Source of the DNA: Streptomyces venezuelae | GTDB taxonomy: Bacteria > Actinomycetota > Actinomycetes > Streptomycetales > Streptomycetaceae | Direction: 5' to 3' | DNA length: 64,000 bases | NCBI RefSeq assembly: GCF_008642295.1 | Contig: NZ_CP029190.1 | Coordinates: 744,001 to 808,000 of the forward strand | Part shown: positions 1-64,000 of the stretch, piece by piece | Layout: every line of letters begins with the position of its first letter | Numbering within the stretch: position 1 is the stretch's first letter | Made by a program: the position numbers and the translations under genes | The notes under the pieces: generated by a model | The model's input: only the letters and a program-made list of their open reading frames with translations | Told to the model about the DNA's origin: nothing | Databases searched by the model: none

Positions 1-863
1 AAGGTGTTGTAGTCCTCGTAGCCGAGTACCTCGTACAGGCGGGAGCGGGTCTGCATGCGGGGCAGCAGGGACTCCTGGGTGCCCTCCTCGGCGAGGGTGC
101 GCAGACCGTCCTCGACGGCTCCCATGGCGAGACGGAAGAAGGTGACGGGGTAGAGCGCGATGTTGTAGCCGAGGTTCTCCAGGGTGGCCGTGCCGAGCAG
201 CCGGCTCTTGCCGAATTCGGTCATATTGGCGAGCAGCGGCACGTCGACGGCCTTGCGGAAGGCCTCGAACTCGGCCTCGTCGGCGAGGGCTTCCGGAAAG
301 ATCGCGTCGGCTCCGGCGTCCACGTAGGCCCTGGCGCGGTCGATGGCGGCGTCGAGGCCCTCCACGGCGCGGGCGTCGGTGCGGGCCATGAGGAGGAAGT
401 CAGGGTCACGGCGGGAACCGGCGGCGGAGCGGATCCGGCGGGCCATCTCTTCGCGCGGAACGACGGTCTTGCCGTCGAGGTGCCCGCAGCGCTTGGGGTT
501 GACCTGGTCCTCGAGGTGGAGGCCGGCCAGGCCGGCGTCCTCGATGAGCTGGAGGGTGCGGGCAGCGTTCATGGGCTCGCCGAAGCCGGTGTCGGCGTCG
601 ATGAGGACGGGCAGGTCGGTGACACGGGTGACCTGCTGGGCGCGGGCGGCGATCTCGGTGGAGGTGGTCAGGCCGATGTCCGGCAGGCCGAGGTCGGCGG
701 CGAGGACGGCTCCGGAGAGGTAGGCGGCTTCGAAGCCGGCCTCCTGGATGAGCTTGGCCGAGTACGGGTTGATCGCGCCCGGCATCCTCAGGAGCCGCCC
801 GGTGGCGAGCTGTTCGCGGAAGCGGCGGCGACGAAACGCGGGCGTGGTGTGGGTGTGCAGCAT
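1..863 (-). CDS. prpB: methylisocitrate lyase, 3' end outside window
   Basis: This gene encodes a member of the isocitrate lyase/PEP mutase family. It would cleave 2-methylisocitrate to pyruvate and succinate in propionate catabolism. The N-terminal part reads MLHTHTTPAFRRRRFREQL and is followed by the barrel segments YLSGAVLAADLGLPDIG, DADTGFGEP, GLHLEDQVNPKRCGH and MARTDARAVEGLDAAI, which carry the family's Mg-binding and catalytic loops. The C-terminus runs off the window after LYEVLGYEDYN, so roughly the last dozen residues are missing. The ATG shares one base with the stop of prpD (TGATG), so translation is probably coupled. Family assignment is firm. The methylisocitrate specificity rests on the prpD neighbour. 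Confidence 0.9.
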   Translation of the reverse strand, partial: MLHTHTTPAFRRRRFREQLATGRLLRMPGAINPYSAKLIQEAGFEAAYLSGAVLAADLGLPDIGLTTSTEIAARAQQVTRVTDLPVLIDADTGFGEPMNAARTLQLIEDAGLAGLHLEDQVNPKRCGHLDGKTVVPREEMARRIRSAAGSRRDPDFLLMARTDARAVEGLDAAIDRARAYVDAGADAIFPEALADEAEFEAFRKAVDVPLLANMTEFGKSRLLGTATLENLGYNIALYPVTFFRLAMGAVEDGLRTLAEEGTQESLLPRMQTRSRLYEVLGYEDYNT

Positions 864-2084
864 CAGAACAGGCCCTTCGGGAGGGCCGCGTCGTACGCGG
901 CAACGGCATCGGTGTCGACGGCCGGGAAGAGGTCCGTGAGTCCGGCGGTGTCGAGCTCCGCGAGCCGGGCGGCGGTCTCCAGGAAGGCGTCCTGGTCGGC
1001 GGTCGTGACGATGCCGTCGGTGAGGGTGCGGAACTTGGCGGTGTAGCCGGCCCGGTCGAAGGGGCGTGCCCCGGCAGGGTGCGCGTCGGCGACGGCGAGT
1101 TCGTCCTCGATCACCGTGCCGTCGAAGAGGGTGATCACGGCGCGGCCACCGAAGGCCCGGCGGGCCGGGTCGGGGTCGTGGTAGCGGCGGGTCCACTCCG
1201 GGTCCTCGACCGTGGTGATCTTCTGCCACAGCTCGACGGTGGCGGGGCGCCGGGCGCGGCCGGGGGCGTAGGAGCGCTCGTGGTGCCAGCCGCCGTCCTC
1301 CAGGGCGACGGCGAAGATGTAGGGCACCGAGTGGTCGAGGGTCTCGCGGCTGGCGGCCGGATCGTACTTCTGCGGGTCGCCGGAGCCGGAGCCGATCACG
1401 TGGTGCGTGTGGTGGCTGGTGTGCAGGACGATCGAACGGACCTTCTCCAGCGGGCCGGTCTTCTCCCGCAGCCCGCGGGCGAGGTCGATGACGGCCTGCG
1501 CCTGGTACTCGGCAGAGTGCTCCTTGGTGTACGTGTCGAGGATCGCCCGGCGGGCCTCACCCGGCCCGGGCAGCGACACTGTGTACGACGCCTCGGGGCC
1601 GTCGAGCATCCAGGCGAGGAACCCGTCCTCGCCCTCGTAGATCGGCGAGGGGGCGCCCTCGCCGCGCATGGCACGGTCCACGGCCTCGATCGCGGCCTTG
1701 CCGGCGAAGGCGGGGGCGAACGCCTTCCAGCTGGAGATCTCGCCCTTGCGGGACTGACGGGTCGCGGTCGTGGTGTGCACGGCCTGCTGGACGGCCTGGT
1801 ACACGGTCTCGGTGTCGAGCCGCAGCAGGGCGCCGATGCCGGCGGCGGTCGCGGCGCTGAGGTGGGCGACGTGGTCGATGCGGTGGGCGTGCAGGCAGAT
1901 GCCCTTGACGAGGGCGACGTGGATCTCGTAGGCGGCGGTGATGCCGCGCAGCAGGTCGGCGCCGGAGCGGCCGGTGTGCTGGGCGACGGCCAGCAGCGGG
2001 GGGATGTTGTCGCCGGGGTGGGAGTAGTCGGCCGCGAGGTAGGTGTCGTGGAAGTCGAGTTCGCGGACGGCGGTGCCGTTGGCC
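863..2084 (-). pseudogene. prpD: 2-methylcitrate dehydratase, 5'-truncated
   Basis: The MmgE/PrpD-family sequence is well conserved from [20 protein letters not shown] to the C-terminal AALPKGLF. That covers the dehydratase core ([44 protein letters not shown]). The roughly 85 to 90 residues that normally precede this core are absent. Upstream of about 2084 the frame continues only as antisense of the regulator fragment; an ATG at 2119 is open in that frame but its residues do not belong to the family. A single deletion appears to have removed the N-terminus, start and promoter. The product is probably inactive. prpB, which follows with a one-base overlap, may have lost its promoter too. Confidence 0.8.
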
Positions 2085-2696
2085 GGTGCGCTCCTCATGC
2101 CGTACACCGCCTTCCACACCGCGGCCGAGAAGGTGCGCTACGACATCGAACTCCTCCAAGGCGTCTTCGGCGTCGGATTCGAAACCGTCTGCCACCGTCT
2201 GAGCACCCTCCAGCGCCCCGACCGCCGGGGTGTGCCCTTCTCCTTCCTGCGGGCCGACCGGGCCGGCAACATCTCGAAGCGGCAGTCGGCCACCGACTTC
2301 CACTTCTCCCGCCTGGGCGGCACCTGCCCGCTGTGGACCGTGTACGGGGCCTTCTCGGCCCCCGGCCGGATCCTCACTCAGGTCGCGGAAATGCCCGACG
2401 GCAAGAAGTACTTCTGGATCGCCCGCACGGTCACCCGCGGCGGCTTCGGCCACCACGCGCCCCGGGCCGACTTCGCCGTCGCCCTCGGCTGCGAGCTCCG
2501 GCACGCGCCCCGCCTCGTGTACGCGGAAGGCATCGCCCTGGACGACCCCCGCGCCACCACCCCCATCGGGCTCGGCTGCCGGATCTGCGAACGGCAGGAC
2601 TGCGCCCAGCGGGCCCGGCCCCCGGCCGGCGGCAGCCTCGCCGTCGACCCCGACCGTCGCACCTACGTGCCGTACCCGGTGGTGGCCGAACACTGA
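2082..2696 (+). pseudogene. RamB/PrpR-type short-chain acyl regulator, C-terminal fragment
   Basis: This is the C-terminal part of the XRE/DUF955 regulator family that controls acetate and propionate genes in actinomycetes. Recognisable stretches are GVGFETVCHRLSTLQRP, RAGNISKRQSATDFHFSR and GGTCPLWTVY, then a cysteine-containing end (GLGCRICERQDCAQRARP). Full-length members are about 450-500 residues with an N-terminal helix-turn-helix; only about 200 residues remain here and the helix-turn-helix is gone. The fragment begins in the middle of the sequence ALLMPY, directly against the broken 5' end of prpD. The intact gene would have been divergent from prpDB, so one deletion explains both truncations. 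Confidence 0.8.
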
Positions 2697-2804
2697 ACCC
2701 GACGCTCCTCCCCTCCGCACCGCACACGTGCGGAGCGTCTCATTCCAGCGTCCGAATGGTGGACAGTGCTCGCCGCTGGGCCATTCGGGACCCTAGTCTG
2801 GCCG

Positions 2805-3003
2805 GTGCAGCTGGTTCGCCCCGTCCGCCAGGCGGGATGCGTCGTAAGAGGGAACCCGGTGGGAATCCGGGACTGCCCCGCAGCGGTGAGCGGGAACGAC
2901 CGCCGTCATACGCACTGGGACCGGACAACGGCCCTGGGAAGCGACGGCCAGTAGGAACCTCGTCCACGACGAGACGTGCCCGCAAGTCCGAAGACCTGCC
3001 CGT
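2805..3003 (+). promoter_or_regulatory. cobalamin riboswitch upstream of metE
   Basis: The leader shows the conserved cobalamin-aptamer core: GGAACCCGGTGGGAATCCGG at 2850-2869, then GACTGCCCCGCAGCGGTGAG, and the B12 box GCAAGTCCGAAGACCTGCC at 2982-3000. It lies about 180 bases before the metE start in the same direction. In streptomycetes such an element lowers expression of the B12-independent methionine synthase when cobalamin is plentiful. The 5' boundary is approximate because only the core was matched by eye. Confidence 0.93.
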
Positions 3004-3185
3004 TGCCCGCGCCCGGCCGATGCCGTGCGCGGACATCCCGGTGACCTCGTGGGCGGGTCGGCGTACACAGCGAGCGGCACGAGCGGCTTTGATTCCGCGG
3101 CGTGGGCCGCCCGTTCTGTCGTTCCCTTCGCGTCCGCGTCCCGTCGCCGGGACGTTTCTGGACACATCTCGCGAAGGAGAGTTCC

Positions 3186-5510
3186 GTGACAGCGAAGCCC
3201 GCAGCCGCGGCAGCACGAGCCACCGTGTACGGCTACCCCCGCCAGGGGCAGAACCGCGAACTGAAGAAGGCCATCGAGGGCTACTGGAAGGCCCGCGTCA
3301 CCGCCGACGCCCTCCGGGCCACCGCCGCCGACCTGCGCCGTTCGAACTGGCAGCAGCTGACCGAAGCCGGCATCCACGAAGTACCCACCGGTGACTTCTC
3401 GTACTACGACCACGTGCTGGACACCAGCGTCATGGTCGGCGCCGTCCCCTCCCGCCACCGCGAGGCGGTCGCCGCCGACACCCTGGACGGCTACTTCGCG
3501 ATGGCCCGCGGCACCCAGGACGTGGCGCCCCTGGAAATGACCAAGTGGTTCGACACCAACTACCACTACCTGGTCCCCGAACTCGGCCCCGACACCGCCT
3601 TCACCGCCGACTCCACCAAGCAGGTCGCCGAGCTGAAGGAAGCGCTCGCCCTCGGCCACACCGCCCGCCCCGTCCTCGTCGGCCCGATCACGTACCTGCT
3701 GCTCGCCAAGCCCGCCCCGGGCGTGGCCGCCGACTTCGAACCGCTGACCCTTCTCGACCGGCTGCTCCCCGTGTACGCGGAGGTCCTCGCCGACCTGCGG
3801 GCCGCCGGTGCCGAGTGGGTGCAGCTCGACGAGCCGGCGCTGGTCCAGGACCGCACCCCGGCCGAACTGAACGCCGCCGCCCGCGCCTACCGCGAACTCG
3901 GCGCGCTCACCGACCGGTCCAAGCTGCTGGTCGCCGCCTACTTCGGCCGGCTCGGCGATGCGCTCCAGGTCCTGGCCGCCGCACCCGTCGAGGGCCTTGC
4001 CCTGGACTTCACCGACACCGGCGCGGGCAACCTCGACGACCTCGCCGCCGTCGGCGGCCTGCCCGGCAAGAGGCTCGTCGCGGGCGTGGTCAACGGTCGC
4101 AATGTCTGGATCAACGACTTCCAGAAGTCCCTGACCACGCTCGGCACTCTGCTCGGCCTCGCCGACCGGGTGGACGTAGCCGCGTCCTGCTCGCTGCTGC
4201 ACGTCCCGCTGGACGCATCCGCCGAGCGCGACATCGACCCGCAGATCCGGCGATGGCTCGCCTTCGCCCGCCAGAAGGCGACGGAGATCGCCACGCTCGC
4301 CCGCGGCCTCGCCCAGGGCACCGACGCCATCGCCGCGGAACTCGCCGCCAACCGCGCCGACCTCGCCTCGCGCGCCGGTTCCGCCATCACCCACGACCCC
4401 GCGGTCCGGGCCCGTACCGCCGCGATCACCGACGCCGACGGCCGCCGCGCCCAGCCCTACGCCGAACGCACCGCCGCCCAGCGCGCCCATCTGGGCCTGC
4501 CCGTGCTGCCCACCACCACGATCGGCTCGTTCCCCCAGACCGATGAGCTGCGCGTGGCGCGCGCGGACCTGCGGGCCGGCCGGCTCGACACCGCCGGCTA
4601 CGAGGAGCGCATCAAGGATGAGATCCGTGAGGTGATCTCCTTCCAGGAGAAGACCGGGATCGACGTCCTCGTCCACGGGGAGCCCGAACGCAACGACATG
4701 GTCCAGTACTTCGCCGAACAGCTGACCGGCTATGTCGCCACCCAGCACGGCTGGGTCCAGTCCTACGGCACCCGCTACGTCCGCCCGCCGGTCCTGGCCG
4801 GCGACATCTCCCGCCCCGAGCCGATGACGGTCCGCTGGACCTCGTACGCCCAGTCCCTGACGCCCAAGCCGGTCAAGGGCATGCTGACCGGCCCGGTCAC
4901 CATGCTCGCCTGGTCCTTCGTACGCGACGACCAGCCGCTCGGCGAGACCGCCCGCCAGGTGGCCCTCGCCCTGCGCGACGAGGTGGGCGACCTGGAGGCC
5001 GCGGGGACGTCCGTCATCCAGGTCGACGAGCCGGCGCTGCGCGAGACCCTTCCGCTGCGGGCCGCGGACCATGCCGAGTACCTGGCCTGGGCCACCGAGT
5101 CGTTCCGGCTCAGCACCAGCGGGGTCCGGCCTGACACCCAGATCCACACCCACATGTGCTACGCCGAGTTCGGCGACATCGTCCAGGCCATCGACGACCT
5201 CGACGCCGACGTCATCAGCCTGGAAGCCACCCGCTCGCACATGCAGGTGGCCGGTGAGCTGGCCGAGCACGGCTACCCGCGCGAGGCCGGCCCGGGCGTC
5301 TGGGACATCCACTCCCCGCGCGTCCCCAGCACCGGCGAGGCCGCCGGGCTGCTGCGCAAGGGTCTGGAGGCCATCCCGGCCGAACGGCTGTGGGTCAACC
5401 CCGACTGCGGCCTGAAGACCCGCGGCTGGACCGAGACCCGCGCATCCCTGGAAAACCTCGTCGCCGCCGCCCGCGAAGTACGCGCGGAGCTGACGACCGA
5501 CAACGGCTGA
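3186..5510 (+). CDS. metE: cobalamin-independent methionine synthase
   Basis: MetE (5-methyltetrahydropteroyltriglutamate-homocysteine methyltransferase) moves a methyl group to homocysteine to form methionine. The 774-residue protein has the usual double-barrel length. The N-terminal barrel starts [21 protein letters not shown]. The C-terminal barrel carries the zinc ligands: His and Cys in [11 protein letters not shown], Glu in [11 protein letters not shown] and Cys in [12 protein letters not shown]. The GTG start at 3186 is chosen because AAGGAGA sits six bases before it and the conserved N-terminus begins there; the upstream frame is riboswitch sequence. A strong hairpin follows the stop. 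Confidence 0.96.
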
Positions 5511-5521
5511 CGCCTGGCGGT

Positions 5522-5551
5522 CCGGGCGGGACGCCACGGCGTCCCGCCCGG
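5522..5551 (+). terminator. hairpin terminator after metE
   Basis: A perfect 14-base inverted repeat, CCGGGCGGGACGCC facing GGCGTCCCGCCCGG, lies 11 bases after the metE stop. It has no T-run, as is common in Streptomyces. It separates metE from the malate synthase gene, which probably has its own promoter or depends on read-through. Confidence 0.75.
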
Positions 5552-5614
5552 CACACGGACGGCATCCGCGGGCCAGCGGCTCCGCGAAGGCCGCCACATT
5601 CGCAGAAGGACACC

Positions 5615-7210
5615 ATGCCCACTCAGGTACCCCGCCGCGTCAAGGTTCTCGGTCCACCGGGCGACCGGCACGACGAGATCCTCACCCCCGCGGCACTCGA
5701 CTTCCTGGCACTGCTCGACGATGCCTTCGCCGGACGCCGCCGGGAGATCCTCACCGCTCGCCGCCATCGCAGCGACCGCCTCGTCTCGGGATCCCCGCTG
5801 GACTTCCCCCGCGCGACATCGGGTGTGCGGGAAGACCCCCACTGGCGGGTCGCGCCGCCGGCCCCGGGCCTGACCGACCGCCGTGTGGAGATCACCGGCC
5901 CGCCCACCCCCCGGATGGCCGTGAACGCGCTCAACTCCGGCGCCCGGGTGTGGATGGCCTGCTTCGAGGACGCCGCCTCCCCGCTCTGGGAGAACATCGT
6001 CGGCGGCCAGCTGACCCTGCTGGACGTGTCCCGGCGGCCTAGGGACTTCACCACCCCGAAGGGCCGGGAACACCGGCTGGGAACAGACCTCCCCGCCATC
6101 ATGGTGCGGCCTCGCGGCTGGCACCTGGACGAGGAACACCTCACGGTCGCCGACCGCCCGCTGCCCGCCTCGCTGGTCGACTTCGGCCTGTACTTCTTCC
6201 ATTGCGCGCAGCGGCAGACCGACCTCGGTTCCGGCCCGTACTTCTACCTCCCCAAGCTGGAGAACCGCCACGAGGCCCGGCTGTGGAACGACGTGTTCCT
6301 GCTCGCCCAGGAGCTCCTGGGCGTCCCGCGCGGCACGATCCGGGCCACCGCCGTCATCGAGACGGTCACCGCCGCGTTCGAGATGGAGGAGATCCTCTAC
6401 GAACTGCGCGAACACGGCGCCGGTCTCAATGCGGGGCGCTGGGACTATCTGTTCAGTCTGGTCAAGACCTTCGGGCACCAGGCCCGGTTCCTGCTGCCCG
6501 ACCGCACCGAGACCGCCATGACCGCCCCCTTCATGCGGGCGTACTGCGAACTCCTCGTCCGCACCTGCCACCGTCGCGGAGCACACGCGATCGGCGGCGT
6601 GGCCGCACAACTCCCGGGCAGGGGCAGGGACGTGACAGCCGAACGGGTCGTGCCGGAGAAGATCATTGCCGACAAGGAATACGAGGCCCGGGCAGGGTTC
6701 GACGGCTCCTGGGTCGCCCACCCCGCCCTGGTGCCCGTCTGCCGCGAGGTCTTCGACCGCCGGCTCGGCGGTGGCCCCCACCAGATGCACCGCACGCTCG
6801 ACGACGTGCAGGTACGCGCCGCCGATCTGCTGTCCGTACGCCGGTCCGCGTTGCCGCCGAGTACCGAGGAGGTCCGCTTGAACGTGGCCGTCGCGCTGCG
6901 GTACTTCGACGCGTGGCTACAAGGACGGGGTGCGGTCGCCCCCGCCGGGCTGCCGGAGGACACGGCCACCGCCGAGATCGCGCGTGCCCGGCTGTGGCAG
7001 TGGCTCCGGCACCGCCTGATCTCCCACGAGGACCTGTTCGCCTTGATCGACGCAGTATCCGCCTCCCTGGCCCGGGAGCAGCCAGGCGCCCTGGTCGCCG
7101 AAGCGCGCACGATCCTCGAACAGACGCTGGTGGCCCGCGAACTGCCCGCCTTCTTCACCACCGAGGCGTACCGGCGCCATCTCGTCCACCGGACGGAGGT
7201 GTCGCCGTGA
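5615..7210 (+). CDS. aceB: malate synthase A
   Basis: Malate synthase condenses glyoxylate and acetyl-CoA to malate in the glyoxylate bypass. The 531-residue length fits the A-type enzyme. Signature stretches are [16 protein letters not shown] and [20 protein letters not shown], which carries the active-site arginine region. [18 protein letters not shown] corresponds to the segment with the catalytic aspartate. The ATG follows AGAAGGACACC. The stop overlaps the folP start by four bases (GTGA). Isocitrate lyase itself is not in the window. Confidence 0.95.
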
Positions 7211-8073
7211 ACTCCGACGGCCACCGGCGGCACGGCTCCATCGCGGGGTTGCCGGACTGGGACCGGTGCGCGGTCATGGGCGTCGTGAACGTCACCCCCG
7301 ATTCGTTCTCCGACGGCGGCCGGTGGTTCGAGGCGAGTACGGCCGTCAAGCACGGGCTGGACCTCGTGGCCGAGGGGGCCGACCTGGTGGACGTGGGAGG
7401 TGAGTCGACCCGTCCCGGCGCCGCCCGCGTCGACGAGGACGAGGAACTGCGCCGCGTCGTCCCCGTGGTGCGGGATCTGGCGGCCGAAGGCGTCCTTGTG
7501 TCCGTCGACACCATGCGCTCCTCCGTCGCGGCACGGGCGGTGGATGCCGGCGCGGTCCTGGTCAACGACGTCAGCGGCGGCCTCGCCGATCCCGCCATGG
7601 TCCCGGCCGTCGCGGCCTGCGGCGTCCCCTTCGTCGTGATGCACTGGCGCGGGTTCAGCCACGACATGAACAGCCGTGCGGTCTACGGCGACGTGGTCGG
7701 CGAGGTCGTCGCGGAACTCGGCGCCCGTGTCGAGGCCGTCGTGACCGCCGGCATTCCGCCGGAACGCCTGGTGATCGACCCGGGACTCGGCTTCGCCAAA
7801 CGCGCCGAGCACGACCTCGCTCTTGTGGCAGGACTCGGCGAGGTGTGTGCACTGGGCCGTCCCGTCCTGGTAGCCGGATCCCGGAAGAGGTTCCTCGGCC
7901 ACGTCCTGACAGACGTGAACGGCACCCCGCCACCCGCGCACGGGCGGGACGCCGCCACCGCTGCCCTGTCGGCCATCGCCGCCTACCAGGGCGCCTGGGC
8001 TGTGCGGGTCCACGATGTCCGGGCGACAGCCGACGCGGTCAGGGTCGCTCGCGCGGTCACCCCGTCCGGCTGA
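7207..8073 (+). CDS. folP: dihydropteroate synthase
   Basis: DHPS joins 4-aminobenzoate and the pterin pyrophosphate to make dihydropteroate for folate synthesis. The 288-residue TIM barrel has the pterin-site loop MGVVNVTPDSFSDGG, the pyrophosphate-binding loop DVGGESTRPGA, SVDTMRSSVAARAVDAG, NDVSGG, DPGLGFAK and the final loop GSRKRFLG. The GTG start overlaps the aceB stop, so the two are translated as a pair. Many streptomycetes have more than one folP-like gene; this copy has all standard motifs and looks functional. Confidence 0.94.
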   Translation: MNSDGHRRHGSIAGLPDWDRCAVMGVVNVTPDSFSDGGRWFEASTAVKHGLDLVAEGADLVDVGGESTRPGAARVDEDEELRRVVPVVRDLAAEGVLVSVDTMRSSVAARAVDAGAVLVNDVSGGLADPAMVPAVAACGVPFVVMHWRGFSHDMNSRAVYGDVVGEVVAELGARVEAVVTAGIPPERLVIDPGLGFAKRAEHDLALVAGLGEVCALGRPVLVAGSRKRFLGHVLTDVNGTPPPAHGRDAATAALSAIAAYQGAWAVRVHDVRATADAVRVARAVTPSG

Positions 8074-8124
8074 CAGGAGTCGGCGCGTCTGCCCTGCCGG
8101 CGGCACTCCGGGCCTCGGGTTGCG

Positions 8125-8262
8125 GCCGTTCCACTGACCCGTGGATGACAACTGAATGCCTACCAAGTGGGGCAAGCCGGTGTGAATCCGTCACTGGCCT
8201 GCAATCGTGAGCGGCAGAGAACCACGTGCCGCGAGTCGGAGCGCCCGCTTCGGAAAGGCCTA
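8125..8262 (+). promoter_or_regulatory. second cobalamin riboswitch
   Basis: A second aptamer core is present: GGGCAAGCCGGTGTGAATCC followed by GTCACTGGCCTGCAATCGTG and then CGCGAGTCGGAGCGCC, which fits the B12 box. It points rightwards. The next convincing gene in that direction is the deoxynucleoside kinase at 8711, about 450 bases away, and that is not a usual B12-regulated gene. In streptomycetes such switches control metE, cobalt transport and the class Ia ribonucleotide reductase nrdABS. A gene may have been lost behind this one. Confidence 0.85.
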
Positions 8263-8338
8263 CCGCTTCCCGCTGTCATGGTCTGCAGCATGGAGCCCGG
8301 CAACTGCCACTGGAACCCACGCATTCGCTTTGCGCATG

Positions 8339-8367
8339 GGTGCCGGGAACCGCCCGTAGCCGGCACC
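8339..8367 (+). terminator. hairpin after the second riboswitch
   Basis: GGTGCCGG and CCGGCACC form an eight-base perfect stem with a 13-base loop about 75 bases after the B12 box. There is no T-run. It could be a terminator or part of the riboswitch expression platform; I cannot decide by eye. Confidence 0.4.
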
Positions 8368-8395
8368 GGAAGGGGTGCGCCGGACCCCACTCCGC

Positions 8396-8650
8396 TCAAG
8401 CGGCGTAACCGCCACCGCCACCGCCACCGAACGACCGCACGACAACCTCCGTGCCGCCTTGCGCGGCATAGGCGGCTCCACGGCGTACGCCCTCGGCGCG
8501 TAGCTGGCACGAGGAGACGCGGCATAAGATGACTCGATCATCAGGCCGCTGTGACAGGGCCGCCCACGCCGCGGCCATGGTCGCGGCGGGACCACAGACG
8601 CTGATCACGAGAGCTCCCGGCCGACAGGCGAACGCCGGCGTGCATCTCAT
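8396..8650 (-). CDS. possible small glycine-tailed protein
   Basis: This open frame of up to 84 residues fills part of the otherwise empty gap before the kinase gene, on the opposite strand. It has a short hydrophobic stretch (GALVISVCGPAATMAAAWAA), several cysteines, and an unusual C-terminus with seven glycines in a row (RSFGGGGGGGYAA). A GTG at 8608 preceded by GGGAG at good spacing would give 70 residues instead. Third-position GC is lower than in the neighbours, and I recognise no family. It may be only a chance open frame. Confidence 0.25.
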   Translation of the reverse strand: MRCTPAFACRPGALVISVCGPAATMAAAWAALSQRPDDRVILCRVSSCQLRAEGVRRGAAYAAQGGTEVVVRSFGGGGGGGYAA

Positions 8651-8710
8651 CGGGGCGGCACCACCGGCTTGCCCGCCCCCGAACGCCAAGCCCCCAGGGA
8701 GAAGTGAGGA

Positions 8711-9373
8711 ATGCCAGTGATCTGCGTCGGAGGCATGATCGGGATCGGCAAGACGAGCGTGGCCGAGCTCCTTGCCAAGGAGCTCGGCAGCACGGTCTTC
8801 TACGAGAGCGTGGAGGACAACCCGATCCTGCCGCTCTTCTACACGGCGAGCCCCGAGGAGATCGAGGCGAAGCGCTACCCCTTCCTGCTCCAGCTCTACT
8901 TCCTGCAGACCCGGTTCGCCGCGATCAAGGAGGCGTACAAGCAGGACGACAACGTCCTGGACCGGTCCATCTACGAGGACTGGTACTTCGCCAAGGTCAA
9001 CCACGACCTGGGCCGGATCAGCACCCTGGAAATGCAGGTGTACGAGGGCCTGCTGAGCGAGATGATGCGCGAGATCGACGGCCTGCCGTACCGCAAGGCA
9101 CCCGATCTCATGGTCTACCTCAAGGCCGACTTCGAGACCGTGCTCCACCGCATAGGGCTGCGAGCCCGCGACTTCGAGCAGGACGAGAGCCTCGTCGAGT
9201 ACTACCGCACCCTGTGGTCCGGCTACGACAACTGGGTCCACGAGCACTACTCCGCCAGCGAGGTCCTGACCATCGACATGACCCACACAGACGTGGTCAA
9301 CAACCCCGACCACGCCGCCCGTGTGGCGCGCGAGGTCAAGGAGGCCCTGGCGGCTTCCCGGAACCGCGCCTGA
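8711..9373 (+). CDS. deoxynucleoside kinase
   Basis: The 220-residue protein belongs to the dCK/dGK-type deoxynucleoside kinases, which phosphorylate salvaged deoxynucleosides at the 5' hydroxyl. It has the P-loop GGMIGIGKTSVAE at residues 7-19, the substrate-site segment FYESVEDNP, the catalytic DRS motif in NVLDRSIYEDWYF, and a lid-like region RIGLRARDFEQ. GGGAG lies about ten bases before the ATG. The base specificity (dA/dG or dC) cannot be read from the sequence. A strong hairpin follows the gene. Confidence 0.88.
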   Translation: MPVICVGGMIGIGKTSVAELLAKELGSTVFYESVEDNPILPLFYTASPEEIEAKRYPFLLQLYFLQTRFAAIKEAYKQDDNVLDRSIYEDWYFAKVNHDLGRISTLEMQVYEGLLSEMMREIDGLPYRKAPDLMVYLKADFETVLHRIGLRARDFEQDESLVEYYRTLWSGYDNWVHEHYSASEVLTIDMTHTDVVNNPDHAARVAREVKEALAASRNRA

Positions 9374-9393
9374 ACGGTCTCCCATCGGACACC

Positions 9394-9420
9394 GGCTGGG
9401 CGCAAGCACTGCGCCCAGCC
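9394..9420. terminator. bidirectional hairpin after the kinase gene
   Basis: GGCTGGGCGCA and TGCGCCCAGCC form a perfect 11-base stem with a five-base loop. A shortened version (GGCTGGG/CCCAGCC) occurs at the same place relative to the pirin gene 3' end at 58649. That suggests it originally served two convergent genes, the kinase and pirin. Confidence 0.75.
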
Positions 9421-9514
9421 CCCGTCCATACGAACCAGCAGGTCAGCGCACACGACCTCGCGGCTTCAGGTGGGTCGGAGGGAGCTCGGGAGCCGGAAGC
9501 GGAGGGCCGTCGTA
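9394..9514. repeat. left direct repeat: pirin 3' fragment (candidate att site)
   Basis: These 121 bases align without a gap to 58649-58769, with 100 matching positions by hand count. Read on the minus strand the copy encodes the last 23 residues of pirin with two substitutions and ends in KPRGRVR and a stop, but the rest of the gene is absent. The remaining differences are mostly silent, so this copy came from a functional pirin gene. It marks the left end of the island. Confidence 0.8.
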
Positions 9515-9570
9515 CGTCGGCATGATCACCGTTCACCTCCTCGGCGGGGCTCGCCTCCTGATGACGCAGT

Positions 9571-12261
9571 TCAGCGAAGGCGGCGAAGATACGGGTCGAA
9601 CGGCCGGGACGGCTCCAGGTGCATGCGGACGTCGACGATGTCCATGCCGTCAGGGCGCGCGATGACGGGGTTGAGGTCAGCTTCGGTGATGTGTGGCAGG
9701 TCGTTCGCCATCCGGGACAGCCTCAGCAGTAGTTGGCCGAGGCCATCCAGGTCGACCGGTTCCGCACCGCGGTGGCCGAAGAGCAGCGGGGCGCAGCGTG
9801 GTGCGCTCACCAGGTCGTGGACGTCCTGGTCGGTGAGTGGCGCGAGCCGGGCGGCGTGGTCGGCGAGCACCTCGGTCGCCGTGCCGCCGAGGCCGAACAT
9901 CACCAGGGGCCCGAAGACCGCGTCCTGCACGACACCGGCGAAGAGTTCGACGCCGCGCCGTGCCATGGGCTGCACCAGGACACCGGCGAGCTTCCCGCGG
10001 AAGCGGTCGGCCAGGTCCCGGTAGGCGGCCGATACCTGGGCGTCGTCCTGGAGGTCGAGCCGGACGGCGTGTTCCTCGCTCTTGTGGACAAGGCCCGGCC
10101 AGTACGCCTTGAGCACCGCGCCACCGTACCCGTCACGGAACCGGAGCGCGGCGGAGACGGCGTCCGACTCGTTGTGCGCCCACTCCCACGGAACCTGCGG
10201 GATGCCGTAGCAGTCCAGGAGACCGGCACATGTACCAGGGTCCGCCCAGCCGCCGTCGGGATGGGCGGAAAGGAATTCGGTGACGACTTCGACTGCGCGC
10301 GAGGGGTCGATGGCCTGAAGATCGGCCACGGTTCCTGTCGGGCGGGCGAGCCACTCGGTGCGATCGGCCGCATGCACCAGTGCCTGCGCCGCGGACTGCG
10401 GATCGGCGTAGGCGGGGACGGTGGCGTGGTGGCCCGTGAGGTAGCCGACGGAGGCGGTCTGACCGGGAAGCACGACAGCGACGGGAAAGGCCTGCTCCTC
10501 GGCCGTGCGGACGACCGAGCGGGTGAGGTCGTCCCCGGTGGCGGTGGCGACTGCCGTGGGGACCAGGGACACGGTCAGGGCGTCCACCTCGCCGCTGCCG
10601 ATCAGCTCGACCAGGCAGTCGCGCAGTTGTGCCTCGGAGACGGCCGCAGTGGTGTCGACCGGGTTGGCGGCGGTCGCACCCCCGGGGAGGATGCCCAGGA
10701 GCCGCCTGGTCAGTTCTGCTGACAGGACCGGTACGACCAGTCCGGACTCGACCACGGCGTCCGCCGCGAGGACGCCGGTGCCGCCGGCGTTGGAGACGAC
10801 GGCGACCCTGCGCCCGGCCGGGAGCGGCTGTGAGTGCAGGAACGCGGCCGTGCCGAGGAGTTCGGCGATGCCGCGGGTGGAGGTGACCCCGGCCTGCCGG
10901 AAGAGGGCCTGGCGGGTCATGGTGGGCGTCGCCGCGGCGGCGGTGTGCGAGGCGGCTGCCCGTCGGCCGACCGCCGTGCGCCCGGCGTCGACGGTCAGGA
11001 CGGGAATGCGGCGGGTGACCCGGCGGGCGGTACGGGAGAAGGCGCGGGCGTTGCCGAACGACTCCAGGTGGAGCAGTGCCAGATCGGTCCGGCCGTCGGT
11101 CTCCCACCACTGGAGCATGTCGTTGCCGCTGACGTCGTACTTGTCGCCGAGCGACACGAAGGTCGAGACCCCGATGCCCAGACGGGACAGCCCGGTCAGC
11201 AGGGCGATGCCCACGCCGCCGGACTGGACGGCGACTCCGGCGGTGCCGGGGCTGGGGAGGTCGGCGGCGAAGGTGGCGTCCAGCCGTACGCCGTCCTCGG
11301 TGTTGGCCAGGCCCAGGCAGTTCGGGCCGACGAGCCGCATCCCGTGGCGGCGGCACGCTGTGAGCAGGCCGCGCCCGTGTTCGCGGTCCAAGCCGGCCGA
11401 CAACACCAGCAGTGCGCGCACACCGTGCCTTCCGCACTCCTCGGCGACGGTCGGCACGGCTGCGGCCGGCACGGCGAGGACGGCGAGGTCGGGTGCCTGT
11501 GGCAGGTCGGACACGGAACGGTACGTGGTCACGCCGAGGACGGCCGCCGCCACCGGGTGCACGGCGAACAGCCGGCCGTTGAAGCCTCCCAGGCGCAGGT
11601 TGTTCAGGACGGCGCGCCCGACGGAGCCCGGCCGCCGGCCGGGCCCCACGACCACGACCGACCGGGGCCTGAGCAGCGGCTGGAGGCTGGCGACGTCGGC
11701 CGTCCGGCCGCGCGCCTCGACGGCGGACAGATACGTCTCGTCCGCCTCCAGCCGCACCAGGCAGTGCACCTCCGGCCCGTCGAAGTGCCGCGTGACGCTC
11801 AGCCCCAGGTCCGCGAAGACCTTGAGCACGTCACGGTTCTCCGAGAGGGCGTCGGCCGCGAACGCCGTGATGCCGTCGTTCCTCGCCGCGGAAGCGGCGT
11901 GTTCGAGCAGCACGGTGCCCACGCCCCGGTGGTGCCAGCGGTCCGCGACCGCCAGGGCCAGGTCCCCGTGATCGGTGCCCGGCAGCCGCTCGTACTCGAC
12001 GAGCCCGACCGCCTCGCCCCCCGCCTCGGCGAGCAGGGCCCTGCGTCCTGGGGAAGCCGGACGGCAGACCCGCTCGGCCGACTGCTCCGCCGAACGCCGG
12101 TTCGCCGTGAAGAAGCGCAGGCGCAGGTTCTCCGGCGACATCCCGGCGTAGAACGCGTCCACCTCTGCCAGATCGTCCGGCCGGACCGGCCGGACGGACA
12201 CGGTCGCCCCGTCCGCGAGGAGAACGTGCACCTCGCGCGGCTCCGCCACCGTCGGTGCCAT
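9571..12261 (-). CDS. GNAT domain fused to NDP-forming acyl-CoA synthetase
   Basis: The 896-residue protein starts with a GNAT acetyltransferase domain (about 1-175; acetyl-CoA loop near RWHHRGVGTVLLEHAA). A CoA-binding Rossmann domain follows (LRPRSVVVVGPGRRPGSVGR), then a ligase-CoA domain (AVQSGGVGIALL, SLGDKYDVSGNDML, SHTAAAATP) and a C-terminal ATP-grasp part (GYGGAVLKAYWPGLVHKSEE, FGLGGTATEVLAD). The ligase half resembles ADP/GDP-forming acetate-CoA ligases. In related Pat proteins the ligase part is often only regulatory for the acetyltransferase. It could make ATP from acyl-CoA or acetylate enzymes such as acetyl-CoA synthetase. The ATG is preceded by GAGGAGG. It is divergent from the CBS gene at 12523. 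Confidence 0.85.
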   Translation of the reverse strand: MAPTVAEPREVHVLLADGATVSVRPVRPDDLAEVDAFYAGMSPENLRLRFFTANRRSAEQSAERVCRPASPGRRALLAEAGGEAVGLVEYERLPGTDHGDLALAVADRWHHRGVGTVLLEHAASAARNDGITAFAADALSENRDVLKVFADLGLSVTRHFDGPEVHCLVRLEADETYLSAVEARGRTADVASLQPLLRPRSVVVVGPGRRPGSVGRAVLNNLRLGGFNGRLFAVHPVAAAVLGVTTYRSVSDLPQAPDLAVLAVPAAAVPTVAEECGRHGVRALLVLSAGLDREHGRGLLTACRRHGMRLVGPNCLGLANTEDGVRLDATFAADLPSPGTAGVAVQSGGVGIALLTGLSRLGIGVSTFVSLGDKYDVSGNDMLQWWETDGRTDLALLHLESFGNARAFSRTARRVTRRIPVLTVDAGRTAVGRRAAASHTAAAATPTMTRQALFRQAGVTSTRGIAELLGTAAFLHSQPLPAGRRVAVVSNAGGTGVLAADAVVESGLVVPVLSAELTRRLLGILPGGATAANPVDTTAAVSEAQLRDCLVELIGSGEVDALTVSLVPTAVATATGDDLTRSVVRTAEEQAFPVAVVLPGQTASVGYLTGHHATVPAYADPQSAAQALVHAADRTEWLARPTGTVADLQAIDPSRAVEVVTEFLSAHPDGGWADPGTCAGLLDCYGIPQVPWEWAHNESDAVSAALRFRDGYGGAVLKAYWPGLVHKSEEHAVRLDLQDDAQVSAAYRDLADRFRGKLAGVLVQPMARRGVELFAGVVQDAVFGPLVMFGLGGTATEVLADHAARLAPLTDQDVHDLVSAPRCAPLLFGHRGAEPVDLDGLGQLLLRLSRMANDLPHITEADLNPVIARPDGMDIVDVRMHLEPSRPFDPYLRRLR

Positions 12262-12377
12262 GACCGGCCTCCTCTCGTGAGGCTGTGGGCAGGGGCCTGC
12301 ATGCGAACCGCGCCACTCCGGATGTTCGCCCTCCCCCATCGTGGACTCCCTGAAGCACACCCGGCCACGCCGACGAG

Positions 12378-12392
12378 GGGCCACTCGGACCT
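12378..12392. promoter_or_regulatory. candidate island operator
   Basis: GGGCCACTCGGACCT matches the recurrent GGGNCC-N3-CGGNCC palindrome. It lies in the divergent gap between the acyl-CoA synthetase gene (start 12261) and the CBS gene (start 12523). A second palindrome, CACAGGGCCCCTGTG at 12404-12418, is symmetric except for its centre base. Confidence 0.5.
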
Positions 12393-12522
12393 CCGCTCTG
12401 ACCCACAGGGCCCCTGTGCGGGAAGTGCTCGGGTGCTCAGATGGAGGAAGGGTCCAAGCCAACCTGTACGCACCTCACGGGAGCGGCAGGTTCCATGACC
12501 GAACACGGCGAAGGAGCCGGTC

Positions 12523-13167
12523 ATGCCCGCATCCCGCTACACCGTCAGTGACGTCATGACGCACACCGCGATCGCCATCGGCCGCGAGGCTTCCTACAAG
12601 GAGATCGTCGAACTGATGCACGCATGGAAGGTGAGTGCGGTTCCCGTCCTGGAAGGTGAGGGCCGCGTCGTCGGAGTCGTCTCCGAGGCCGACCTGCTGC
12701 CGAAGGAGGAGTTCCGCCGCGAGGAGCCCCACCTCCCGGACCAGCTGGAGGAGGCCGCCAAGGCGGGTGGCGTGCTCGCCGAGGACCTGATGTCGAGTCC
12801 GGCGGTCACCGTGCACCCGGACGCCACCATCGCCGAGGCGGCCCGCATCATGGCCCGCAAGCACGTCAAGCGCCTGCCGGTGGTGAACAGGATCGGCATG
12901 CTGGAGGGCGTCGTCAGCCGCAGCGACCTGCTGAAGGTCTTCCTGCGCCCCGACGAGGAGCTGGCGGAGGAGATCCGCCAGGCCGTGCTCACCGAACTCG
13001 CACCCGGCGTGCCGCTGGACTTCACCGTGGAGGAGGGTGTCGTCACCCTCCGGGGACCGGTACACGACCGGGCCCTGATTCCCCTCCTTGCCCGCGCCAT
13101 CCGCGCCGTCGAAGGGGTCGTCGACGTCCGGATGGAACTCGGCGGGGCGGTATCGGCCGACGCGTAG
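12523..13167 (+). CDS. CBS-pair protein with C-terminal BON domain
   Basis: The 214-residue protein has two CBS motifs (about 5-60 and 85-145; TVSDVMTHTAIAIGREASY and EDLMSSPAVTVHPDATIAE) and a BON domain from about 150 (PLDFTVEEGVVTLRGPVHDR). CBS pairs bind adenosine ligands such as AMP or ATP. BON domains bind membranes or other ligands. The target here is unknown. AAGGAG lies eight bases before the ATG. It is one of six such proteins in the island and lies next to the response regulator gene. It is very similar to the copy at 51915 (shared VLEGEGRVVGVVSEADLLPK). Confidence 0.88.
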   Translation: MPASRYTVSDVMTHTAIAIGREASYKEIVELMHAWKVSAVPVLEGEGRVVGVVSEADLLPKEEFRREEPHLPDQLEEAAKAGGVLAEDLMSSPAVTVHPDATIAEAARIMARKHVKRLPVVNRIGMLEGVVSRSDLLKVFLRPDEELAEEIRQAVLTELAPGVPLDFTVEEGVVTLRGPVHDRALIPLLARAIRAVEGVVDVRMELGGAVSADA

Positions 13168-13296
13168 GCCGGCGTGGGCACCGTCCGCCCGCAAGAGCAG
13201 CCCCGGGCCTGCCTCGGTTCGAAGGTGCGAAGCGCCCTTCTCCTGAGACAATTCGGGTGGAAGCGTGCGTAGCGTGATCCGGATCAGGCGGCGACC

Positions 13297-14019
13297 ATGT
13301 CGGACGTACCCGGCGCCTCCCCCGAGGTGCCGATCAAGGTGTTCCTCCTCGACGACCACGAGGTGGTCCGCCGTGGACTGCGGGACCTCCTCGACGCCGA
13401 GCCCGGCATCACCGTCGTGGGCGAGGCCGGCAGCGCGGAGCAGGCACTGGCCCGGGGGCCGGCCCTCCGTCCCGACGTCGCCGTGCTCGACGTCCGGCTG
13501 CCCGACGGCGACGGCATCACCGTCTGCCGGGAACTGCGCTCGCGTATGCCGGAGCTGGCTTGCCTGATGCTGACCTCGTTCGACGACGAGGACGCCCTGC
13601 TGGACGCGATCATGGCGGGGGCGGCCGGATACGTACTCAAGCAGATCAAGGGCTCGGATCTCGTCTCCGCCGTCCGGATGGTGGCCACCGGCCAGTCCAT
13701 GCTCGACCCGGCCACCACCGCGCGCCTGATGCACTCCCTACGCGACCCGGAAGCCGCCAAGGACCCCGAGGACGCCCGGCTCGCCACCCTGTCCGAGCGG
13801 GAACGGGCAGTCCTGGAACTGATCGGCGACGGCCTCACCAACCGCCAGATCGCCAAGCAGCTCTACCTCTCGGAGAAGACGGTCAAGAATCACATCTCCA
13901 GGCTGCTGGGCAAGCTGGGCGTGGAACGCCGGGTCCAGGCGGCAGTGATCGCCGCGCAGGTCCACGGCCAGGGACACCCGGGCGAAACCACACCGAAAGC
14001 CGATCGTCACACTGAGTGA
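13297..14019 (+). CDS. NarL/LuxR response regulator, DevR/DosR/OsdR-like
   Basis: The 240-residue protein has a receiver domain with acidic pocket D19-D20, phospho-acceptor D65 (VAVLDVRLPDGDG), T93 (LMLTSFDDE) and K115 (GYVLKQIKG). It ends in a LuxR-type helix-turn-helix (LSERERAVLELIGDGLTNRQ, LYLSEKTVKNHISRLLGKLG). The LSEKTVKNHIS recognition helix closely matches mycobacterial DosR. In S. coelicolor the corresponding regulator is OsdR. It probably controls the island through the recurrent GGGNCC-N3-CGGNCC sites. Its likely kinase partner is not adjacent but lies at 27595. The ribosome site is weak, and no clear copy of the palindrome was seen just upstream. Confidence 0.92.
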   Translation: MSDVPGASPEVPIKVFLLDDHEVVRRGLRDLLDAEPGITVVGEAGSAEQALARGPALRPDVAVLDVRLPDGDGITVCRELRSRMPELACLMLTSFDDEDALLDAIMAGAAGYVLKQIKGSDLVSAVRMVATGQSMLDPATTARLMHSLRDPEAAKDPEDARLATLSERERAVLELIGDGLTNRQIAKQLYLSEKTVKNHISRLLGKLGVERRVQAAVIAAQVHGQGHPGETTPKADRHTE

Positions 14020-14145
14020 CACGTGCGCCGCCGCGCGAATCGCACCGGATCGACCCCGCGCGGGGATGGCGCGTCGCGTCCCGTCTCCACGCGCAGGTGC
14101 CTGGCTGACGGCGACGCCCCCGGCGGGAGACGGAAGGAGATCACG

Positions 14146-14805
14146 GTGAGGCACAGAGAAGTGGGCGAACTGATGACACGCGAGGTCGTCACGGTTCCCC
14201 GGGGCGCGACGTTCAAGGACATCGTGCGGACACTCGGCGAGCAAAGGGTGTCCGCGGTGGCGGTCACCGACGACGACGGCCACCCGCTTGGCGTGATCTC
14301 CGAGAGCGACCTGCTGCCGAAGACCGCCGACCAGGGCGACTGGTTCAGCTCCCTGCCACACCCCGACCCCTGGGAGAGCGACAAGGCCACCGGCACCAGG
14401 GCGGAGGAGCTGATGTCGGCGCCGGCCGTCTGCGCGCGGCCGGACTGGACGGTGGCGGAGGCCGCCCGTCTCATGGAGAGCCAGCAGGTGAAGAGGCTAC
14501 TGGTGGTCGACGACGCCGACCTGCTGGTGGGCATCGTCACCCGTGGCGACCTGCTGCGGATCTTCCTGCGCGACGACGACGCCATCCGCCACGAGATCAC
14601 CGCGGATGTCCTCGGCGGGACCTTGCACCTGGAGCCCACCGCCGTGTCCGTCGAGGTGGTGGACGGGCAGGTGACCCTGCACGGCGCGGTGCGCTTCCGG
14701 AGCCTCGTCCCCGTCGTCGAGCGGCTGTGCCGAACCGTCGACGGCGTCGTCCGGGTCACGGAGCACCTCGCGTGGGAGACCGACGACACCGGCACGGGAC
14801 GCTGA
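14146..14805 (+). CDS. CBS-pair protein with BON domain
   Basis: The 219-residue protein begins at a GTG preceded by GGAAGGAGA. An earlier in-frame ATG at 14023 would add 41 residues unlike the family, so it is rejected. The CBS motifs are VGELMTREVVTVPRGATFKD and EELMSAPAVCARPDWTVAEA. The BON part is VSVEVVDGQVTLHGAVRFRS. It lies downstream of the response regulator gene on the same strand. The ligand and partner are unknown. Confidence 0.85.
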   Translation: MRHREVGELMTREVVTVPRGATFKDIVRTLGEQRVSAVAVTDDDGHPLGVISESDLLPKTADQGDWFSSLPHPDPWESDKATGTRAEELMSAPAVCARPDWTVAEAARLMESQQVKRLLVVDDADLLVGIVTRGDLLRIFLRDDDAIRHEITADVLGGTLHLEPTAVSVEVVDGQVTLHGAVRFRSLVPVVERLCRTVDGVVRVTEHLAWETDDTGTGR

Positions 14806-14920
14806 GCCGACCGGGTCGCTCGCCGGCTGCCGGCTCAGGCCGTGCTGTTTCGCCCGGCAGCCTGCGGGAGTGGCTACCGGTATCCGCACGTCGTGGTGCC
14901 CGGCCGGTTCGGCGCCGCAC

Positions 14921-14959
14921 AGGGCCATGCGGGCCCGCCGTGCGGGTCCACTCGGCCCT
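14921..14959. promoter_or_regulatory. candidate island operators
   Basis: Two copies of the palindrome lie 9 bases apart: AGGGCCATGCGGGCCC at 14921-14936 (imperfect) and GGGTCCACTCGGCCCT at 14944-14959. The second ends 64 bases before the start of the CBS gene at 15024. Confidence 0.5.
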
Positions 14960-15023
14960 CGCCGGGCCTTGCGCCCCGATCTACGGTGAACTCCATGGAG
15001 CGTGATGGGGAAGGAGCTGGGCG

Positions 15024-15515
15024 ATGAACGTGTCCGCATCCATGTCCGCGCCCGCAGTGTCCGTCGACGGCACGACGACCATCGGTGAGGCAGCCCGCCT
15101 GATGGACATCCATGGCGTCGGCTGCCTCGTGGTGACGGAGGGCGAAGTGCTGCGCGGCATCGTCACCGACCGTGATATAGCCGTCCGTGCGATGGCCCCA
15201 GGGCTCGACCGCGACGAGCCGGTGGCGGAGGTCATGACCACCCCGACCGTCACCGTCGACGTGGCCGACGACATCCACGCCGCCTATCGAACGTTCCGCA
15301 ACAGCGGTGTCCGGCGGCTCCCCGTTCTCGACGGACAGCGTGTCGTGGGCATGTTGACAGTGGACGACCTGCTGATGGACGTCTTCCGGAGGGTGGCCGA
15401 TCTGCTCGGCCCGATCGCCTGGAGCGTGCTGGAGGAGCCTCCAGGCCCCCAGGACGAAATCGGCCCGCACACACGAATGGACGGAAAGAGTCCGCCCGCT
15501 TCTCGCGGATCCTGA
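15024..15515 (+). CDS. CBS-pair protein without BON domain
   Basis: The 163-residue protein has two CBS motifs (MSAPAVSVDGTTTIGEAARL at the start; VAEVMTTPTVTVDVADDIHA in the middle) with the typical GIVTDRDIAVRAM segment. A disordered C-terminal tail (EEPPGPQDEIGPHTRMDGKS) replaces the BON domain. It resembles Hrp1-like proteins of the mycobacterial DosR regulon. AAGGAG precedes the ATG at about ten bases. Confidence 0.85.
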   Translation: MNVSASMSAPAVSVDGTTTIGEAARLMDIHGVGCLVVTEGEVLRGIVTDRDIAVRAMAPGLDRDEPVAEVMTTPTVTVDVADDIHAAYRTFRNSGVRRLPVLDGQRVVGMLTVDDLLMDVFRRVADLLGPIAWSVLEEPPGPQDEIGPHTRMDGKSPPASRGS

Positions 15516-15915
15516 TCGTGCGGTGCACGGCCGTCAGCCGCTTCTCCGCATCCTCACGGGACTCCTCCCGTCACCTTCATCACACCACGGGCCGCAGACG
15601 GCCGCCAGGGCCGAACGGTCCCTTTCCGGCCCCGGACAGCCCTCGCGCTCCGCGGGCGAGTGGGCCACAGGTGGTCCGGCGCGGGAGCGCCTCCGACGTC
15701 GGCTGCCGGGCCCCGCCCGTCACCTGCCGCCGGGGCGTCCTAGGACCGCCCCCGCGAAGGCGACCGGTGCGTCGATGCGGCACACCATCGCCTCCGTAGC
15801 CGACGATGGCGACGACGGGCGACTGGCCTCGGGGGCGGATCGCGTGTCGCTGTCCAGCGCTTGAGGTCGCGGAGGCCGGGACGGTGATGCCGTCCGGTCA
15901 CGGGAGCAGGGATCG
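15516..15915. other. intergenic region with an operator-like site
   Basis: No convincing gene was seen in these 400 bases. They contain a small hairpin, ACGGGACTCCTCCCGT at 15556-15571, just after the CBS gene, and GGGCCGAACGGTCCC at 15608-15622, a near-perfect copy of the island palindrome. The palindrome is about 300 bases before the hydrogenase protease gene, farther than at other sites, so an unrecognised promoter or small transcript may start here. Confidence 0.4.
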
Positions 15916-16437
15916 ATGAAGCGGCCAACCGGTACGGCGGTCATCGGGATCGGCAACGAGTTCCGGCGGGATGACGGGGTCGGGTGGGCCGTCGTCTCCC
16001 TGCTGAGGGACCGGGCCGCGCAGGGGCCGCTGCCTTCGGACACCCTTCTCGCGCAGTGCGACGGAGACCCTGGCCGGTTGATCACCCTCTGGGAGAACAC
16101 CGGGCTGACCGTCCTCGTCGACGCCTGCTTTCCCCCCTCCGCGGTACCCGGGCGGGTGCATCGGTGGTGTGCGGCCTCGGGCGATGATCTGGGCGCGGCC
16201 ACTCCGGGGCGGCACAGCACGCACGGGCTCGGTCCGGCCGAGGCGTTGCGTCTCGCCGAGGCGCTCGGACGCGCTCCCGGTCACCTCATCGTGTACGCGG
16301 TCGAAGGAGCCGACCGTTCGCTGGGCACGGGGCTCACTCCTGCGGTGGCGTGCGCTGTGCCCCGTCTGGCTCGGCAGGTCGAAGCGGACGTCGAGCAGTA
16401 CAGCGAGGCTCGGGCGCGCGGCCTCGGGGCAGGGTGA
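15916..16437 (+). CDS. [NiFe] hydrogenase maturation endopeptidase
   Basis: The 173-residue protein belongs to the HycI/HyaD/HoxW peptidase family, which trims the C-terminus of the hydrogenase large subunit after nickel insertion. It has the N-terminal GIGNEFRRDDGVG motif whose acidic residue binds nickel, VLVDAC in the second strand, and the STHGLGPAEALRLAE segment with the conserved histidine. The hydrogenase genes begin 200 bases later, separated by a hairpin. No hypABCDEF genes are in the window, so the remaining maturation proteins must be encoded elsewhere. Confidence 0.9.
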   Translation: MKRPTGTAVIGIGNEFRRDDGVGWAVVSLLRDRAAQGPLPSDTLLAQCDGDPGRLITLWENTGLTVLVDACFPPSAVPGRVHRWCAASGDDLGAATPGRHSTHGLGPAEALRLAEALGRAPGHLIVYAVEGADRSLGTGLTPAVACAVPRLARQVEADVEQYSEARARGLGAG

Positions 16438-16442
16438 GCGCC

Positions 16443-16476
16443 GGCCCGCCCTCGGGCGGCGGCCCGAGGGCGGGCC
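16443..16476 (+). terminator. hairpin between protease and hydrogenase operon
   Basis: GGCCCGCCCTCGGG faces CCCGAGGGCGGGCC as a perfect 14-base stem with a six-base loop, starting six bases after the protease stop. It suggests that the hydrogenase structural operon starts from its own promoter in 16477-16638. Confidence 0.75.
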
Positions 16477-16638
16477 CGTCCGACGGAACACGCCAGACGG
16501 CTTCGCGGGTCGACGACCTCGCACCTGACATGCTGTCACATGTTGATCGCGCCTGTACGGCAGGCCGAGTGCAGTGGTCTGCGGCGGACGGTCCGGTCCT
16601 CCTCCACGACCGAGGCGTGCGAAGACGGAGGCCACACC

Positions 16639-17808
16639 ATGACCGACGCCGCAGATGCCGGAGCGGCACTCGCCCCCCAGTCCGATGCGGTGCTCGACCG
16701 CGACGGTCTGGACGCGCTCGTACGTGCTCTGAAACAGCGCGGCCTCACCGTGGTCGGCCCCACCGTGCGCGACGGCGCGATCCTCCTCGCCGAACTGGAA
16801 TCGGCCGACGAGCTGCCCTATGGGTGGGGCGTGGAGCTGGAAGCGGGCCGGTACCGGCTGCACCGGAGGGGGGACGGGGCCGCCTTCGCGCACAGCGCGG
16901 GACCGCAGTCGTGGAAGTCGTTCCTGCATCCGGAACGCGTCCGTCAGTGGACTGCGGACCGCGGTCCCGGCGGCGGGATCACGGTCCGCGAGGAGAGACA
17001 TCAGGCCGTCTCCTACGCGTTCCTCGGCGTGAGACCCTGTGACCTGCGGGCCATTCGGATCCTGGACCGCGTGATGTCCGGCGGCCGGTACCGCGATCCC
17101 GCCTACCTCTCCCGGCGCACCGGGGCCTTCCTGATCGCAGTCGAGTGCACCGAACCGGGTGCCACCTGCTTCTGCGTGTCGATGGGCACGGGTCCGGCCG
17201 CGGACACCGGGTATGACCTCGCCCTCACCGAAGTCGTCGACGACGCCGGCCATCGCTTCCTGTGCCGCAGCGGAAGCGCGGAGGGAGCCGCGGTGCTCGC
17301 GGAGATCCCGCGCCGGAGCGCCGACGCCCCCACCCGTACCGCCGCTGCCGACGCCGTGGGCGCGGCAGCCGAACGTATGGGCCGGTCCATGCCGCCCGTG
17401 GACCTGCGCACACTGATGCGCGACAACCTGGAGGCGGAGCGCTGGGACGACGTCACTGCCCGGTGCCTGAGCTGCGGGAACTGCACCATGGTCTGCCCCA
17501 CCTGCTTCTGCACCACCACAGAGGACGTCACCGACCTGACCGGCGATCACGCCGAACGCTGGCGCCGCTGGGACTCCTGCTACGACCTGGACTTCTCCCT
17601 TCTTCACGGCGGACCGGTCCGGGCCACCCCACGCAGCCGCTACCGTCAGTGGCTCACCCACAAGCTGGGCACCTGGCACGACCAGTTCGACAGCTCCGGC
17701 TGTGTCGGCTGCGGACGGTGCATCGTCTGGTGCCCCACCGGCATCGACCTCACCGAAGAGGCCCACGCCCTGCACCAGGAAGCAACGCAGAGGGAGAGCG
17801 CGCCGTGA
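16639..17808 (+). CDS. hydrogenase beta-type 4Fe-4S subunit
   Basis: The 389-residue protein matches the HydB/HyhB iron-sulfur subunit of group 3b (sulfhydrogenase-type) hydrogenases, which links the gamma subunit to the small subunit. The first half has the conserved SYAFLGVRPCDLRAIRILDR and a cysteine-containing TEPGATCFCVSMG stretch. Two ferredoxin-type clusters follow near the C-terminus (CLSCGNCTMVCPTCFC and CVGCGRCIVWCP). The ATG at 16639 is chosen over 16540 because GGAGG precedes it and family similarity starts there. It is the first gene of a five-gene overlapping operon. Confidence 0.9.
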   Translation: MTDAADAGAALAPQSDAVLDRDGLDALVRALKQRGLTVVGPTVRDGAILLAELESADELPYGWGVELEAGRYRLHRRGDGAAFAHSAGPQSWKSFLHPERVRQWTADRGPGGGITVREERHQAVSYAFLGVRPCDLRAIRILDRVMSGGRYRDPAYLSRRTGAFLIAVECTEPGATCFCVSMGTGPAADTGYDLALTEVVDDAGHRFLCRSGSAEGAAVLAEIPRRSADAPTRTAAADAVGAAAERMGRSMPPVDLRTLMRDNLEAERWDDVTARCLSCGNCTMVCPTCFCTTTEDVTDLTGDHAERWRRWDSCYDLDFSLLHGGPVRATPRSRYRQWLTHKLGTWHDQFDSSGCVGCGRCIVWCPTGIDLTEEAHALHQEATQRESAP

Positions 17809-18278
17809 CCCCGCAGCGGGACGTGGGAGTACTCGCCGCCCTGCCCGCGGAGCACCATGGGCGGCTGATGGCCCTCGCCCGCGAGACCGCTTTCCCGGGG
17901 GCCACGCGGATCTTCGAGGAGGGCGAGAAGGCGGACCGCTTCTGGATCATCCGCTCGGGCACGGTGGCACTCGACGTCCAGGTACCCGGCCGCGGGCGCT
18001 CGGTCGTCGAGACCGTCGGTGCGGGCGCCCTGCTCGGCTGGTCCTGGCTGTGCCCGCCTCAGCAGTGGCACCTGGGGGCCGAGACCCGGGAGCCCGTCCG
18101 CGCCTGGCAGTTCGACGCGGGCGCGGTGAGGAACCTGTGCGCCGAGGACCCGGTGCTGGGTCTGGCGCTGGTCACGGTCGTCGCCGAGACCATCGGCGAC
18201 CGGCTCAGGGCCACCCGGACCCGGCTGCTCGACCTGTACGGACCGCAGGGATCGCAGGCGAGTGGGCCGACGCCATGA
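17805..18278 (+). CDS. stand-alone cyclic-nucleotide-binding protein in the hydrogenase operon
   Basis: The 157-residue protein is a Crp-type cNMP-binding beta-roll (FPGATRIFEEGEKADRFWII, VPGRGRSVVETVGAGALLGW) followed by the C-helix. It ends in RLRATRTRLLDLYGP with no helix-turn-helix. The phosphate-binding cassette is not canonical, so the ligand may not be cAMP. GTG overlaps the stop of the beta subunit and its stop overlaps the gamma start, so it is translated as part of the hydrogenase. Paralogs are at 27062 and 51434. It may regulate electron flow or sense a small molecule; its role is unknown. Confidence 0.85.
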   Translation: MTPQRDVGVLAALPAEHHGRLMALARETAFPGATRIFEEGEKADRFWIIRSGTVALDVQVPGRGRSVVETVGAGALLGWSWLCPPQQWHLGAETREPVRAWQFDAGAVRNLCAEDPVLGLALVTVVAETIGDRLRATRTRLLDLYGPQGSQASGPTP

Positions 18279-19081
18279 CGCTCGTCCCCCTTCCCTATCG
18301 TGTGGTGGACCGCCGGGCAGAGACGCACGACACGGTCACGCTCGTACTGGAGCCGGCCGGAGAGGCTCTGAACCCCTTCGTGCCCGGGCAGTTCGCGATG
18401 GTCTATGCGTTCGGCATCGGCGAGATCCCGGTGTCCGTGTCCCGGCTCCCGGGCGGGCAGCGGCTGGCGCATACGGTCCGCGCCGTCGGAGCCGTCTCCC
18501 GGGCGCTGTGCGGCCTGCCGGCCGGCGCGGCGGTCGGTGTGCGCGGCCCGTTCGGCACGAACTGGGACCCAGCCGTGGCCCGCGGCCAGGATCTGCTGAT
18601 CATCGGCGGCGGCATCGGACTCGCCCCGCTGCGCCCTCTGATCGACAGCGTTCTGGCCGAGCCGTATGCGTATGGGCGGCTGAATGTCCTCGCCGGAGCC
18701 AGGACCCCCGGCGACCTGCTCTACCGGGACGAGTTCCCCGCCTGGGGACGACCGTTCGGCGCCGCCACGGTCGACCGGCCCTCCGGTGACTGGACCGGCC
18801 GGGTCGGAGTCGTCACCACGCTGCTCGACGAGGCCCTGTTCACACCGGCGAACACCACCGCCTTCGTCTGCGGCCCCGAGGTCATGATCCGCGCGACCGC
18901 CCGTGCCCTGATCCACCGGGGGGTGCGCCCCGACCGCATCCGGGTCTCCCTCGAACGCAACATGCGCTGCGCCACCGGCCACTGCGGACACTGCCAGCTC
19001 GGGCCCCTGCTGCTCTGCCGCGATGGCCCGGTGGTCCGCTACGACCGGGCCGAGCCCCTGCTCACCGTACGGGAACTGTGA
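18275..19081 (+). CDS. hydrogenase gamma-type FAD/NAD(P)-binding subunit
   Basis: The 268-residue protein is like the HydG/HyhG diaphorase subunit and the dihydroorotate dehydrogenase electron-transfer subunit. An FAD-binding barrel comes first ([20 protein letters not shown]), then an NAD(P) domain with [12 protein letters not shown] and [12 protein letters not shown]-terminal [2Fe-2S] site has four cysteines ([17 protein letters not shown]). It would pass electrons between NAD(P)H and the iron-sulfur subunits. ATG overlaps the preceding stop (ATGA). Confidence 0.92.
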
Positions 19082-19082
19082 G

Positions 19083-19898
19083 ATGAGTACCCCCACCACA
19101 CCCCAGCCGCCCCACCGCCCCCGGCTCGGCGTGTTCAAGTTCGCCTCGTGCGACGGCTGTCAGCTCACCCTCCTCAACTGCGAGGACGAACTGATCGGCA
19201 TCGCCGGCGAACTGGAGATCGCCCACTTCCTGGAAGCGTCCAGCGATATCGCGCCCGGCCCGTACGACCTCGCGCTCGTCGAGGGATCGGTCAGCACCCC
19301 CGAACACCTTGAACGCGTCCGACGCATCCGCGCGGACTCCCGCCACCTCGTCACCATCGGCGCCTGCGCCACGGCCGGAGGGGTTCAGGCGCTGCGCAAC
19401 TACGCTGACGTCGAGGAGTACCTGGCGACGGTCTACGCCCGCCCCGACTACATCGAGACCCTCGCGACCTCCACCCCGATCTCCGCCCACGTCCCCGTCG
19501 ACTTCGAGCTGCGCGGCTGCCCCATCGACCGGGGTCAGCTCATCGAGGTCATCACCGCCTTCCTCGCCGGACGCAAGCCCGGCATCCCGAACCACGCCGT
19601 CTGCTTCGCCTGCAAGCGGCGCGGCAACGTCTGCGTCACCGTCGCCCACGGCACACCCTGCCTCGGCCCCGTCACCCATGCGGGCTGCGGAGCGCTGTGC
19701 CCGACCTACGGACGCGGCTGCTACGGCTGCTTCGGACCCGCAGGGACCACGAACCTGCCCGCGCTCCTTCCGATCCTGCGTCGCGACGGGATGGGCGACG
19801 ACGACATCGGCAGGTTCCTGCACACCTTCAACGTCACCGCCTTCACCGCCGTGGCGGGGCAGGAGCCGGGCACGACAGAAGGGGAAGACCCCGTATGA
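19083..19898 (+). CDS. [NiFe] hydrogenase small (delta) subunit
   Basis: The 271-residue protein is related to NuoB-type small subunits. It has the proximal-cluster motif [15 protein letters not shown] near residue 20, a middle cysteine at [10 protein letters not shown] and another at [10 protein letters not shown]-terminal cysteine-rich part ([33 protein letters not shown]) provides the other clusters. It has no signal peptide or membrane anchor, as expected for a soluble cytoplasmic group 3 enzyme. The start lies two bases after the gamma-subunit stop. Confidence 0.93.
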
Positions 19899-21289
19899 GC
19901 GAGCCCGTGACCGGGTCCCGGGTCCTGCGCGTCCCCGCCCTCACCCGTGTCGAGGGCGAGGCCGCGCTGCACCTCAGGATCCACGACGGCACCGTCACCG
20001 AGGCCCGGCTCGACATCTACGAGCCACCGAGGTTCTTCGAAGCCTTCCTCCGGGGCCGCGCCCACACCGAGCCGCCCGACCTCACCTCGCGCATCTGCGG
20101 AATCTGCCCGGTCGCCTACCAGCTGAGCGCCTGCCGGGCCGTCGAGAACGCGTGCGGCGCCGTCGTCGACGGCCAACTCGCCGCTCTGCGCCGCCTGCTG
20201 TACTGCGGCGAGTGGATCGAGAGCCAGACGCTCCACATCCATCTGCTGCACGCACCGGACTTCCTCGGCCACGACGACATGATCAGCATGTCCCGCTCCC
20301 ACCTGGCACATGTCGAGCGCGGACTCCGCCTGAAGCAGTCCGGCAACGCCATCGTCGAACTGCTCGGGGGACGCGCGATCCACCCCGTCAACGTCCGTCT
20401 CGGCGGTTTCCACCGCACCCCGACCCGCGCGGAACTGCGCCCGTTGGCAGAGCGGCTGCGTACCGCCCTCGACGACGCCTGGGACACAGTGCGCTGGGTC
20501 GCGGGCTTCGACTTCCCCGATGCCGAGTGCACCGCCGACCTGCTGGCCCTCGCCGAGACCGGCACGTACGCCATCGAGTCCGGTGTCCCCACCGTGCTCC
20601 CGTACGGCGACGAGCCACCGCGCAGCTTTCCTCTCCGGGACTTTCGCGACCACGTCACCGAGGAGCAGGTCCCCCATTCCACTGCCCTGCACTCCCGGCT
20701 GGACGGCCGAAGGCATCTCACCGGCTCCCTCGCCCGCTATGCGGTCAATGGCCACCTGCTGTCCCCACTGGCTCTGGCAGCGGCCCGGGAGGCCGGACTC
20801 GGCGACCCTCCGCTGCGGTCGGCCGCGCCGGGCGCCGGACGGGGCGAGGTCTGCAGGAACCCGTACCGGAGCATCCTCGTCCGGGCCGTGGAGGTCCTGT
20901 ACGCGGTGGAGGAAGCCCTGCGCATCATCGCGGAGTACGAGCGTCCGGCCCACCCGCACGTGGAGGTACCCGCCCGGGCCGGTGCCGGTCACGGTGCCAC
21001 GGAGGCGCCACGCGGCCTGCTCTACCACCACTACGCGCTCGACGGCCAGGGCCGCATCACCGACGCCTGCATCGTCCCGCCGACCGCCCAGAACCAGGGC
21101 GCCATCGAGGAGGACCTGCGCCGCCTGGTCCAAGGCGGACTCGACCGCGGCGAGGACTCCGAGGCCGAACTCACCCGGCTGTGCGAGCGGGCCGTCCGCA
21201 ACCACGACCCCTGCATCTCGTGCTCGGCCCATTTCCTGGACCTGAAGATCGAGCGACCGTTCAGGCAGCCGTGGCGAGTTCGCTGCTGA
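19895..21289 (+). CDS. [NiFe] hydrogenase large (alpha) subunit
   Basis: The 464-residue catalytic subunit carries the L1 nickel motif [20 protein letters not shown] and the C-terminal L2 motif [18 protein letters not shown], giving four cysteine ligands. In L1 the residue often His in other groups is Tyr. The 20-residue tail after CSAH (ending WRVRC) is the expected peptide removed by the endopeptidase at 15916. ATG overlaps the small-subunit stop. The last 29 bases overlap the convergent flavodoxin gene. Together with the beta and gamma subunits it forms a group 3b-type NAD(P)-linked hydrogenase. Confidence 0.95.
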
Positions 21290-21764
21290 TGTGGTGGGCC
21301 CAGGTCTGGATCCGCTCCGGGTTGCGGAAGTCGCCGCCCTTGCCGTGGTGGACCAGTGCCTTGGCGATGAGGCCGGGAGTGCTCGTGGTGATGCTGCCTC
21401 CGAAAGTGACGTGTTCGCGGGCGCCCAGCCGTTCCATCTGCCGGGCCACGGCCGGGACCGGCGGGATCTCGCGCTGCTCGGCGGAGCTGTCGACCGGGCC
21501 ACTGCTGAACAGGAACACCGGACGGTGCTTGAGGTAGTGCTCGTTGCGTTCCGCGCAGTGCACCGCCTTGGCGCTCCAGCGGCCCGCGTACAGGCTCCCG
21601 CCGAGGACGACGGCGTCGAAACCGCGGACGTCGTCCACGTCGTCCGCCGGGAGCACCACGGCGTCCAGGCCGTCCTCGCGGAGGGTCCTGCCGATCTCCG
21701 ACGCGATTCCGGCGGTCGCGCCGTGCTTGCTCCCATAGGCGACCAGAACCCTCTTCGCCGTCAT
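21261..21764 (-). CDS. flavodoxin-domain protein (copy 1)
   Basis: The 167-residue protein resembles the HemG-like flavodoxin-domain family. The FMN phosphate loop is VAYGSKHGATAGIA at residues 8-21, followed by FDAVVLGGSLYAGRWSAKAV, FLFSSGPVD and the C-terminal [12 protein letters not shown]. It probably carries electrons, but its partner is unknown. It could serve the adjacent hydrogenase by position. Its start overlaps the Hsp20 stop (ATGA). A close paralog is at 42040. Confidence 0.85.
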   Translation of the reverse strand: MTAKRVLVAYGSKHGATAGIASEIGRTLREDGLDAVVLPADDVDDVRGFDAVVLGGSLYAGRWSAKAVHCAERNEHYLKHRPVFLFSSGPVDSSAEQREIPPVPAVARQMERLGAREHVTFGGSITTSTPGLIAKALVHHGKGGDFRNPERIQTWAHHISSELATAA

Positions 21765-22219
21765 GCCGGCTCTCCCGTCTCCGTACCCCGGGACCGCGTG
21801 ATGGGGACACTGCGGCGGCCGGCGGGTGGTTCGGGCTCCATCGGTATCCGGACCGTGAGGATGCCGTCCTCGTACGCGGCCTCGACCCCCTCGGACGGGA
21901 TCTGACCGGGCAGGCGGACGCTGCGGCGGAAGGACCCGTAGCGGAACTCGCTGTGGTCCTTGTCCTCCGTGCTCTCGGTGTGCTCGGCGCTCACGGTGAG
22001 CATGTCTCCGTCGACCGTGATCTCGATGTCCTTCTCCGGATCCATCCCGGGCATCTCGGCGCGGAGCGTGTACGTGCCGTCGTTCCTGCTCACCTCGATG
22101 GCAATCGGGTGGACGTCGAGGGCTGGCCGCCACATCGGGAAGCGCGGGAAGTCGACTCCGAACCAGTCCGTGAGGTCGGGGAAGAGGCTGCGCCTCCGTT
22201 CCATCTGCTGACCTGACAT
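21761..22219 (-). CDS. Hsp20/alpha-crystallin small heat-shock protein
   Basis: The 152-residue chaperone has an alpha-crystallin domain from about residue 45 (IAIEVSRNDGTYTLRAEMPG, DIEITVDGDMLTVSAEHTES, EFRYGSFRRSVRLPG, GILTVRIPMEPE). A short tail follows with SVPIT, similar to the I-x-I oligomer motif. It corresponds to HspX/Acr of the mycobacterial DosR regulon. GGAG precedes the ATG. It is divergent from pncB, and one GGGCCGTTCGGCCC palindrome in the shared gap could control both. Confidence 0.93.
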   Translation of the reverse strand: MSGQQMERRRSLFPDLTDWFGVDFPRFPMWRPALDVHPIAIEVSRNDGTYTLRAEMPGMDPEKDIEITVDGDMLTVSAEHTESTEDKDHSEFRYGSFRRSVRLPGQIPSEGVEAAYEDGILTVRIPMEPEPPAGRRSVPITRSRGTETGEPA

Positions 22220-22330
22220 GGGGTGCTCCTGGATCTCCGGCGCCGTGCGACGGGCGCCTTCGGGCGGGTTTCCGCCTCCACTGTCGTCCTGCCGCCGTCC
22301 GGTCCGCTTGGGCCTGTCGGGGCAGTGAGA

Positions 22331-22344
22331 GGGCCGTTCGGCCC
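22331..22344. promoter_or_regulatory. candidate island operator, perfect palindrome
   Basis: GGGCCGTTCGGCCC reads the same on both strands except for the central TT/AA. It lies 35 bases before the pncB start and 112 bases before the Hsp20 start, in the divergent promoter gap. It is among the cleanest copies of the island motif. Confidence 0.6.
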
Positions 22345-22379
22345 AGCGCACCCGGCGGCCCCAGGCGCACGCTGGAGGC

Positions 22380-23753
22380 ATGTCCGAGGTGACCACGACG
22401 GATCTGTACGAGATCACGATGGCGATGTCGTACCTGAACGAAGGCAAGGACGCGGAGGCGACCTTCAGCCTCTTCGTAAGGGACCTGCCGCCGGCACGGG
22501 GCTTCCTCGTCGCCGCCGGCCTGGAGCCCGCCCTCGACTATCTGGCCCGGTTCGAGGTGACGGCCGACGACTCCCACGTGTTCGCCGAAGCCCTGCACCG
22601 GCCGCCCGCCGACCTGGCGCCCCTCATCGGCCTGCGGTTCGAGGGCGAGGTGCGGGCGGTCCCCGAGGGGCGGCTGGTCTTCGCCGGTGAACCGCTGCTG
22701 GAAGTGACGGCGCCCCTCCCCCAGGCCCAGCTCGTCGAGACGTACCTGCTCAGCCTGCTCTGCCACCAGACGGCCGTCGCCTCCAAGGCGGCGCGCTGCG
22801 TCCTGGCGGCCCGGGGCCGGCCGGTGGTCGACTTCTCGCTGCGCCGCAACCACGGGCCGCAGGCCGGCTTCCAGGCCGCCCGGCTCGGGAGCCTCGTCGG
22901 TTTCGCCGGCACGAGCAACGTCGACGCCGCGGTCCGGCTGGGCCTGGCCGCTTCCGGCACCATGGCGCACTCGTACATCGAAACCTTCCCCTCCGAGGAG
23001 GAGGCGTTCCGGGCCTTCGCACGCACCCATCCCGGCCCGGTCACCCTCCTCGTCGACACCTACGACACCGACCGGGGGGTGGCGACCGCCGCCCGGGTCC
23101 TGGGCGACCTGCGACGCGGACCGGGCTGCGCGATCCGCCTGGACAGCGGTGATCTGGGGGAGCTCGCGCGCCGCTCCCGCGCCCGGCTGGACGCCGCGGG
23201 TCTGCCGGAGGTGAGGATCATCGCCAGCGGTGGCCTGGACGAGTACGCGATCGACGACCTCATCCGCTCGGCGGCTCCGGTCGACGTCTTCGCGGTCGGC
23301 ACCCGCGTGGGAGTCGCCGCGGACGCGCCGTACCTGGACGCCGCGTACAAACTGGTGGCCTACGACGGCCGGCCGGTCATGAAGCTGTCATCGGCGAAGG
23401 TCACCGCCCCGGCACCCAAGCAGGTGTACCGGCGGCCCGGGCAGACGGACGTCATCGCCCTCCGCGACGAGAACCCTCCGCCGGGCGCCGGCGCCCTGCT
23501 GGGAGTGGTGATGAGGAACGGCCGCAGGACCGGCCCGCCGGACTCCCTCACCGCCGCGCGCTCCCGCTTCCGGACCGACCTCGCCGCCGTGCCGCGGGAG
23601 GCCAGGCGCATCCGCGCCCCGCTGGCTCCGGCCCCGAAGGTCTCGGAGCGGCTGTCCCGGCTCTCGGAAGAAGTGCGCGGACGGTTGCTCGCGGACCTGG
23701 TGGAGACGGATGCGGGCCGCATCAGGGGTGGGACTTCACCCGGCGGCCCGTGA
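22380..23753 (+). CDS. pncB: nicotinate phosphoribosyltransferase
   Basis: The 457-residue enzyme makes nicotinate mononucleotide from nicotinate and PRPP for NAD salvage. It shows TDLYEITMAMSYL at the N-terminus, VVDFSLRRNHGPQAG, SGTMAHSYIETFPSEEEAF with the conserved histidine region, LLVDTYDTDRGVA, RLDSGDLGEL and the phosphate site VFAVGTRVGV. The mycobacterial pncB2 gene belongs to the DosR regulon, which fits this setting. GGAGG sits only two bases before the ATG. Its last 32 bases overlap the convergent HTH-flavin gene. Confidence 0.93.
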   Translation: MSEVTTTDLYEITMAMSYLNEGKDAEATFSLFVRDLPPARGFLVAAGLEPALDYLARFEVTADDSHVFAEALHRPPADLAPLIGLRFEGEVRAVPEGRLVFAGEPLLEVTAPLPQAQLVETYLLSLLCHQTAVASKAARCVLAARGRPVVDFSLRRNHGPQAGFQAARLGSLVGFAGTSNVDAAVRLGLAASGTMAHSYIETFPSEEEAFRAFARTHPGPVTLLVDTYDTDRGVATAARVLGDLRRGPGCAIRLDSGDLGELARRSRARLDAAGLPEVRIIASGGLDEYAIDDLIRSAAPVDVFAVGTRVGVAADAPYLDAAYKLVAYDGRPVMKLSSAKVTAPAPKQVYRRPGQTDVIALRDENPPPGAGALLGVVMRNGRRTGPPDSLTAARSRFRTDLAAVPREARRIRAPLAPAPKVSERLSRLSEEVRGRLLADLVETDAGRIRGGTSPGGP

Positions 23754-24432
23754 GCCGGACCGGGGTGAGCTTCATCCAGTGGGTACGCTCGCCGCCCGCC
23801 CAGGGCGTGGAGTGGGCCGCGTCGGCCAGGCGCTCCAGTCCGTCGGGGTCGGCCGCTTCCTCCAGCACCCCCACGGCCAGCACGCTCCACGCCCGTTCCG
23901 CCACCTCGTCGATCCGCTCCACCTCGAAGGCGGCCTCGGTACCCGCGGCCCGTGCCAGCACCGTGCCGGCCTCCGTGCGGAAGGCGACGTCTCCGGCGAC
24001 GACCAGGTAGTTCACGGGGTGGATGGCCGGACCTTCGGAGGTGAAGACGGCCACCCGTCCGATACCACGGACACCCAGCAGCCTCCGGCACTCGTCATCG
24101 TCCAGGGTGACCGGCCGGGTCCCGGGCGGTCCGGGCGTCGCCCCGGGGGGATCGTGATCGGGTCCCCCACCCGTCAGGGCCTCAACGGTGGTGCCGAGCG
24201 CATCGGCGATACGTACGAGTGTCCCGATCGCCGGGAGGGCGACATGGTCCTCCAGCCAGGCGATGTAGTCCGCGTCGGCACCGCAGCGCTCCCCCAGCTC
24301 CTCGCGGCTCATCCCTGCGGCGGTTCGGCGGGCCGCGAGCCGACGCCCGAGATCGGTCCGGCTCCCCGAGTCCCGACCGGCGGACTCGTGGAGGGGAGGA
24401 TGCCCGGGTCCGGGTCCACTGCTGGTGGTCAT
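23722..24432 (-). CDS. XRE helix-turn-helix fused to flavin-binding split-barrel domain (copy 1)
   Basis: The 236-residue protein has an XRE-type DNA-binding domain (about 27-88; LGRRLAARRTAAGMSREELG, RIADALGTTVEALTGG). After a linker comes a pyridoxamine-5'-phosphate-oxidase-like barrel (about 108-236; ECRRLLGVRGIGRVAVFTSE, IHPVNYLVVAGDVAFRTEAG, TPVRLTGRRV). The barrel family binds flavins, F420 or heme, so this may be a redox- or ligand-sensing repressor. The paralog at 49138 has the same order. It could instead be an enzyme with a DNA-binding appendage. Confidence 0.85.
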   Translation of the reverse strand: MTTSSGPGPGHPPLHESAGRDSGSRTDLGRRLAARRTAAGMSREELGERCGADADYIAWLEDHVALPAIGTLVRIADALGTTVEALTGGGPDHDPPGATPGPPGTRPVTLDDDECRRLLGVRGIGRVAVFTSEGPAIHPVNYLVVAGDVAFRTEAGTVLARAAGTEAAFEVERIDEVAERAWSVLAVGVLEEAADPDGLERLADAAHSTPWAGGERTHWMKLTPVRLTGRRVKSHP

Positions 24433-24547
24433 GGCGTCATCGCTCCTCAAGCGGCTCCGTCGCCGCATCGTCCGCGGTCCGGCGGGAACGTGCCCTCCGT
24501 TCCCTCCCCGACACCGCCAGCGTGGCCCACGGCCGGCCTCCCCGCAT

Positions 24548-24562
24548 GGGCCGGTCGGTCCC
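24548..24562. promoter_or_regulatory. candidate island operator
   Basis: GGGCCGGTCGGTCCC fits the island palindrome and lies 116 bases upstream of the HTH-flavin gene start at 24432, just beyond the 3' end of the sulP gene. Confidence 0.5.
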
Positions 24563-24572
24563 CACCCGCCCG

Positions 24573-26279
24573 TCAGCCGTCCCCGCCGTCGTCTTCTGCC
24601 GTGCGCTGCCAGGCGCGGTACGCCGCGACTGCGGTGGGGAGAGTGGGGTAGATGTGTTCCGGACCGACGGCGGCCGTCAGACCGTAGGCGTCGAGGGGGT
24701 CGCGGAGGTCCTGCTTCACGCGGGCGAGGGCGAAGACAAGACCCTTCCGTACGAGTTCGGAGCGCAGGGCCTCGACGGCGTCGAGGGCGGTGATGTCGAC
24801 CTCCACGTTGGCTTCGGCGTTGAGGACGAACCAGTGGACGGGTTCGTCCTGTGCCTCGACGGCTGCCAGGGCGCGGCGGCGGAAGTCCTCGGCGTTGGCG
24901 AAGAACAGCGGGGAGTCGTAGCGGTAGACGAGCAGGCCGGGAACGGTCCGTGCTTCCGGGTAGTCGTCGACGTCGTGCATGCCGGCCAGACCCGCGACCG
25001 TGCCGAGGACCGCGTCGTGCGGTCGGGCGACGCGGGCGAGGAGTTCCAGGACCGAGAGGGCCACCGCAACGAGGACGCCGTACAGGATGCCGAGGGCGAG
25101 GACGCCGGCGGTGCACCCGAGGGCGAGCAGCAGTTCGCGGCGCCGGAAGTCCGCGAGGCGGCGGAACTCTCCCACCTCCACCAGACGCACCGCCGCGTAG
25201 ACGACGATCGCGCCGAGGGCCGCGGTGGGGGTCAGGGCCAGCAGCGGGCCGAGGAAGAGCAGGACGGCGGCCACGCACCCGGCGCCGACCAGGGAATAGG
25301 CCTGCGTGCGTGCTCCGGCCGAGTCGGCGAGGGCGGTGCGGCTGGCACTGCTGCTGACCGGGAACCCCTGCAGGACTCCGGCACCGAGGTTGGCCGCGCC
25401 GAGGGCCAGCAGCTCACGGTTGGCGTCCAGCGGGTACGGGTCGTCGGCGCGGGCGAACGCGCGGGCGGTCAGGACGACATCGGTGTAGCCCACGAGGAGG
25501 ACACCGAGGGCCGGCAGGACCAGGTGGGCCAGGTCGGCCGGACGGGGCGGGTCGAAGCCGGGCAGGCCGGTCGGGACGGCACCGATGACGTCGATGCCCG
25601 GGGCCTCGTCGAGGGCGAGGACCGCCACCACCGCCGTGGACAGCACGAGGACGATGAGCGGCCCGGGGAGGGCCCGCCACAGCAGGGGCAGGGTGAACAG
25701 CAGGACCAGGCATCCGGCGGACAGGGCGGCCGTGGGCCCGTGGACCTCGGGCAGCTGCCGGAGGAACGAGAGCAGCTGGGGGAAGAACCCCGATCCACCG
25801 CCCTCGGTCCCCGTGAGCCGGGGCAGCTGGTCCACGATCATGATGGCGGCGACTCCGGCCAGGTAGCCGACGAGCACGGGCCGGGAGAGGAGGTCGGCGA
25901 GGAAGCCCAGCCGGACGGCCCACGCCACCAGGCACAGCAGGCCGACGGCGACGGCGAGGGCGGCGGCGAGCCCCGCGTACCGTGCGGGATCGCCGGCCGC
26001 GAGCGGGCCGACGGCCACGGCTGTCATCAGGGCGGTGGTCGACTCCGGGCCGACCGACAGCAGCCGCGAGGAGCCGCTCACGGCGTACAGCACCATGGCC
26101 GGCAGCACCGCCCACAGTCCGACGACCGGCGGCAGGCCGGCCACACCCGCATAGGCCATCACCTGCGGCACCAGGTAGGCGGCGACCGTGATCCCCGCCA
26201 GGACGTCACCGCGCAGCCGATCGGGCCGATAGCCACGGAAGGCGGGCGGGACCACAGCGTTCCGTCCGTGCTTCGGCAT
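24573..26279 (-). CDS. SulP-family anion transporter with STAS domain
   Basis: The 568-residue membrane protein begins with FRGYRPDRLRGDVLAGITVA, the usual SulP start. It continues through about ten to twelve hydrophobic segments, including VPQVMAYAGVAGLPPVVGLW and NLGAGVLQGFPVSSSASRTA, and ends with a cytoplasmic STAS domain (about 445-560; GLLVYRYDSPLFFANAEDFR, DITALDAVEALRSELVRKG). The substrate could be sulfate, bicarbonate or another anion. A SulP gene (Rv1739c) is also in the mycobacterial DosR regulon. GGAGGTGC lies directly before the ATG. Confidence 0.9.
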   Translation of the reverse strand: MPKHGRNAVVPPAFRGYRPDRLRGDVLAGITVAAYLVPQVMAYAGVAGLPPVVGLWAVLPAMVLYAVSGSSRLLSVGPESTTALMTAVAVGPLAAGDPARYAGLAAALAVAVGLLCLVAWAVRLGFLADLLSRPVLVGYLAGVAAIMIVDQLPRLTGTEGGGSGFFPQLLSFLRQLPEVHGPTAALSAGCLVLLFTLPLLWRALPGPLIVLVLSTAVVAVLALDEAPGIDVIGAVPTGLPGFDPPRPADLAHLVLPALGVLLVGYTDVVLTARAFARADDPYPLDANRELLALGAANLGAGVLQGFPVSSSASRTALADSAGARTQAYSLVGAGCVAAVLLFLGPLLALTPTAALGAIVVYAAVRLVEVGEFRRLADFRRRELLLALGCTAGVLALGILYGVLVAVALSVLELLARVARPHDAVLGTVAGLAGMHDVDDYPEARTVPGLLVYRYDSPLFFANAEDFRRRALAAVEAQDEPVHWFVLNAEANVEVDITALDAVEALRSELVRKGLVFALARVKQDLRDPLDAYGLTAAVGPEHIYPTLPTAVAAYRAWQRTAEDDGGDG

Positions 26280-26385
26280 GGCACCTCCGGACCTCGCTGC
26301 GGGCGGTTGCCGCTCCATCGTGCCGGGCCCGGTCCCGCACGGGCGTCAAGCACGCGGGCGGATCGGTGACCACGGTGCGGCCGTC

Positions 26386-26844
26386 TCAGGACAGCCGGAA
26401 GCCGGTGACCAGGCCGGGCGTGATCCGGATGGCTCCCGAGGACGTGCCGTCGCCCCGGGGCCGGAGGAGATGTGCGTAGCGTTCCAGCTCGTCGGGATCG
26501 GTGACCACCGTGGCGTAGCCGGTGGCCACCACGCTCCAGCCGGCGTGCGTCTCGGGATCGATGGTGTCGGCCTCGTACGCGACGACCACGCCCGCGCCTT
26601 CCTCCACCCCGGTCAGCGCTGTCCGGGTCGCTCCCTCGTCGGGCCGGATGATGATGTCGCCGGCGTCGAGAAGGTGATCGACCGGACATACGGCGGGCAG
26701 CGCGTGCCGGGTGAAGACGATGCGCCCCACCCTCACGCTGCCGAGCAGTTCCCACGCCTCCTCGGCGGCCAGTTCCACCCGCCGCCCCGGCACCTCGGGC
26801 GCGGCGTGGGCCCCGGCTCCCCCTGGCGGTTGACTGCTGTGCAT
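26386..26844 (-). CDS. pyridoxamine-5'-phosphate-oxidase-fold protein
   Basis: The 152-residue protein is a single flavin/F420-type split barrel (AWELLGSVRVGRIVFTRHAL, AVCPVDHLLDAGDIIIRPDE, GAGVVVAYEADTIDPETHAG, WSVVATGYATVV). It has no DNA-binding domain, unlike the fusions at 23722 and 49138. Small proteins of this fold are common among DosR-regulon and nitroimidazole-reductase-like proteins. The cofactor cannot be determined by eye. It is divergent from the cNMP-binding gene at 27062, with two palindromes between them. Confidence 0.85.
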   Translation of the reverse strand: MHSSQPPGGAGAHAAPEVPGRRVELAAEEAWELLGSVRVGRIVFTRHALPAVCPVDHLLDAGDIIIRPDEGATRTALTGVEEGAGVVVAYEADTIDPETHAGWSVVATGYATVVTDPDELERYAHLLRPRGDGTSSGAIRITPGLVTGFRLS

Positions 26845-26967
26845 CCTCGGCCCCTTCGGTTCGGCAGGCTAGCCGGACTCGGGCGCCCGCGATGTGGTTC
26901 AACGGGACCGGCGGCCCTGAAGAGGCCGTCCACCCGCCAGGGTCCCGCCGTGAACGAACTCGGGCAT

Positions 26968-27002
26968 GGGCCGTTCGGGCCCGGGCAGGGACCACAGGGC
27001 CC
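26968..27002. promoter_or_regulatory. pair of candidate island operators
   Basis: GGGCCGTTCGGGCCC at 26968-26982 and GGGACCACAGGGCCC at 26988-27002 lie five bases apart, two helical turns centre to centre. They are in the divergent gap, 60 bases before the cNMP-binding gene and 123 bases before the flavin-fold gene. Paired sites are typical for DosR-type regulators. Confidence 0.55.
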
Positions 27003-27061
27003 ATGCCGTGCACGTTCCGGCCCGCCCAGACTGGGGACGGACTCGAATCAGGAGGCCGTCC

Positions 27062-27526
27062 ATGAACACCCAGTCCCCCACCCGGATCGCCACGGCACTG
27101 CCCGCGGACTGCCGGACCCGCCTGATGGAGATGGCCCGCGAGGTGAACTTCACCGAGGGGACCCGTCTCTTCCGCGAGGGCGGCCACGCCGACCGGTTCT
27201 GGATCGTCCGGTCCGGCACCGTCACCCTGGACGTCCACGTGCCCGGCCGGCGCGCCGCCGTGGTCGAGAGCCTCGGCGCCGGCCAGCTCGTCGGCTGCTC
27301 CTGGCTTTTCAAGCCCTACGCCTGGCGCCTGGGCGCCGAAGCGATGACCCCCGTACGCGCCTACGAGTTCGACGCGGCGCGCGTGCGGCAGCTCATGGAC
27401 GCCGACCCCGTCTTCGGCTCTGCCGTCGGCCACTGGGTCGGGCAGGTCCTCGCCCACCGCCTGCAGTCCACCCGGATCCGGCTGCTGGACCTGTACGCGC
27501 CCTACGGCAGCGGCAGCTTCCTGTAG
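27062..27526 (+). CDS. stand-alone cyclic-nucleotide-binding protein
   Basis: The 154-residue Crp-type beta-roll protein (EGTRLFREGGHADRFWIVRS, VPGRRAAVVESLGAGQLVGC) has a C-helix ending in RIRLLDLYAPYGSG. It lacks a helix-turn-helix, so it does not act as a Crp regulator in the usual way. The conserved R-x-RLLDLYAPYGSG tail is shared with the protein at 51434 and nearly with the one at 17805, which suggests a common partner. It is a single-gene unit next to the sensor kinase gene, which converges with it. Confidence 0.85.
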   Translation: MNTQSPTRIATALPADCRTRLMEMAREVNFTEGTRLFREGGHADRFWIVRSGTVTLDVHVPGRRAAVVESLGAGQLVGCSWLFKPYAWRLGAEAMTPVRAYEFDAARVRQLMDADPVFGSAVGHWVGQVLAHRLQSTRIRLLDLYAPYGSGSFL

Positions 27527-27594
27527 CCACCCCACCGACCGGCACGTAGCCGCCCGACCGGCCGGCACGCGGCCTCGTGGGGAGGCAGCGCCGG

Positions 27595-29325
27595 TCACAG
27601 CGTCGGCGGGGACAGCGGCACCTCCCACTCCAGACGAGTGCCGCGCACCCCATCGCCCCGCGCACCGGCCGTCATCCGGCCACCGAGCTTCGCGGCGCGC
27701 TCGGCCAGGTTGCGCAGTCCGCTGCGCCGGCCGCCCTCGGCCATGCCGGCTCCGTCGTCGGTGACCGTGAGGGTCAGCGCGCCGTCCGCCGCGACGATGG
27801 CGACCTCCGCGCGGGTGGCCCTTGCGTGCCGGGCGACGTTGCTGAGGGCCTCGGCGAGTACGGCGAGGGCGTCGTCGGCCACGCCCGGAGGCACGTCGGT
27901 GTCGATCAGCCCTTCCATGCGCAGAGCGGGGGCGAAGCCGAGGGCGGCTGTCGCCTCGTCCAGGGTCTGGACGGCGCGGGAGCGGAGCTTGGAGCCCGTG
28001 GCGGGGGCCTCGTGCTCGCGGAGGCCGAAGATGGTGGACCGGATGATCTTGATGGTGGCGTCCAGGTCGTCGACCGCACGGGAGAGCCGTTCGGACACTT
28101 CGGGGTGCTCTGCGAAGCGCTGGGCGCTCTGGAGGGTCATGCCGGTGGCGAAGAGGCGCTGGATGGCGAGGTCGTGGAGGTCGCGGGCGATGCGGTCGTG
28201 GTCCTCCAGGATGCTCATCTGCTCGGCGTCGCGGCGGCGGCCGGCCAGTTCCAGGGCGAGGGCGGCCTGGCCGGCGAAGGCGGGGAGCGCGGCGACCTCC
28301 GGGGAGGCGAAGCCGGGGCGCCCGCGGCGCCGGGCCAGGATCAGGACGCCGCTGAGTTTCTCCTTCGTGCCGACCGTGACGGCGACGGCCGGGCCGAAGC
28401 CCCGCCACCTTTCCGGTTGCACGGCAACGCGGCTGTCGGTCTCCACGTCCTTGACCGTGATCAGACCGTTCCTGGCCAGTGCCGCTTCCGCCAGGGTGCC
28501 CCGGGTACTGGGCAGGACGATCCCGCGATGGGCTTCGGCTCCCTCGCCCGCGGCCAGGGACCCGCACAGCTCCCCCTCGGACCCCAGAAGGTAGAACACG
28601 CCCATGTCGGCGCCGGTCATGTCCTTGGCCCGCTCCAGCATGCCCGCGAGCACCTCGTCCTCGGGTGCTCCGGACAGCAGGGCGCTGGTGATCTCGGAAT
28701 TCGCGGCGAGCCACCGCTCGCGCAGGCGCACGTCCTCGAACAGGCGGGCATTCTCGATGGCGATGCCGGCGGCGACCGCGAGGGTGGACAGGACCGCCTC
28801 GTCCTCGGCGTCGAAGTCGATTCCGCCGCGCTTCTCCGTGAGGTAGAGGTTGCCGAAGACCTCCTCGCGGACCCGGATGGGGACACCGAGGAAGGAGTGC
28901 ATCGGCGGGTGGTGCGGCGGGAAGCCGTAGGACGCGTGGTGTTCGGACAGCTCCGACAGGCGCAGGGGTTCGGGGTGGCGGATCAGTTCGCCGAGGATGC
29001 CGTGGCCGGAGGGCAGGTCGCCGATCCGGGCGCGGAGCTCGTCGCTGATGCCGACGGGCAGGAACTCGGCGAGCTTCTCGTCGTCGCCGATCACGCCGAG
29101 TGCGCCGTACTCGGCGTCCACGAGGACGACCGCGGCCTCGACGATGCCGCGCAGCACCTGGGGCAGGTCCAGCTCGCGGCCGACCGACATGACGGCCTCC
29201 AGGAGGCCGTTGACGCGGTCCCGGGTGCCCCTGACCTCGTCGATCCGCACCTGGAGCTCGTCGAGCAGCTCGTCCAGCCGCAGCCGCGGCACACCGCTCG
29301 CGGCAGACCGGCTTCCGGCACTCAT
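27595..29325 (-). CDS. double-GAF histidine kinase, DevS/DosS/OsdK-like
   Basis: The 576-residue soluble kinase has two GAF domains (about 55-205 and 220-365), a HisKA_3 dimerisation helix with H384 (RIARDLHDLAIQRLFATG) and a C-terminal ATPase domain (ALSNVARHARATRAEV; DDGAGMAEGGRRSGLRNLAE). GAF-A contains PPHHPPMHSFLGVPIRVREE and FGNLYLTEKRGGIDFDAED, very like mycobacterial DosS. By length offset, H139 would match the DosS heme ligand H149 (an inference). It probably senses oxygen, NO or redox state and phosphorylates the regulator at 13297. It is the last gene of a leftward run. Confidence 0.92.
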   Translation of the reverse strand: MSAGSRSAASGVPRLRLDELLDELQVRIDEVRGTRDRVNGLLEAVMSVGRELDLPQVLRGIVEAAVVLVDAEYGALGVIGDDEKLAEFLPVGISDELRARIGDLPSGHGILGELIRHPEPLRLSELSEHHASYGFPPHHPPMHSFLGVPIRVREEVFGNLYLTEKRGGIDFDAEDEAVLSTLAVAAGIAIENARLFEDVRLRERWLAANSEITSALLSGAPEDEVLAGMLERAKDMTGADMGVFYLLGSEGELCGSLAAGEGAEAHRGIVLPSTRGTLAEAALARNGLITVKDVETDSRVAVQPERWRGFGPAVAVTVGTKEKLSGVLILARRRGRPGFASPEVAALPAFAGQAALALELAGRRRDAEQMSILEDHDRIARDLHDLAIQRLFATGMTLQSAQRFAEHPEVSERLSRAVDDLDATIKIIRSTIFGLREHEAPATGSKLRSRAVQTLDEATAALGFAPALRMEGLIDTDVPPGVADDALAVLAEALSNVARHARATRAEVAIVAADGALTLTVTDDGAGMAEGGRRSGLRNLAERAAKLGGRMTAGARGDGVRGTRLEWEVPLSPPTL

Positions 29326-29411
29326 GCCCCACCTCCGGCCGACGGCGACGGTGAGAGGACCACGCGTCCACCGTAGCGCCCGCCGGAGGGGCCGTCCCGC
29401 TCAGCCGGGAG

Positions 29412-29677
29412 CTACTGCTCCGTCCTGCTGATTCTGCCGGCGGGCCGTGCCACCGCTCCGTCGTGCAGGTGCCGGACGTGGGCGTCCGGGCCCGGGAAGA
29501 ACACGGACGTACGACCGGTGTCGGACCAGCGGACGTCGTACGGAGGGGTTCCGTCCGGGTGATGGAGGGCGATGACTTCGCCGTCCCGGCCGGGCCTGCC
29601 GACGGTGGGGCCGCCCACCACGATCTGGTCGCCGACCTCGGCGTGGATACCGGGTCCGTGTTCAGGTGCGTACGCGT

Positions 29678-29681
<4 letters not shown>
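29412..29681 (-). CDS. DUF1918 protein
   Basis: The 89-residue protein has the DUF1918 SH3-like fold (EVGDQIVVGGPTVGRPGRDG, GEVIALHHPDGTPPYDVRWS, RTSVFFPGPDAHVRH). Its biochemical role is unknown. The mycobacterial homolog Rv0569 is in the DosR regulon. Its start overlaps the stop of the P-type ATPase gene by four bases (ATGA). Confidence 0.88.
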
Positions 29682-32268
<2,587 letters not shown>

Positions 32269-32272
<4 letters not shown>

Positions 32273-33132
32273 CCGTTCGGGACGGTGATGACCGGGCAGT
32301 GTGCCCGGTGCAGCAGACCGTGCACGGTGGAGCCGACGCGCATGCCGGTGTAGCCGCCCCGGCCGCGACGGCCCACGACGACGGCGAGCGCGTGCTCGGC
32401 GGCACGGGCCAGCTCCTCGACCGGGTGGCCGACCGGCACCTCGTGGGTGAGGTGCACGTCCGGGTACTTCTCCGACAGTCCCGCGGTGGTCTCGGCCAGC
32501 AGGGCTCGCTGAGCCTGCAGGGCGGCTTCCCGGCCGTGGAGCGGGAGAACGGGGGGCTGCCACACGGAGACGGCACGTACGGCCGCGCCGCGCAGATCGG
32601 CCTCGTCGAAGGCGAACGCGAGGGCCGTGGCCGAGGCGGCACTTCCGTCGATGCCGACGACGAAGTACGGCGGCTGCTGGGTGATGTGGTCGGCGTCGCC
32701 CACGACGACGACCGGGCAGGCGGCCTGCGCGGTCACCGGAACCACCAGCGATCCGGCGCTGAAGACTTCCGCCACCCGGCCCAGGTGCCGGGAGCCGAGC
32801 ACGACCATCCGGGCGTGCCGTGCCGCGCCGGCGAGAACGGGGGCGGGGAAACCCTCCCGCACATCGCCGACGACGGCCAGCTCGGGATGGCGTCCGTGGG
32901 CCCAGTCCCGGGCCTGCTCGATACGCTCCGCGCCGGCTCGTCGCAGGGCGGTCTGCCGGGTTGTGTGGTCCACATGGTGGGTGTCGCGCGGGGGTGGCAC
33001 GGCCAGCACCAGGCGCAGCGGGAGCCGGCGCCGGTATGCCTCGTCAGCGGCCCAGGCCAGGGGAAGGTGCCACTCCCGGACCGGGTCGATGCCCACGAGG
33101 ATGTCGTGTGCGGCTTCCCCGTGCCCGGTCAT
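32269..33132 (-). CDS. universal stress protein, two domains
   Basis: The 287-residue tandem UspA protein has a first domain starting DILVGIDPVREWHLPLAWAA. Its second domain (YFVVGIDGSAASATALAFAF) ends in the ATP-binding motif GRRGRGGYTGMRVGSTVHGL. Both halves keep the G-x2-G-x(8-9)-G-S type loop, more clearly in the second. It is homologous to the tandem Usp proteins of the DosR regulon (Rv1996/Rv2005c type). It overlaps its neighbours on both sides by four bases and so sits in the middle of a five-gene leftward operon. Confidence 0.9.
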
Positions 33133-34043
33133 GACCGGCTCCCGGAATCGGTCCCCGTACGGGGGATGAGGAGCACGGGGCAGTGGGCGTGGTGCAGTAC
33201 CCCGTGGGTGGCACCGCCCAGGTTGCGGCCGAGTCCGAGGGGCGTGGGGGCTCGGCGACCGCCCATGACGAGCAGGTCGGCGTGACGGGACGCCTCGACG
33301 AGCACTCCGGCCACCGAGACGCTCTTCTCCGCACGGCTTTCGACGGTCAGGTCGGGGAACTCGTCGTGGATGGTCTCCGTGACGGCCTGCAGGGCCGAAG
33401 CGTGCCGGCCGGCGATCTCGTCGACGTCGTCGAGCATGGGCGCCACGTTGCCCACGGACTGGAAGACGTTCCAGACGTGCAGCAGCCGCAGGGACGCCTT
33501 TCTCAGCTCCGCTTCCCGGGCGGCGTACCGGGCGCACACGAGGTCGTGCTCGTCACGGACGGCCGCGAGGACGGTGCCCCGTTCCTCCGTATCCTCATCC
33601 TCAATGCCGCGGACCACGATGACCGGGGTCCTGGCACCGGCTGCCGTGTCGAGGCCGACGGAGCCGAGCATGAGGGAGTTGAAGCCGCCCAGGCCGCGGT
33701 TGCCGACGACGATCGTGCCGTACAGACCGCCGGCCCGGTGCAGGGTGGTGACGGCGTCCGTGCGGCTGAACTCCGTGGTCACATGCAGACCGGGATACTC
33801 GGCGGCCACAGCCTTCGCCGTGTCGTCCAGGAGCTCCCGGCCCGCGGCACGGACCTTCTCGATGGTCTCCGCCGCCACGTACAGGGCCCTGCCGTCGGTG
33901 TCGGCACCGTAGACGATGTGCAGGGGGCGGCCCCGGCGTACGGCCTCGCCGGCGGCCCACAGAGCGGCGCGGCGCGCCGGCTCCGAGCCGTCCACGCCGA
34001 CGGTGACCGAGCTGGTGTCCGGGGTACGGATGGTGCTTTCCAC
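33129..34043 (-). CDS. universal stress protein, two domains
   Basis: The 304-residue tandem UspA protein starts at a GTG (VESTIRTPDTSS) preceded by GGGAG. Domain one is VTVGVDGSEPARRAALWAAG with an intact ATP loop GNRGLGGFNSLMLGSVG. Domain two ends GGRRAPTPLGLGRNLGGATH and HHAHCPVLLIPR. It is the first gene of the leftward operon 34043-27595 and faces the CBS gene at 34313 across a gap with three palindromes. Confidence 0.9.
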   Translation of the reverse strand: MESTIRTPDTSSVTVGVDGSEPARRAALWAAGEAVRRGRPLHIVYGADTDGRALYVAAETIEKVRAAGRELLDDTAKAVAAEYPGLHVTTEFSRTDAVTTLHRAGGLYGTIVVGNRGLGGFNSLMLGSVGLDTAAGARTPVIVVRGIEDEDTEERGTVLAAVRDEHDLVCARYAAREAELRKASLRLLHVWNVFQSVGNVAPMLDDVDEIAGRHASALQAVTETIHDEFPDLTVESRAEKSVSVAGVLVEASRHADLLVMGGRRAPTPLGLGRNLGGATHGVLHHAHCPVLLIPRTGTDSGSRS

Positions 34044-34132
34044 GGTTACTCCCAACCGAGAGGCCGATGGGGGACACCACCCACGCTGGCATCCGTGATG
34101 CCCTGGCAGGAGGGCCGCCCGGGACCGCTGCC

Positions 34133-34220
34133 GGGGCCAAAGGGCCCCATCACTCCGGATCGGCCCGTACCGCCCGGGACCGGCTGGTCCTTCCGGTCCC
34201 GGGACGGGACCGTTCGGCCC
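34133..34220. promoter_or_regulatory. cluster of three candidate island operators
   Basis: GGGGCCAAAGGGCCCC (34133-34148), GGGACCGGCTGGTCC (34176-34190) and GGGACCGTTCGGCCC (34206-34220) lie in the 269-base divergent gap between the two largest stress operons. The last is 92 bases before the CBS gene start. The first is 89 bases before the universal stress gene start. This is the densest cluster in the window. Confidence 0.6.
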
Positions 34221-34312
34221 TCGATTCCTCCCTCCGCTCCGGCGGAGGGTGAAGGGCACACAGCCCGCACAGGGCACCGGCCGCGCACGACCCGGAACAG
34301 CAGGAGGGCCTC

Positions 34313-34978
34313 ATGAAACAGATCACGGTGGCGGACCTGATGACCGACGAGGTCGTCTCCGTGGGCCCGGACACCGCTTTCAAGGACGTGGCGAAGCTCC
34401 TCGCCCAGTACGACATCTCCGGAGTCCCCGTCCTGGACGAGGAGGACCGGGTGGTGGGTGTCGTCTCGCAGACCGACCTGCTGGCCGGCAGGTCCCCGGC
34501 CGGTCCACCCGGTCCGGGCAGCGGGACATCGACGGCGTCTCCCACGGCAGGGGATCTCATGTCCGCGCCGGCGATCACCGCCCATGCCGAGGAGACGGCG
34601 GCCGACGCGGCCCGCCTGATGACACGCCGCGGCATCGAACGGCTGCCCGTCGTGGACGTGGAGGACCGCCTCGTCGGCATCGTCACCCGGCGGGACCTGC
34701 TGCGCATGTTCCTGCGTCCGGACGCCGAGATACGCCGACGCGTTCACGAGGTGCTGAGGGATGTCGCGGGCGTACCGGACGGCGACGTCGAGACGCATGT
34801 CGTGGACGGCATCGTCACCCTGGACGGCACCGTGCAGCGCCGGAGTCAGTTGTCCGTACTGCTCGGCCTCATCGAACGCCTCGACGGCGTCGTGGCCGTC
34901 GCATCGCGCGTCACGGCCGGATCCGACGACATGGCGGTCCACCATGCCGGGCACGCCCGTCACGCCATGCCGTGGTGA
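34313..34978 (+). CDS. CBS-pair protein with BON domain
   Basis: The 221-residue protein has CBS motifs at VADLMTDEVVSVGPDTAFKD and GDLMSAPAITAHAEETAADA, joined by a glycine/proline-rich linker (GPPGPGSGTSTASPT). A BON domain follows (VETHVVDGIVTLDGTVQRRS). A short histidine-containing tail (AVHHAGHARHAMPW) is unusual for the group and might bind metal. A purine-rich stretch, CAGGAGGGCC, precedes the ATG. It is the first gene of a rightward run of CBS and Usp genes. Confidence 0.87.
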   Translation: MKQITVADLMTDEVVSVGPDTAFKDVAKLLAQYDISGVPVLDEEDRVVGVVSQTDLLAGRSPAGPPGPGSGTSTASPTAGDLMSAPAITAHAEETAADAARLMTRRGIERLPVVDVEDRLVGIVTRRDLLRMFLRPDAEIRRRVHEVLRDVAGVPDGDVETHVVDGIVTLDGTVQRRSQLSVLLGLIERLDGVVAVASRVTAGSDDMAVHHAGHARHAMPW

Positions 34979-35012
34979 GGCCGGCGCCACCGCGACCAAG
35001 GAGCTCGTCATC

Positions 35013-35891
35013 ATGAAGAACCATGTGACGGCCGGCGTCGACGGCTCCCCCGAGAGCCGGGCGGCGGCCCGATGGGCCGCCCGGGAAGCCGTCCTGCGGC
35101 GGGTTCCGCTGCGGCTCGTCCACGCCGTCGACTGGCCCCTGGACCCGGTACTCCCCGGCATCGGCAGACAGGACGTGGACCGCTGGGCGGACCAGGTCCT
35201 GGCCGAGGCGGCACAGGAGCTGCACCGGCGGCATCCGCACCTGGAGATCACCACCCGCTGCCCGACGGGCCGTCCGGCAGCCGCGTTGGCCGCCGAGGCC
35301 GCGGACGCCTCCTTGCTCGTCCTGGGCTCGCGTGCCCTGGGCGGTGTGGTCGGGTTCCTCATCGGCTCGGTGGCGATGTCCACCGTGGTCGCGACCGACA
35401 CCCCCGTCGTGCTCGTCCGCCTCGCCGACGACCCGGACGACCCGGACGACCCGGGCGCCGGTGCCGGTGCCGAGGTGGTCGTCGGCGTCGACATCCACGA
35501 GGCCGGGGACCGGGTGCTCGCCTTCGCCTTCGAAGAGGCGGAACGACGTGGATGCCCGTTGCGGGCCGTGCACGGCTGGAAGATGCCGGCCGCCTACGCG
35601 TACGTCCCCTTCTTCGACCCGGAGAACGAGCGGGACATCGGCAGAAGCGTGGCGCACATGGCCGACGACATGCTGTTGCCCTGGCGGCACAAGTTTCCGG
35701 AAGTGGAGGTCACCTCGGACGTGTTCATGGGATCCGCAGGGGAGCGGCTCGTCCACGCCTCCCACGGAGCGGGACTGATCGTGGTGGGTCGCCGGCTGCG
35801 CCGCTCACCCCTTGGAGTACATCTGGGCCCGGTCGTCCACGCGGTACTGCACCACGCGGCAGCGCCGGTGGCCGTCATCGCCCACGGCTGA
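35013..35891 (+). CDS. universal stress protein, two domains
   Basis: The 292-residue tandem UspA protein has domain one VTAGVDGSPESRAAARWAAR with ATP loop GSRALGGVVGFLIGSVA. Domain two (VVVGVDIHEAGDRVLAFAFE) ends GRRLRRSPLGVHLGPVVHAV. The linker contains three DPD/DDP-type repeats (ADDPDDPDDPGAGAGAE), an acidic run not seen in the other copies. AAGGAG precedes the ATG. Confidence 0.9.
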   Translation: MKNHVTAGVDGSPESRAAARWAAREAVLRRVPLRLVHAVDWPLDPVLPGIGRQDVDRWADQVLAEAAQELHRRHPHLEITTRCPTGRPAAALAAEAADASLLVLGSRALGGVVGFLIGSVAMSTVVATDTPVVLVRLADDPDDPDDPGAGAGAEVVVGVDIHEAGDRVLAFAFEEAERRGCPLRAVHGWKMPAAYAYVPFFDPENERDIGRSVAHMADDMLLPWRHKFPEVEVTSDVFMGSAGERLVHASHGAGLIVVGRRLRRSPLGVHLGPVVHAVLHHAAAPVAVIAHG

Positions 35892-35928
35892 GTCCGCACC
35901 GTCCGCGGACCGTTCACAAAGGAACGTC

Positions 35929-36531
35929 ATGAAGCACATGCGCACAGTCGACGACGTCATGACCCATGCCGTGATCTCCGTCGATCGCGACACCGTGTTC
36001 AAGGACATCGTTGAGGCGCTGCGGATGTGGAACCTCAGCGCCCTCCCCGTCCTGTCCGAGGACGGACACGTGGCGGGCGTCGTCTCCGAGGCCGACCTCC
36101 TGATCAAGGCACAGGGCACCGACCCGGACCGCGCGACCACCGCGGGGCAGCTGATGACCCGCCCGGCGGTGACGGTCACGAGGGACGCCACCATCCCGGG
36201 TGCGGCGCGCCTGATGGCGCGCAACCATCTCAAGCGCCTGCCCGTGGTCGACGGCGAGGGCTGCCTGGTCGGCGTCGTCAGCCGCGGCGACCTGCTGAAG
36301 GTGTACCTGCGCCCGGACGCGGACATCGGCGCCGAGGTCCGCGACCTGATCATGCGTCAACTGATCCCGCGCGGCTCCGCCGAAGTACATGTGCACGTCT
36401 CCGACGGGATCGCCCACCTGCACGGATCGCTGTCGGATCCCGGGCTGGAGGACGTCGTGGTCCGCGCCGCCGGGACGGTACCGGGCGTCGTGGGGGTCGA
36501 GGCCGACTTCACCGTCCCGGTATCCGGCTGA
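35929..36531 (+). CDS. CBS-pair protein with BON domain
   Basis: The 200-residue protein has CBS motifs VDDVMTHAVISVDRDTVFKD and GQLMTRPAVTVTRDATIPGA, then a BON domain (AEVHVHVSDGIAHLHGSLSD). AAAGGAACG lies before the ATG. It is followed after 13 bases by another CBS-BON gene, so the two probably arose by tandem duplication and are co-transcribed. Confidence 0.87.
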   Translation: MKHMRTVDDVMTHAVISVDRDTVFKDIVEALRMWNLSALPVLSEDGHVAGVVSEADLLIKAQGTDPDRATTAGQLMTRPAVTVTRDATIPGAARLMARNHLKRLPVVDGEGCLVGVVSRGDLLKVYLRPDADIGAEVRDLIMRQLIPRGSAEVHVHVSDGIAHLHGSLSDPGLEDVVVRAAGTVPGVVGVEADFTVPVSG

Positions 36532-36544
36532 GAGGAAGGCCGCC

Positions 36545-37147
36545 ATGAGGCACCGCAGGGTCGCCGACCTGATGACGCCCACCGCCGTCACCGTCCGCCC
36601 CGCCACGGCGTTCAAGGAAATCGCCCGGCTTCTGCAGGAATTCGACATCACGGCCGTGCCCGTCGTGGACGGGACCGGGCACCCGGTCGGTGTCGTCTCG
36701 GAAGCCGACCTGCTCCGTCGGCGCACGGTCGGCGGTGTGCCGACGGCCGAAGACCTCATGACGAGCCCGGCCGTCACGGCCCGCCCGGAGTGGAGTGTGG
36801 TCCGTGCGGCCCGGGTGATGCAGCGGCACGGGGTCAAGCGGCTGCCGGTCGTCGACGCCGGCGGCCGGGTGATCGGTGTGATCAGCCGAAGCGATCTGAT
36901 CCGGCTGTTCCTCCGCCCGGACCACGCCATCTCCGAGGAGATCGTCGAGGACGTCCTCACCCGCATCCTCGGCATCGCGCCTTCCTCGGTCACCGTCGAC
37001 GTGGAGGACGGGTCGGTGACGCTCAGCGGCACGGTGCCCCGGCCCGAGCTGCTGCCCGTGGTCGTCCGGCTCTGCCAGAGCGTCGACGGGGTCGTGGACG
37101 TCGACAACAGACTGACCTGCGCCCCGGTCGCCGCCGACAGCGTGTGA
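36545..37147 (+). CDS. CBS-pair protein with BON domain
   Basis: The 200-residue protein has CBS motifs VADLMTPTAVTVRPATAFKE and EDLMTSPAVTARPEWSVVRA, then a BON domain (VTVDVEDGSVTLSGTVPRPE). It is the same length as its upstream neighbour. GAGGAAGG precedes the ATG. The adenosine-ligand binding expected of CBS pairs is inferred from the family only. Confidence 0.87.
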   Translation: MRHRRVADLMTPTAVTVRPATAFKEIARLLQEFDITAVPVVDGTGHPVGVVSEADLLRRRTVGGVPTAEDLMTSPAVTARPEWSVVRAARVMQRHGVKRLPVVDAGGRVIGVISRSDLIRLFLRPDHAISEEIVEDVLTRILGIAPSSVTVDVEDGSVTLSGTVPRPELLPVVVRLCQSVDGVVDVDNRLTCAPVAADSV

Positions 37148-37150
37148 CGG

Positions 37151-37163
37151 GGGCCGAACGGCC
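37151..37163. promoter_or_regulatory. candidate island operator
   Basis: GGGCCGAACGGCC lies four bases after the preceding CBS stop and about 80 bases before the shortened universal stress gene. A related half-symmetric stretch, TCGGCCCTACCGGTCCCC, follows at once (37171-37188). Confidence 0.5.
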
Positions 37164-37242
37164 GGACTGATCGGCCCTACCGGTCCCCCGGCGGACATCA
37201 GAGCCTGACTTCAGCGGGATCCGGGAACCGAGGAGGAACACC

Positions 37243-37671
37243 ATGTCCAACCGAATCACCGTGGGGCAGGACGGTTCGGGCGCGGACCTCGCCTGTGCCG
37301 ACTGGGCGGCCGAGGAGGCCGAACTGCGCGGCGGCAGCCGCCGGATCGACGGGTTCTTCGTCGGCTCCACCGGCTCAGACGCCATCCCCAGGACCAAGAC
37401 TCCCGTCGTCCTCGTACGGGCGACCGAGAACCGGGGCGACGCTTCGGCCGGCCGAGCGAAACCCTACGGACCGGTGGTGCGCGGGGTGGATCTCCGCTGC
37501 AACTGCGACCGGTTGTTCGCTTTCTCCTGCGAAGAGGCCCACCGGCGTTCCCGCCCGTTCGTCGTCGGCCGGCGTGTCCGGCGCTCGGCACTCGGCGCCC
37601 ACATCGGCCCCCTCACCCATGCGGTGATGCACCATGCCACCTCCCCGGTCGCTGTCGTGGCACACGACTGA
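37243..37671 (+). CDS. shrunken tandem universal stress protein
   Basis: The 142-residue protein keeps only the ends of two UspA domains. It reads ITVGQDGSGADLACADWAAE (start of domain one), then VGSTGSDAIPRTKTPVVLVR (end of domain one), then GVDLRCNCDRLFAFSCEEAH (start of domain two) and GRRVRRSALGAHIGPLTHAV (end of domain two). About half of each domain is missing but the frame is kept. It may be a decaying gene or a trimmed binding protein. GAGGAGG precedes the ATG and the island palindrome lies upstream, so it may still be expressed. Confidence 0.75.
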   Translation: MSNRITVGQDGSGADLACADWAAEEAELRGGSRRIDGFFVGSTGSDAIPRTKTPVVLVRATENRGDASAGRAKPYGPVVRGVDLRCNCDRLFAFSCEEAHRRSRPFVVGRRVRRSALGAHIGPLTHAVMHHATSPVAVVAHD

Positions 37672-37695
37672 GGACGCACAGACAGGACCAGTCCC

Positions 37696-38685
37696 GTGAC
37701 CGCACCACACCTGGACCCCGCTGATGTCACCCGGCTCGTCGGCGATGCCGTCAGCGCTCCCTCCATGCACAACGCCCAGCCGTGGAAGTTCGTGTTCCGC
37801 TCGGCGGGCAACGTCATCGAACTGCACGGCGACCCGGATCGCGCCCTGACCCGGACCGATCCGGATCACCGGGCCCTCCACCTCGGCTGCGCCGCAGCAC
37901 TGTTCAACCTGCGCGTCTCCGCTGCCTGGCACCGGTACCCGGTGCGGGTGCGTCTCCTGCCCGAAGACTCCGAGCCGTGGCTGCTCGCCACCGCGACCAT
38001 CGGCGAACCTGCCACGGACGAACACGAGCTGGCGGCCCTGCACGACGCCCTCGGGCGCCGGCACACCAGCCGCGACCCGTTCAGTGACGAGCCCGTCCCC
38101 GAGGCGCTGCTGGACGGCCTGAAGGCCGCGGCCCGCCTGGAGGGCTGCCGGCTGGTGGTTCCGGGCGACTGGCACGTGGAGACCGTGCTCGGACTGGTCC
38201 GGGACGCCGAACACCGGGAGGAGATCGATCCGCTGGTACGGGCCGAGACCGCCGCCTGGACCGCGCCCGTACGCGACGGGACCGACCCACGCGGCGACGG
38301 CATCCCGGCCGCCGCATTCGGCCCAAGGAGTTCCGGCGGGTCCTCCCCCGTACGCGACTTCGGCCGCTCCCGGCACCTGCCGGACCGCGGCTGGGCCGTC
38401 TTCGAGAAGCGGCCTCAGCTGGCATTGCTCGGCACCGCCGCGGACACCCGGGCCGACTGGCTGCGCGCCGGCCAGGCGCTGGAACGCGTCCTCCTCCAGG
38501 CCACCTCCGACGGCCTCGCCACCTCCATGACCTCACAACCCCTGGAGTGGCAGGAGCTGCGGTGGACGGTCCGCGACCCGGCCGAGGCCACGGGCCACGT
38601 ACAGATGGTCATCCGCCTCGGCTACGGCCCCCAGGGACCCACGACGCCGCGCAGGCCGGTGACGGAGGTTCTGGACATCCGGTGA
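37696..38685 (+). CDS. Acg-type nitroreductase-family protein
   Basis: The 329-residue protein is like the DosR-regulon Acg family (Rv2032, Rv3127, Rv3131), distant nitroreductases that sequester FMN. It has the N-terminal APSMHNAQPWKFVF motif, HLGCAAALFNLRVSAAW, LGRRHTSRDPFSDEPVPEAL, and the C-terminal GQALERVLLQATSDGLATSM flavin-site helix. Start is GTG at 37696. It is the last gene of the rightward CBS-Usp run and converges with the ATPase gene. Confidence 0.88.
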   Translation: MTAPHLDPADVTRLVGDAVSAPSMHNAQPWKFVFRSAGNVIELHGDPDRALTRTDPDHRALHLGCAAALFNLRVSAAWHRYPVRVRLLPEDSEPWLLATATIGEPATDEHELAALHDALGRRHTSRDPFSDEPVPEALLDGLKAAARLEGCRLVVPGDWHVETVLGLVRDAEHREEIDPLVRAETAAWTAPVRDGTDPRGDGIPAAAFGPRSSGGSSPVRDFGRSRHLPDRGWAVFEKRPQLALLGTAADTRADWLRAGQALERVLLQATSDGLATSMTSQPLEWQELRWTVRDPAEATGHVQMVIRLGYGPQGPTTPRRPVTEVLDIR

Positions 38686-38739
38686 CGGCCCGCTCACGGC
38701 CGGGCTCCCGCGTCCTGCATGCCATCGTCTCCCTCGGGA

Positions 38740-41406
38740 TCACGAGTGCCGGCGGCGGGCCCAGCGGCGGATCTCGTCCGTCCCCCAGACCAGCGGCGGG
38801 AAGGCCGCGATGAGGAGGACGACGTCCAGCGGCAGGGCCGCGGTGCCGAACAGGTGCTGGAGCGGGGGCGCGTAGACGAGCGCCGCGGTGAAGGCGAGTT
38901 CGAACGCGATGCCGGCGAGCAGCAGGGGGTTGGTGAAGAGGCCGATGTCCCGCAGGGCCGCGTGGTCGGTCCGGGCGGCGATGGCGGTGCCGACCTGGCA
39001 GGTGACGATGCCGGCGAAGGTGGCGGTGGTCGCGGTGAGGTAGGCGTGGTGGAGCGGGGCGCCCGGCCCGGTCGGGTCGCCGGGGTGCCAGCCCGCACGC
39101 CACAGGACGTAGAAGAACGCGGCCATGACGAGGACGGCGGAGACCGTGCCGAGCCAGCCCCAGCTGCGGACCAGCATGTCCTTGTTGATCACGCCTTGGG
39201 TACTGGGGCGGGGCGGACGGTTCATGACGCCGGGTTCGGCACGTTCACGGCCGAGGGCGAGCGCGGGGAGGGTCTCGGTGCCGAGGTCGATGGCGAGGAT
39301 CTGGAGCACGGTCAACGGCAGCGGGACGGCCCCGCCGGAGAGGGCGAACACGAGGAAGGGAACGACTTCGGGGGTGAGGTGGGCGAAGATGTAGACGATG
39401 AACTTGCGGACGTTGTCGTAGACCCGACGGCCGGATTCGACCGCCGTGACGATGGTGGCGAAATTGTCGTCCGTCAGGATCATGGTCGACGCCTCGCGGG
39501 CCACGTCCGTGCCCGAGCGCCCCATGGCCACGCCGATGTGGGCGCGGTGCAGGGCGGGGGCGTCGTTCACCCCGTCGCCGGTCATGGCGACGATCTGGCC
39601 GTGGCTCCGCAGGGCGTCGGCCACCTTCAGCTTGGTCTCGGGCGAGGAACGCGCGAAGACGATCTCGGTACCGCCCTGCCGGAGGATGTGGTCGAGGTGG
39701 TGGTCATCGACCGTCTCGGACTGGGCGATCACCCGCAGCTCCGGCTCGCCGATGCCCACGGCGCGGGCGATCGCGGCTGCCGTGGCGCCGCTGTCCCCGG
39801 TGACGATGTGCACGGTGAGGCCCGCCTCGTGGCACCGCAGGACCGCAGCCGCCACTTCCGGACGCGGCGGATCGTAGAGGCCGACCAGGCCGAGCAGGCG
39901 CAGGTCCCGCTCGGCCTGCTGCCGCCGCGCCGGTACGGCGGCACCGGCCGGCAGGTCCCGGACGGCGACGGCGAGCACCCGCATGCCCTCCGCGGCCAGC
40001 GCGTCGGCGGCGTCCTGTGGCTGCCGGGCCGGCTCTCCGCCCGCGAGCAGTGACAGGACGGCTTCCGGGGCGCCCTTGACGATGACGCGGAGGCGGCCGT
40101 GGTCCGCCGCCTGGACCACCGACATCAGGCGCAGGCGCGGGTCGAAGCGGAAGCAGGCGCGCCGTCCGGCGTCCCGGTCGGCCAGGTCCGGCGGAACGGC
40201 GTGCTGTGCGGCCCCCTCCACCAGCGCGATCTCGGTCGGGTCTCCGTGCAGCCGGCCATCGGTCTCGCGGGTCACGGTGGTGCACAGGGCCGCCGCGCCG
40301 ATGAGCTCGGCACTCCAGGGCCCGGTTTCCGTGAGGTGCCCGGGCGTCCAGAACCCGTGGAGGCGCATCTCGTTCCGCGTGAGGGTGCCGGTCTTGTCGG
40401 TGCAGATGACGTTGGTGGACCCCAGGGTCTCCACGGCGCTCAGCCGCTTGATCACCGCGCCTTGGCGGGCCAGGACCCGGACGCCGACGGCGAGGGCCAG
40501 GGTGATGGTGGGCAGCAGCCCCTCGGGCACGTTGGCCACGAGCAGGCCGATCGCGAACATCAGCGAGTCGGTCACCGGCAGCCCCACCGCCACGCCGGTC
40601 ACGAGGAACACCGCGCTCATGGCGACGGCGACCGCGGCGATGAGCCAGGCGACCTTCTTGACCTGCTTCTCCAGCGGGCTCGGGTCGCGGCGGGTGCGCT
40701 GGCTGAGGGCGGCGATCCGACCGAGCTCCGTGTGGTCACCGGTGGCGAAGACGATCGCCTGTGCCCCTCCCTCCGTGGCGCTGGTGCCGCTGAAGACGAG
40801 GTTCGGCTCCTGCAGCAGCGGAGCCGCCTGCAGACCGGGGCCGGCCACACGCTCGACGGGAGTGGATTCGCCGGTCAGCATGGACAGGTCGGCTTCGATG
40901 CCGCCCTCGGTCAGGCGGGCGTCCGCGGGTATCCGGTCGCCCTCCCCGAGGACGATGAGGTCACCGGGAACGAGATCGCGGGCGGGGACGTGCTGTGGCC
41001 GGCCGTCGCGGATCACCTGGGCCTGCGCCGGCAGGTATTGCGCCAGGGTCTCGACGGCCTTCTCGGCCTGCTGCTCCTGGACGAGGGCGAAGCCCGCGTT
41101 GACGAGGACGACCGCGATGATCGCCCAGCCGAGCACGTCGATGGCGGCGATGAAGGCGAGGGCCGCTGCCGCCCACAGCAGCAGGGCCAGGGGGTGGACC
41201 AGCTGCCGCAGGAGTTCCCGCAGGACGCTCGGCTGCGCGGTGCGACGGACCTCGTTCGGGCCGTAGACCGCCAGCCGGCGGGCGGCCTCCCGGCTCGACA
41301 GTCCCAGCGGCCCCGTGTGCAGTTCACGGCGGAGCAGGGGTAGGGGCTCAAGGGGATCCGGGGTGACGTCCCGCCCGAGTGCCGGGCCGGCCACCCGGTC
41401 AGTCAT
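38740..41406 (-). CDS. P-type cation ATPase, Na/K- or CtpF-like
   Basis: The 888-residue type II pump has an N-terminal domain ([20 protein letters not shown]), [12 protein letters not shown], a helix-4 motif [46 protein letters not shown] and [22 protein letters not shown]-terminal bundle of about six helices follows. NVPEGLLP is typical of the Na/K-type group. CtpF (Rv1997) of the DosR regulon is comparable. The ATG overlaps the stop of the preceding membrane-protein gene by eight bases. Confidence 0.93.
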
Positions 41407-41995
41407 CGTCCGCTCCCTGATCGGGGCGCAGGCGGCCGGTCCAGACGGGTTCGACGTCCTCCCACTCGGCTTCCCACGCCCGGGCACTGCGTGCGTCGAC
41501 GGTCCGCAGACCGATACGGACGAGGAAACCCGACACCAGCAGGGTTGCGGTGAACGCCACCGTGCCCAGACCGAATGCCTCCAGCGCGATCCCGGCCGTG
41601 CCGCGGGGCGCCGAGGCGACGCTGCCGTGGTCGTCGACCCACACGCGCACGCTGTCCCCCTTGCGTGCGTTCGCCGGTACGGGGACGGTGCCGGCGTGCG
41701 CGCGGCCCGGCGGATACTGCCAGTCGGCGGGGGCGACGGTGATGGTCCGCTGTCCCGGTCGGTCGCCGGCCCGGTAGGTGGTCTCGCCGACCGTGACGGC
41801 CGCTACGGAGTGCCGGTGGCGTGCGACCTCCTCGGCGGCGCGCCCGGCCTCGGTCCAGGCGTTCCGTCCCACGACGACACCGCAGATCACGGCGATCAGG
41901 CAGGCCACGGCGAAGGCAGCGTGCAGACGGCCGCGGGTGCGGTCGGCCTTTCGCCGCAGCGGGTTGCCACCCCGTTCCGGTGTCCGGTCGTGCAT
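41399..41995 (-). CDS. Rv1733c-like two-helix membrane protein
   Basis: The 198-residue protein has a cytoplasmic N-terminus, a transmembrane segment near residues 25-47 ([20 protein letters not shown]), an external domain of about 90 residues and a second helix near 140-165 ([20 protein letters not shown]). An acidic C-terminus follows. The layout matches the DosR-regulon protein Rv1733c, whose function is unknown. Overlap with the ATPase gene suggests it may assist that pump. Confidence 0.8.
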
Positions 41996-42039
41996 GGCGC
42001 ACCTCCGCCCTGCGTTGCCGGCGAGCCGGGCCGTCGCGC

Positions 42040-42540
42040 TCAGGCGGCGGTGAGCTCGGCGCTGATGTGGTGGGCCCACTCCTGGATGCGCCCGGGGTCG
42101 CGATAGTCCCCGCCCTTGCCCTGCCGGAGCATCGACCGGGCGAGGAGGCCGGGGGTGCGGGCCGTGATGCTGCCGCCGAAGGTCTTGTGCTCACGTGCGC
42201 CGATGAGCTGCATCTGCCGGGCGACGGCGGGAACCGGGGGAATGTCGCGCTCCTCGGCCGAGCGGTCGAGGGGGCCGCTGCTGAACAGCCACACCGGGCG
42301 GTGCCGGAGGGACTCGGCGTTGCGTTCGGCGCAGCGCTTGGCCTTGCCGCTCCAGTGGCCCGCGTAGAGGGCGCCGCCGAGGACGACGGCGTCGTAGCCG
42401 CGGACATCGCGGACACCGTCGGCGGGCAGCACGACGGCCTCGAGGCCGTCCTCGGACAGCGTCCGGCCGATCTGCTCGGCGATGCCTGCGGTGCCGCCGT
42501 GCTTGGTCCCGTAGGCGACCAGGACTCGCTTGGTGGTCAT
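42040..42540 (-). CDS. flavodoxin-domain protein (copy 2)
   Basis: The 166-residue protein is closely similar to the product at 21261: VLVAYGTKHGGTAGIAEQIG, YDAVVLGGALYAGHWSGKAK, WLFSSGPLDRSAEERDIPPV and IQEWAHHISAEL. The FMN phosphate loop is intact. The island palindrome GGGACCATTCGGCCC lies 90 bases upstream, inside the 3' end of the PEP synthase gene. It may share the electron partner of its paralog. Confidence 0.86.
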   Translation of the reverse strand: MTTKRVLVAYGTKHGGTAGIAEQIGRTLSEDGLEAVVLPADGVRDVRGYDAVVLGGALYAGHWSGKAKRCAERNAESLRHRPVWLFSSGPLDRSAEERDIPPVPAVARQMQLIGAREHKTFGGSITARTPGLLARSMLRQGKGGDYRDPGRIQEWAHHISAELTAA

Positions 42541-42583
42541 GGCCGTGCCTCCTTGTCTCCCCTTGAGCGGGCTGAAGCCACTG

Positions 42584-45025
42584 TCACGCGGCCGGCGGCG
42601 GCTCCGCTTGGGTCGGACGGTTCCCGGCAGGGACCATTCGGCCCTCTCCGTGCCCGTGCTCCTCGGCCGCTGCCACGTGCTGCTTGACGGCGGCGAAGCT
42701 GTCCGGGGCCACGGAGACGGAGTCGATCCCGGCGTGGACGAGGAAGGCGGCGAAGGCGGGGTCGTCGCTGGGACGCTGACCGCACAGGCCCACAGGACGC
42801 CCTGCGGCCTGGGCCTGTGGGACGAGCATCCGGATGAGGCCGGTGACGGCCGGGTCGTTCTCGTCGAACACCTCGGCGAGGGCTTCGGAGTCCCGGTCGA
42901 CGCCGAGGGTGAGCTGGGTGAGGTCGTTGCTGCCGATGGAGAAACCGTCGAAGCGTGCCGCGAAGTCCTGGGCGAGGAGGATGTTGGCGGGGATCTCCGC
43001 CATCACGTAGACCTTGAGGCCGTTCTCGCCCCGGCGGAGTCCCTCCGCCGCCATCACGTCGAGCACCCGGTCGGCTTCCCGGAGGGTGCGGCAGAAGGGG
43101 ATCATGATGATGACGTTGGTCAGGCCCATCTCGTCGCGCACCCGGCGCAGGGCCCGGCATTCGAGGGCGAAGCCGTCGCGGTAGCCGTCGCTGTAGTAGC
43201 GGCTGGCACCTCGCCAGCCGATCATCGGGTTGGCCTCCACCGGCTCGAAGGGCCTGCCGCCCAGCAGCTTGGCGTACTCGTTGGTCTTGAAGTCGCTGGT
43301 GCGGACGACGACCGGGTCGGGCCAGCGGGAGGCGGCGATCCGGGCGATGCCGTACGCCAGGCGGTCGGTGAAGCAGGCGGTGCGGTCGAGGTATCCCTCG
43401 GTGAGCTGGTCGACGGCGCAGCGGTCGGCGGCGTCCAGGCGGTCGGGGTGCAGGAGAGCCATGGGGTGGACTTTGACCTGGTGGGCGACGATGAACTCCA
43501 GGCGGGCCAGGCCCACACCGTCGGCCGGCAGCCGCCACCAGCGGAAGGCCGCCGACGGGTCGGCGAGGTTGAGCATCACCCGGGTCCGTGTGGCGGGCAG
43601 CGCGGCCAGGTCGGTCTCGGTCTCCTCGTACGGCAACAGGCCCGCGTACACCTTGCCGCGGCTGCCTTCCGTGCACGAGACGGTGGTGTGGTCGCCATCG
43701 TGCAGGACTTCGGTGGCGTTCCCGGTGCCGACGACGGCCGGCACGCCGAGTTCCCGGCTGACGATCGCCGCGTGGGAGGTGCGGCCTCCGTGATCGGTGA
43801 CGATCGCCGCGGCCCGCTTCATGATCGGTTCCCAGTCGGGGTCGGTGATCGAGGTGACGAGTACGGCACCCGCGGGAAAGCGGTCCAGTTCGACGGGGGT
43901 GTCCAGCAGCCGTACCGGTCCGGCACCGACGGCCTCGCCGACCGCGATGCCTTCCGCAAGGACCTTGCCGGGGGCTCCGGTGAGGCGGCAGCGGCGCAGT
44001 GTCGTGGCACGTCGGCGGGACTGGACGGTCTCCGGCCGGGCCTGGACGATCGCCAGGCCGCCGGTGATCCCGTCCTTGGCCCATTCCAGGTCCATCGGGC
44101 AGCCGTAGTGCTCCTCGACGGCGACGGCCCATTCGGCGAGCTGCCGTACCTCGGCGTCGGTCAGGACGCGTCGGGCCTGCTCCTCGGCGGTGGTGTCCAC
44201 GGTGTCCGTGAGTCCGTGCACGGCGTAGACGGCCTTGCGGCGCTTGGCGCCGACGCGCACGTCGATGACGGGGTTCAGGACCGGGTCCTTGAGGGAGGGC
44301 TTGAAGACGGTGTATTCGTCAGGGTCGGTCTGCCCGCTGACCACGGTCTCACCGAGCCCCCAGGCCGCGCTGACCACGACGACCCCGGGGAAGCCGCTCT
44401 CGGGGTCCAGGGTGAAGATCACCCCGGCGCCGGCCAGGTCGGAACGGACCATCACCTGGACACCGACGGAGAGCGCGACCCGCAGGTGGTCGAAGCCCAT
44501 CCGCTCGCGGTAGTCGATGGCCCGGTCGGTGTAGAGGGAGGCGAAACAGTGACGTACGGCATCCAGCAGCTGTTCGGTGCCGCGCACGTTCAGGTAGGTC
44601 TCCTGCTGGCCCGCGAAGCTGGCCTCGGGCAGGTCCTCGGCCGTGGCGCTGCTGCGCACGGCGACCTCGGGCTCGGGCCGGCCCACCGCGCGGCCCAGTT
44701 CTTCGTACGCGGCGGCGATGCCGTCCCGGAGTGCCTCGGGCAGCGGTGCGGCCGTGATCAAAGACCGGATCGCCTCGCCGACGTCCTCCAGCGCGGCGCC
44801 GTCGTGGAACCGGTCGAGCTGTTCCTCGATGCGGGTGCGCAGCCCGTGCCGGTCAAGTAGCTCTCCGTAGGCTTCGGCGGTCGTGGCGAAGCCTGGCGGT
44901 ACGGTTACGCCGGACGAGGCCAGCTGAACGATCAGCTCGCCCAGTGAGGCGTTCTTCCCGCCCACGCGGCTGACGTCGTTGCGGCAGAGCTGGGTGAACG
45001 GAATGACGCGTCGCGTGCTGTTCAT
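42584..45025 (-). CDS. ppsA: phosphoenolpyruvate synthase
   Basis: The 813-residue enzyme converts pyruvate and ATP to PEP, AMP and phosphate. It has the N-terminal nucleotide-binding domain (VGGKNASLGELIVQL, VRSSATAEDLPEASFAGQQE, SAAWGLGETVVSGQ) and the swivelling domain with the catalytic histidine (TDHGGRTSHAAIVSRELGVP). A C-terminal TIM barrel follows with PMIGWRGASRYYS, YVMAEIPANILLAQD, IGSNDLTQLTLGVDRDS and GLCGQRPSD. PEP supply fits a gluconeogenic role when sugars are short. It lies alone, 440 bases after the universal stress gene. Confidence 0.94.
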   Translation of the reverse strand: MNSTRRVIPFTQLCRNDVSRVGGKNASLGELIVQLASSGVTVPPGFATTAEAYGELLDRHGLRTRIEEQLDRFHDGAALEDVGEAIRSLITAAPLPEALRDGIAAAYEELGRAVGRPEPEVAVRSSATAEDLPEASFAGQQETYLNVRGTEQLLDAVRHCFASLYTDRAIDYRERMGFDHLRVALSVGVQVMVRSDLAGAGVIFTLDPESGFPGVVVVSAAWGLGETVVSGQTDPDEYTVFKPSLKDPVLNPVIDVRVGAKRRKAVYAVHGLTDTVDTTAEEQARRVLTDAEVRQLAEWAVAVEEHYGCPMDLEWAKDGITGGLAIVQARPETVQSRRRATTLRRCRLTGAPGKVLAEGIAVGEAVGAGPVRLLDTPVELDRFPAGAVLVTSITDPDWEPIMKRAAAIVTDHGGRTSHAAIVSRELGVPAVVGTGNATEVLHDGDHTTVSCTEGSRGKVYAGLLPYEETETDLAALPATRTRVMLNLADPSAAFRWWRLPADGVGLARLEFIVAHQVKVHPMALLHPDRLDAADRCAVDQLTEGYLDRTACFTDRLAYGIARIAASRWPDPVVVRTSDFKTNEYAKLLGGRPFEPVEANPMIGWRGASRYYSDGYRDGFALECRALRRVRDEMGLTNVIIMIPFCRTLREADRVLDVMAAEGLRRGENGLKVYVMAEIPANILLAQDFAARFDGFSIGSNDLTQLTLGVDRDSEALAEVFDENDPAVTGLIRMLVPQAQAAGRPVGLCGQRPSDDPAFAAFLVHAGIDSVSVAPDSFAAVKQHVAAAEEHGHGEGRMVPAGNRPTQAEPPPAA
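42630..42644. promoter_or_regulatory. candidate island operator inside ppsA 3' end
   Basis: GGGACCATTCGGCCC lies within the last codons of ppsA, 90 bases upstream of the flavodoxin start at 42540. A looser copy, GGGTCGGACGGTTCCC, is adjacent at 42610-42625. The position suggests that the flavodoxin, Rv1733c-like and ATPase genes have their own regulated promoter. Confidence 0.5.
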
Positions 45026-45059
45026 GACGTCCTCCGGGCCTGCGGGGCGGTGCGGGTGC

Positions 45060-45155
45060 TCAGTACGGCAGGGGACGGCCGGACGGTGTGCGCAGGTCCA
45101 GCGGGGCAGGCTTGTGGGGCTGCTTCGGCCGGGTCTGGATCCGTGTGCGCTGCAT
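45060..45155 (-). CDS. possible 31-residue basic leader peptide
   Basis: The short frame reads MQRTRIQTRPKQPHKPAPLD and ends TPSGRPLPY. It lies between the operator-like site and ppsA on the same strand, its stop 35 bases from the ppsA start. Only a weak ribosome site (AAGCGGGTG) precedes it. The proline/arginine content is what a random GC-rich frame can give, so this is a guess. Confidence 0.25.
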   Translation of the reverse strand: MQRTRIQTRPKQPHKPAPLDLRTPSGRPLPY

Positions 45156-45255
45156 CGTGGTCACCCGCTTCGGGAAACGGCGCCTTGAGCGGCGTCCGGG
45201 TTCCACGATCACGCCGCGCCCCACCCCGCACGCAGTGCCGAGCGGGCCAGGGTGC

Positions 45256-45270
45256 GGGGCCGATCGGCCC
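45256..45270. promoter_or_regulatory. candidate island operator
   Basis: GGGGCCGATCGGCCC has a fully symmetric core (GGCCGATCGGCC) and lies between ppsA and the universal stress gene at 45470. Which gene it serves is unclear; ppsA is the one reading away from it on the minus strand. Confidence 0.5.
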
Positions 45271-45469
45271 ACGGGTACCGATGGGGCGGGCTCGCCACTG
45301 ACCTCGGCGTCCTCTCTGCCCATCAGGCCGCAAGAGAGCACTGCACCGTGGACGCTCCGCCGCGCGAACTCAGGCAGTGACGGGCTTCCACGGCCTCGGT
45401 GGGCGGGCATGCCGAAGCCCGGCCGCACGCAGCGCAAGGCCACCGCTGCCCGCGACGGCAGGGCGGAAT

Positions 45470-45919
45470 CTACCCGGTGGACAGGTCCGGGCGGACGATG
45501 GTCACCGGGCACGGGGCGTGCAGGGCCACCTGCTGGCTCACCGAACCGAGCAGGGCACGACGGAATCCGCCGCGCCCGCGGCTGCCCACGACCAGCATGT
45601 CGGCTCCCTTGGCCGCGTCCACCAGGACCTCGGCCGGGTGGCCGTGCACCAGGCGCTGGTGCACCAGGGCGGCGCCGTCCTCGCCGAGTACGGTGCGGAC
45701 CTCTTCGACCAGGAGCCTTTCCGCCTCTTCCTCGTCGAACGAGGCATCCACTGCCGGGGCCGACCACGATGCTTCGCCGGGGACCTCCCAGGCCGTGACC
45801 GCCTCCGCCTTCCCGCCGACCAGGCCGGCGTACCGTACCGCCCAGCGCAGTGCGGCCTGGGAGGAGGGCGATCCGTCTACGCCCACCACGATCCGCGGGG
45901 CCTCATCCTGCGTGTCCAT
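45470..45919 (-). CDS. universal stress protein, single domain
   Basis: The 149-residue protein has one UspA domain: RIVVGVDGSPSSQAALRWAV at the start and the complete ATP-binding loop GSRGRGGFRRALLGSVSQQV near the end, followed by HAPCPVTIVRPD. The ATG at 45919 fits GGAAGG at ten bases. A GTG at 45928 would add three residues. It is the only single-domain Usp in the island and probably binds ATP. Confidence 0.9.
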   Translation of the reverse strand: MDTQDEAPRIVVGVDGSPSSQAALRWAVRYAGLVGGKAEAVTAWEVPGEASWSAPAVDASFDEEEAERLLVEEVRTVLGEDGAALVHQRLVHGHPAEVLVDAAKGADMLVVGSRGRGGFRRALLGSVSQQVALHAPCPVTIVRPDLSTG

Positions 45920-45986
45920 GCCCTTCACCCCTTCCGACTCTCTACGTCCAGCGTGTGCGAGTCACGGACGCACCGCCACGCGAGCG

Positions 45987-48386
45987 TCAGCCCGTGGGCA
46001 GGCGGAACCACCGTTCCCGGCCGGCGGCGACCTGCTCGCGCCGGCCGCCCGGAAGGACCAGGGGTACCGGGCCGAGGAGCGACGGCGGGACGCGGACGCC
46101 CAGTCGGCCCGGCCGGAACCGGATGCGGATGTCACGGTGGCCGAGGTAGGAGACGGAGAACGCGGAGCCGGGGATCTCGGAGAGCGGCATCGGGTCGATG
46201 TGCAGGCCGTCGGTGGCGGGGTCGAGTCCGACGATGCCGCGTTCGACGAGGTCGAGGGTGCCGGCCATGGCGCCGAGGTGGATCCCTTCGCCGGTGGTTC
46301 CGCCCTGGACGTCCGTGATGTCGCCGAGCAGGGCTTCCCGGCAGTACCGCCAGGCGTCCGGGCCCTGCTGACGGGCGAGGACCCAGCCGTGGACGAGGCT
46401 GCTGAGCGTGGAGCCGTGGCAGGTCCGGCGGAGGTGGTATGCGACCGTCCTCGCCCAGAGCGCGTCGTCGAGGACGTAGCCGAGACGGGCGAACAGCCGG
46501 GCGAGTTCCGCGGGGCGGAAGAGGTATCCGAGCATGAGGGTGTCGGCCTGCTTGGACGCCTGGTAGCGGTTGGGGGTGTCGCCTTCGGCCTCCAGGATGC
46601 GGTCGAGGCGGCGGATGTCGTGGTAGCGGGCGCGGTACGCGTCCCAGTCGAGTTCGGCGAGGTCGCCGTAGCCGTGGAACTGGCTGATCACATCACGGTG
46701 GAAGGGGACGTACATGCGGTGCGAGATCTCCTCCCACACGGCAAGATCGTCCGCGCCGAGGCCGAGGTTCGCGTGGAGCTGGGCGCGTCGGGCGGCCGAC
46801 AGCTCCTGGTCCAGGTCGAGGGCGCGGGCGAGCACCCAGGCCGCGGTGACGTTGGTGTACGCGTTGTCGTCGATGCCGGGCACGGCGGCGCCCGGGTAGG
46901 CGTCGTGGTACTCGTCCGGGCCGACGACGCCGCGGATCCGGTAGCGGCCCAGGCTCTCGTCCCAGTCCGCGGAGTCGGCCCAGAAGTGAGCTATGTGCAG
47001 GAGGAGTTCGGCGCCCTGACCGTGCATGAAGCCGGTGTCGCCGGTGGCGAGACCGTACTGCCAGACGTTCCAGGCGATGGCCGAGTTCACGTGGTGCTGG
47101 AGGCGGGAGTGGTCGGGCAACCAGCGGCCGGAGCGGGGGTTGAGGTGCACCCGCTGTGTCTCCTCCGCGCCGGAACTGCCGCTCTGCCAGGGGAACATCG
47201 CCCCTCTGACACCTCCCCGGCGCGCCGCCTCCAGGGCTGCGGGCAGCCTCCGATGCCGGTACATCAGCAGCGCGCGGGCGGTCTCGGGGAAGTGGAGGGC
47301 GAGGTAGGGCAGGACGAACAGTTCGTCCCAGAAGACGTGGCCCCGGTACGCCTCGCCGTGGAGGCCCCGTGCGGGGACGCCGGTGTCGAGTTCGGCGGTG
47401 TGCGGCGAGAGGGTCTGCAGGACATGGAAGGCGTGGAGGCGCAGGATCCTGCCACTCTCCCCTGCCGTCATCAACTCCCCTTCGTTCCAGATGCGTTGCC
47501 AGGACGCCCGGTGGGATGCCAGCAGGGTGGGGAAGTCCGGAGCCCGGCCTGCGTACTCGATGCTGTGTCGCACGGGGTCGGCGAGAGGGCGGTCGAGCGA
47601 ACTGAACAGGGCAGCGGTCTTCACCACCACGACCGGCCGCCCACGCCGGATGGGCATGGCGGACCTCTGTGTCGCAGTGCCGGCCGTGCACCGCCTGTCG
47701 ACATACGTCAACGGCCGCGAGGACGTCCGGACCGCGAGCCCGATCCGTACCCGGGAGGCCGATGTCGTACAGGACAGCCAGGCGACGCCTTCCGCTTCCA
47801 CTCCCGCCCGGTGGGCGACGAGATGGCCTCCGGCAAGGGCTCGATAGCGGTCCACACCGGCGTTGGTGACCTCGCCGTCGAGCACGGACTCGACCTCGAT
47901 CCGCCCCCTCCAGCCGTACGCGGTGAAGACGGTGCGCTGCGCGGCCAGGTACGGGTCGCCCATGTGGACGAGGCGGGTATGGGTCACACCCAGTCGGCGG
48001 CCTTCGGCATCGTGGAAGAGCATGCGACGGGTGAGCGTTCCGGTGCGCAGGTCCAGCGAGACGTGGCAGTGGCGCAGCGTCGGGTGGTCAGGGGTGAGCC
48101 AGTCGCCGGGCGGCGCGCCGTCGGGCAGGCAGCGGTAGCGCAGGGCGGTCCAGTCCGGCAGGCGGACCATGTCCTCGTTGGAGACCGCGCGCCCGGCGAC
48201 GATGGACGTCAGCCGGTTGTAGCAGCCGGCCAGGTAGGTGGCCGGGTAGTGGACTGCGCCGGCGGTGCTCTCGGGGGCCGCGCCCCGGGTGGCGAAGCGG
48301 CCGTTGCCGAGGGTGCACAGGGACTCGACCAGCCTCTCGGTCTTGGGGTCGTAGCGGTGGTACTCCCAGTGCCGGAACGTGTTCAC
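45987..48386 (-). CDS. GH65 disaccharide phosphorylase
   Basis: The 799-residue protein is a glycoside hydrolase family 65 enzyme, a group that phosphorolyses maltose, trehalose, kojibiose or nigerose to beta-glucose 1-phosphate and glucose. The N-terminal beta-sandwich has ESLCTLGNGRFATRGAAPES. The (alpha/alpha)6 domain shows HVFWDELFVLPYLALHFPET, GAMFPWQSGSSGAEET, the general-acid motif VVGPDEYHDAYPG, DDNAYTNVTAAW and the phosphate-site region QASKQADTLMLGYL. The GTG start overlaps the HAD stop. The HAD partner would convert beta-glucose 1-phosphate to glucose 6-phosphate. The disaccharide is not determined. Confidence 0.9.
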   Translation of the reverse strand: MNTFRHWEYHRYDPKTERLVESLCTLGNGRFATRGAAPESTAGAVHYPATYLAGCYNRLTSIVAGRAVSNEDMVRLPDWTALRYRCLPDGAPPGDWLTPDHPTLRHCHVSLDLRTGTLTRRMLFHDAEGRRLGVTHTRLVHMGDPYLAAQRTVFTAYGWRGRIEVESVLDGEVTNAGVDRYRALAGGHLVAHRAGVEAEGVAWLSCTTSASRVRIGLAVRTSSRPLTYVDRRCTAGTATQRSAMPIRRGRPVVVVKTAALFSSLDRPLADPVRHSIEYAGRAPDFPTLLASHRASWQRIWNEGELMTAGESGRILRLHAFHVLQTLSPHTAELDTGVPARGLHGEAYRGHVFWDELFVLPYLALHFPETARALLMYRHRRLPAALEAARRGGVRGAMFPWQSGSSGAEETQRVHLNPRSGRWLPDHSRLQHHVNSAIAWNVWQYGLATGDTGFMHGQGAELLLHIAHFWADSADWDESLGRYRIRGVVGPDEYHDAYPGAAVPGIDDNAYTNVTAAWVLARALDLDQELSAARRAQLHANLGLGADDLAVWEEISHRMYVPFHRDVISQFHGYGDLAELDWDAYRARYHDIRRLDRILEAEGDTPNRYQASKQADTLMLGYLFRPAELARLFARLGYVLDDALWARTVAYHLRRTCHGSTLSSLVHGWVLARQQGPDAWRYCREALLGDITDVQGGTTGEGIHLGAMAGTLDLVERGIVGLDPATDGLHIDPMPLSEIPGSAFSVSYLGHRDIRIRFRPGRLGVRVPPSLLGPVPLVLPGGRREQVAAGRERWFRLPTG

Positions 48387-49138
48387 GGCCGGCGCCCGTC
48401 GAGCGCGGCGGGCAGACCACCGAGATCCGGCATCACGAGGTGGGCTCCGTGCGCACGCAGGGCGTCCGCACCGTCCGGGCCGCCGTCGCGGGCGAGTCCC
48501 ACAACCAGGCGGAAGCGGCCTCGGCGTCCCGCTTCGACGCCGACGAGCGCGTCCTCCACCACGGCGGAGTACTGAGGGCCGACGCCGAGCCGGTCGGCCG
48601 CCTCGAGGAAGAGGGCGGGGTCGGGCTTGCCCGGAAGGGCCAGCACATCCGCATCGTTTCCGTCCACGACGGCGTCGAGTGAGCCGACGAGGCCCGCGGA
48701 TTCGAGGAGGGAGCGGGCGTGCCGCGAGGCCGACACAGCCGCGCATCCGACCTGCATCTCCCGCAGGCGGAAGAGCGCGGGGCGGACATCGTCGAAGGCC
48801 TCCACGCCTTCGGCCCGCACCGTCCGGGAGAAGATCTGCTCCTTGCGGGCGGCGACTGCGTGCACGGTGCCGCAACCCGGCGGATCCCCGGACGTTCCGA
48901 CGGGGAGGCCGATGCGGCGTGCGGCGAGGAAGGCGCGGGCACCGTCCAGCCGGGACCGCCCGTCCACCAGATCACGGTAGTCGTGAACGGGGTCGAAGGG
49001 GCGCGGCCGTTCCCCGGTGAGCCGTCCCCACGCGGCGAGGCAGCCGTCGAAGGCCTCCTTCCAGGCGGCGGCGTGCCGGGCCGCCGTGGCGAGGAGGACT
49101 CCGTCGGTGTCGAAGACGACGGCGCGCACCACGGCCAT
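48383..49138 (-). CDS. HAD phosphatase/phosphomutase, beta-phosphoglucomutase-like
   Basis: The 251-residue protein has the HAD motifs AVVFDTDGVLLATAARHAAA (nucleophile and acid/base aspartates), a helical cap, AVSASRHARSLLE, LPGKPDPALFLEAA with the lysine, and VVEDALVGVEAGRRG. Beside a GH65 phosphorylase it is most likely the beta-phosphoglucomutase that feeds glucose into glycolysis. Its start shares one base with the stop of the upstream HTH-flavin gene (TGATG). Confidence 0.87.
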   Translation of the reverse strand: MAVVRAVVFDTDGVLLATAARHAAAWKEAFDGCLAAWGRLTGERPRPFDPVHDYRDLVDGRSRLDGARAFLAARRIGLPVGTSGDPPGCGTVHAVAARKEQIFSRTVRAEGVEAFDDVRPALFRLREMQVGCAAVSASRHARSLLESAGLVGSLDAVVDGNDADVLALPGKPDPALFLEAADRLGVGPQYSAVVEDALVGVEAGRRGRFRLVVGLARDGGPDGADALRAHGAHLVMPDLGGLPAALDGRRP

Positions 49139-49818
49139 CAGCCGTGCACCACGCGGCGGCCGGTGAGCCGGACCGGGGTGATCTTCATCCAGTGCGTGCG
49201 GATGCCACCGGCCCAGGGCTGGGACCGGGCCATGACGGCCAGGTGCTGTCCCTCGTCATCCGGGACGGCCTCGAGTTCGCCGACGGCCAGCACGCTCCAC
49301 CCGTCCGCATTGACGTCGTCGATGTGGTCGATCTCGAAGGCGACCTCGGTTCCCACGGCTCGGGCAACGACGGCCTGCGCCGACGTACGGAAGGCGATGG
49401 CGGTGCCCGCGAGCATGTAGTTGACCGGGAGGATGGCCGGGCCTTGGGGGGTGAAGACGGCGATGCGGCCGACCCCGTGGGTGCCGAGCAGCCTCCGGCA
49501 TTCGCTCTCGTCCAACGGCACAAGTACGGCGTCGCGCCGTGCGGTGGACCGACCCGGTACACGGTCGGCTCCGGCACCGGTGAGGTCGCCGACGGTGACC
49601 CCGAGGGCGTCGGCGACTCGGACGAGGGTGCCGATGGGGGGAGAGGCAGCGTGATCCTCCAGGTAGGCGATGTAATTGCCGTCTGCTCCGCATCGCCGGC
49701 CCAGGTCCTCGCGGCTGAGGCCGAGGGCTTCGCGGCGGGCCGCCAGACGACGGCCCAGATCGGTGCGTCCGGTTGTCCCGCCGGGGGGCATGGACGGCGT
49801 TCGTGGGGTGCTCATCAT
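49138..49818 (-). CDS. XRE helix-turn-helix fused to flavin-binding split-barrel domain (copy 2)
   Basis: The 226-residue protein repeats the architecture of the product at 23722. It has an XRE domain (LGRRLAARREALGLSREDLG, RVADALGVTVGDLTGAGADR), then the oxidase-like barrel (ECRRLLGTHGVGRIAVFTPQ, ILPVNYMLAGTAIAFRTSAQ) and the same end (ITPVRLTGRRVVHG). It is translationally linked to the HAD and GH65 genes, so it may regulate sugar phosphorolysis or its own operon in response to a flavin, F420, heme or redox signal. The start could also be 49815. Confidence 0.85.
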   Translation of the reverse strand: MMSTPRTPSMPPGGTTGRTDLGRRLAARREALGLSREDLGRRCGADGNYIAYLEDHAASPPIGTLVRVADALGVTVGDLTGAGADRVPGRSTARRDAVLVPLDESECRRLLGTHGVGRIAVFTPQGPAILPVNYMLAGTAIAFRTSAQAVVARAVGTEVAFEIDHIDDVNADGWSVLAVGELEAVPDDEGQHLAVMARSQPWAGGIRTHWMKITPVRLTGRRVVHG

Positions 49819-49823
49819 GGCGA

Positions 49824-50900
49824 TCACTGCTCCTGGGGCGGTACGGCGACCGTGTCGTGCTGCGGTCCGCCGAGGACGACCTTGAGGGCGCCGGTGTCGC
49901 CGGCGCGGGAGAAGACGTCGTAGGCCTCCTCCATCTGGTCCAGCTCGAAGCGGTGGGTGACCATCGCGGCGCCGGGCAGTCGGCCCGCCGCCATCATCCG
50001 CAGCAGCATGGGGGTGGAGTAGGTGTCGACGAGACCGGTGGTGAGGGTGACGTCCTTGATCCACAGGTCTTCGAGGTGCAGGGTGGCGGGCTTGCCGTGA
50101 ACGCCGATGTTGGCGACCCGGCCACCAGGGCGGACCATGCGGGTGCACATCTCGAACGCCTCGGGCACGCCGACCGCCTCGATGACCACATCGGCGCCGA
50201 GGCCGTCGGTCAGGTCCTCCACCAGCCGTTCCGGCTCCTCCTGCGCGCTCGCGGTGGCATCGGCGCCGAGCTCACGGGCAGCGGCCAGCCGGGAGGCGGC
50301 GAGATCGACGGCAATGATCCGGAACGGGCTGTAGAGCCCCGCCGTGGCGATGGCGGCCAGCCCGATGGGCCCCGCACCGACCACGACGACCGTGTCGCCG
50401 GGGCGCACGCTGCCGTTGAGGACGCCCACTTCGTACGAGGTGGGGAAGATGTCCGCGAGCAGGACCGCCTCGTGGCTCGGCAGGGCGGTGGGCAGCGGGT
50501 GGACGGAGAGGTCGGCGAACGGGACGCGTACGTACTCGGCCTGGGTGCCGTCGACGAGGTGTCCCAGGACCCAGCCGCCGCCCCCACGGCACTGGCCGTA
50601 GCGGGCTTCGCGGCAGAAGCGGCAGCGTCCGCAGGCGGAGATGCAGGAGATCAGGACGCGGTCGCCGGGGCGGACGGTGCGGACGTCGCCGCCGGTCTCG
50701 ACGACGGTGCCGACGGCCTCGTGGCCGAGGATCCGGCCGGGCTCCACTTCGGGAACGTCGCCCTTGATGATGTGCAGGTCGGTGCCGCAGATGGTGACGG
50801 CGTCGACCCGGACGATCGCGTCGGCGGCGTCCTTGATCGAGGGGTCCGGGACGTCCTGCCACGAGGTCTGTCCGGGCCCGTGGAAGACGAGTGCCTTCAT
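49824..50900 (-). CDS. zinc-dependent alcohol dehydrogenase
   Basis: The 358-residue MDR-family enzyme has the catalytic zinc site VTICGTDLHIIKGD and GRILGHEAVGTVVE, the structural-zinc cysteines in CGRCRFCREARYGQC, the NAD(P) fold VVVVGAGPIGLAAIATAG and the usual C-terminal MTHRFELDQMEEAYDVF. It resembles secondary-alcohol or glutathione-independent formaldehyde-type dehydrogenases and could recycle NADH by reducing an aldehyde. It lies five bases upstream of the HTH-flavin gene and begins the leftward operon, with two palindromes in front. Confidence 0.92.
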   Translation of the reverse strand: MKALVFHGPGQTSWQDVPDPSIKDAADAIVRVDAVTICGTDLHIIKGDVPEVEPGRILGHEAVGTVVETGGDVRTVRPGDRVLISCISACGRCRFCREARYGQCRGGGGWVLGHLVDGTQAEYVRVPFADLSVHPLPTALPSHEAVLLADIFPTSYEVGVLNGSVRPGDTVVVVGAGPIGLAAIATAGLYSPFRIIAVDLAASRLAAARELGADATASAQEEPERLVEDLTDGLGADVVIEAVGVPEAFEMCTRMVRPGGRVANIGVHGKPATLHLEDLWIKDVTLTTGLVDTYSTPMLLRMMAAGRLPGAAMVTHRFELDQMEEAYDVFSRAGDTGALKVVLGGPQHDTVAVPPQEQ

Positions 50901-50975
50901 GGCGCGGCCTTCTCTCTGTGATGCGGTGCGAAAGGGGTCACCGCCAGGCTGTGCCCGTATCGCCTCGGCCCGCTT

Positions 50976-51012
50976 GGGCCGGTCGGCCCCTTGCCCGGGA
51001 CCGGTCGGGCCC
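50976..51012. promoter_or_regulatory. pair of candidate island operators
   Basis: GGGCCGGTCGGCCC (50976-50989) and GGGACCGGTCGGGCCC (50997-51012) lie 76 and 97 bases upstream of the alcohol dehydrogenase start, spaced by two helical turns. Paired sites as at 26968 support a real regulator target. Confidence 0.58.
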
Positions 51013-51039
51013 CTCCCGCGGAGCCCGGCCGGTGCGACG

Positions 51040-51339
51040 GTGGAAACCGGCAGCACGTTCCTCGTCGAGAGCGACCACGCCCGGATCCTCGTCGGCTGCG
51101 GGCTCTTCCAGGGTGTCGCGGACCTGCGGCGCCGCAACCGGGACAGGCTCCCGTGTGACGCCGCCGCATCCACGCCGTCGTCGTCACCCCACGCCCACCT
51201 CGACCACTGCGGCTGCCTGCCGCGCCTGGTCCGGAACGGCTTCCGCGGCCAATGCCCTGCGGGCCCGGATCGAGCACGAGCTGGGCTGGGCTGGACAGCC
51301 ATCGTGCCCAGGCCCGGGGAGGCCGTCCTGGTCCGCTGA
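51040..51339 (+). pseudogene. metallo-beta-lactamase-fold hydrolase remnant
   Basis: Pieces of an MBL-fold/RNA-exonuclease-like protein are visible. The start region TGSTFLVESDHARILVGCGL and the metal motif HAHLDHCGCLPRLVRNGF are there, then a jump to the C-terminal pieces ALRARIEHELGW and TAIVPRPGEAVLVR in different frames. Compensating single-base shifts disturb the sequence before HAHLDH. About 100 codons remain of roughly 450. It is clearly not functional and sits between the dehydrogenase promoter and the cNMP-binding gene. Confidence 0.75.
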
Positions 51340-51433
51340 GGTGGGCCGGACGGTCCCGCGGTGTGCACCGCGCGGCCCTTCCGGCACGGACGCCGCCTGG
51401 CGCAGGGTGAGGGGGAAGGGTTGGAGGCAGACC

Positions 51434-51904
51434 ATGAGCACCATGCACGGCATCCTCGAAGAGATGGCTCCGGAAGCCCGCGAGGCCCTGCTGGCCCACT
51501 CCCGCCAGGTGACGTTCCCGGCCGGTACCCGCATCTTCAAGGAGCGCCAGCGGGCCGAGAAGTTCTGGATCATCGAGTGCGGCACCGTGGACCTCGACAT
51601 TCACGTCCCCGGCCACAAGGACGCCGTCATCGACACCCTCGGCTACGGCGAACTGCTCGGCTGGTCCTGGATGTTCCGCCCGTACACATGGCACCTCGGA
51701 GCCACCGCCTCCCGCGAGGTGCGCGCCCTGGAGTTCGACGCCGCCGCCGTACGGGAGCTGTGCCAGGAGGACTCGGCTGTCGGCCGGTCCGTCTCCACCG
51801 CCGTGGCCGCGGTCATCGCCGACCGGCTCGACTCCGCCCGCACCCGGCTCCTCGATCTGTTCGCCCCCTACGGCAGCGGAACCCCGCTCGCCCACGCACG
51901 CTGA
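51434..51904 (+). CDS. stand-alone cyclic-nucleotide-binding protein
   Basis: The 156-residue Crp-type beta-roll protein (PAGTRIFKERQRAEKFWIIE, HVPGHKDAVIDTLGYGELLG) ends RTRLLDLFAPYGSGTPL, the same tail as the protein at 27062. There is no helix-turn-helix. GGAGG precedes the ATG. A CBS-BON gene follows after ten bases, so here a nucleotide-binding beta-roll is probably co-expressed with a nucleotide-binding CBS protein. Confidence 0.85.
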   Translation: MSTMHGILEEMAPEAREALLAHSRQVTFPAGTRIFKERQRAEKFWIIECGTVDLDIHVPGHKDAVIDTLGYGELLGWSWMFRPYTWHLGATASREVRALEFDAAAVRELCQEDSAVGRSVSTAVAAVIADRLDSARTRLLDLFAPYGSGTPLAHAR

Positions 51905-51914
51905 GGATCCCGCC

Positions 51915-52568
51915 ATGACCTCCACCCCGTACACCGTCGCCGACGTCATGACCACCAAGGTCATCGCCGTCACCCCCACCACCGGCTTCAAGGACATCGC
52001 CGCCGCAATGGAGCGGTGGAAGGTGACCGCGCTCCCCGTCCTCGAAGGCGAGGGCCGTGTCGTCGGCGTCGTCTCCGAGGCCGACCTCCTCCCCAAGGAG
52101 GAGTTCCACGAGCACCGCCCGGGCCTGATCGAGCAGATGCGCCGCCTAGGCGACACCAACAAGGCCGGCTCCACCTGCGCCGGGGACCTCATGACCACCC
52201 CGGCGGTCACGATCCGCCCCGACGCCACCCTCCCCCAGGCCGCCCGCCTCATGGCCGACCGCCACATCAAGCGCCTCCCGGTCGTCGACGCCGACGGCAC
52301 CATCAAGGGCATCGTCAGCCGAGCCGACCTCCTCAAGGTATTCCTCCGCACCGACGAGGAACTGACCGCCGAGATCCGCCAGAGCGTGGTCGAGCGCCTG
52401 TTCCCGCTCTCCCACGAAGCCGTGAAGGTCACGGTCTCCCAAGGGGTCGCCACCCTGACCGGCGACATCCGGGACAGCAGCCTGATCCCCTTGGCCGATC
52501 GCCTCACCCGCTCCGTTGAGGGCATCGTCGACGTCCGCTGCCGGCTCACGTCACGTACCACGGCATGA
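51915..52568 (+). CDS. CBS-pair protein with BON domain
   Basis: The 217-residue protein has CBS motifs VADVMTTKVIAVTPTTGFKD and GDLMTTPAVTIRPDATLPQA and a BON domain (VKVTVSQGVATLTGDIRDSS). It shares VLEGEGRVVGVVSEADLLPK with the protein at 12523, its nearest paralog in the window. It is ten bases downstream of the cNMP-binding gene. Confidence 0.88.
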   Translation: MTSTPYTVADVMTTKVIAVTPTTGFKDIAAAMERWKVTALPVLEGEGRVVGVVSEADLLPKEEFHEHRPGLIEQMRRLGDTNKAGSTCAGDLMTTPAVTIRPDATLPQAARLMADRHIKRLPVVDADGTIKGIVSRADLLKVFLRTDEELTAEIRQSVVERLFPLSHEAVKVTVSQGVATLTGDIRDSSLIPLADRLTRSVEGIVDVRCRLTSRTTA

Positions 52569-52597
52569 ACAGCCACCGGCTGAGGCGGCCGGCTGGC

Positions 52598-53216
52598 TCA
52601 GGCCTGCGCCAGCGGTGACCTGTCCAGGATGCCGAAGACGGCCACCCCGATCAGTACCGCGCCCACAGGCTCGAGGCCGTCGATGAGCGGCAGGCTGATG
52701 GCCAGCGAGCCCGCCTGGTAGGAGCTCTGCGACAAGACCAGTGCGATCACGCCCACGAGGACGACCGCATACAGCTCCCAGTGGCCGAGTGCGCCGAACC
52801 CGTCGGTCCGGAACCGACCCCCGACGCTCTTCGTCAGGCCGTCGAGCAGAGCGAATGTCAGTGCGGCGCCGGTGGCGTAGAGGGCCGTTCGCATGGTCGC
52901 CAGGCTTCGCCGACCGATCTCCGCCAGGAGCACGACCGCGCTCGCGATGGCCACGAGCACGGGAAGCCATTGCCGAACGGCGGGGATGGCCGTGCCTTCC
53001 GGAGCCGGCGGCAGCACGGCCAGGAATATCGCGACACCCCCGGTCGTGCAGGCGATGCCGGCCGCATCCTGGCGACGCAGCCTCATCCTGCGGCCTCAGG
53101 CCAGGAGTGGCAGGGCGAAGAACGAGATCGGTGGCGGCCACTGGCTGGATTAGGACCAGGGGCCCGAAGGTCAGGGCGGACAACAGAGCGGCCACCACCG
53201 CCACTGCGGTATGCAT
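52598..53216 (-). pseudogene. DMT/EamA-type membrane protein, disrupted
   Basis: The downstream part is an open frame of 162 residues with four to five membrane segments (GIACTTGGVAIFLAVLPP, PVLVAIASAVVLLAEIG, LYAVVLVGVIALVLSQSS, AVLIGVAVFGILDRSP). It looks like the second half of a drug/metabolite-transporter family protein. The first part is still readable upstream (ALLSALTFGPLVLIQPVAAT) but in another frame, with a stop after LPLLA and missing segments. A frameshift and deletion therefore broke the gene. The 52598-53086 frame could still make a truncated membrane protein. Confidence 0.65.
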
Positions 53217-53319
53217 GGGCGAATACCACCGCACGGCCCGGGCCGGTTCGTGCGCGACACGCGCACAGCCTGGCCCACTGGGGCGCGCCAAGCCTCACAT
53301 CGACGGCAGACAAGAGGTT

Positions 53320-53353
53320 GGGCCCTTCGGACCCGGCGCGGCCCCTGTCGGCC
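53320..53353. promoter_or_regulatory. candidate island operators
   Basis: GGGCCCTTCGGACCC at 53320-53334 is a clear copy of the motif, 100 bases before the universal stress gene start. A weaker copy, GGCCCCTGTCGGCCC, follows at 53338-53352. Confidence 0.5.
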
Positions 53354-53433
53354 CTGTGGGGCGAGCGGGCACGGCAGGAAGCTGGACTGTGTAATCAGTC
53401 CGCGCACGCGTGGGAACCGCAAGGAGGCTCGCC

Positions 53434-54291
53434 ATGACGGCCCTGGTGATCGTGGGCGTTGACGGCTCCGAGGAGAGCCTCGCAGCAGTGGCGTGGGCCG
53501 CACAGGAAGCAGCGCTTCGGGATGTGGCGCTGGACCTGCTCCACGTGGAGACTGGGCCGGAAACCCCTGAAGGCCGGTCCTCCCCACAGCCGAACCGATC
53601 CGCAGCGCTCCTCCACGACGCCGCCGAGCTGGCGCGCCGGCACCAGCCGTCCGTAGAGGTGAGCACACGCAGTGTCCGGGGCCGCCCCCCAGAGGTGCTG
53701 ACCCATGCGGCGGACGAGGCAGAGCTGACGGTGCTGGGCTCCCGAGGCCTCGGCGGCATCAGCGGATATCTCATCGGCTCGGTGTCGCTGGCGGTCGTCG
53801 GCAGGGCCCGGCACCCGGTCGTCCTCGTCCGGACGCCCGCGGACGGAACGGGGGACGCCCCCGCTGCCGGCGGGATCGTCGCAGGTGTCGACCTCGCCCA
53901 CATCAGCGACCGGCTCCTCGGTTTCGCCTTCACCGAGGCCGCGCGCAGGGGCGGCGCCCTGCACATCGTGCATTGCTGGAGCCTGCCGCCCGTATACGTG
54001 TACGGCGGGGTGATGGACCCGCACATCGGCGACGAGCTCGGAGAGCATGCTGCGCACCGGCTGACGGAACTGCTGCAACCCTGGCAGAAGACCTATTCGG
54101 GAGTCAGCGTCACTCACGAGGTAGTCACCGGTTCGCCCGGCCTGCGGTTGGTGAGCGCGGCGCAGGGAGCAGCGCTCCTGGTCGTCGGCCGCCGCAGCCG
54201 CAAGGTACCGCTCGGCCCGCACATCGGCCACGTCGCACACGCGGTGATCCACCACAGCCCCGCACCAGTCGCGCTGGTGCCCCTGGACTGA
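53434..54291 (+). CDS. universal stress protein, two domains
   Basis: The 285-residue tandem UspA protein has domain one VIVGVDGSEESLAAVAWAAQ with ATP loop GSRGLGGISGYLIGSVSLAV. Domain two (IVAGVDLAHISDRLLGFAFT) ends GRRSRKVPLGPHIGHVAHAV. The start at 53434 is chosen because AAGGAGG precedes it. Its C-terminal half is closest to that of the protein at 35013. It converges with the OsmC gene. Confidence 0.9.
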   Translation: MTALVIVGVDGSEESLAAVAWAAQEAALRDVALDLLHVETGPETPEGRSSPQPNRSAALLHDAAELARRHQPSVEVSTRSVRGRPPEVLTHAADEAELTVLGSRGLGGISGYLIGSVSLAVVGRARHPVVLVRTPADGTGDAPAAGGIVAGVDLAHISDRLLGFAFTEAARRGGALHIVHCWSLPPVYVYGGVMDPHIGDELGEHAAHRLTELLQPWQKTYSGVSVTHEVVTGSPGLRLVSAAQGAALLVVGRRSRKVPLGPHIGHVAHAVIHHSPAPVALVPLD

Positions 54292-54349
54292 CCGGGACAC
54301 GTTCCGCCCGGCCTGATCGAGCCCGCAACAGGGTGCAACAGGGTGCCGG

Positions 54350-54796
54350 CTACGCCTCCAGCTCGATGCCGATCTCCGGCGGGTGGCGGAGCGTGTTGTG
54401 GACGGTGCAGTGGGAGGCGACGGCCAGGAGGCCTGCGCGGCGCTGCTCGGGCAGTCCGGGCGGCGGCACGATCACGATGCGGACGGACGCGACGCGGGCA
54501 GGGTGGTCGGCAGCCAGCGTGAACCGGGTACGCACGAGCAGGCCGTCGCGCGACAGGCCGTGGCGGTGCAAGTAGCGCCCCGCGTAGTGGGCGACGCACG
54601 TGGTCAGCGACGCCGCGAACAGCTCGGTGGGCGTCGGCGCGCGGTCCGTTCCGCCCGCGTCCACGGGCTGGTCGACCAGGAACCGGTGGCCACGTACCTC
54701 GACGGCGTAGACATCACCTTCGACGTGCACGGCGTCGATCCGGTGCTCGTCCTCCGAAGGCCGTTGGGCAGCCTTCTCAGGCGCCGGGTGCGTCAT
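54350..54796 (-). CDS. OsmC-family protein
   Basis: The 148-residue protein has the two redox cysteines of the OsmC/Ohr fold, in FAASLTTCVAHYAGRYL and VASHCTVHNTL, with PTPTELFAASL before the first. Members reduce organic or lipid hydroperoxides with thiol cofactors. It would protect against peroxides when oxygen returns. Whether it is OsmC or Ohr in specificity cannot be seen. Confidence 0.88.
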   Translation of the reverse strand: MTHPAPEKAAQRPSEDEHRIDAVHVEGDVYAVEVRGHRFLVDQPVDAGGTDRAPTPTELFAASLTTCVAHYAGRYLHRHGLSRDGLLVRTRFTLAADHPARVASVRIVIVPPPGLPEQRRAGLLAVASHCTVHNTLRHPPEIGIELEA

Positions 54797-54859
54797 GACA
54801 GCACCTCCCTTTGCGGGGCACTCGCAGCATGAGCACCCCGCGAACAGCGATCAACGTTC

Positions 54860-55279
54860 TCACGAGGTCGCGCAGACCGTCTCCACGAAATGCCCGACCT
54901 GCTCCTCGGACAGGTGACGGGCCAGGTCCGCCTCGCTGATCATGCCGACGAGGCGGTGGTCGGCGATCACCGGCAGGCGCCGGATGCGGTGCTGCTCCAT
55001 GGTCCGCAGAACCTGCTCGCTGTCGGCATCGGCGTCGACGGTGACCGGCTTGCCCTGAGCCAGCTGGCCCGCCGTCATGCGGTGCGGGTCCTTGCCCTTG
55101 GCCAGGCACTTCACCACGATGTCCCGGTCGGTGATGATGCCGTGCAACCGGTCGTCCGGGCCACAGATGGGAAGAGCTCCGACATCGAGCTCGCCCATGC
55201 GCCGCGCGGCGTCCATGAGGGTTTCGTTCTCCTGCACGCAGTTGGCGCCCGCGTGCATGATGTCCCGGGCGGTGGTCAT
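54860..55279 (-). CDS. Hrp1-like CBS-pair protein
   Basis: The 139-residue protein consists of two CBS motifs only: RDIMHAGANCVQENETLMDA with GIITDRDIVVKCLAKGKDP, and QHRIRRLPVIADHRLVGMIS. Length and sequence match hypoxic response protein 1 (Rv2626c) of the DosR regulon. That protein has a zinc-binding cysteine near the same place; here a Cys at residue 14 is present. The start lies 54-114 bases from two island palindromes. Confidence 0.9.
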   Translation of the reverse strand: MTTARDIMHAGANCVQENETLMDAARRMGELDVGALPICGPDDRLHGIITDRDIVVKCLAKGKDPHRMTAGQLAQGKPVTVDADADSEQVLRTMEQHRIRRLPVIADHRLVGMISEADLARHLSEEQVGHFVETVCATS

Positions 55280-55332
55280 GGCGGTGCTCTCCTTTCGCCC
55301 CTCCCCCTTCATCTCGTGTCCGCTGCCACTGT

Positions 55333-55393
55333 GGGCCCTCGGACCTGTGTCCGGCGATAGGTCCTTCGGTTTGCGATGGGGCCCAGTCGGCCC
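55333..55393. promoter_or_regulatory. candidate island operators before the Hrp1-like gene
   Basis: GGGCCCTCGGACC at 55333-55345 (one base short of the usual spacing) and GGGGCCCAGTCGGCCC at 55378-55393 lie upstream of the leftward Hrp1-like gene. GGTCCTTCGGTT between them is a weaker match. The right-hand copy is directly followed by the integrase relic. Confidence 0.5.
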
Positions 55394-55419
55394 TTCCGCG
55401 CAGAGCGGTCTGCCGGACG

Positions 55420-55612
55420 CCGCTGCCGGCCTGGCAGCCCGGTCCAATGCCTACGACAAGTTGAAGGCGATCCTTCTCGACTCCCATTGCCTGGGACTCT
55501 TTGACGACAACCCGCTCGTCGGAGTCAAACCTCCCCCGTACGACCCCAGGCGGGCCGTAATCCCCTCCCCGGAGCAGCTCCCGGCCGTACGTGTCGCAGC
55601 GACCGAAACGAC
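55420..55612 (+). pseudogene. tyrosine-recombinase (integrase) relic
   Basis: The short open stretch NAYDKLKAILLDSHCLGLFD followed by NPLVGVKPPPYDPRRAVIPS and PEQLPAVRVAA matches the end of the core-binding domain and the linker to the catalytic domain of actinomycete phage-type integrases. None of the catalytic R-H-R-Y residues are present. Only about 60 codons remain. It is 3 kb inside the right repeat, where an element's integrase is expected. Confidence 0.7.
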
Positions 55613-55635
55613 GGGCTCCAGCACCCGGAGGACCT

Positions 55636-55813
55636 GTGACCCGCGACGAAGCCCTCGCAATGATCACTGGATTTCCTCAACTTCGTCGAGGCGCTCAGTG
55701 CACGGACGGAACTCGCCCTGCCGGAACGGGACTACCCCTCACTCACCACCCTCGACGGGTGCGCCCGCTACGTCGCCACGCACACCGCAGGCCCGCAGAC
55801 GGGCCCGTCGTAA
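55636..55813 (+). pseudogene. acyl-carrier-protein-like gene with internal deletion
   Basis: The start (GGAGG then GTG; VTRDEALAMI) and the C-terminal half (DFLNFVEALSARTELALPER, TTLDGCARYVATHTAG) belong to a short phosphopantetheine-carrier protein. They are in different frames. The middle, including the serine that carries phosphopantetheine (normally in an LDSLDF-type context), is deleted. About 60 of roughly 85 codons remain. Confidence 0.65.
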
Positions 55814-55818
55814 CCGCT

Positions 55819-55958
55819 CTGGTCGGTCCGTGGAGGGCGTCGTCGACGTCCGCTCCCTGCTTGAGGCGCACACCGAACCACAAGCCCCGGGAAAGCTGCT
55901 GCTCCAGGAGAAGACGAGGACGAGAGGCAGGCCCGGCAATGAGCCGGCATGCATGTGA
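55819..55958 (+). pseudogene. CBS-BON protein C-terminal remnant
   Basis: The frame starts with RSVEGVVDVRSLLEAH, nearly the same as the RSVEGIVDVRCRL end of the BON domain in the protein at 51915. It runs on for about 30 unrelated residues. No start or upstream domain is present. It looks like the broken end of another CBS-BON gene. Confidence 0.5.
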
Positions 55959-56187
55959 CGGCAGGCTGTCTGAGTATGGAACTCAAGGCAGACGTGTCGC
56001 TGTCCACGGAGGTGAGCGCGATGACGCTTCCGTCGCAGCGCCGGATCGATGGGGCGGTCGATCCGGACGACCGTTGTGGCCGCGGGCGCCCATTCCCGGA
56101 TGCGCCAGGGGCGCCGAACCAGCGGTTCCGGCCCATCCACCAGGCGCCGCGCGCGCCGGAGGCCATCACGACTGACGGGGCACCGCT

Positions 56188-57210
56188 GTGACCACGGCAG
56201 CAACGCCGGACCCCTCCCCCGCCGGGATTCCCGATGGTGCGGGGACATCGGAGAACCCGTCCAGTCAGCCCGTCGTCACCTTGACGATGAATCCCACTGT
56301 CGATCTTTGCTGGGAGGTCGAACACCTGGAGGGCACCGGCAAGAACCGTGCCCGGGTCCGAGCGGTGGCCGTAGGGGGCGGAGGAATCAACGTCGCACGT
56401 CACGTCGGGCGGTTCGGAGGACGGGCCACCGCCGTCCACACCGCGGGAGGCGAGGTCGGTCTGCGCCTCAACCGGCTGCTGGACGAAGAAGGCGTCGACC
56501 ACGTCGCCGTCGGCATCGACGATGACACCCGCGAAGCACTCGTGCTCTTCGAGACCAGTTCGCATCGCAGTTACCACGTCGTGCCACCCGGCCCGCAGCT
56601 ACGGGAGCACGAGGGAGAACGGTGTCTGGAGGTGCTGGAGCAGCTCATCGGCGGTTGTCCGTACGTCGTGGCCAGCGGCAGCCTGCCAGGCGGATTGCGA
56701 GACGACTATTTCGCGGCCGTTGCCCGCCGTGTCAGGGAAGCCGGGTCCCGGCTGATCCTGGACACCTCCGGGCCGGCGCTTCGGGCCGCGCTCGCCGAGG
56801 GCGTGTTCCTGTTCAGGTGCAACCGGACAGAGGCCGAGAGCCTGACCGGTCGGCCCGTCACCGGTTTCGATGACGCCCTGGCCCTCAACGAACGGCTGGT
56901 CACCACGGGGGCCGCCGAGATCGCCGTCACCACGCTCGGAGCGCTGGGCGCGCTGTGCTCGACCCGCGATGGCCACACCGAGCTCCATGTACCGCCGCTG
57001 CCCGGCGAGGCCTTGAGCGATGCAGGTGCGGGAGACAGCATGGTCGCCGCCGTCACCACACAGCTGGCTGCCGGAGAGGATCCGGTCAGCGCCTGCGCTC
57101 TGGGGGTGGCCACAGCCGCTGCGGCGATGCTCACCCCCAGCACCGAACCCTTCGATGTGGACGTGGCACGGTCGCTCCGCTCGCAGGTGCGGACAGCCAC
57201 CCGTCTCTGA
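56188..57210 (+). CDS. pfkB: PfkB-family sugar kinase
   Basis: The 340-residue ribokinase-family protein resembles the DosR-regulon kinase PfkB (Rv2029c) and 1-/6-phosphofructokinases. It has TLTMNPTVDLCWEVEHL, the substrate loop VAVGGGGINVARHVGRFGG, YVVASGSLPGGLRDDYFAAV, NRTEAESLTGRPV and the C-terminal catalytic motif LSDAGAGDSMVAAVTTQLA with the GAGD aspartate. The start is a GTG at 56188 with a poor ribosome site. The unmatched first 30 residues could mean the true start is further in, for example the ATG at 56287 in LTMNPTVD. Confidence 0.9.
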   Translation: MTTAATPDPSPAGIPDGAGTSENPSSQPVVTLTMNPTVDLCWEVEHLEGTGKNRARVRAVAVGGGGINVARHVGRFGGRATAVHTAGGEVGLRLNRLLDEEGVDHVAVGIDDDTREALVLFETSSHRSYHVVPPGPQLREHEGERCLEVLEQLIGGCPYVVASGSLPGGLRDDYFAAVARRVREAGSRLILDTSGPALRAALAEGVFLFRCNRTEAESLTGRPVTGFDDALALNERLVTTGAAEIAVTTLGALGALCSTRDGHTELHVPPLPGEALSDAGAGDSMVAAVTTQLAAGEDPVSACALGVATAAAAMLTPSTEPFDVDVARSLRSQVRTATRL

Positions 57211-57223
57211 GAGCCGCGACACG

Positions 57224-57581
57224 GACCCCGCACGCAGGCCGCACTCCTGCCCGCCGCCGTAGACGACCGGCTCCAGCTGCACACCGTCGCGTACGTACAG
57301 CTCGGCCGCGCCCCGCTTGAGCGGCGTCGCAATGGAAGTGTGCGCCCCGCGCGTGGGCGAGGGCAGCGAGTTCCGCAACTGGCTGGAGGGCGCCGGTCTC
57401 GTTGTTTGGCGGCCATGACCGATACGAGGACCGTGTCGTCGCTGAGCGCCGCCGCGAGGTCGGCCGGCTCCACGAGACCCGTGCCGTCCACGGGCAGCAC
57501 CGTGATCCGAGCACCGTGGAGCCGCTGGAGGGCCGGGCAAGTTTCGAGTACCGCGGGGTGCTCGGTGGCCTGGGTGATCAC
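57224..57581 (-). pseudogene. cysteine desulfurase remnant
   Basis: Pieces of a NifS/IscS-type PLP enzyme are recognisable: VITQATEHPAVLETCPALQR, VLVSVMAA, then in another frame NNETGALQPVAELAALAHAR and FHCDAAQA, then in a third LKRGAAELYVRDG and VVYGGGQECGLRAG. The PLP lysine region between the second and third pieces is deleted. About 120 of 380 codons remain with at least two frame changes. Confidence 0.7.
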
Positions 57582-57899
57582 GTGTGAGTGGCTAGGTAGC
57601 CGGTGAGGGGACGGCGGTGACGCCGACGGCGGTGCATCCGGCGGCCTCGTTGAGGCCGGGCCGACGCCCGAGCGCAACTCGCCGCCCTCATCGGCAGCCG
57701 GACCATGACGCCACCGTCATCGCGGCAGCCGTACTCACCGCCGGCTTTGGCCTCCTCGCGGCCCGCTGGATCACGGAACACCCCACCGACCGCTGACCGG
57801 AGTACGGGAAGAGGCTCGGCGGCACCGAAACGCCCTCTTCTGCGCGGCTCTGAGCTGCCTTACCGTCATACACGATCCTGGTGCGTCAGGTTGATCTTT
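57582..57899. other. decayed sequence with a hydrophobic fragment
   Basis: No intact gene was found in these 318 bases. A short open stretch on the plus strand encodes HDATVIAAAVLTAGFGLLAA and ends RWITEHPTDR at 57798. It looks like the end of a small membrane protein with no visible start. Confidence 0.35.
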
Positions 57900-58577
57900 A
57901 TGCCGTACTTGGTGTGGTACACCCCGTTGGCCACCCGCGACCTGCTCCAGTGCCTCCAGGACTACGAAGGTGGCTCTTGTGAGTGCGCGCAGGCAGAGAA
58001 GAGCCCGTGGATGTTCGTGCGCCGGCAACGCCGCGGCGGGCGGCAGACTCTGGTAGCCGCGCATCTGCCCGTGACCCATGTCGCCACGCCCCATGAGAGC
58101 GACAAGCACAAGGCGATGAAGGAGCGGATCGCCCGTACGGCGTCCCGTCACGGCCTCGACGTACAGGTCGAGGCCCGGTCCTCCGACCGGCGGATCGTCA
58201 CGGACGTCCTGGTCTCCGGGCCCGCGGGCCGTGTCGGCTGGGAAGCCCAGTACTCCCCCATCAGCGCGAGCACGGTCCACCGACGCTCCGCCCATGCGCG
58301 CGCGAACGGCATAGCCCCGCTGTGGGTCACCGGTGATCCCGCATCCCCGCTGATCGACCGGGCACCATGGGCCCGCGTGGACGACGTCCCCTGGCAACGC
58401 ATCGCCTCACCCCTCGCCATGCTCGTCCGCGGAGGCGTGCGGCACCTCCAGATATGGAAGTGCACGCCGGCCAGCCCGCGGCCCTCGACCAGCAGCCAGA
58501 TCTACCTACTCGTCAGTAAAGTCAGCAAAGGGTCAGCATTCGTCCGACCAAACCTGGTTACAGCCTGCAACACATGA
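57900..58577 (+). CDS. CoiA-like mobile-element protein with abnormal 3' end
   Basis: The 225-residue frame resembles the CoiA-like/nuclease-fold proteins often carried by Streptomyces plasmids and integrative elements. It shows PHESDKHKAMKERIARTASR, RIVTDVLVSGPAGRVGWEAQ, YSPISASTVHRRS, GIAPLWVTGDPASPLIDRAP and GVRHLQIWKC. After about residue 190 the sequence becomes unlike the family (SSQIYLLVSKVSKGSAFVRP) and AT-richer, so the true C-terminus is lost at the island edge. The ATG at 57900 begins MPYLVWYTPLATRDLL. Its stop lies 71 bases before the right repeat. Confidence 0.55.
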   Translation: MPYLVWYTPLATRDLLQCLQDYEGGSCECAQAEKSPWMFVRRQRRGGRQTLVAAHLPVTHVATPHESDKHKAMKERIARTASRHGLDVQVEARSSDRRIVTDVLVSGPAGRVGWEAQYSPISASTVHRRSAHARANGIAPLWVTGDPASPLIDRAPWARVDDVPWQRIASPLAMLVRGGVRHLQIWKCTPASPRPSTSSQIYLLVSKVSKGSAFVRPNLVTACNT

Positions 58578-58648
58578 GACTCGATCGTCGGCACCGAAGG
58601 CTCGCACCACCCTGCCCGGCGACTTCCTCTGCGAGACCAAAAACGGAA

Positions 58649-58769
58649 GGCTGGGCGCGAGCACGACACCCAGCCCTCGTCCACAGAAACCAGCAGGTCA
58701 ACGCACCCTTCCCCTGGGCTTCAGGTGGGCCGGGGGGAGTTCCGGGGCCAGAAGCGGAGGGCCGTCGTA
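58649..58769. repeat. right direct repeat: pirin 3' end (candidate att site)
   Basis: This is the partner of 9394-9514. It comprises the last 24 codons of the intact pirin gene and the following 49 bases with a weak hairpin (GGCTGGG/CCCAGCC). The two copies are in the same orientation and align without a gap. It marks the right end of the island. Confidence 0.8.
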
Positions 58770-59663
58770 GCCCTTTACCTCGCCGAAGCGGGTTCCGGTC
58801 ATCCAGTCCTCGCGGGCCTGCGCGATGTCGTCGTGCGAGCGGCCGATCCAGTTCCAGAACATCACGATCTCCTCCTCGAACGGTTCCCCGCCGAGCAGCA
58901 TCAGGCCCGCGTCCGAAACCGCCCGGAGCGGGAGTTCGGTACGGCCGCAGCCCAGGTAGAGCATCGAGCCCGGGAGGACCGGGACGCCGTCGACGTGGGC
59001 CTCGCCGGACATCGACAGGACCGCGTACTCGAAGTCCGGGTCCAGCGGGAGGCGGGTCTCGGTGCCGGCTGCGAGGGCCAGGTCGGCGCCGGTGATCGGG
59101 GTGTATGCCGTCCCGGGCGAGGTCGCCGAGTCCAGGGTGCCCAGGATCACCGTGGCGGTCAGACCGGGCGCGGTGACCTGCGGCAGCTCGGCGTGGTGCT
59201 GGAAGTGCGGTTCGACATCGCGGTGGGCGTCCGGGAGGGCCACCCACAGCTGGGCCCCGTGCAGGAAGCGGGCGTGCCGCTTGGGGCTCTCCTCGGAGTG
59301 GCTGATGCCCCGGCCGGAGGTCATCAGCCCGAGCTCGCGCGGGCGGACGGTCTGCAGGCTGCCCACGCTGTCCCGGTGCAGCACCTCGCCCTCGTGCAGC
59401 CAGCTGACGGTCTGCAGACCGGCGTGCGGGTGCGGGGGCACCTGCATGCCGGGCTCGCCGGCGATGTCGTCGGGGCCGTAGTGGTCGACGAAGCACCAGG
59501 CGCCGACCATCCGGCGGCCGAGGTTGGGGAGGAGCCGACGGACCTCGGTGGCTTCGCCGAGCTTGACCTGGCGGGGGCTGAGGAGTTCGCGTACGGGCTC
59601 GGCAACGACGAAGCCCCGGCCGCCGCAGGCGGAGAGTGCGGGCTGACGATCGAGATTGCTCAT
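58698..59663 (-). CDS. pirin-family protein
   Basis: The 321-residue bicupin has the metal-binding segment PPHPHAGLQTVSWLHEGEVL in the first cupin with RELGLMTSGRGISHSEES, and a C-terminal Pirin_C cupin (PLDPDFEYAVLSMSGEAHVD). Pirins bind iron and some have quercetinase activity; the role here is unknown. The gene is intact although its 3' end is one of the repeats, so integration at this place restored the reading frame. It converges with the decayed island end. Confidence 0.92.
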   Translation of the reverse strand: MSNLDRQPALSACGGRGFVVAEPVRELLSPRQVKLGEATEVRRLLPNLGRRMVGAWCFVDHYGPDDIAGEPGMQVPPHPHAGLQTVSWLHEGEVLHRDSVGSLQTVRPRELGLMTSGRGISHSEESPKRHARFLHGAQLWVALPDAHRDVEPHFQHHAELPQVTAPGLTATVILGTLDSATSPGTAYTPITGADLALAAGTETRLPLDPDFEYAVLSMSGEAHVDGVPVLPGSMLYLGCGRTELPLRAVSDAGLMLLGGEPFEEEIVMFWNWIGRSHDDIAQAREDWMTGTRFGEVKGYDGPPLLAPELPPAHLKPRGRVR

Positions 59664-59735
59664 GGGCACAACGTAGCCCCGCGAGGGGGAACCGTTCCCC
59701 GGAATGTTCCACGTGCCACCCGTGTTGCAGGCACC

Positions 59736-60086
59736 ATGAACGCCCCGACGACCTATTTCGAGCACGGAACGGCCGCCGAGCGCTGGGAGCGGGCCCGGCT
59801 CTTCTTCGATGCGAAGGAGTACGCCACCGCTGCGCTCGTCCTGCGCACGCTGGCCGGCGAGGTCCCCGAGCAGTTGGCTCCGCGGCTGCTGCTGGCCCGC
59901 GCCTACTACCACTCGGCGCAGCTGTGGCGCGCCGAGACGGAGCTGCGCGGCATCCTGGAACGCTGGCCGGTGGAGGACTACGCGCAGCTGCTGCTGGGGC
60001 GCACTCTGGAGCGGCAGGGCCGGGCCGCCGAGGCGGCTCCGTACCTGCGGCTCGCCGCGGCGATGGCCGGCGAGTTCCCCGAATAG
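59736..60086 (+). CDS. TPR-repeat protein
   Basis: The 116-residue helical protein contains tetratricopeptide-like repeats (RARLFFDAKEYATAALVLRT, PRLLLARAYYHSAQLWRAET, AQLLLGRTLERQGRAAEAAP). Such modules mediate protein contacts; the partner is unknown. It is divergent from pirin with a 72-base gap. A strong hairpin follows. Confidence 0.85.
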   Translation: MNAPTTYFEHGTAAERWERARLFFDAKEYATAALVLRTLAGEVPEQLAPRLLLARAYYHSAQLWRAETELRGILERWPVEDYAQLLLGRTLERQGRAAEAAPYLRLAAAMAGEFPE

Positions 60087-60094
60087 CCGACACG

Positions 60095-60120
60095 CACGCC
60101 CGGGGCGGGCCCCGGGCGTG
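60095..60120 (+). terminator. hairpin after the TPR gene
   Basis: CACGCCCGGGG and CCCCGGGCGTG form a perfect 11-base stem with a four-base loop, eight bases after the stop. It has no T-run. Confidence 0.75.
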
Positions 60121-60158
60121 CGGGGCCGGGGCCCCGGCTCGGTTAGCCTGGGGCCACG

Positions 60159-61361
60159 ATGAACCGTCTGACCACGCCTTTCGGCTCCTGTGAGCTCACC
60201 CGTTTCCCCGAGGACCCGCGCGACCGGCTGCGCGCCTGGGATGCCGCCGACGAGTACCTGCTGCGCCACCTCGACTCCGGTACCGGGGAGCGCGGGCCGG
60301 TGGACCTGGCCGGTGCCGGGCAGATCACCGTGCTCGGGGACCGGTGGGGTGCGCTGGTGACGGCGCTCGCCGCGTACCGGCCCGCGCAGATCACCGACTC
60401 CGCCCTGACCCACGCGGCCACCGAGGCCAATCTGGCGCGGGCCGGGGCCCCGGCCGGCAGCGTGCGGCTGCTGACCACGCAGGACGCGCCGCCGGAGCGC
60501 ATCGACGTCCTGCTGGTACGGGTGCCCAAGAGCCTGGCGTTGCTGGAGGACCAGCTGTACCGGCTGGCCCCGCACCTGCACGAGGGCACGGTCGTGGTGG
60601 GCACCGGCATGGTCAAGGAGATCCACACCTCCACCCTGAAGCTGTTCGAGAAGATCATCGGCCCGACCCGGACCTCGCTGGCCGAGAAGAAGGCGCGGCT
60701 GATCTTCTGCACCCCGGACCCCGGGCTCCTCTCCGCCGGACGCGCGGCCGGCGACCCGTGGCCGCTCCGCTACACGGTGGACGAGGACGGCGGCTCCGGA
60801 GCCGGTCTGACCGTGGTCAACCACGCCGGGATCTTCTGTGCGGACCGTCTGGACGTCGGCACCCGCTTCTTCCTCCAGAGCATCCCCACCAACACCGCCG
60901 GGGCCCGGGTCCTGGACCTGGGGTGCGGCAATGGTGTGGTCGGTACGGCGGTCGCGGTCGCGGACCCGGACGCCGAGGTGGTCTTCACCGACGAGTCGTA
61001 CCAGGCGGTGGCCTCGGCCCGGGCCACCTTCGAGGCCAATGTCCGTACGGACCGGTGGCGCGCGGAGTTCCTGGTCGGCGACGGGGTGGCGGACCTGCCG
61101 CCCGGATCGGTGGACCTGGTGCTGAACAATCCGCCGTTCCACTCCCACCAGGCGACCACGGACGCCACCGCGCTGCGGATGTTCGCGCAGAGCCGGAAGG
61201 TGCTGCGGCCGGGCGGCGAGCTGTGGGTGGTCGCCAACCGCCACATGGGCTACCACACGCATCTGCGGCGGCTCTTCGGCAACAGTGAAGTCGTGGCGAG
61301 CGAGCCGAGGTTCGTGGTCCTGCGGGCGGTCAAGCGGGAGAAGCGTCCACGGCCCATGTGA
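60159..61361 (+). CDS. SAM-dependent methyltransferase, RlmG/RsmC-like
   Basis: The 400-residue protein has a degenerate N-terminal methyltransferase-like half and a C-terminal catalytic half, the layout of RsmC/RlmG guanine-N2 rRNA methyltransferases. The catalytic half contains VLDLGCGNGVVGTAVAVADP (motif I), VVFTDESYQAVASARATFEA and the substrate motif DLVLNNPPFHSHQ. The target is therefore probably a guanine in rRNA, but small-molecule substrates are possible. Confidence 0.87.
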   Translation: MNRLTTPFGSCELTRFPEDPRDRLRAWDAADEYLLRHLDSGTGERGPVDLAGAGQITVLGDRWGALVTALAAYRPAQITDSALTHAATEANLARAGAPAGSVRLLTTQDAPPERIDVLLVRVPKSLALLEDQLYRLAPHLHEGTVVVGTGMVKEIHTSTLKLFEKIIGPTRTSLAEKKARLIFCTPDPGLLSAGRAAGDPWPLRYTVDEDGGSGAGLTVVNHAGIFCADRLDVGTRFFLQSIPTNTAGARVLDLGCGNGVVGTAVAVADPDAEVVFTDESYQAVASARATFEANVRTDRWRAEFLVGDGVADLPPGSVDLVLNNPPFHSHQATTDATALRMFAQSRKVLRPGGELWVVANRHMGYHTHLRRLFGNSEVVASEPRFVVLRAVKREKRPRPM

Positions 61362-61389
61362 CCAGCCAGTACGTCCTACACTCGGCCGC

Positions 61390-62157
61390 GTGAGCAGCGA
61401 GCGGGCAGGGGGCGGGGCGGGCGGCGCGCGGTACCGCCGGGAGGAAGTGGCCCGGGCGGCCGGGGTGAAGGTGCGCAATCTGCGCTACTACCAGGAGCGC
61501 GGGCTGCTGCCCCCGCCGCGCCGGGAGGGCCGGATCGTCTGGTATTCGGACGACCACCTGGTCCGGCTGCGGCTGATCGACGACCTGCTGGGCCGCGGCT
61601 ATACGGTGCAGGGCATCGCCGAGCTGCTGGCCGCCTGGGAGCAGGGCGGTGGCATCGCCCAACTGCTGGGCCTGGAGCGGGAGATGACCCGGGACTGGGT
61701 GCAGGAGGTACCGGTCTCGATGACCCTGGCCGAGCTGCGGGAGCTGTTCGGCCCGGCGGCGACGCCCCAGGACACCCGGCGGGCGGCGGCGCTGGAGTAC
61801 GTACGCGTCGAGGGGGACACGGTCACCTTCCCGAGCCGGCGGCTGCTGGAGGCGACGGTGGCGCTGGTGCGGCAGGGGGTGCCGCTCTCCGAGATCCTGG
61901 ACGCGGGGGAATTCGTACAGAGTCAGGCCGCGGCGCTCGCGGACCGCTTTGTCGCCCTGTTCCGTCGGCATGTGATCGGCCCGGAGGGGCTGGGGCGGCT
62001 TTCGGCCGCGCAGCTGGAGCATGTCACGGAGGCGGTGGCGGCGCTGCGTCCGGTCGCCGGCGAGGTGGTGACCACGGAGTTCGCGCGGGCGATGGCCCGG
62101 CGGGTGGACGCGGAAGTCGCCTCACTGCTGCACACGGAACCCCGTACGCAACAGTAG
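61390..62157 (+). CDS. MerR-family transcriptional regulator
   Basis: The 255-residue protein starts at a GTG and has an N-terminal MerR helix-turn-helix (REEVARAAGVKVRNLRYYQE, GLLPPPRREGRIVWYSDDHL, LIDDLLGRGYTVQGIAELLA). A long C-terminal part without recognisable metal-binding cysteines follows (EATVALVRQGVPLSEILDAG). The ligand is unknown. The following DUF6230 operon is 108 bases away and could be its target. Confidence 0.88.
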   Translation: MSSERAGGGAGGARYRREEVARAAGVKVRNLRYYQERGLLPPPRREGRIVWYSDDHLVRLRLIDDLLGRGYTVQGIAELLAAWEQGGGIAQLLGLEREMTRDWVQEVPVSMTLAELRELFGPAATPQDTRRAAALEYVRVEGDTVTFPSRRLLEATVALVRQGVPLSEILDAGEFVQSQAAALADRFVALFRRHVIGPEGLGRLSAAQLEHVTEAVAALRPVAGEVVTTEFARAMARRVDAEVASLLHTEPRTQQ

Positions 62158-62189
62158 GAGTTGGCCTGATGGCGGCGGTCGAGCAACCT

Positions 62190-62207
62190 TGCCAACCACC
62201 ATTGGCA
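62190..62207. promoter_or_regulatory. inverted repeat before the DUF6230 operon
   Basis: TGCCAA and TTGGCA form a perfect six-base inverted repeat with a six-base spacer, 59 bases before the DUF6230 start in a locally AT-richer stretch. MerR regulators bind such dyads in promoters, so it could be the site for the regulator encoded just upstream. Confidence 0.35.
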
Positions 62208-62265
62208 CTCTTACATTCAACGGCACACCCATACCGGTCAGTAACGATCATAAAGGGGAAGTGCC

Positions 62266-63988
<1,723 letters not shown>

Positions 63989-64000
63989 GACCCCGTCCCC

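Follow-up and report, generated by a model that had tools for sequence, protein, structure and literature searches.

The 64,000-nucleotide stretch of the Streptomyces venezuelae genome analysed here (contig NZ_CP029190.1, positions 744,001 to 808,000; in the following called the window) contains a 49-kb stress island of low-oxygen and dormancy genes lying between two copies of a pirin gene 3' end. With a probability of roughly 0.8, this arrangement is an old and decayed instance of integrase-driven insertion at the pirin gene, a site at which stress regulons are recurrent cargo. To judge from sequence comparison, one family of Streptomyces tyrosine integrases has its chromosomal attachment site in the 3' end of pirin. 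The integrase would recombine at a core around pirin residues 269–276; pirin would stay intact, its 3' end and the adjoining arm DNA then being supplied by the element, and the original 3' end would be left as an "orphan" at the element's far side. DosR/OsdR-like regulons, each including a response regulator and a kinase, would be recurrent cargo, and the elements may stack in tandem at the pirin site. The window would fit this scheme: its right side has the intact pirin gene and the P' arm, its left side a trimmed orphan, and the stress island lies in between along with an integrase fragment (Table 1).

The island and its flanking repeat

Table 1 Features of the window and their coordinates (position 1 is the first base of the window)
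Feature	Position	Strand	Remarks
Deoxynucleoside kinase (dNK), outside neighbour	8717..9373	+	20 bp from left repeat
Left repeat, orphan 3' end of pirin with its final 23 codons, the stop and 49 bp; distal attachment site in trimmed form	9394..9514	-	core absent
Bracketed interval, stress island	9515..58648	.	
LuxR-type response regulator, DosR/OsdR-like	13297..14019	+	
Fe-S, cNMP-binding, NAD-binding, NiFe-hydrogenase-like gene block	16690..21289	+	
GAF-GAF-HisKA_3 sensor kinase, DosS-like architecture	27595..29292	-	
Two universal stress protein (USP) genes	32269..34043	-	
Phosphoenolpyruvate synthase	42584..45025	-	
GH65 family glycoside hydrolase/phosphorylase	45987..48386	-	
CBS-domain gene adjoining integrase relic	54860..55312	-	
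Relic of pirin-site tyrosine integrase	55344..55607	+	tblastn E 2e-24, 67-70% identity over 63 aa
PfkB-family sugar kinase, within bracketed interval	56188..57210	+	
CoiA-nuclease-like ORF	57900..58577	+	3' end overlaps P'-arm DNA
P'-arm signature, three GTCAGYA-type direct repeats	58500..58556	-	142-198 bp past pirin stop; nhmmer E 1.1e-17
Right repeat, 3' end of intact pirin gene and downstream DNA	58649..58769	-	ungapped alignment
Intact pirin gene, attachment-site host	58698..59669	-	Pfam Pirin and Pirin_C
Attachment core TTCTGGAACTGGATCGG (pirin sense), in pirin gene	58843..58859	-	

The two repeat copies agree in 100 of 121 bases (83% identity) without gaps and in the same orientation, which reproduces the count of an earlier note on this DNA. 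The edges are sharp, with an identity of only 3–8 of 20 bases per bin just outside the repeat on either side, and a search of the whole window gave a second-best 121-base match of 59/121 (58/121 on the opposite strand). The left copy codes for the final 23 pirin residues and the stop, and its differences are mostly silent, both as claimed before: 9 of the 11 codons changed between the copies are synonymous. The remaining two non-synonymous codons compare with 8.4 expected for random changes, and two or fewer were obtained in none of 5000 randomisations of the repeat differences. Therefore, most of the divergence of the left copy took place while it belonged to a working gene. A comparison with pirin ends that have or lack the arm did not separate the two copies with respect to which is native, the right copy scoring above the left one for 27 of 50 arm-bearing and 27 of 65 arm-less ends.

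The island carries Hsp20, USP and CBS genes in addition to the regulator and the kinase, and thereby shows the layout of a DosR/OsdR-type regulon, in which a LuxR-type regulator and a GAF-containing HisKA_3 kinase lie among USP genes. OsdR-like boxes are predicted upstream of 11 of 41 island genes versus 0 of 14 outside genes (score 9; the matrix derives from only six published sites). The GC content, proposed earlier as a further comparison of inside and outside, gave no clear contrast between the island and its flanks. The 3' end of the CoiA-nuclease-like ORF is probably not real coding sequence because of its overlap with the arm DNA.

Attachment core, integrase and arm

The 121-base repeat does not cover the whole attachment site, which is longer and has been trimmed on the inner side. 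In six relatives (G226, G242, G213, G243, G054 and G019; handles of this kind denote related genomes) the DNA match between the orphan and the genome's own pirin begins 53–55 codons before the gene end and extends over about 164–175 bp, or 120 bp in G054, with an identity of up to 97.6% (G226; 95.8% in G242). Orphan pirin ends recurrently begin near pirin residue 270 across species. The core, at which the integrase would act, was found in the 15 orphans examined in relatives, 10 of them with the element-side octamer TGACSTGC nearby. It is absent from the left copy of the window; a core conserved at both ends was thus not found there, and the window is classed as no more than a decayed instance.

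An integrase gene or relic starts 92–97 bp from the core in eight genomes, namely G165, G183, G056, G227, G131, G273, G070 (frame broken) and G226 (relic), the first six of which possess full-length open integrase genes at the pirin site. The relic in the window comprises only 63–88 aa. It was detected only with pirin-site integrase proteins as queries and was missed by the Pfam profile, a PF00589 search of the bracketed interval giving no match at E 0.01. Furthermore, it is located near pirin and points in the direction of that gene, whereas the intact integrases sit beside the orphans, which speaks against the island being an element of this kind. Since the left core is gone and the integrase is a fragment, present mobility is unlikely and the window element is probably immobile. 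A search of phages and plasmids revealed no relative of the pirin-site integrase at E 1e-20.

A three-repeat arm of the GTCAGYA type lies 140–200 bp beyond the pirin stop, and these repeats are predicted integrase arm sites beyond the core. Of the 116 copies that have a core and were labelled pirin, 51, the window included, carry the arm according to nhmmer, and 48 of the 51 arms are placed 290–339 bases from the core; the model used for the window score was built without the window and BR123. A strict arm pattern recovered 37 of the same 116 copies and occurred in one of 5000 sequences of a random control in which only base composition was preserved. Labels of pirin and orphan based on patterns misfiled the orphan of G226 as pirin and probably the pirin of L163 as orphan. 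Some pirin copies for which a second pirin end was not found have the arm as well (G001, G012, G058 and G215, with no orphan seen within 140 kb in the last), and so do 5 of the 16 copies labelled orphan; thus, the arm alone is no proof of an element. An association of the arm with a second pirin copy (15/19 versus 5/17, Fisher p 0.006) is suggestive only, as the counts were joined by hand and the sample was partly chosen for second copies. Two pirin-end matches are present in at least 86 of 295 genomes (hand count), some of the second copies being full paralogues, e.g. in G233.

Islands at the pirin site in related genomes

One such case is a 60-kb stress island in G242 with a two-sided empty site in G013, where 10 upstream and 8 downstream G242 proteins have counterparts at 86–98% with nothing inserted between them, and where the pirin gene lacks the arm. 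The two pirin ends of G242 are alike in 115 of 120 bases versus 105 of 120 for the orphan and the empty site, so that one end may have converted the other. A 107-kb stress island with intact integrases was found in G227. The intervals of G227, G226 and G242 contain 31, 22 and 19 stress genes, respectively, and the 13–20 kb outside each contain none. The integrase family, the core, the arm and this empty site together uphold the earlier proposal that an element integrated site-specifically at the 3' end of a gene and supplied a replacement for it. A second empty-site case, G183 compared with CB00455, is one-sided and comprises two genes only, and an empty site for the window's own insertion was not found among 97 pirin-downstream sequences.

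In a direction control with 80 named pirin loci, island-like genes were found downstream in five and upstream in none, and an integrase downstream in four and upstream in none. As a side observation, the regulator is located at most 200 kb downstream of pirin in at least 12 genomes and upstream in at least three; these hand-joined figures are not counted as evidence.

A different origin of the window island, which we consider unlikely, would be that a real element at pirin decayed and that deletions or inversions left a neighbouring, resident island between the two pirin ends. The misplaced relic fits this, as does the location of orthologous islands in other genomes: their regulator lies 97–153 kb downstream of pirin and outside the orphan in G070, G054 (here inverted) and G285, and the island is found 2.3 Mb away in G012 and on the other side of pirin in S. 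lavendulae. In CB00455, three island-like genes follow from 6.5 kb behind an arm-less pirin. However, S. xanthophaeus repeats the order of pirin, P' arm, window-type island and trimmed orphan in the same orientation as the window. G285 has a tandem array of pirin, P' arm, stress island, orphan and second P' arm followed by window-type islands, the nearest gene of which is 17.5 kb from the second orphan, which has its own arm. In addition, stress islands lie inside attachment sites in G227, G226 and G242, the last with its empty site, and in BR123 the site holds an orphan and an integrase relic but no gene of a stress island between them, the island of this genome being on another contig of the draft assembly. 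The window island probably arrived as element cargo.

It is very improbable that the repeat came about with no integrase taking part, whether the pirin 3' end was partially duplicated in place or pirin copies underwent homologous recombination. The identity of only 83% and the missing core of the left copy would agree with it, but the predominance of synonymous changes places that copy in a working gene for most of its divergence, and in several species orphans begin at the same codon and have an integrase next to them. A similarity by chance or convergence, such as a common terminator sequence, can practically be dismissed: part of the left copy is downstream sequence that looks hairpin-like by eye, but the match far exceeds the next best one and preserves the reading frame of pirin.

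The flanking deoxynucleoside kinase

The earlier note had taken dNK and pirin as convergent neighbours before the insertion. This ancestral pair is not supported, the closest dNK-pirin pair among the matches listed with both coordinates being 40 kb apart (G307). The adjacency sought in a relative does exist in BR123, the sole case found, with dNK 0.5 kb behind the orphan; it is co-directional with pirin and not convergent. Among the 97 pirin-downstream sequences only BR123 has this outer gene in common with the window, in opposite orientation, an inversion which would also suit a resident island. The gene is present in at least 31 of 294 other genomes of the genus, and four dNK loci compared have no common neighbour gene beyond one weak 35% pair, so that dNK is a poor landmark.

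Relation to known systems

A close precedent is given by PAISt, PAISs1 and PAISa1 of plant-associated Streptomyces, large islands at the bacA 3' end, a 138–141 bp duplication of which flanks them; they encode a tyrosine recombinase, contain a further, third copy that delimits modules, and keep integrase remnants when decayed (PMC4057263). As in PAISt, the 3' end of a protein gene is duplicated at the ends of the pirin islands; the target is pirin and not bacA, the core is another one and the cargo consists of stress and dormancy genes, not of genes for virulence. The stress region SCO0167-SCO0219 of S. coelicolor with OsdRK, and the DevR/DosR dormancy regulon, likewise have a two-component system amid USP genes (PMC5069765). 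The window island resembles the OsdRK region in this combination, its regulator being OsdR-like by resemblance; the available sections of that source do not describe the OsdRK region as mobile, and the word "island" does not occur there (PMC5069765).

Streptomyces AICEs and ICEs, as far as the source at hand covers them, are stacked at one site, have empty sites in sister strains and, when decayed, keep a partial integrase and direct repeats (PMC9513070). The pirin-site islands show the same stacking, sister-strain empty site and decay with partial integrase and repeats. However, AICEs are defined by Rep and TraB and ICEs by conjugation genes (PMC9513070), and for the two families searched, FtsK/TraB translocases (PF01580) and PF03432 relaxases, none was among the matches listed inside the intervals of 10 genomes, the window included. 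The words "pirin" and "cupin" do not occur in the main text of PMC9513070. In the sources at hand, some of them in part, no published account of a pirin 3'-end integration site or of stress cargo there was found.

The earlier idea that a whole DosR-like regulon can move as one unit holds in so far as such cargo occurs at the pirin site in several genomes; for the window itself present mobility is unlikely. Global stress and dormancy regulons are usually seen as core, vertically inherited regulation. Here, stress regulons with regulator and kinase lie between integrase attachment sites, and for one of these regulons a sister genome has the site empty. Tentatively, and at slightly less than even odds, Streptomyces may share dedicated mobile dormancy islands, i.e. 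integrase-borne DosR/OsdR regulons which insert at the pirin 3' end, stack there and are exchanged between species, each rewriting the C-terminus and terminator of the redox-related pirin. If true, low-oxygen survival programmes would be traded within the genus as complete packages that bring along sensor and regulator, and mobile cargo would help to explain the varying content, copy number and place of Streptomyces stress islands.

Together, the pirin core, arm and integrase may represent a new system of site-specific integration in Streptomyces. A pirin-like gene is already known as an integration target in this genus from the attB site of phiC31. This phage uses a serine integrase and an internal site of the pirin-like gene, whereas the islands described here are associated with a tyrosine integrase and the gene's 3' end.

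The direct repeat and the two pirin ends

The ungapped 121-base repeat reported in the earlier note was recovered at the same coordinates and with the same count of 100 identical bases (Table). Just beyond its edges identity is 3–8 matches per 20-base bin, and the runner-up 121-base match within the window reaches 59/121. The window corresponds to positions 744001-808000 of one 7.5-Mb contig. The description of the left copy as the last 23 pirin residues with mostly silent differences is also borne out, as 9 of the 11 codons changed between the copies are synonymous; random changes gave a mean of 8.4 non-synonymous codons, and two or fewer in 0 of 5000 trials. Mostly synonymous changes imply that both pirin ends diverged mainly inside working genes. 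This codon pattern fits a pirin end supplied by an element rather than a local duplication with later drift.

Features of the window related to the pirin site
Feature	Position	Strand	Remarks
Dihydropteroate-synthase-like gene	7207-8073		beside dNK
Deoxynucleoside kinase gene (dNK)	8717-9373		
Left repeat copy (orphan)	9394-9514		last 23 pirin codons with stop, then 49 bases more; dNK stop 20 bp away
NiFe-hydrogenase-like block	16690-21289		
Integrase relic	55344-55607		67-70% identity over 63 residues
Arm	58500-58556		profile E 1.1e-17, model without the window and the relative BR123
Right repeat copy	58649-58769		3' end of the intact pirin gene
Intact pirin gene	58698-59669	minus	

Attachment core and empty sites in other genomes

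A pirin 3' end was detected in 248 of 295 genomes of the genus (G numbers; L numbers are loci). With at most two candidates scored per genome, 86 genomes (hand count) have a second match, some being full paralogues. In the examples examined the full pirin is followed downstream by an orphan, i.e. a solitary second 3' end. Orphan homology starts 55.0 codons before the end in G226, G242 and G213 (97.6, 95.8 and 87% identity to the own pirin), 54.3 codons in G243 and G054, 53 in G019, and at residues 263–270 in G165, G227, G209, G131, G056, G183, G273, G225 and G285. The first bases common to the orphans, ATGTTCTGGAACTGGATCGG or ATGTGGTGGAACTTC..., constitute the core. Of 15 orphans examined that have the core, 10 show an octamer TGACSTGC close to it, towards the element; it is missing from G209, G131, G273, G225 and G285. 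Trimmed orphans are found in the window, whose left copy is without the core, as well as in G009, G006, BR123, S. gelaticus (L154) and S. xanthophaeus.

In G242 an interval of about 60 kb separates pirin from the orphan at its end. Eight proteins from beyond this orphan (87–98% identity) lie in G013 directly behind pirin, beginning some 70 bp beyond its stop codon, and ten pirin-upstream proteins match at 86–98% between both genomes. Within a 60-base block around the stop, the G242 orphan shares 43 bases with G013 and the G242 pirin 27. Since over the 120 bases before that block the two ends of G242 resemble each other (115/120) more than the orphan resembles G013 (105/120), conversion between them is possible. 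A second empty site, G183 against CB00455, is one-sided and based on two genes.

Integrase family and attachment arm

The pirin-site integrases have 384–385 aa and belong to PF00589, matches to which adjoin the pirin ends in G070, G227 and G165. G227 and G165 have two copies each, which share 66–89% identity and represent one family. Placed by alignment to the G165 protein, the first codon lies 92–97 bp from the core in G165, G183, G056, G227, G131, G273, G070 and, as a relic, G226. Furthermore, G227 possesses an HTH_17 excisionase-like ORF between pirin and integrase. Relatives at E 1e-20 occur in 112 of the 295 genomes, many of them distant; the close members in G268 and G212 are not at any listed pirin end, and no recognisable pirin end adjoins the far copy of G243. 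TraB/FtsK and the PF03432 relaxase were not among the matches listed inside the intervals of 10 genomes. G165 (L081:9438-12196) and G183 (L205:9964-12746) each have a tandem pair of these integrase genes behind one orphan, and in G070 (C1:1510-1524 kb; L057, L058) the element's integrase is split over two frames. The relic in the window is close to the pirin end and directed towards pirin, whereas copies beside orphans differ; this odd place and direction indicates that the window island has been rearranged.

The arm comprises three TGCTGAC-type repeats, clustered in the window 142–198 bp past the pirin stop. Such clusters were picked up by a strict pattern in 37 of 116 pirin-classed copies with a core, a non-random sample partly chosen for second pirin copies, and in 1 of 5000 random sequences matched in composition. 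The profile detected the arm in 51 of the 116 (48 of them 290–339 bases from the core), in 29 of 77 named loci and at the pirins of G242 and G226, but not at the empty site of G013. Five of 16 orphan-classed copies carry it (G243, G285b, G131, G056 and L163, the last probably a mislabelled pirin). Because G001, G012, G058 and G215 have arm-bearing pirins, though the 3'-end search found no second end there, the arm by itself may be an old scar. Arm, relic and orphan together make the element's attachment arm the best reading of the right end of the window. A core and arm of this type also occur at a G227 pirin (G227:C34:209928-210899) with only 56% identity to that of the window; divergence of the pirin is therefore tolerated by the integrase family.

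Stress cargo

Genes resembling those of the island in the window number 19 in the G242 interval (12 at ≥50% identity; 0 in 20 kb examined outside), 31 in G227 (0 in 13 kb outside), 22 in G226 (0 outside) and 9 in the first interval of G243. The intervals of G213, G165, G070 and G054 contain none; in a scan of 10 proteins, the G070 element carries defence-type pPIWI-RE and OLD-like genes and G165 transposase genes near its integrases. Among 80 named pirin loci, compared over up to 10 kb on each side, such island-like genes lie downstream in 5 and upstream in 0, and the integrase in 4 and 0, respectively. Among 150 of 183 candidates scored, the only regulator copy of G242 at E 1e-60 is in its interval, and that of G013 lies 1.1 Mb from its pirin.

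The G227 interval (107 kb) has open integrase genes at both ends and encodes a GAF-GAF-HisKA_3 kinase, a LuxR-type regulator, USP, CBS-BON, pyruvate formate-lyase, AdhE, GAPDH and CoA-ligase. Streptomyces is regarded as an aerobic genus; pyruvate formate-lyase and AdhE (L072:8673-10931, L072:16400-19039) are unexpected in an integrase-bearing island of it.

Window-type islands in relatives

In S. xanthophaeus NRRL B-5414 a window-type island lies, oriented as in the window, between an arm-bearing pirin and a trimmed orphan matching the own pirin end at 82/92 bases. G285 shows the order pirin, arm, first stress island, orphan, second arm and window-type islands (regulator 89%, kinase 80% identical to the window; closest island gene 17.5 kb further on than the second arm) and is a tandem array. 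In G243 the island follows an orphan and precedes an integrase copy; it is outside the orphan and inverted in G054, on pirin's other side in S. lavendulae and 2.3 Mb from pirin in G012. In G215 arm and island are downstream of pirin, and no orphan was found in 140 kb. OsdR-like boxes precede 11 of 41 window island genes vs 0 of 14 outside genes. The NiFe-hydrogenase-like block is 80–89% conserved in the window-type islands of G243, G215, G285 and S. xanthophaeus.

As far as that study describes it, the pirin site shares its mechanism with PAISt at bacA (PMC4057263). The literature retrieved contained no description of the pirin site, its integrase family or the recurrent stress cargo, and as far as these searches go all three are novel. 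The window itself is classed as a decayed representative of an island type already known; the pirin-site stress islands are the finding to pursue further.

The deoxynucleoside kinase side

BR123 (L098) has an arm-bearing pirin, a 6.5-kb remnant, an integrase relic and a trimmed orphan, followed about 520 bp on by dNK; its stress island is on a different contig of the draft assembly. Its dNK is co-directional with pirin, whereas that of the window is convergent with the orphan, so that one of the two must have undergone a further local rearrangement. The dNK gene occurs in at least 31 of 294 other genomes of the genus, and four 20-kb loci around it (L035, L038, L040, L042) have a single weak (35%) pair of neighbours in common; it appears to be a solitary wandering gene. 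The dihydropteroate-synthase-like gene beside it is a second one, with another match in the same genome at 4083486-4084306 (79% DNA identity).
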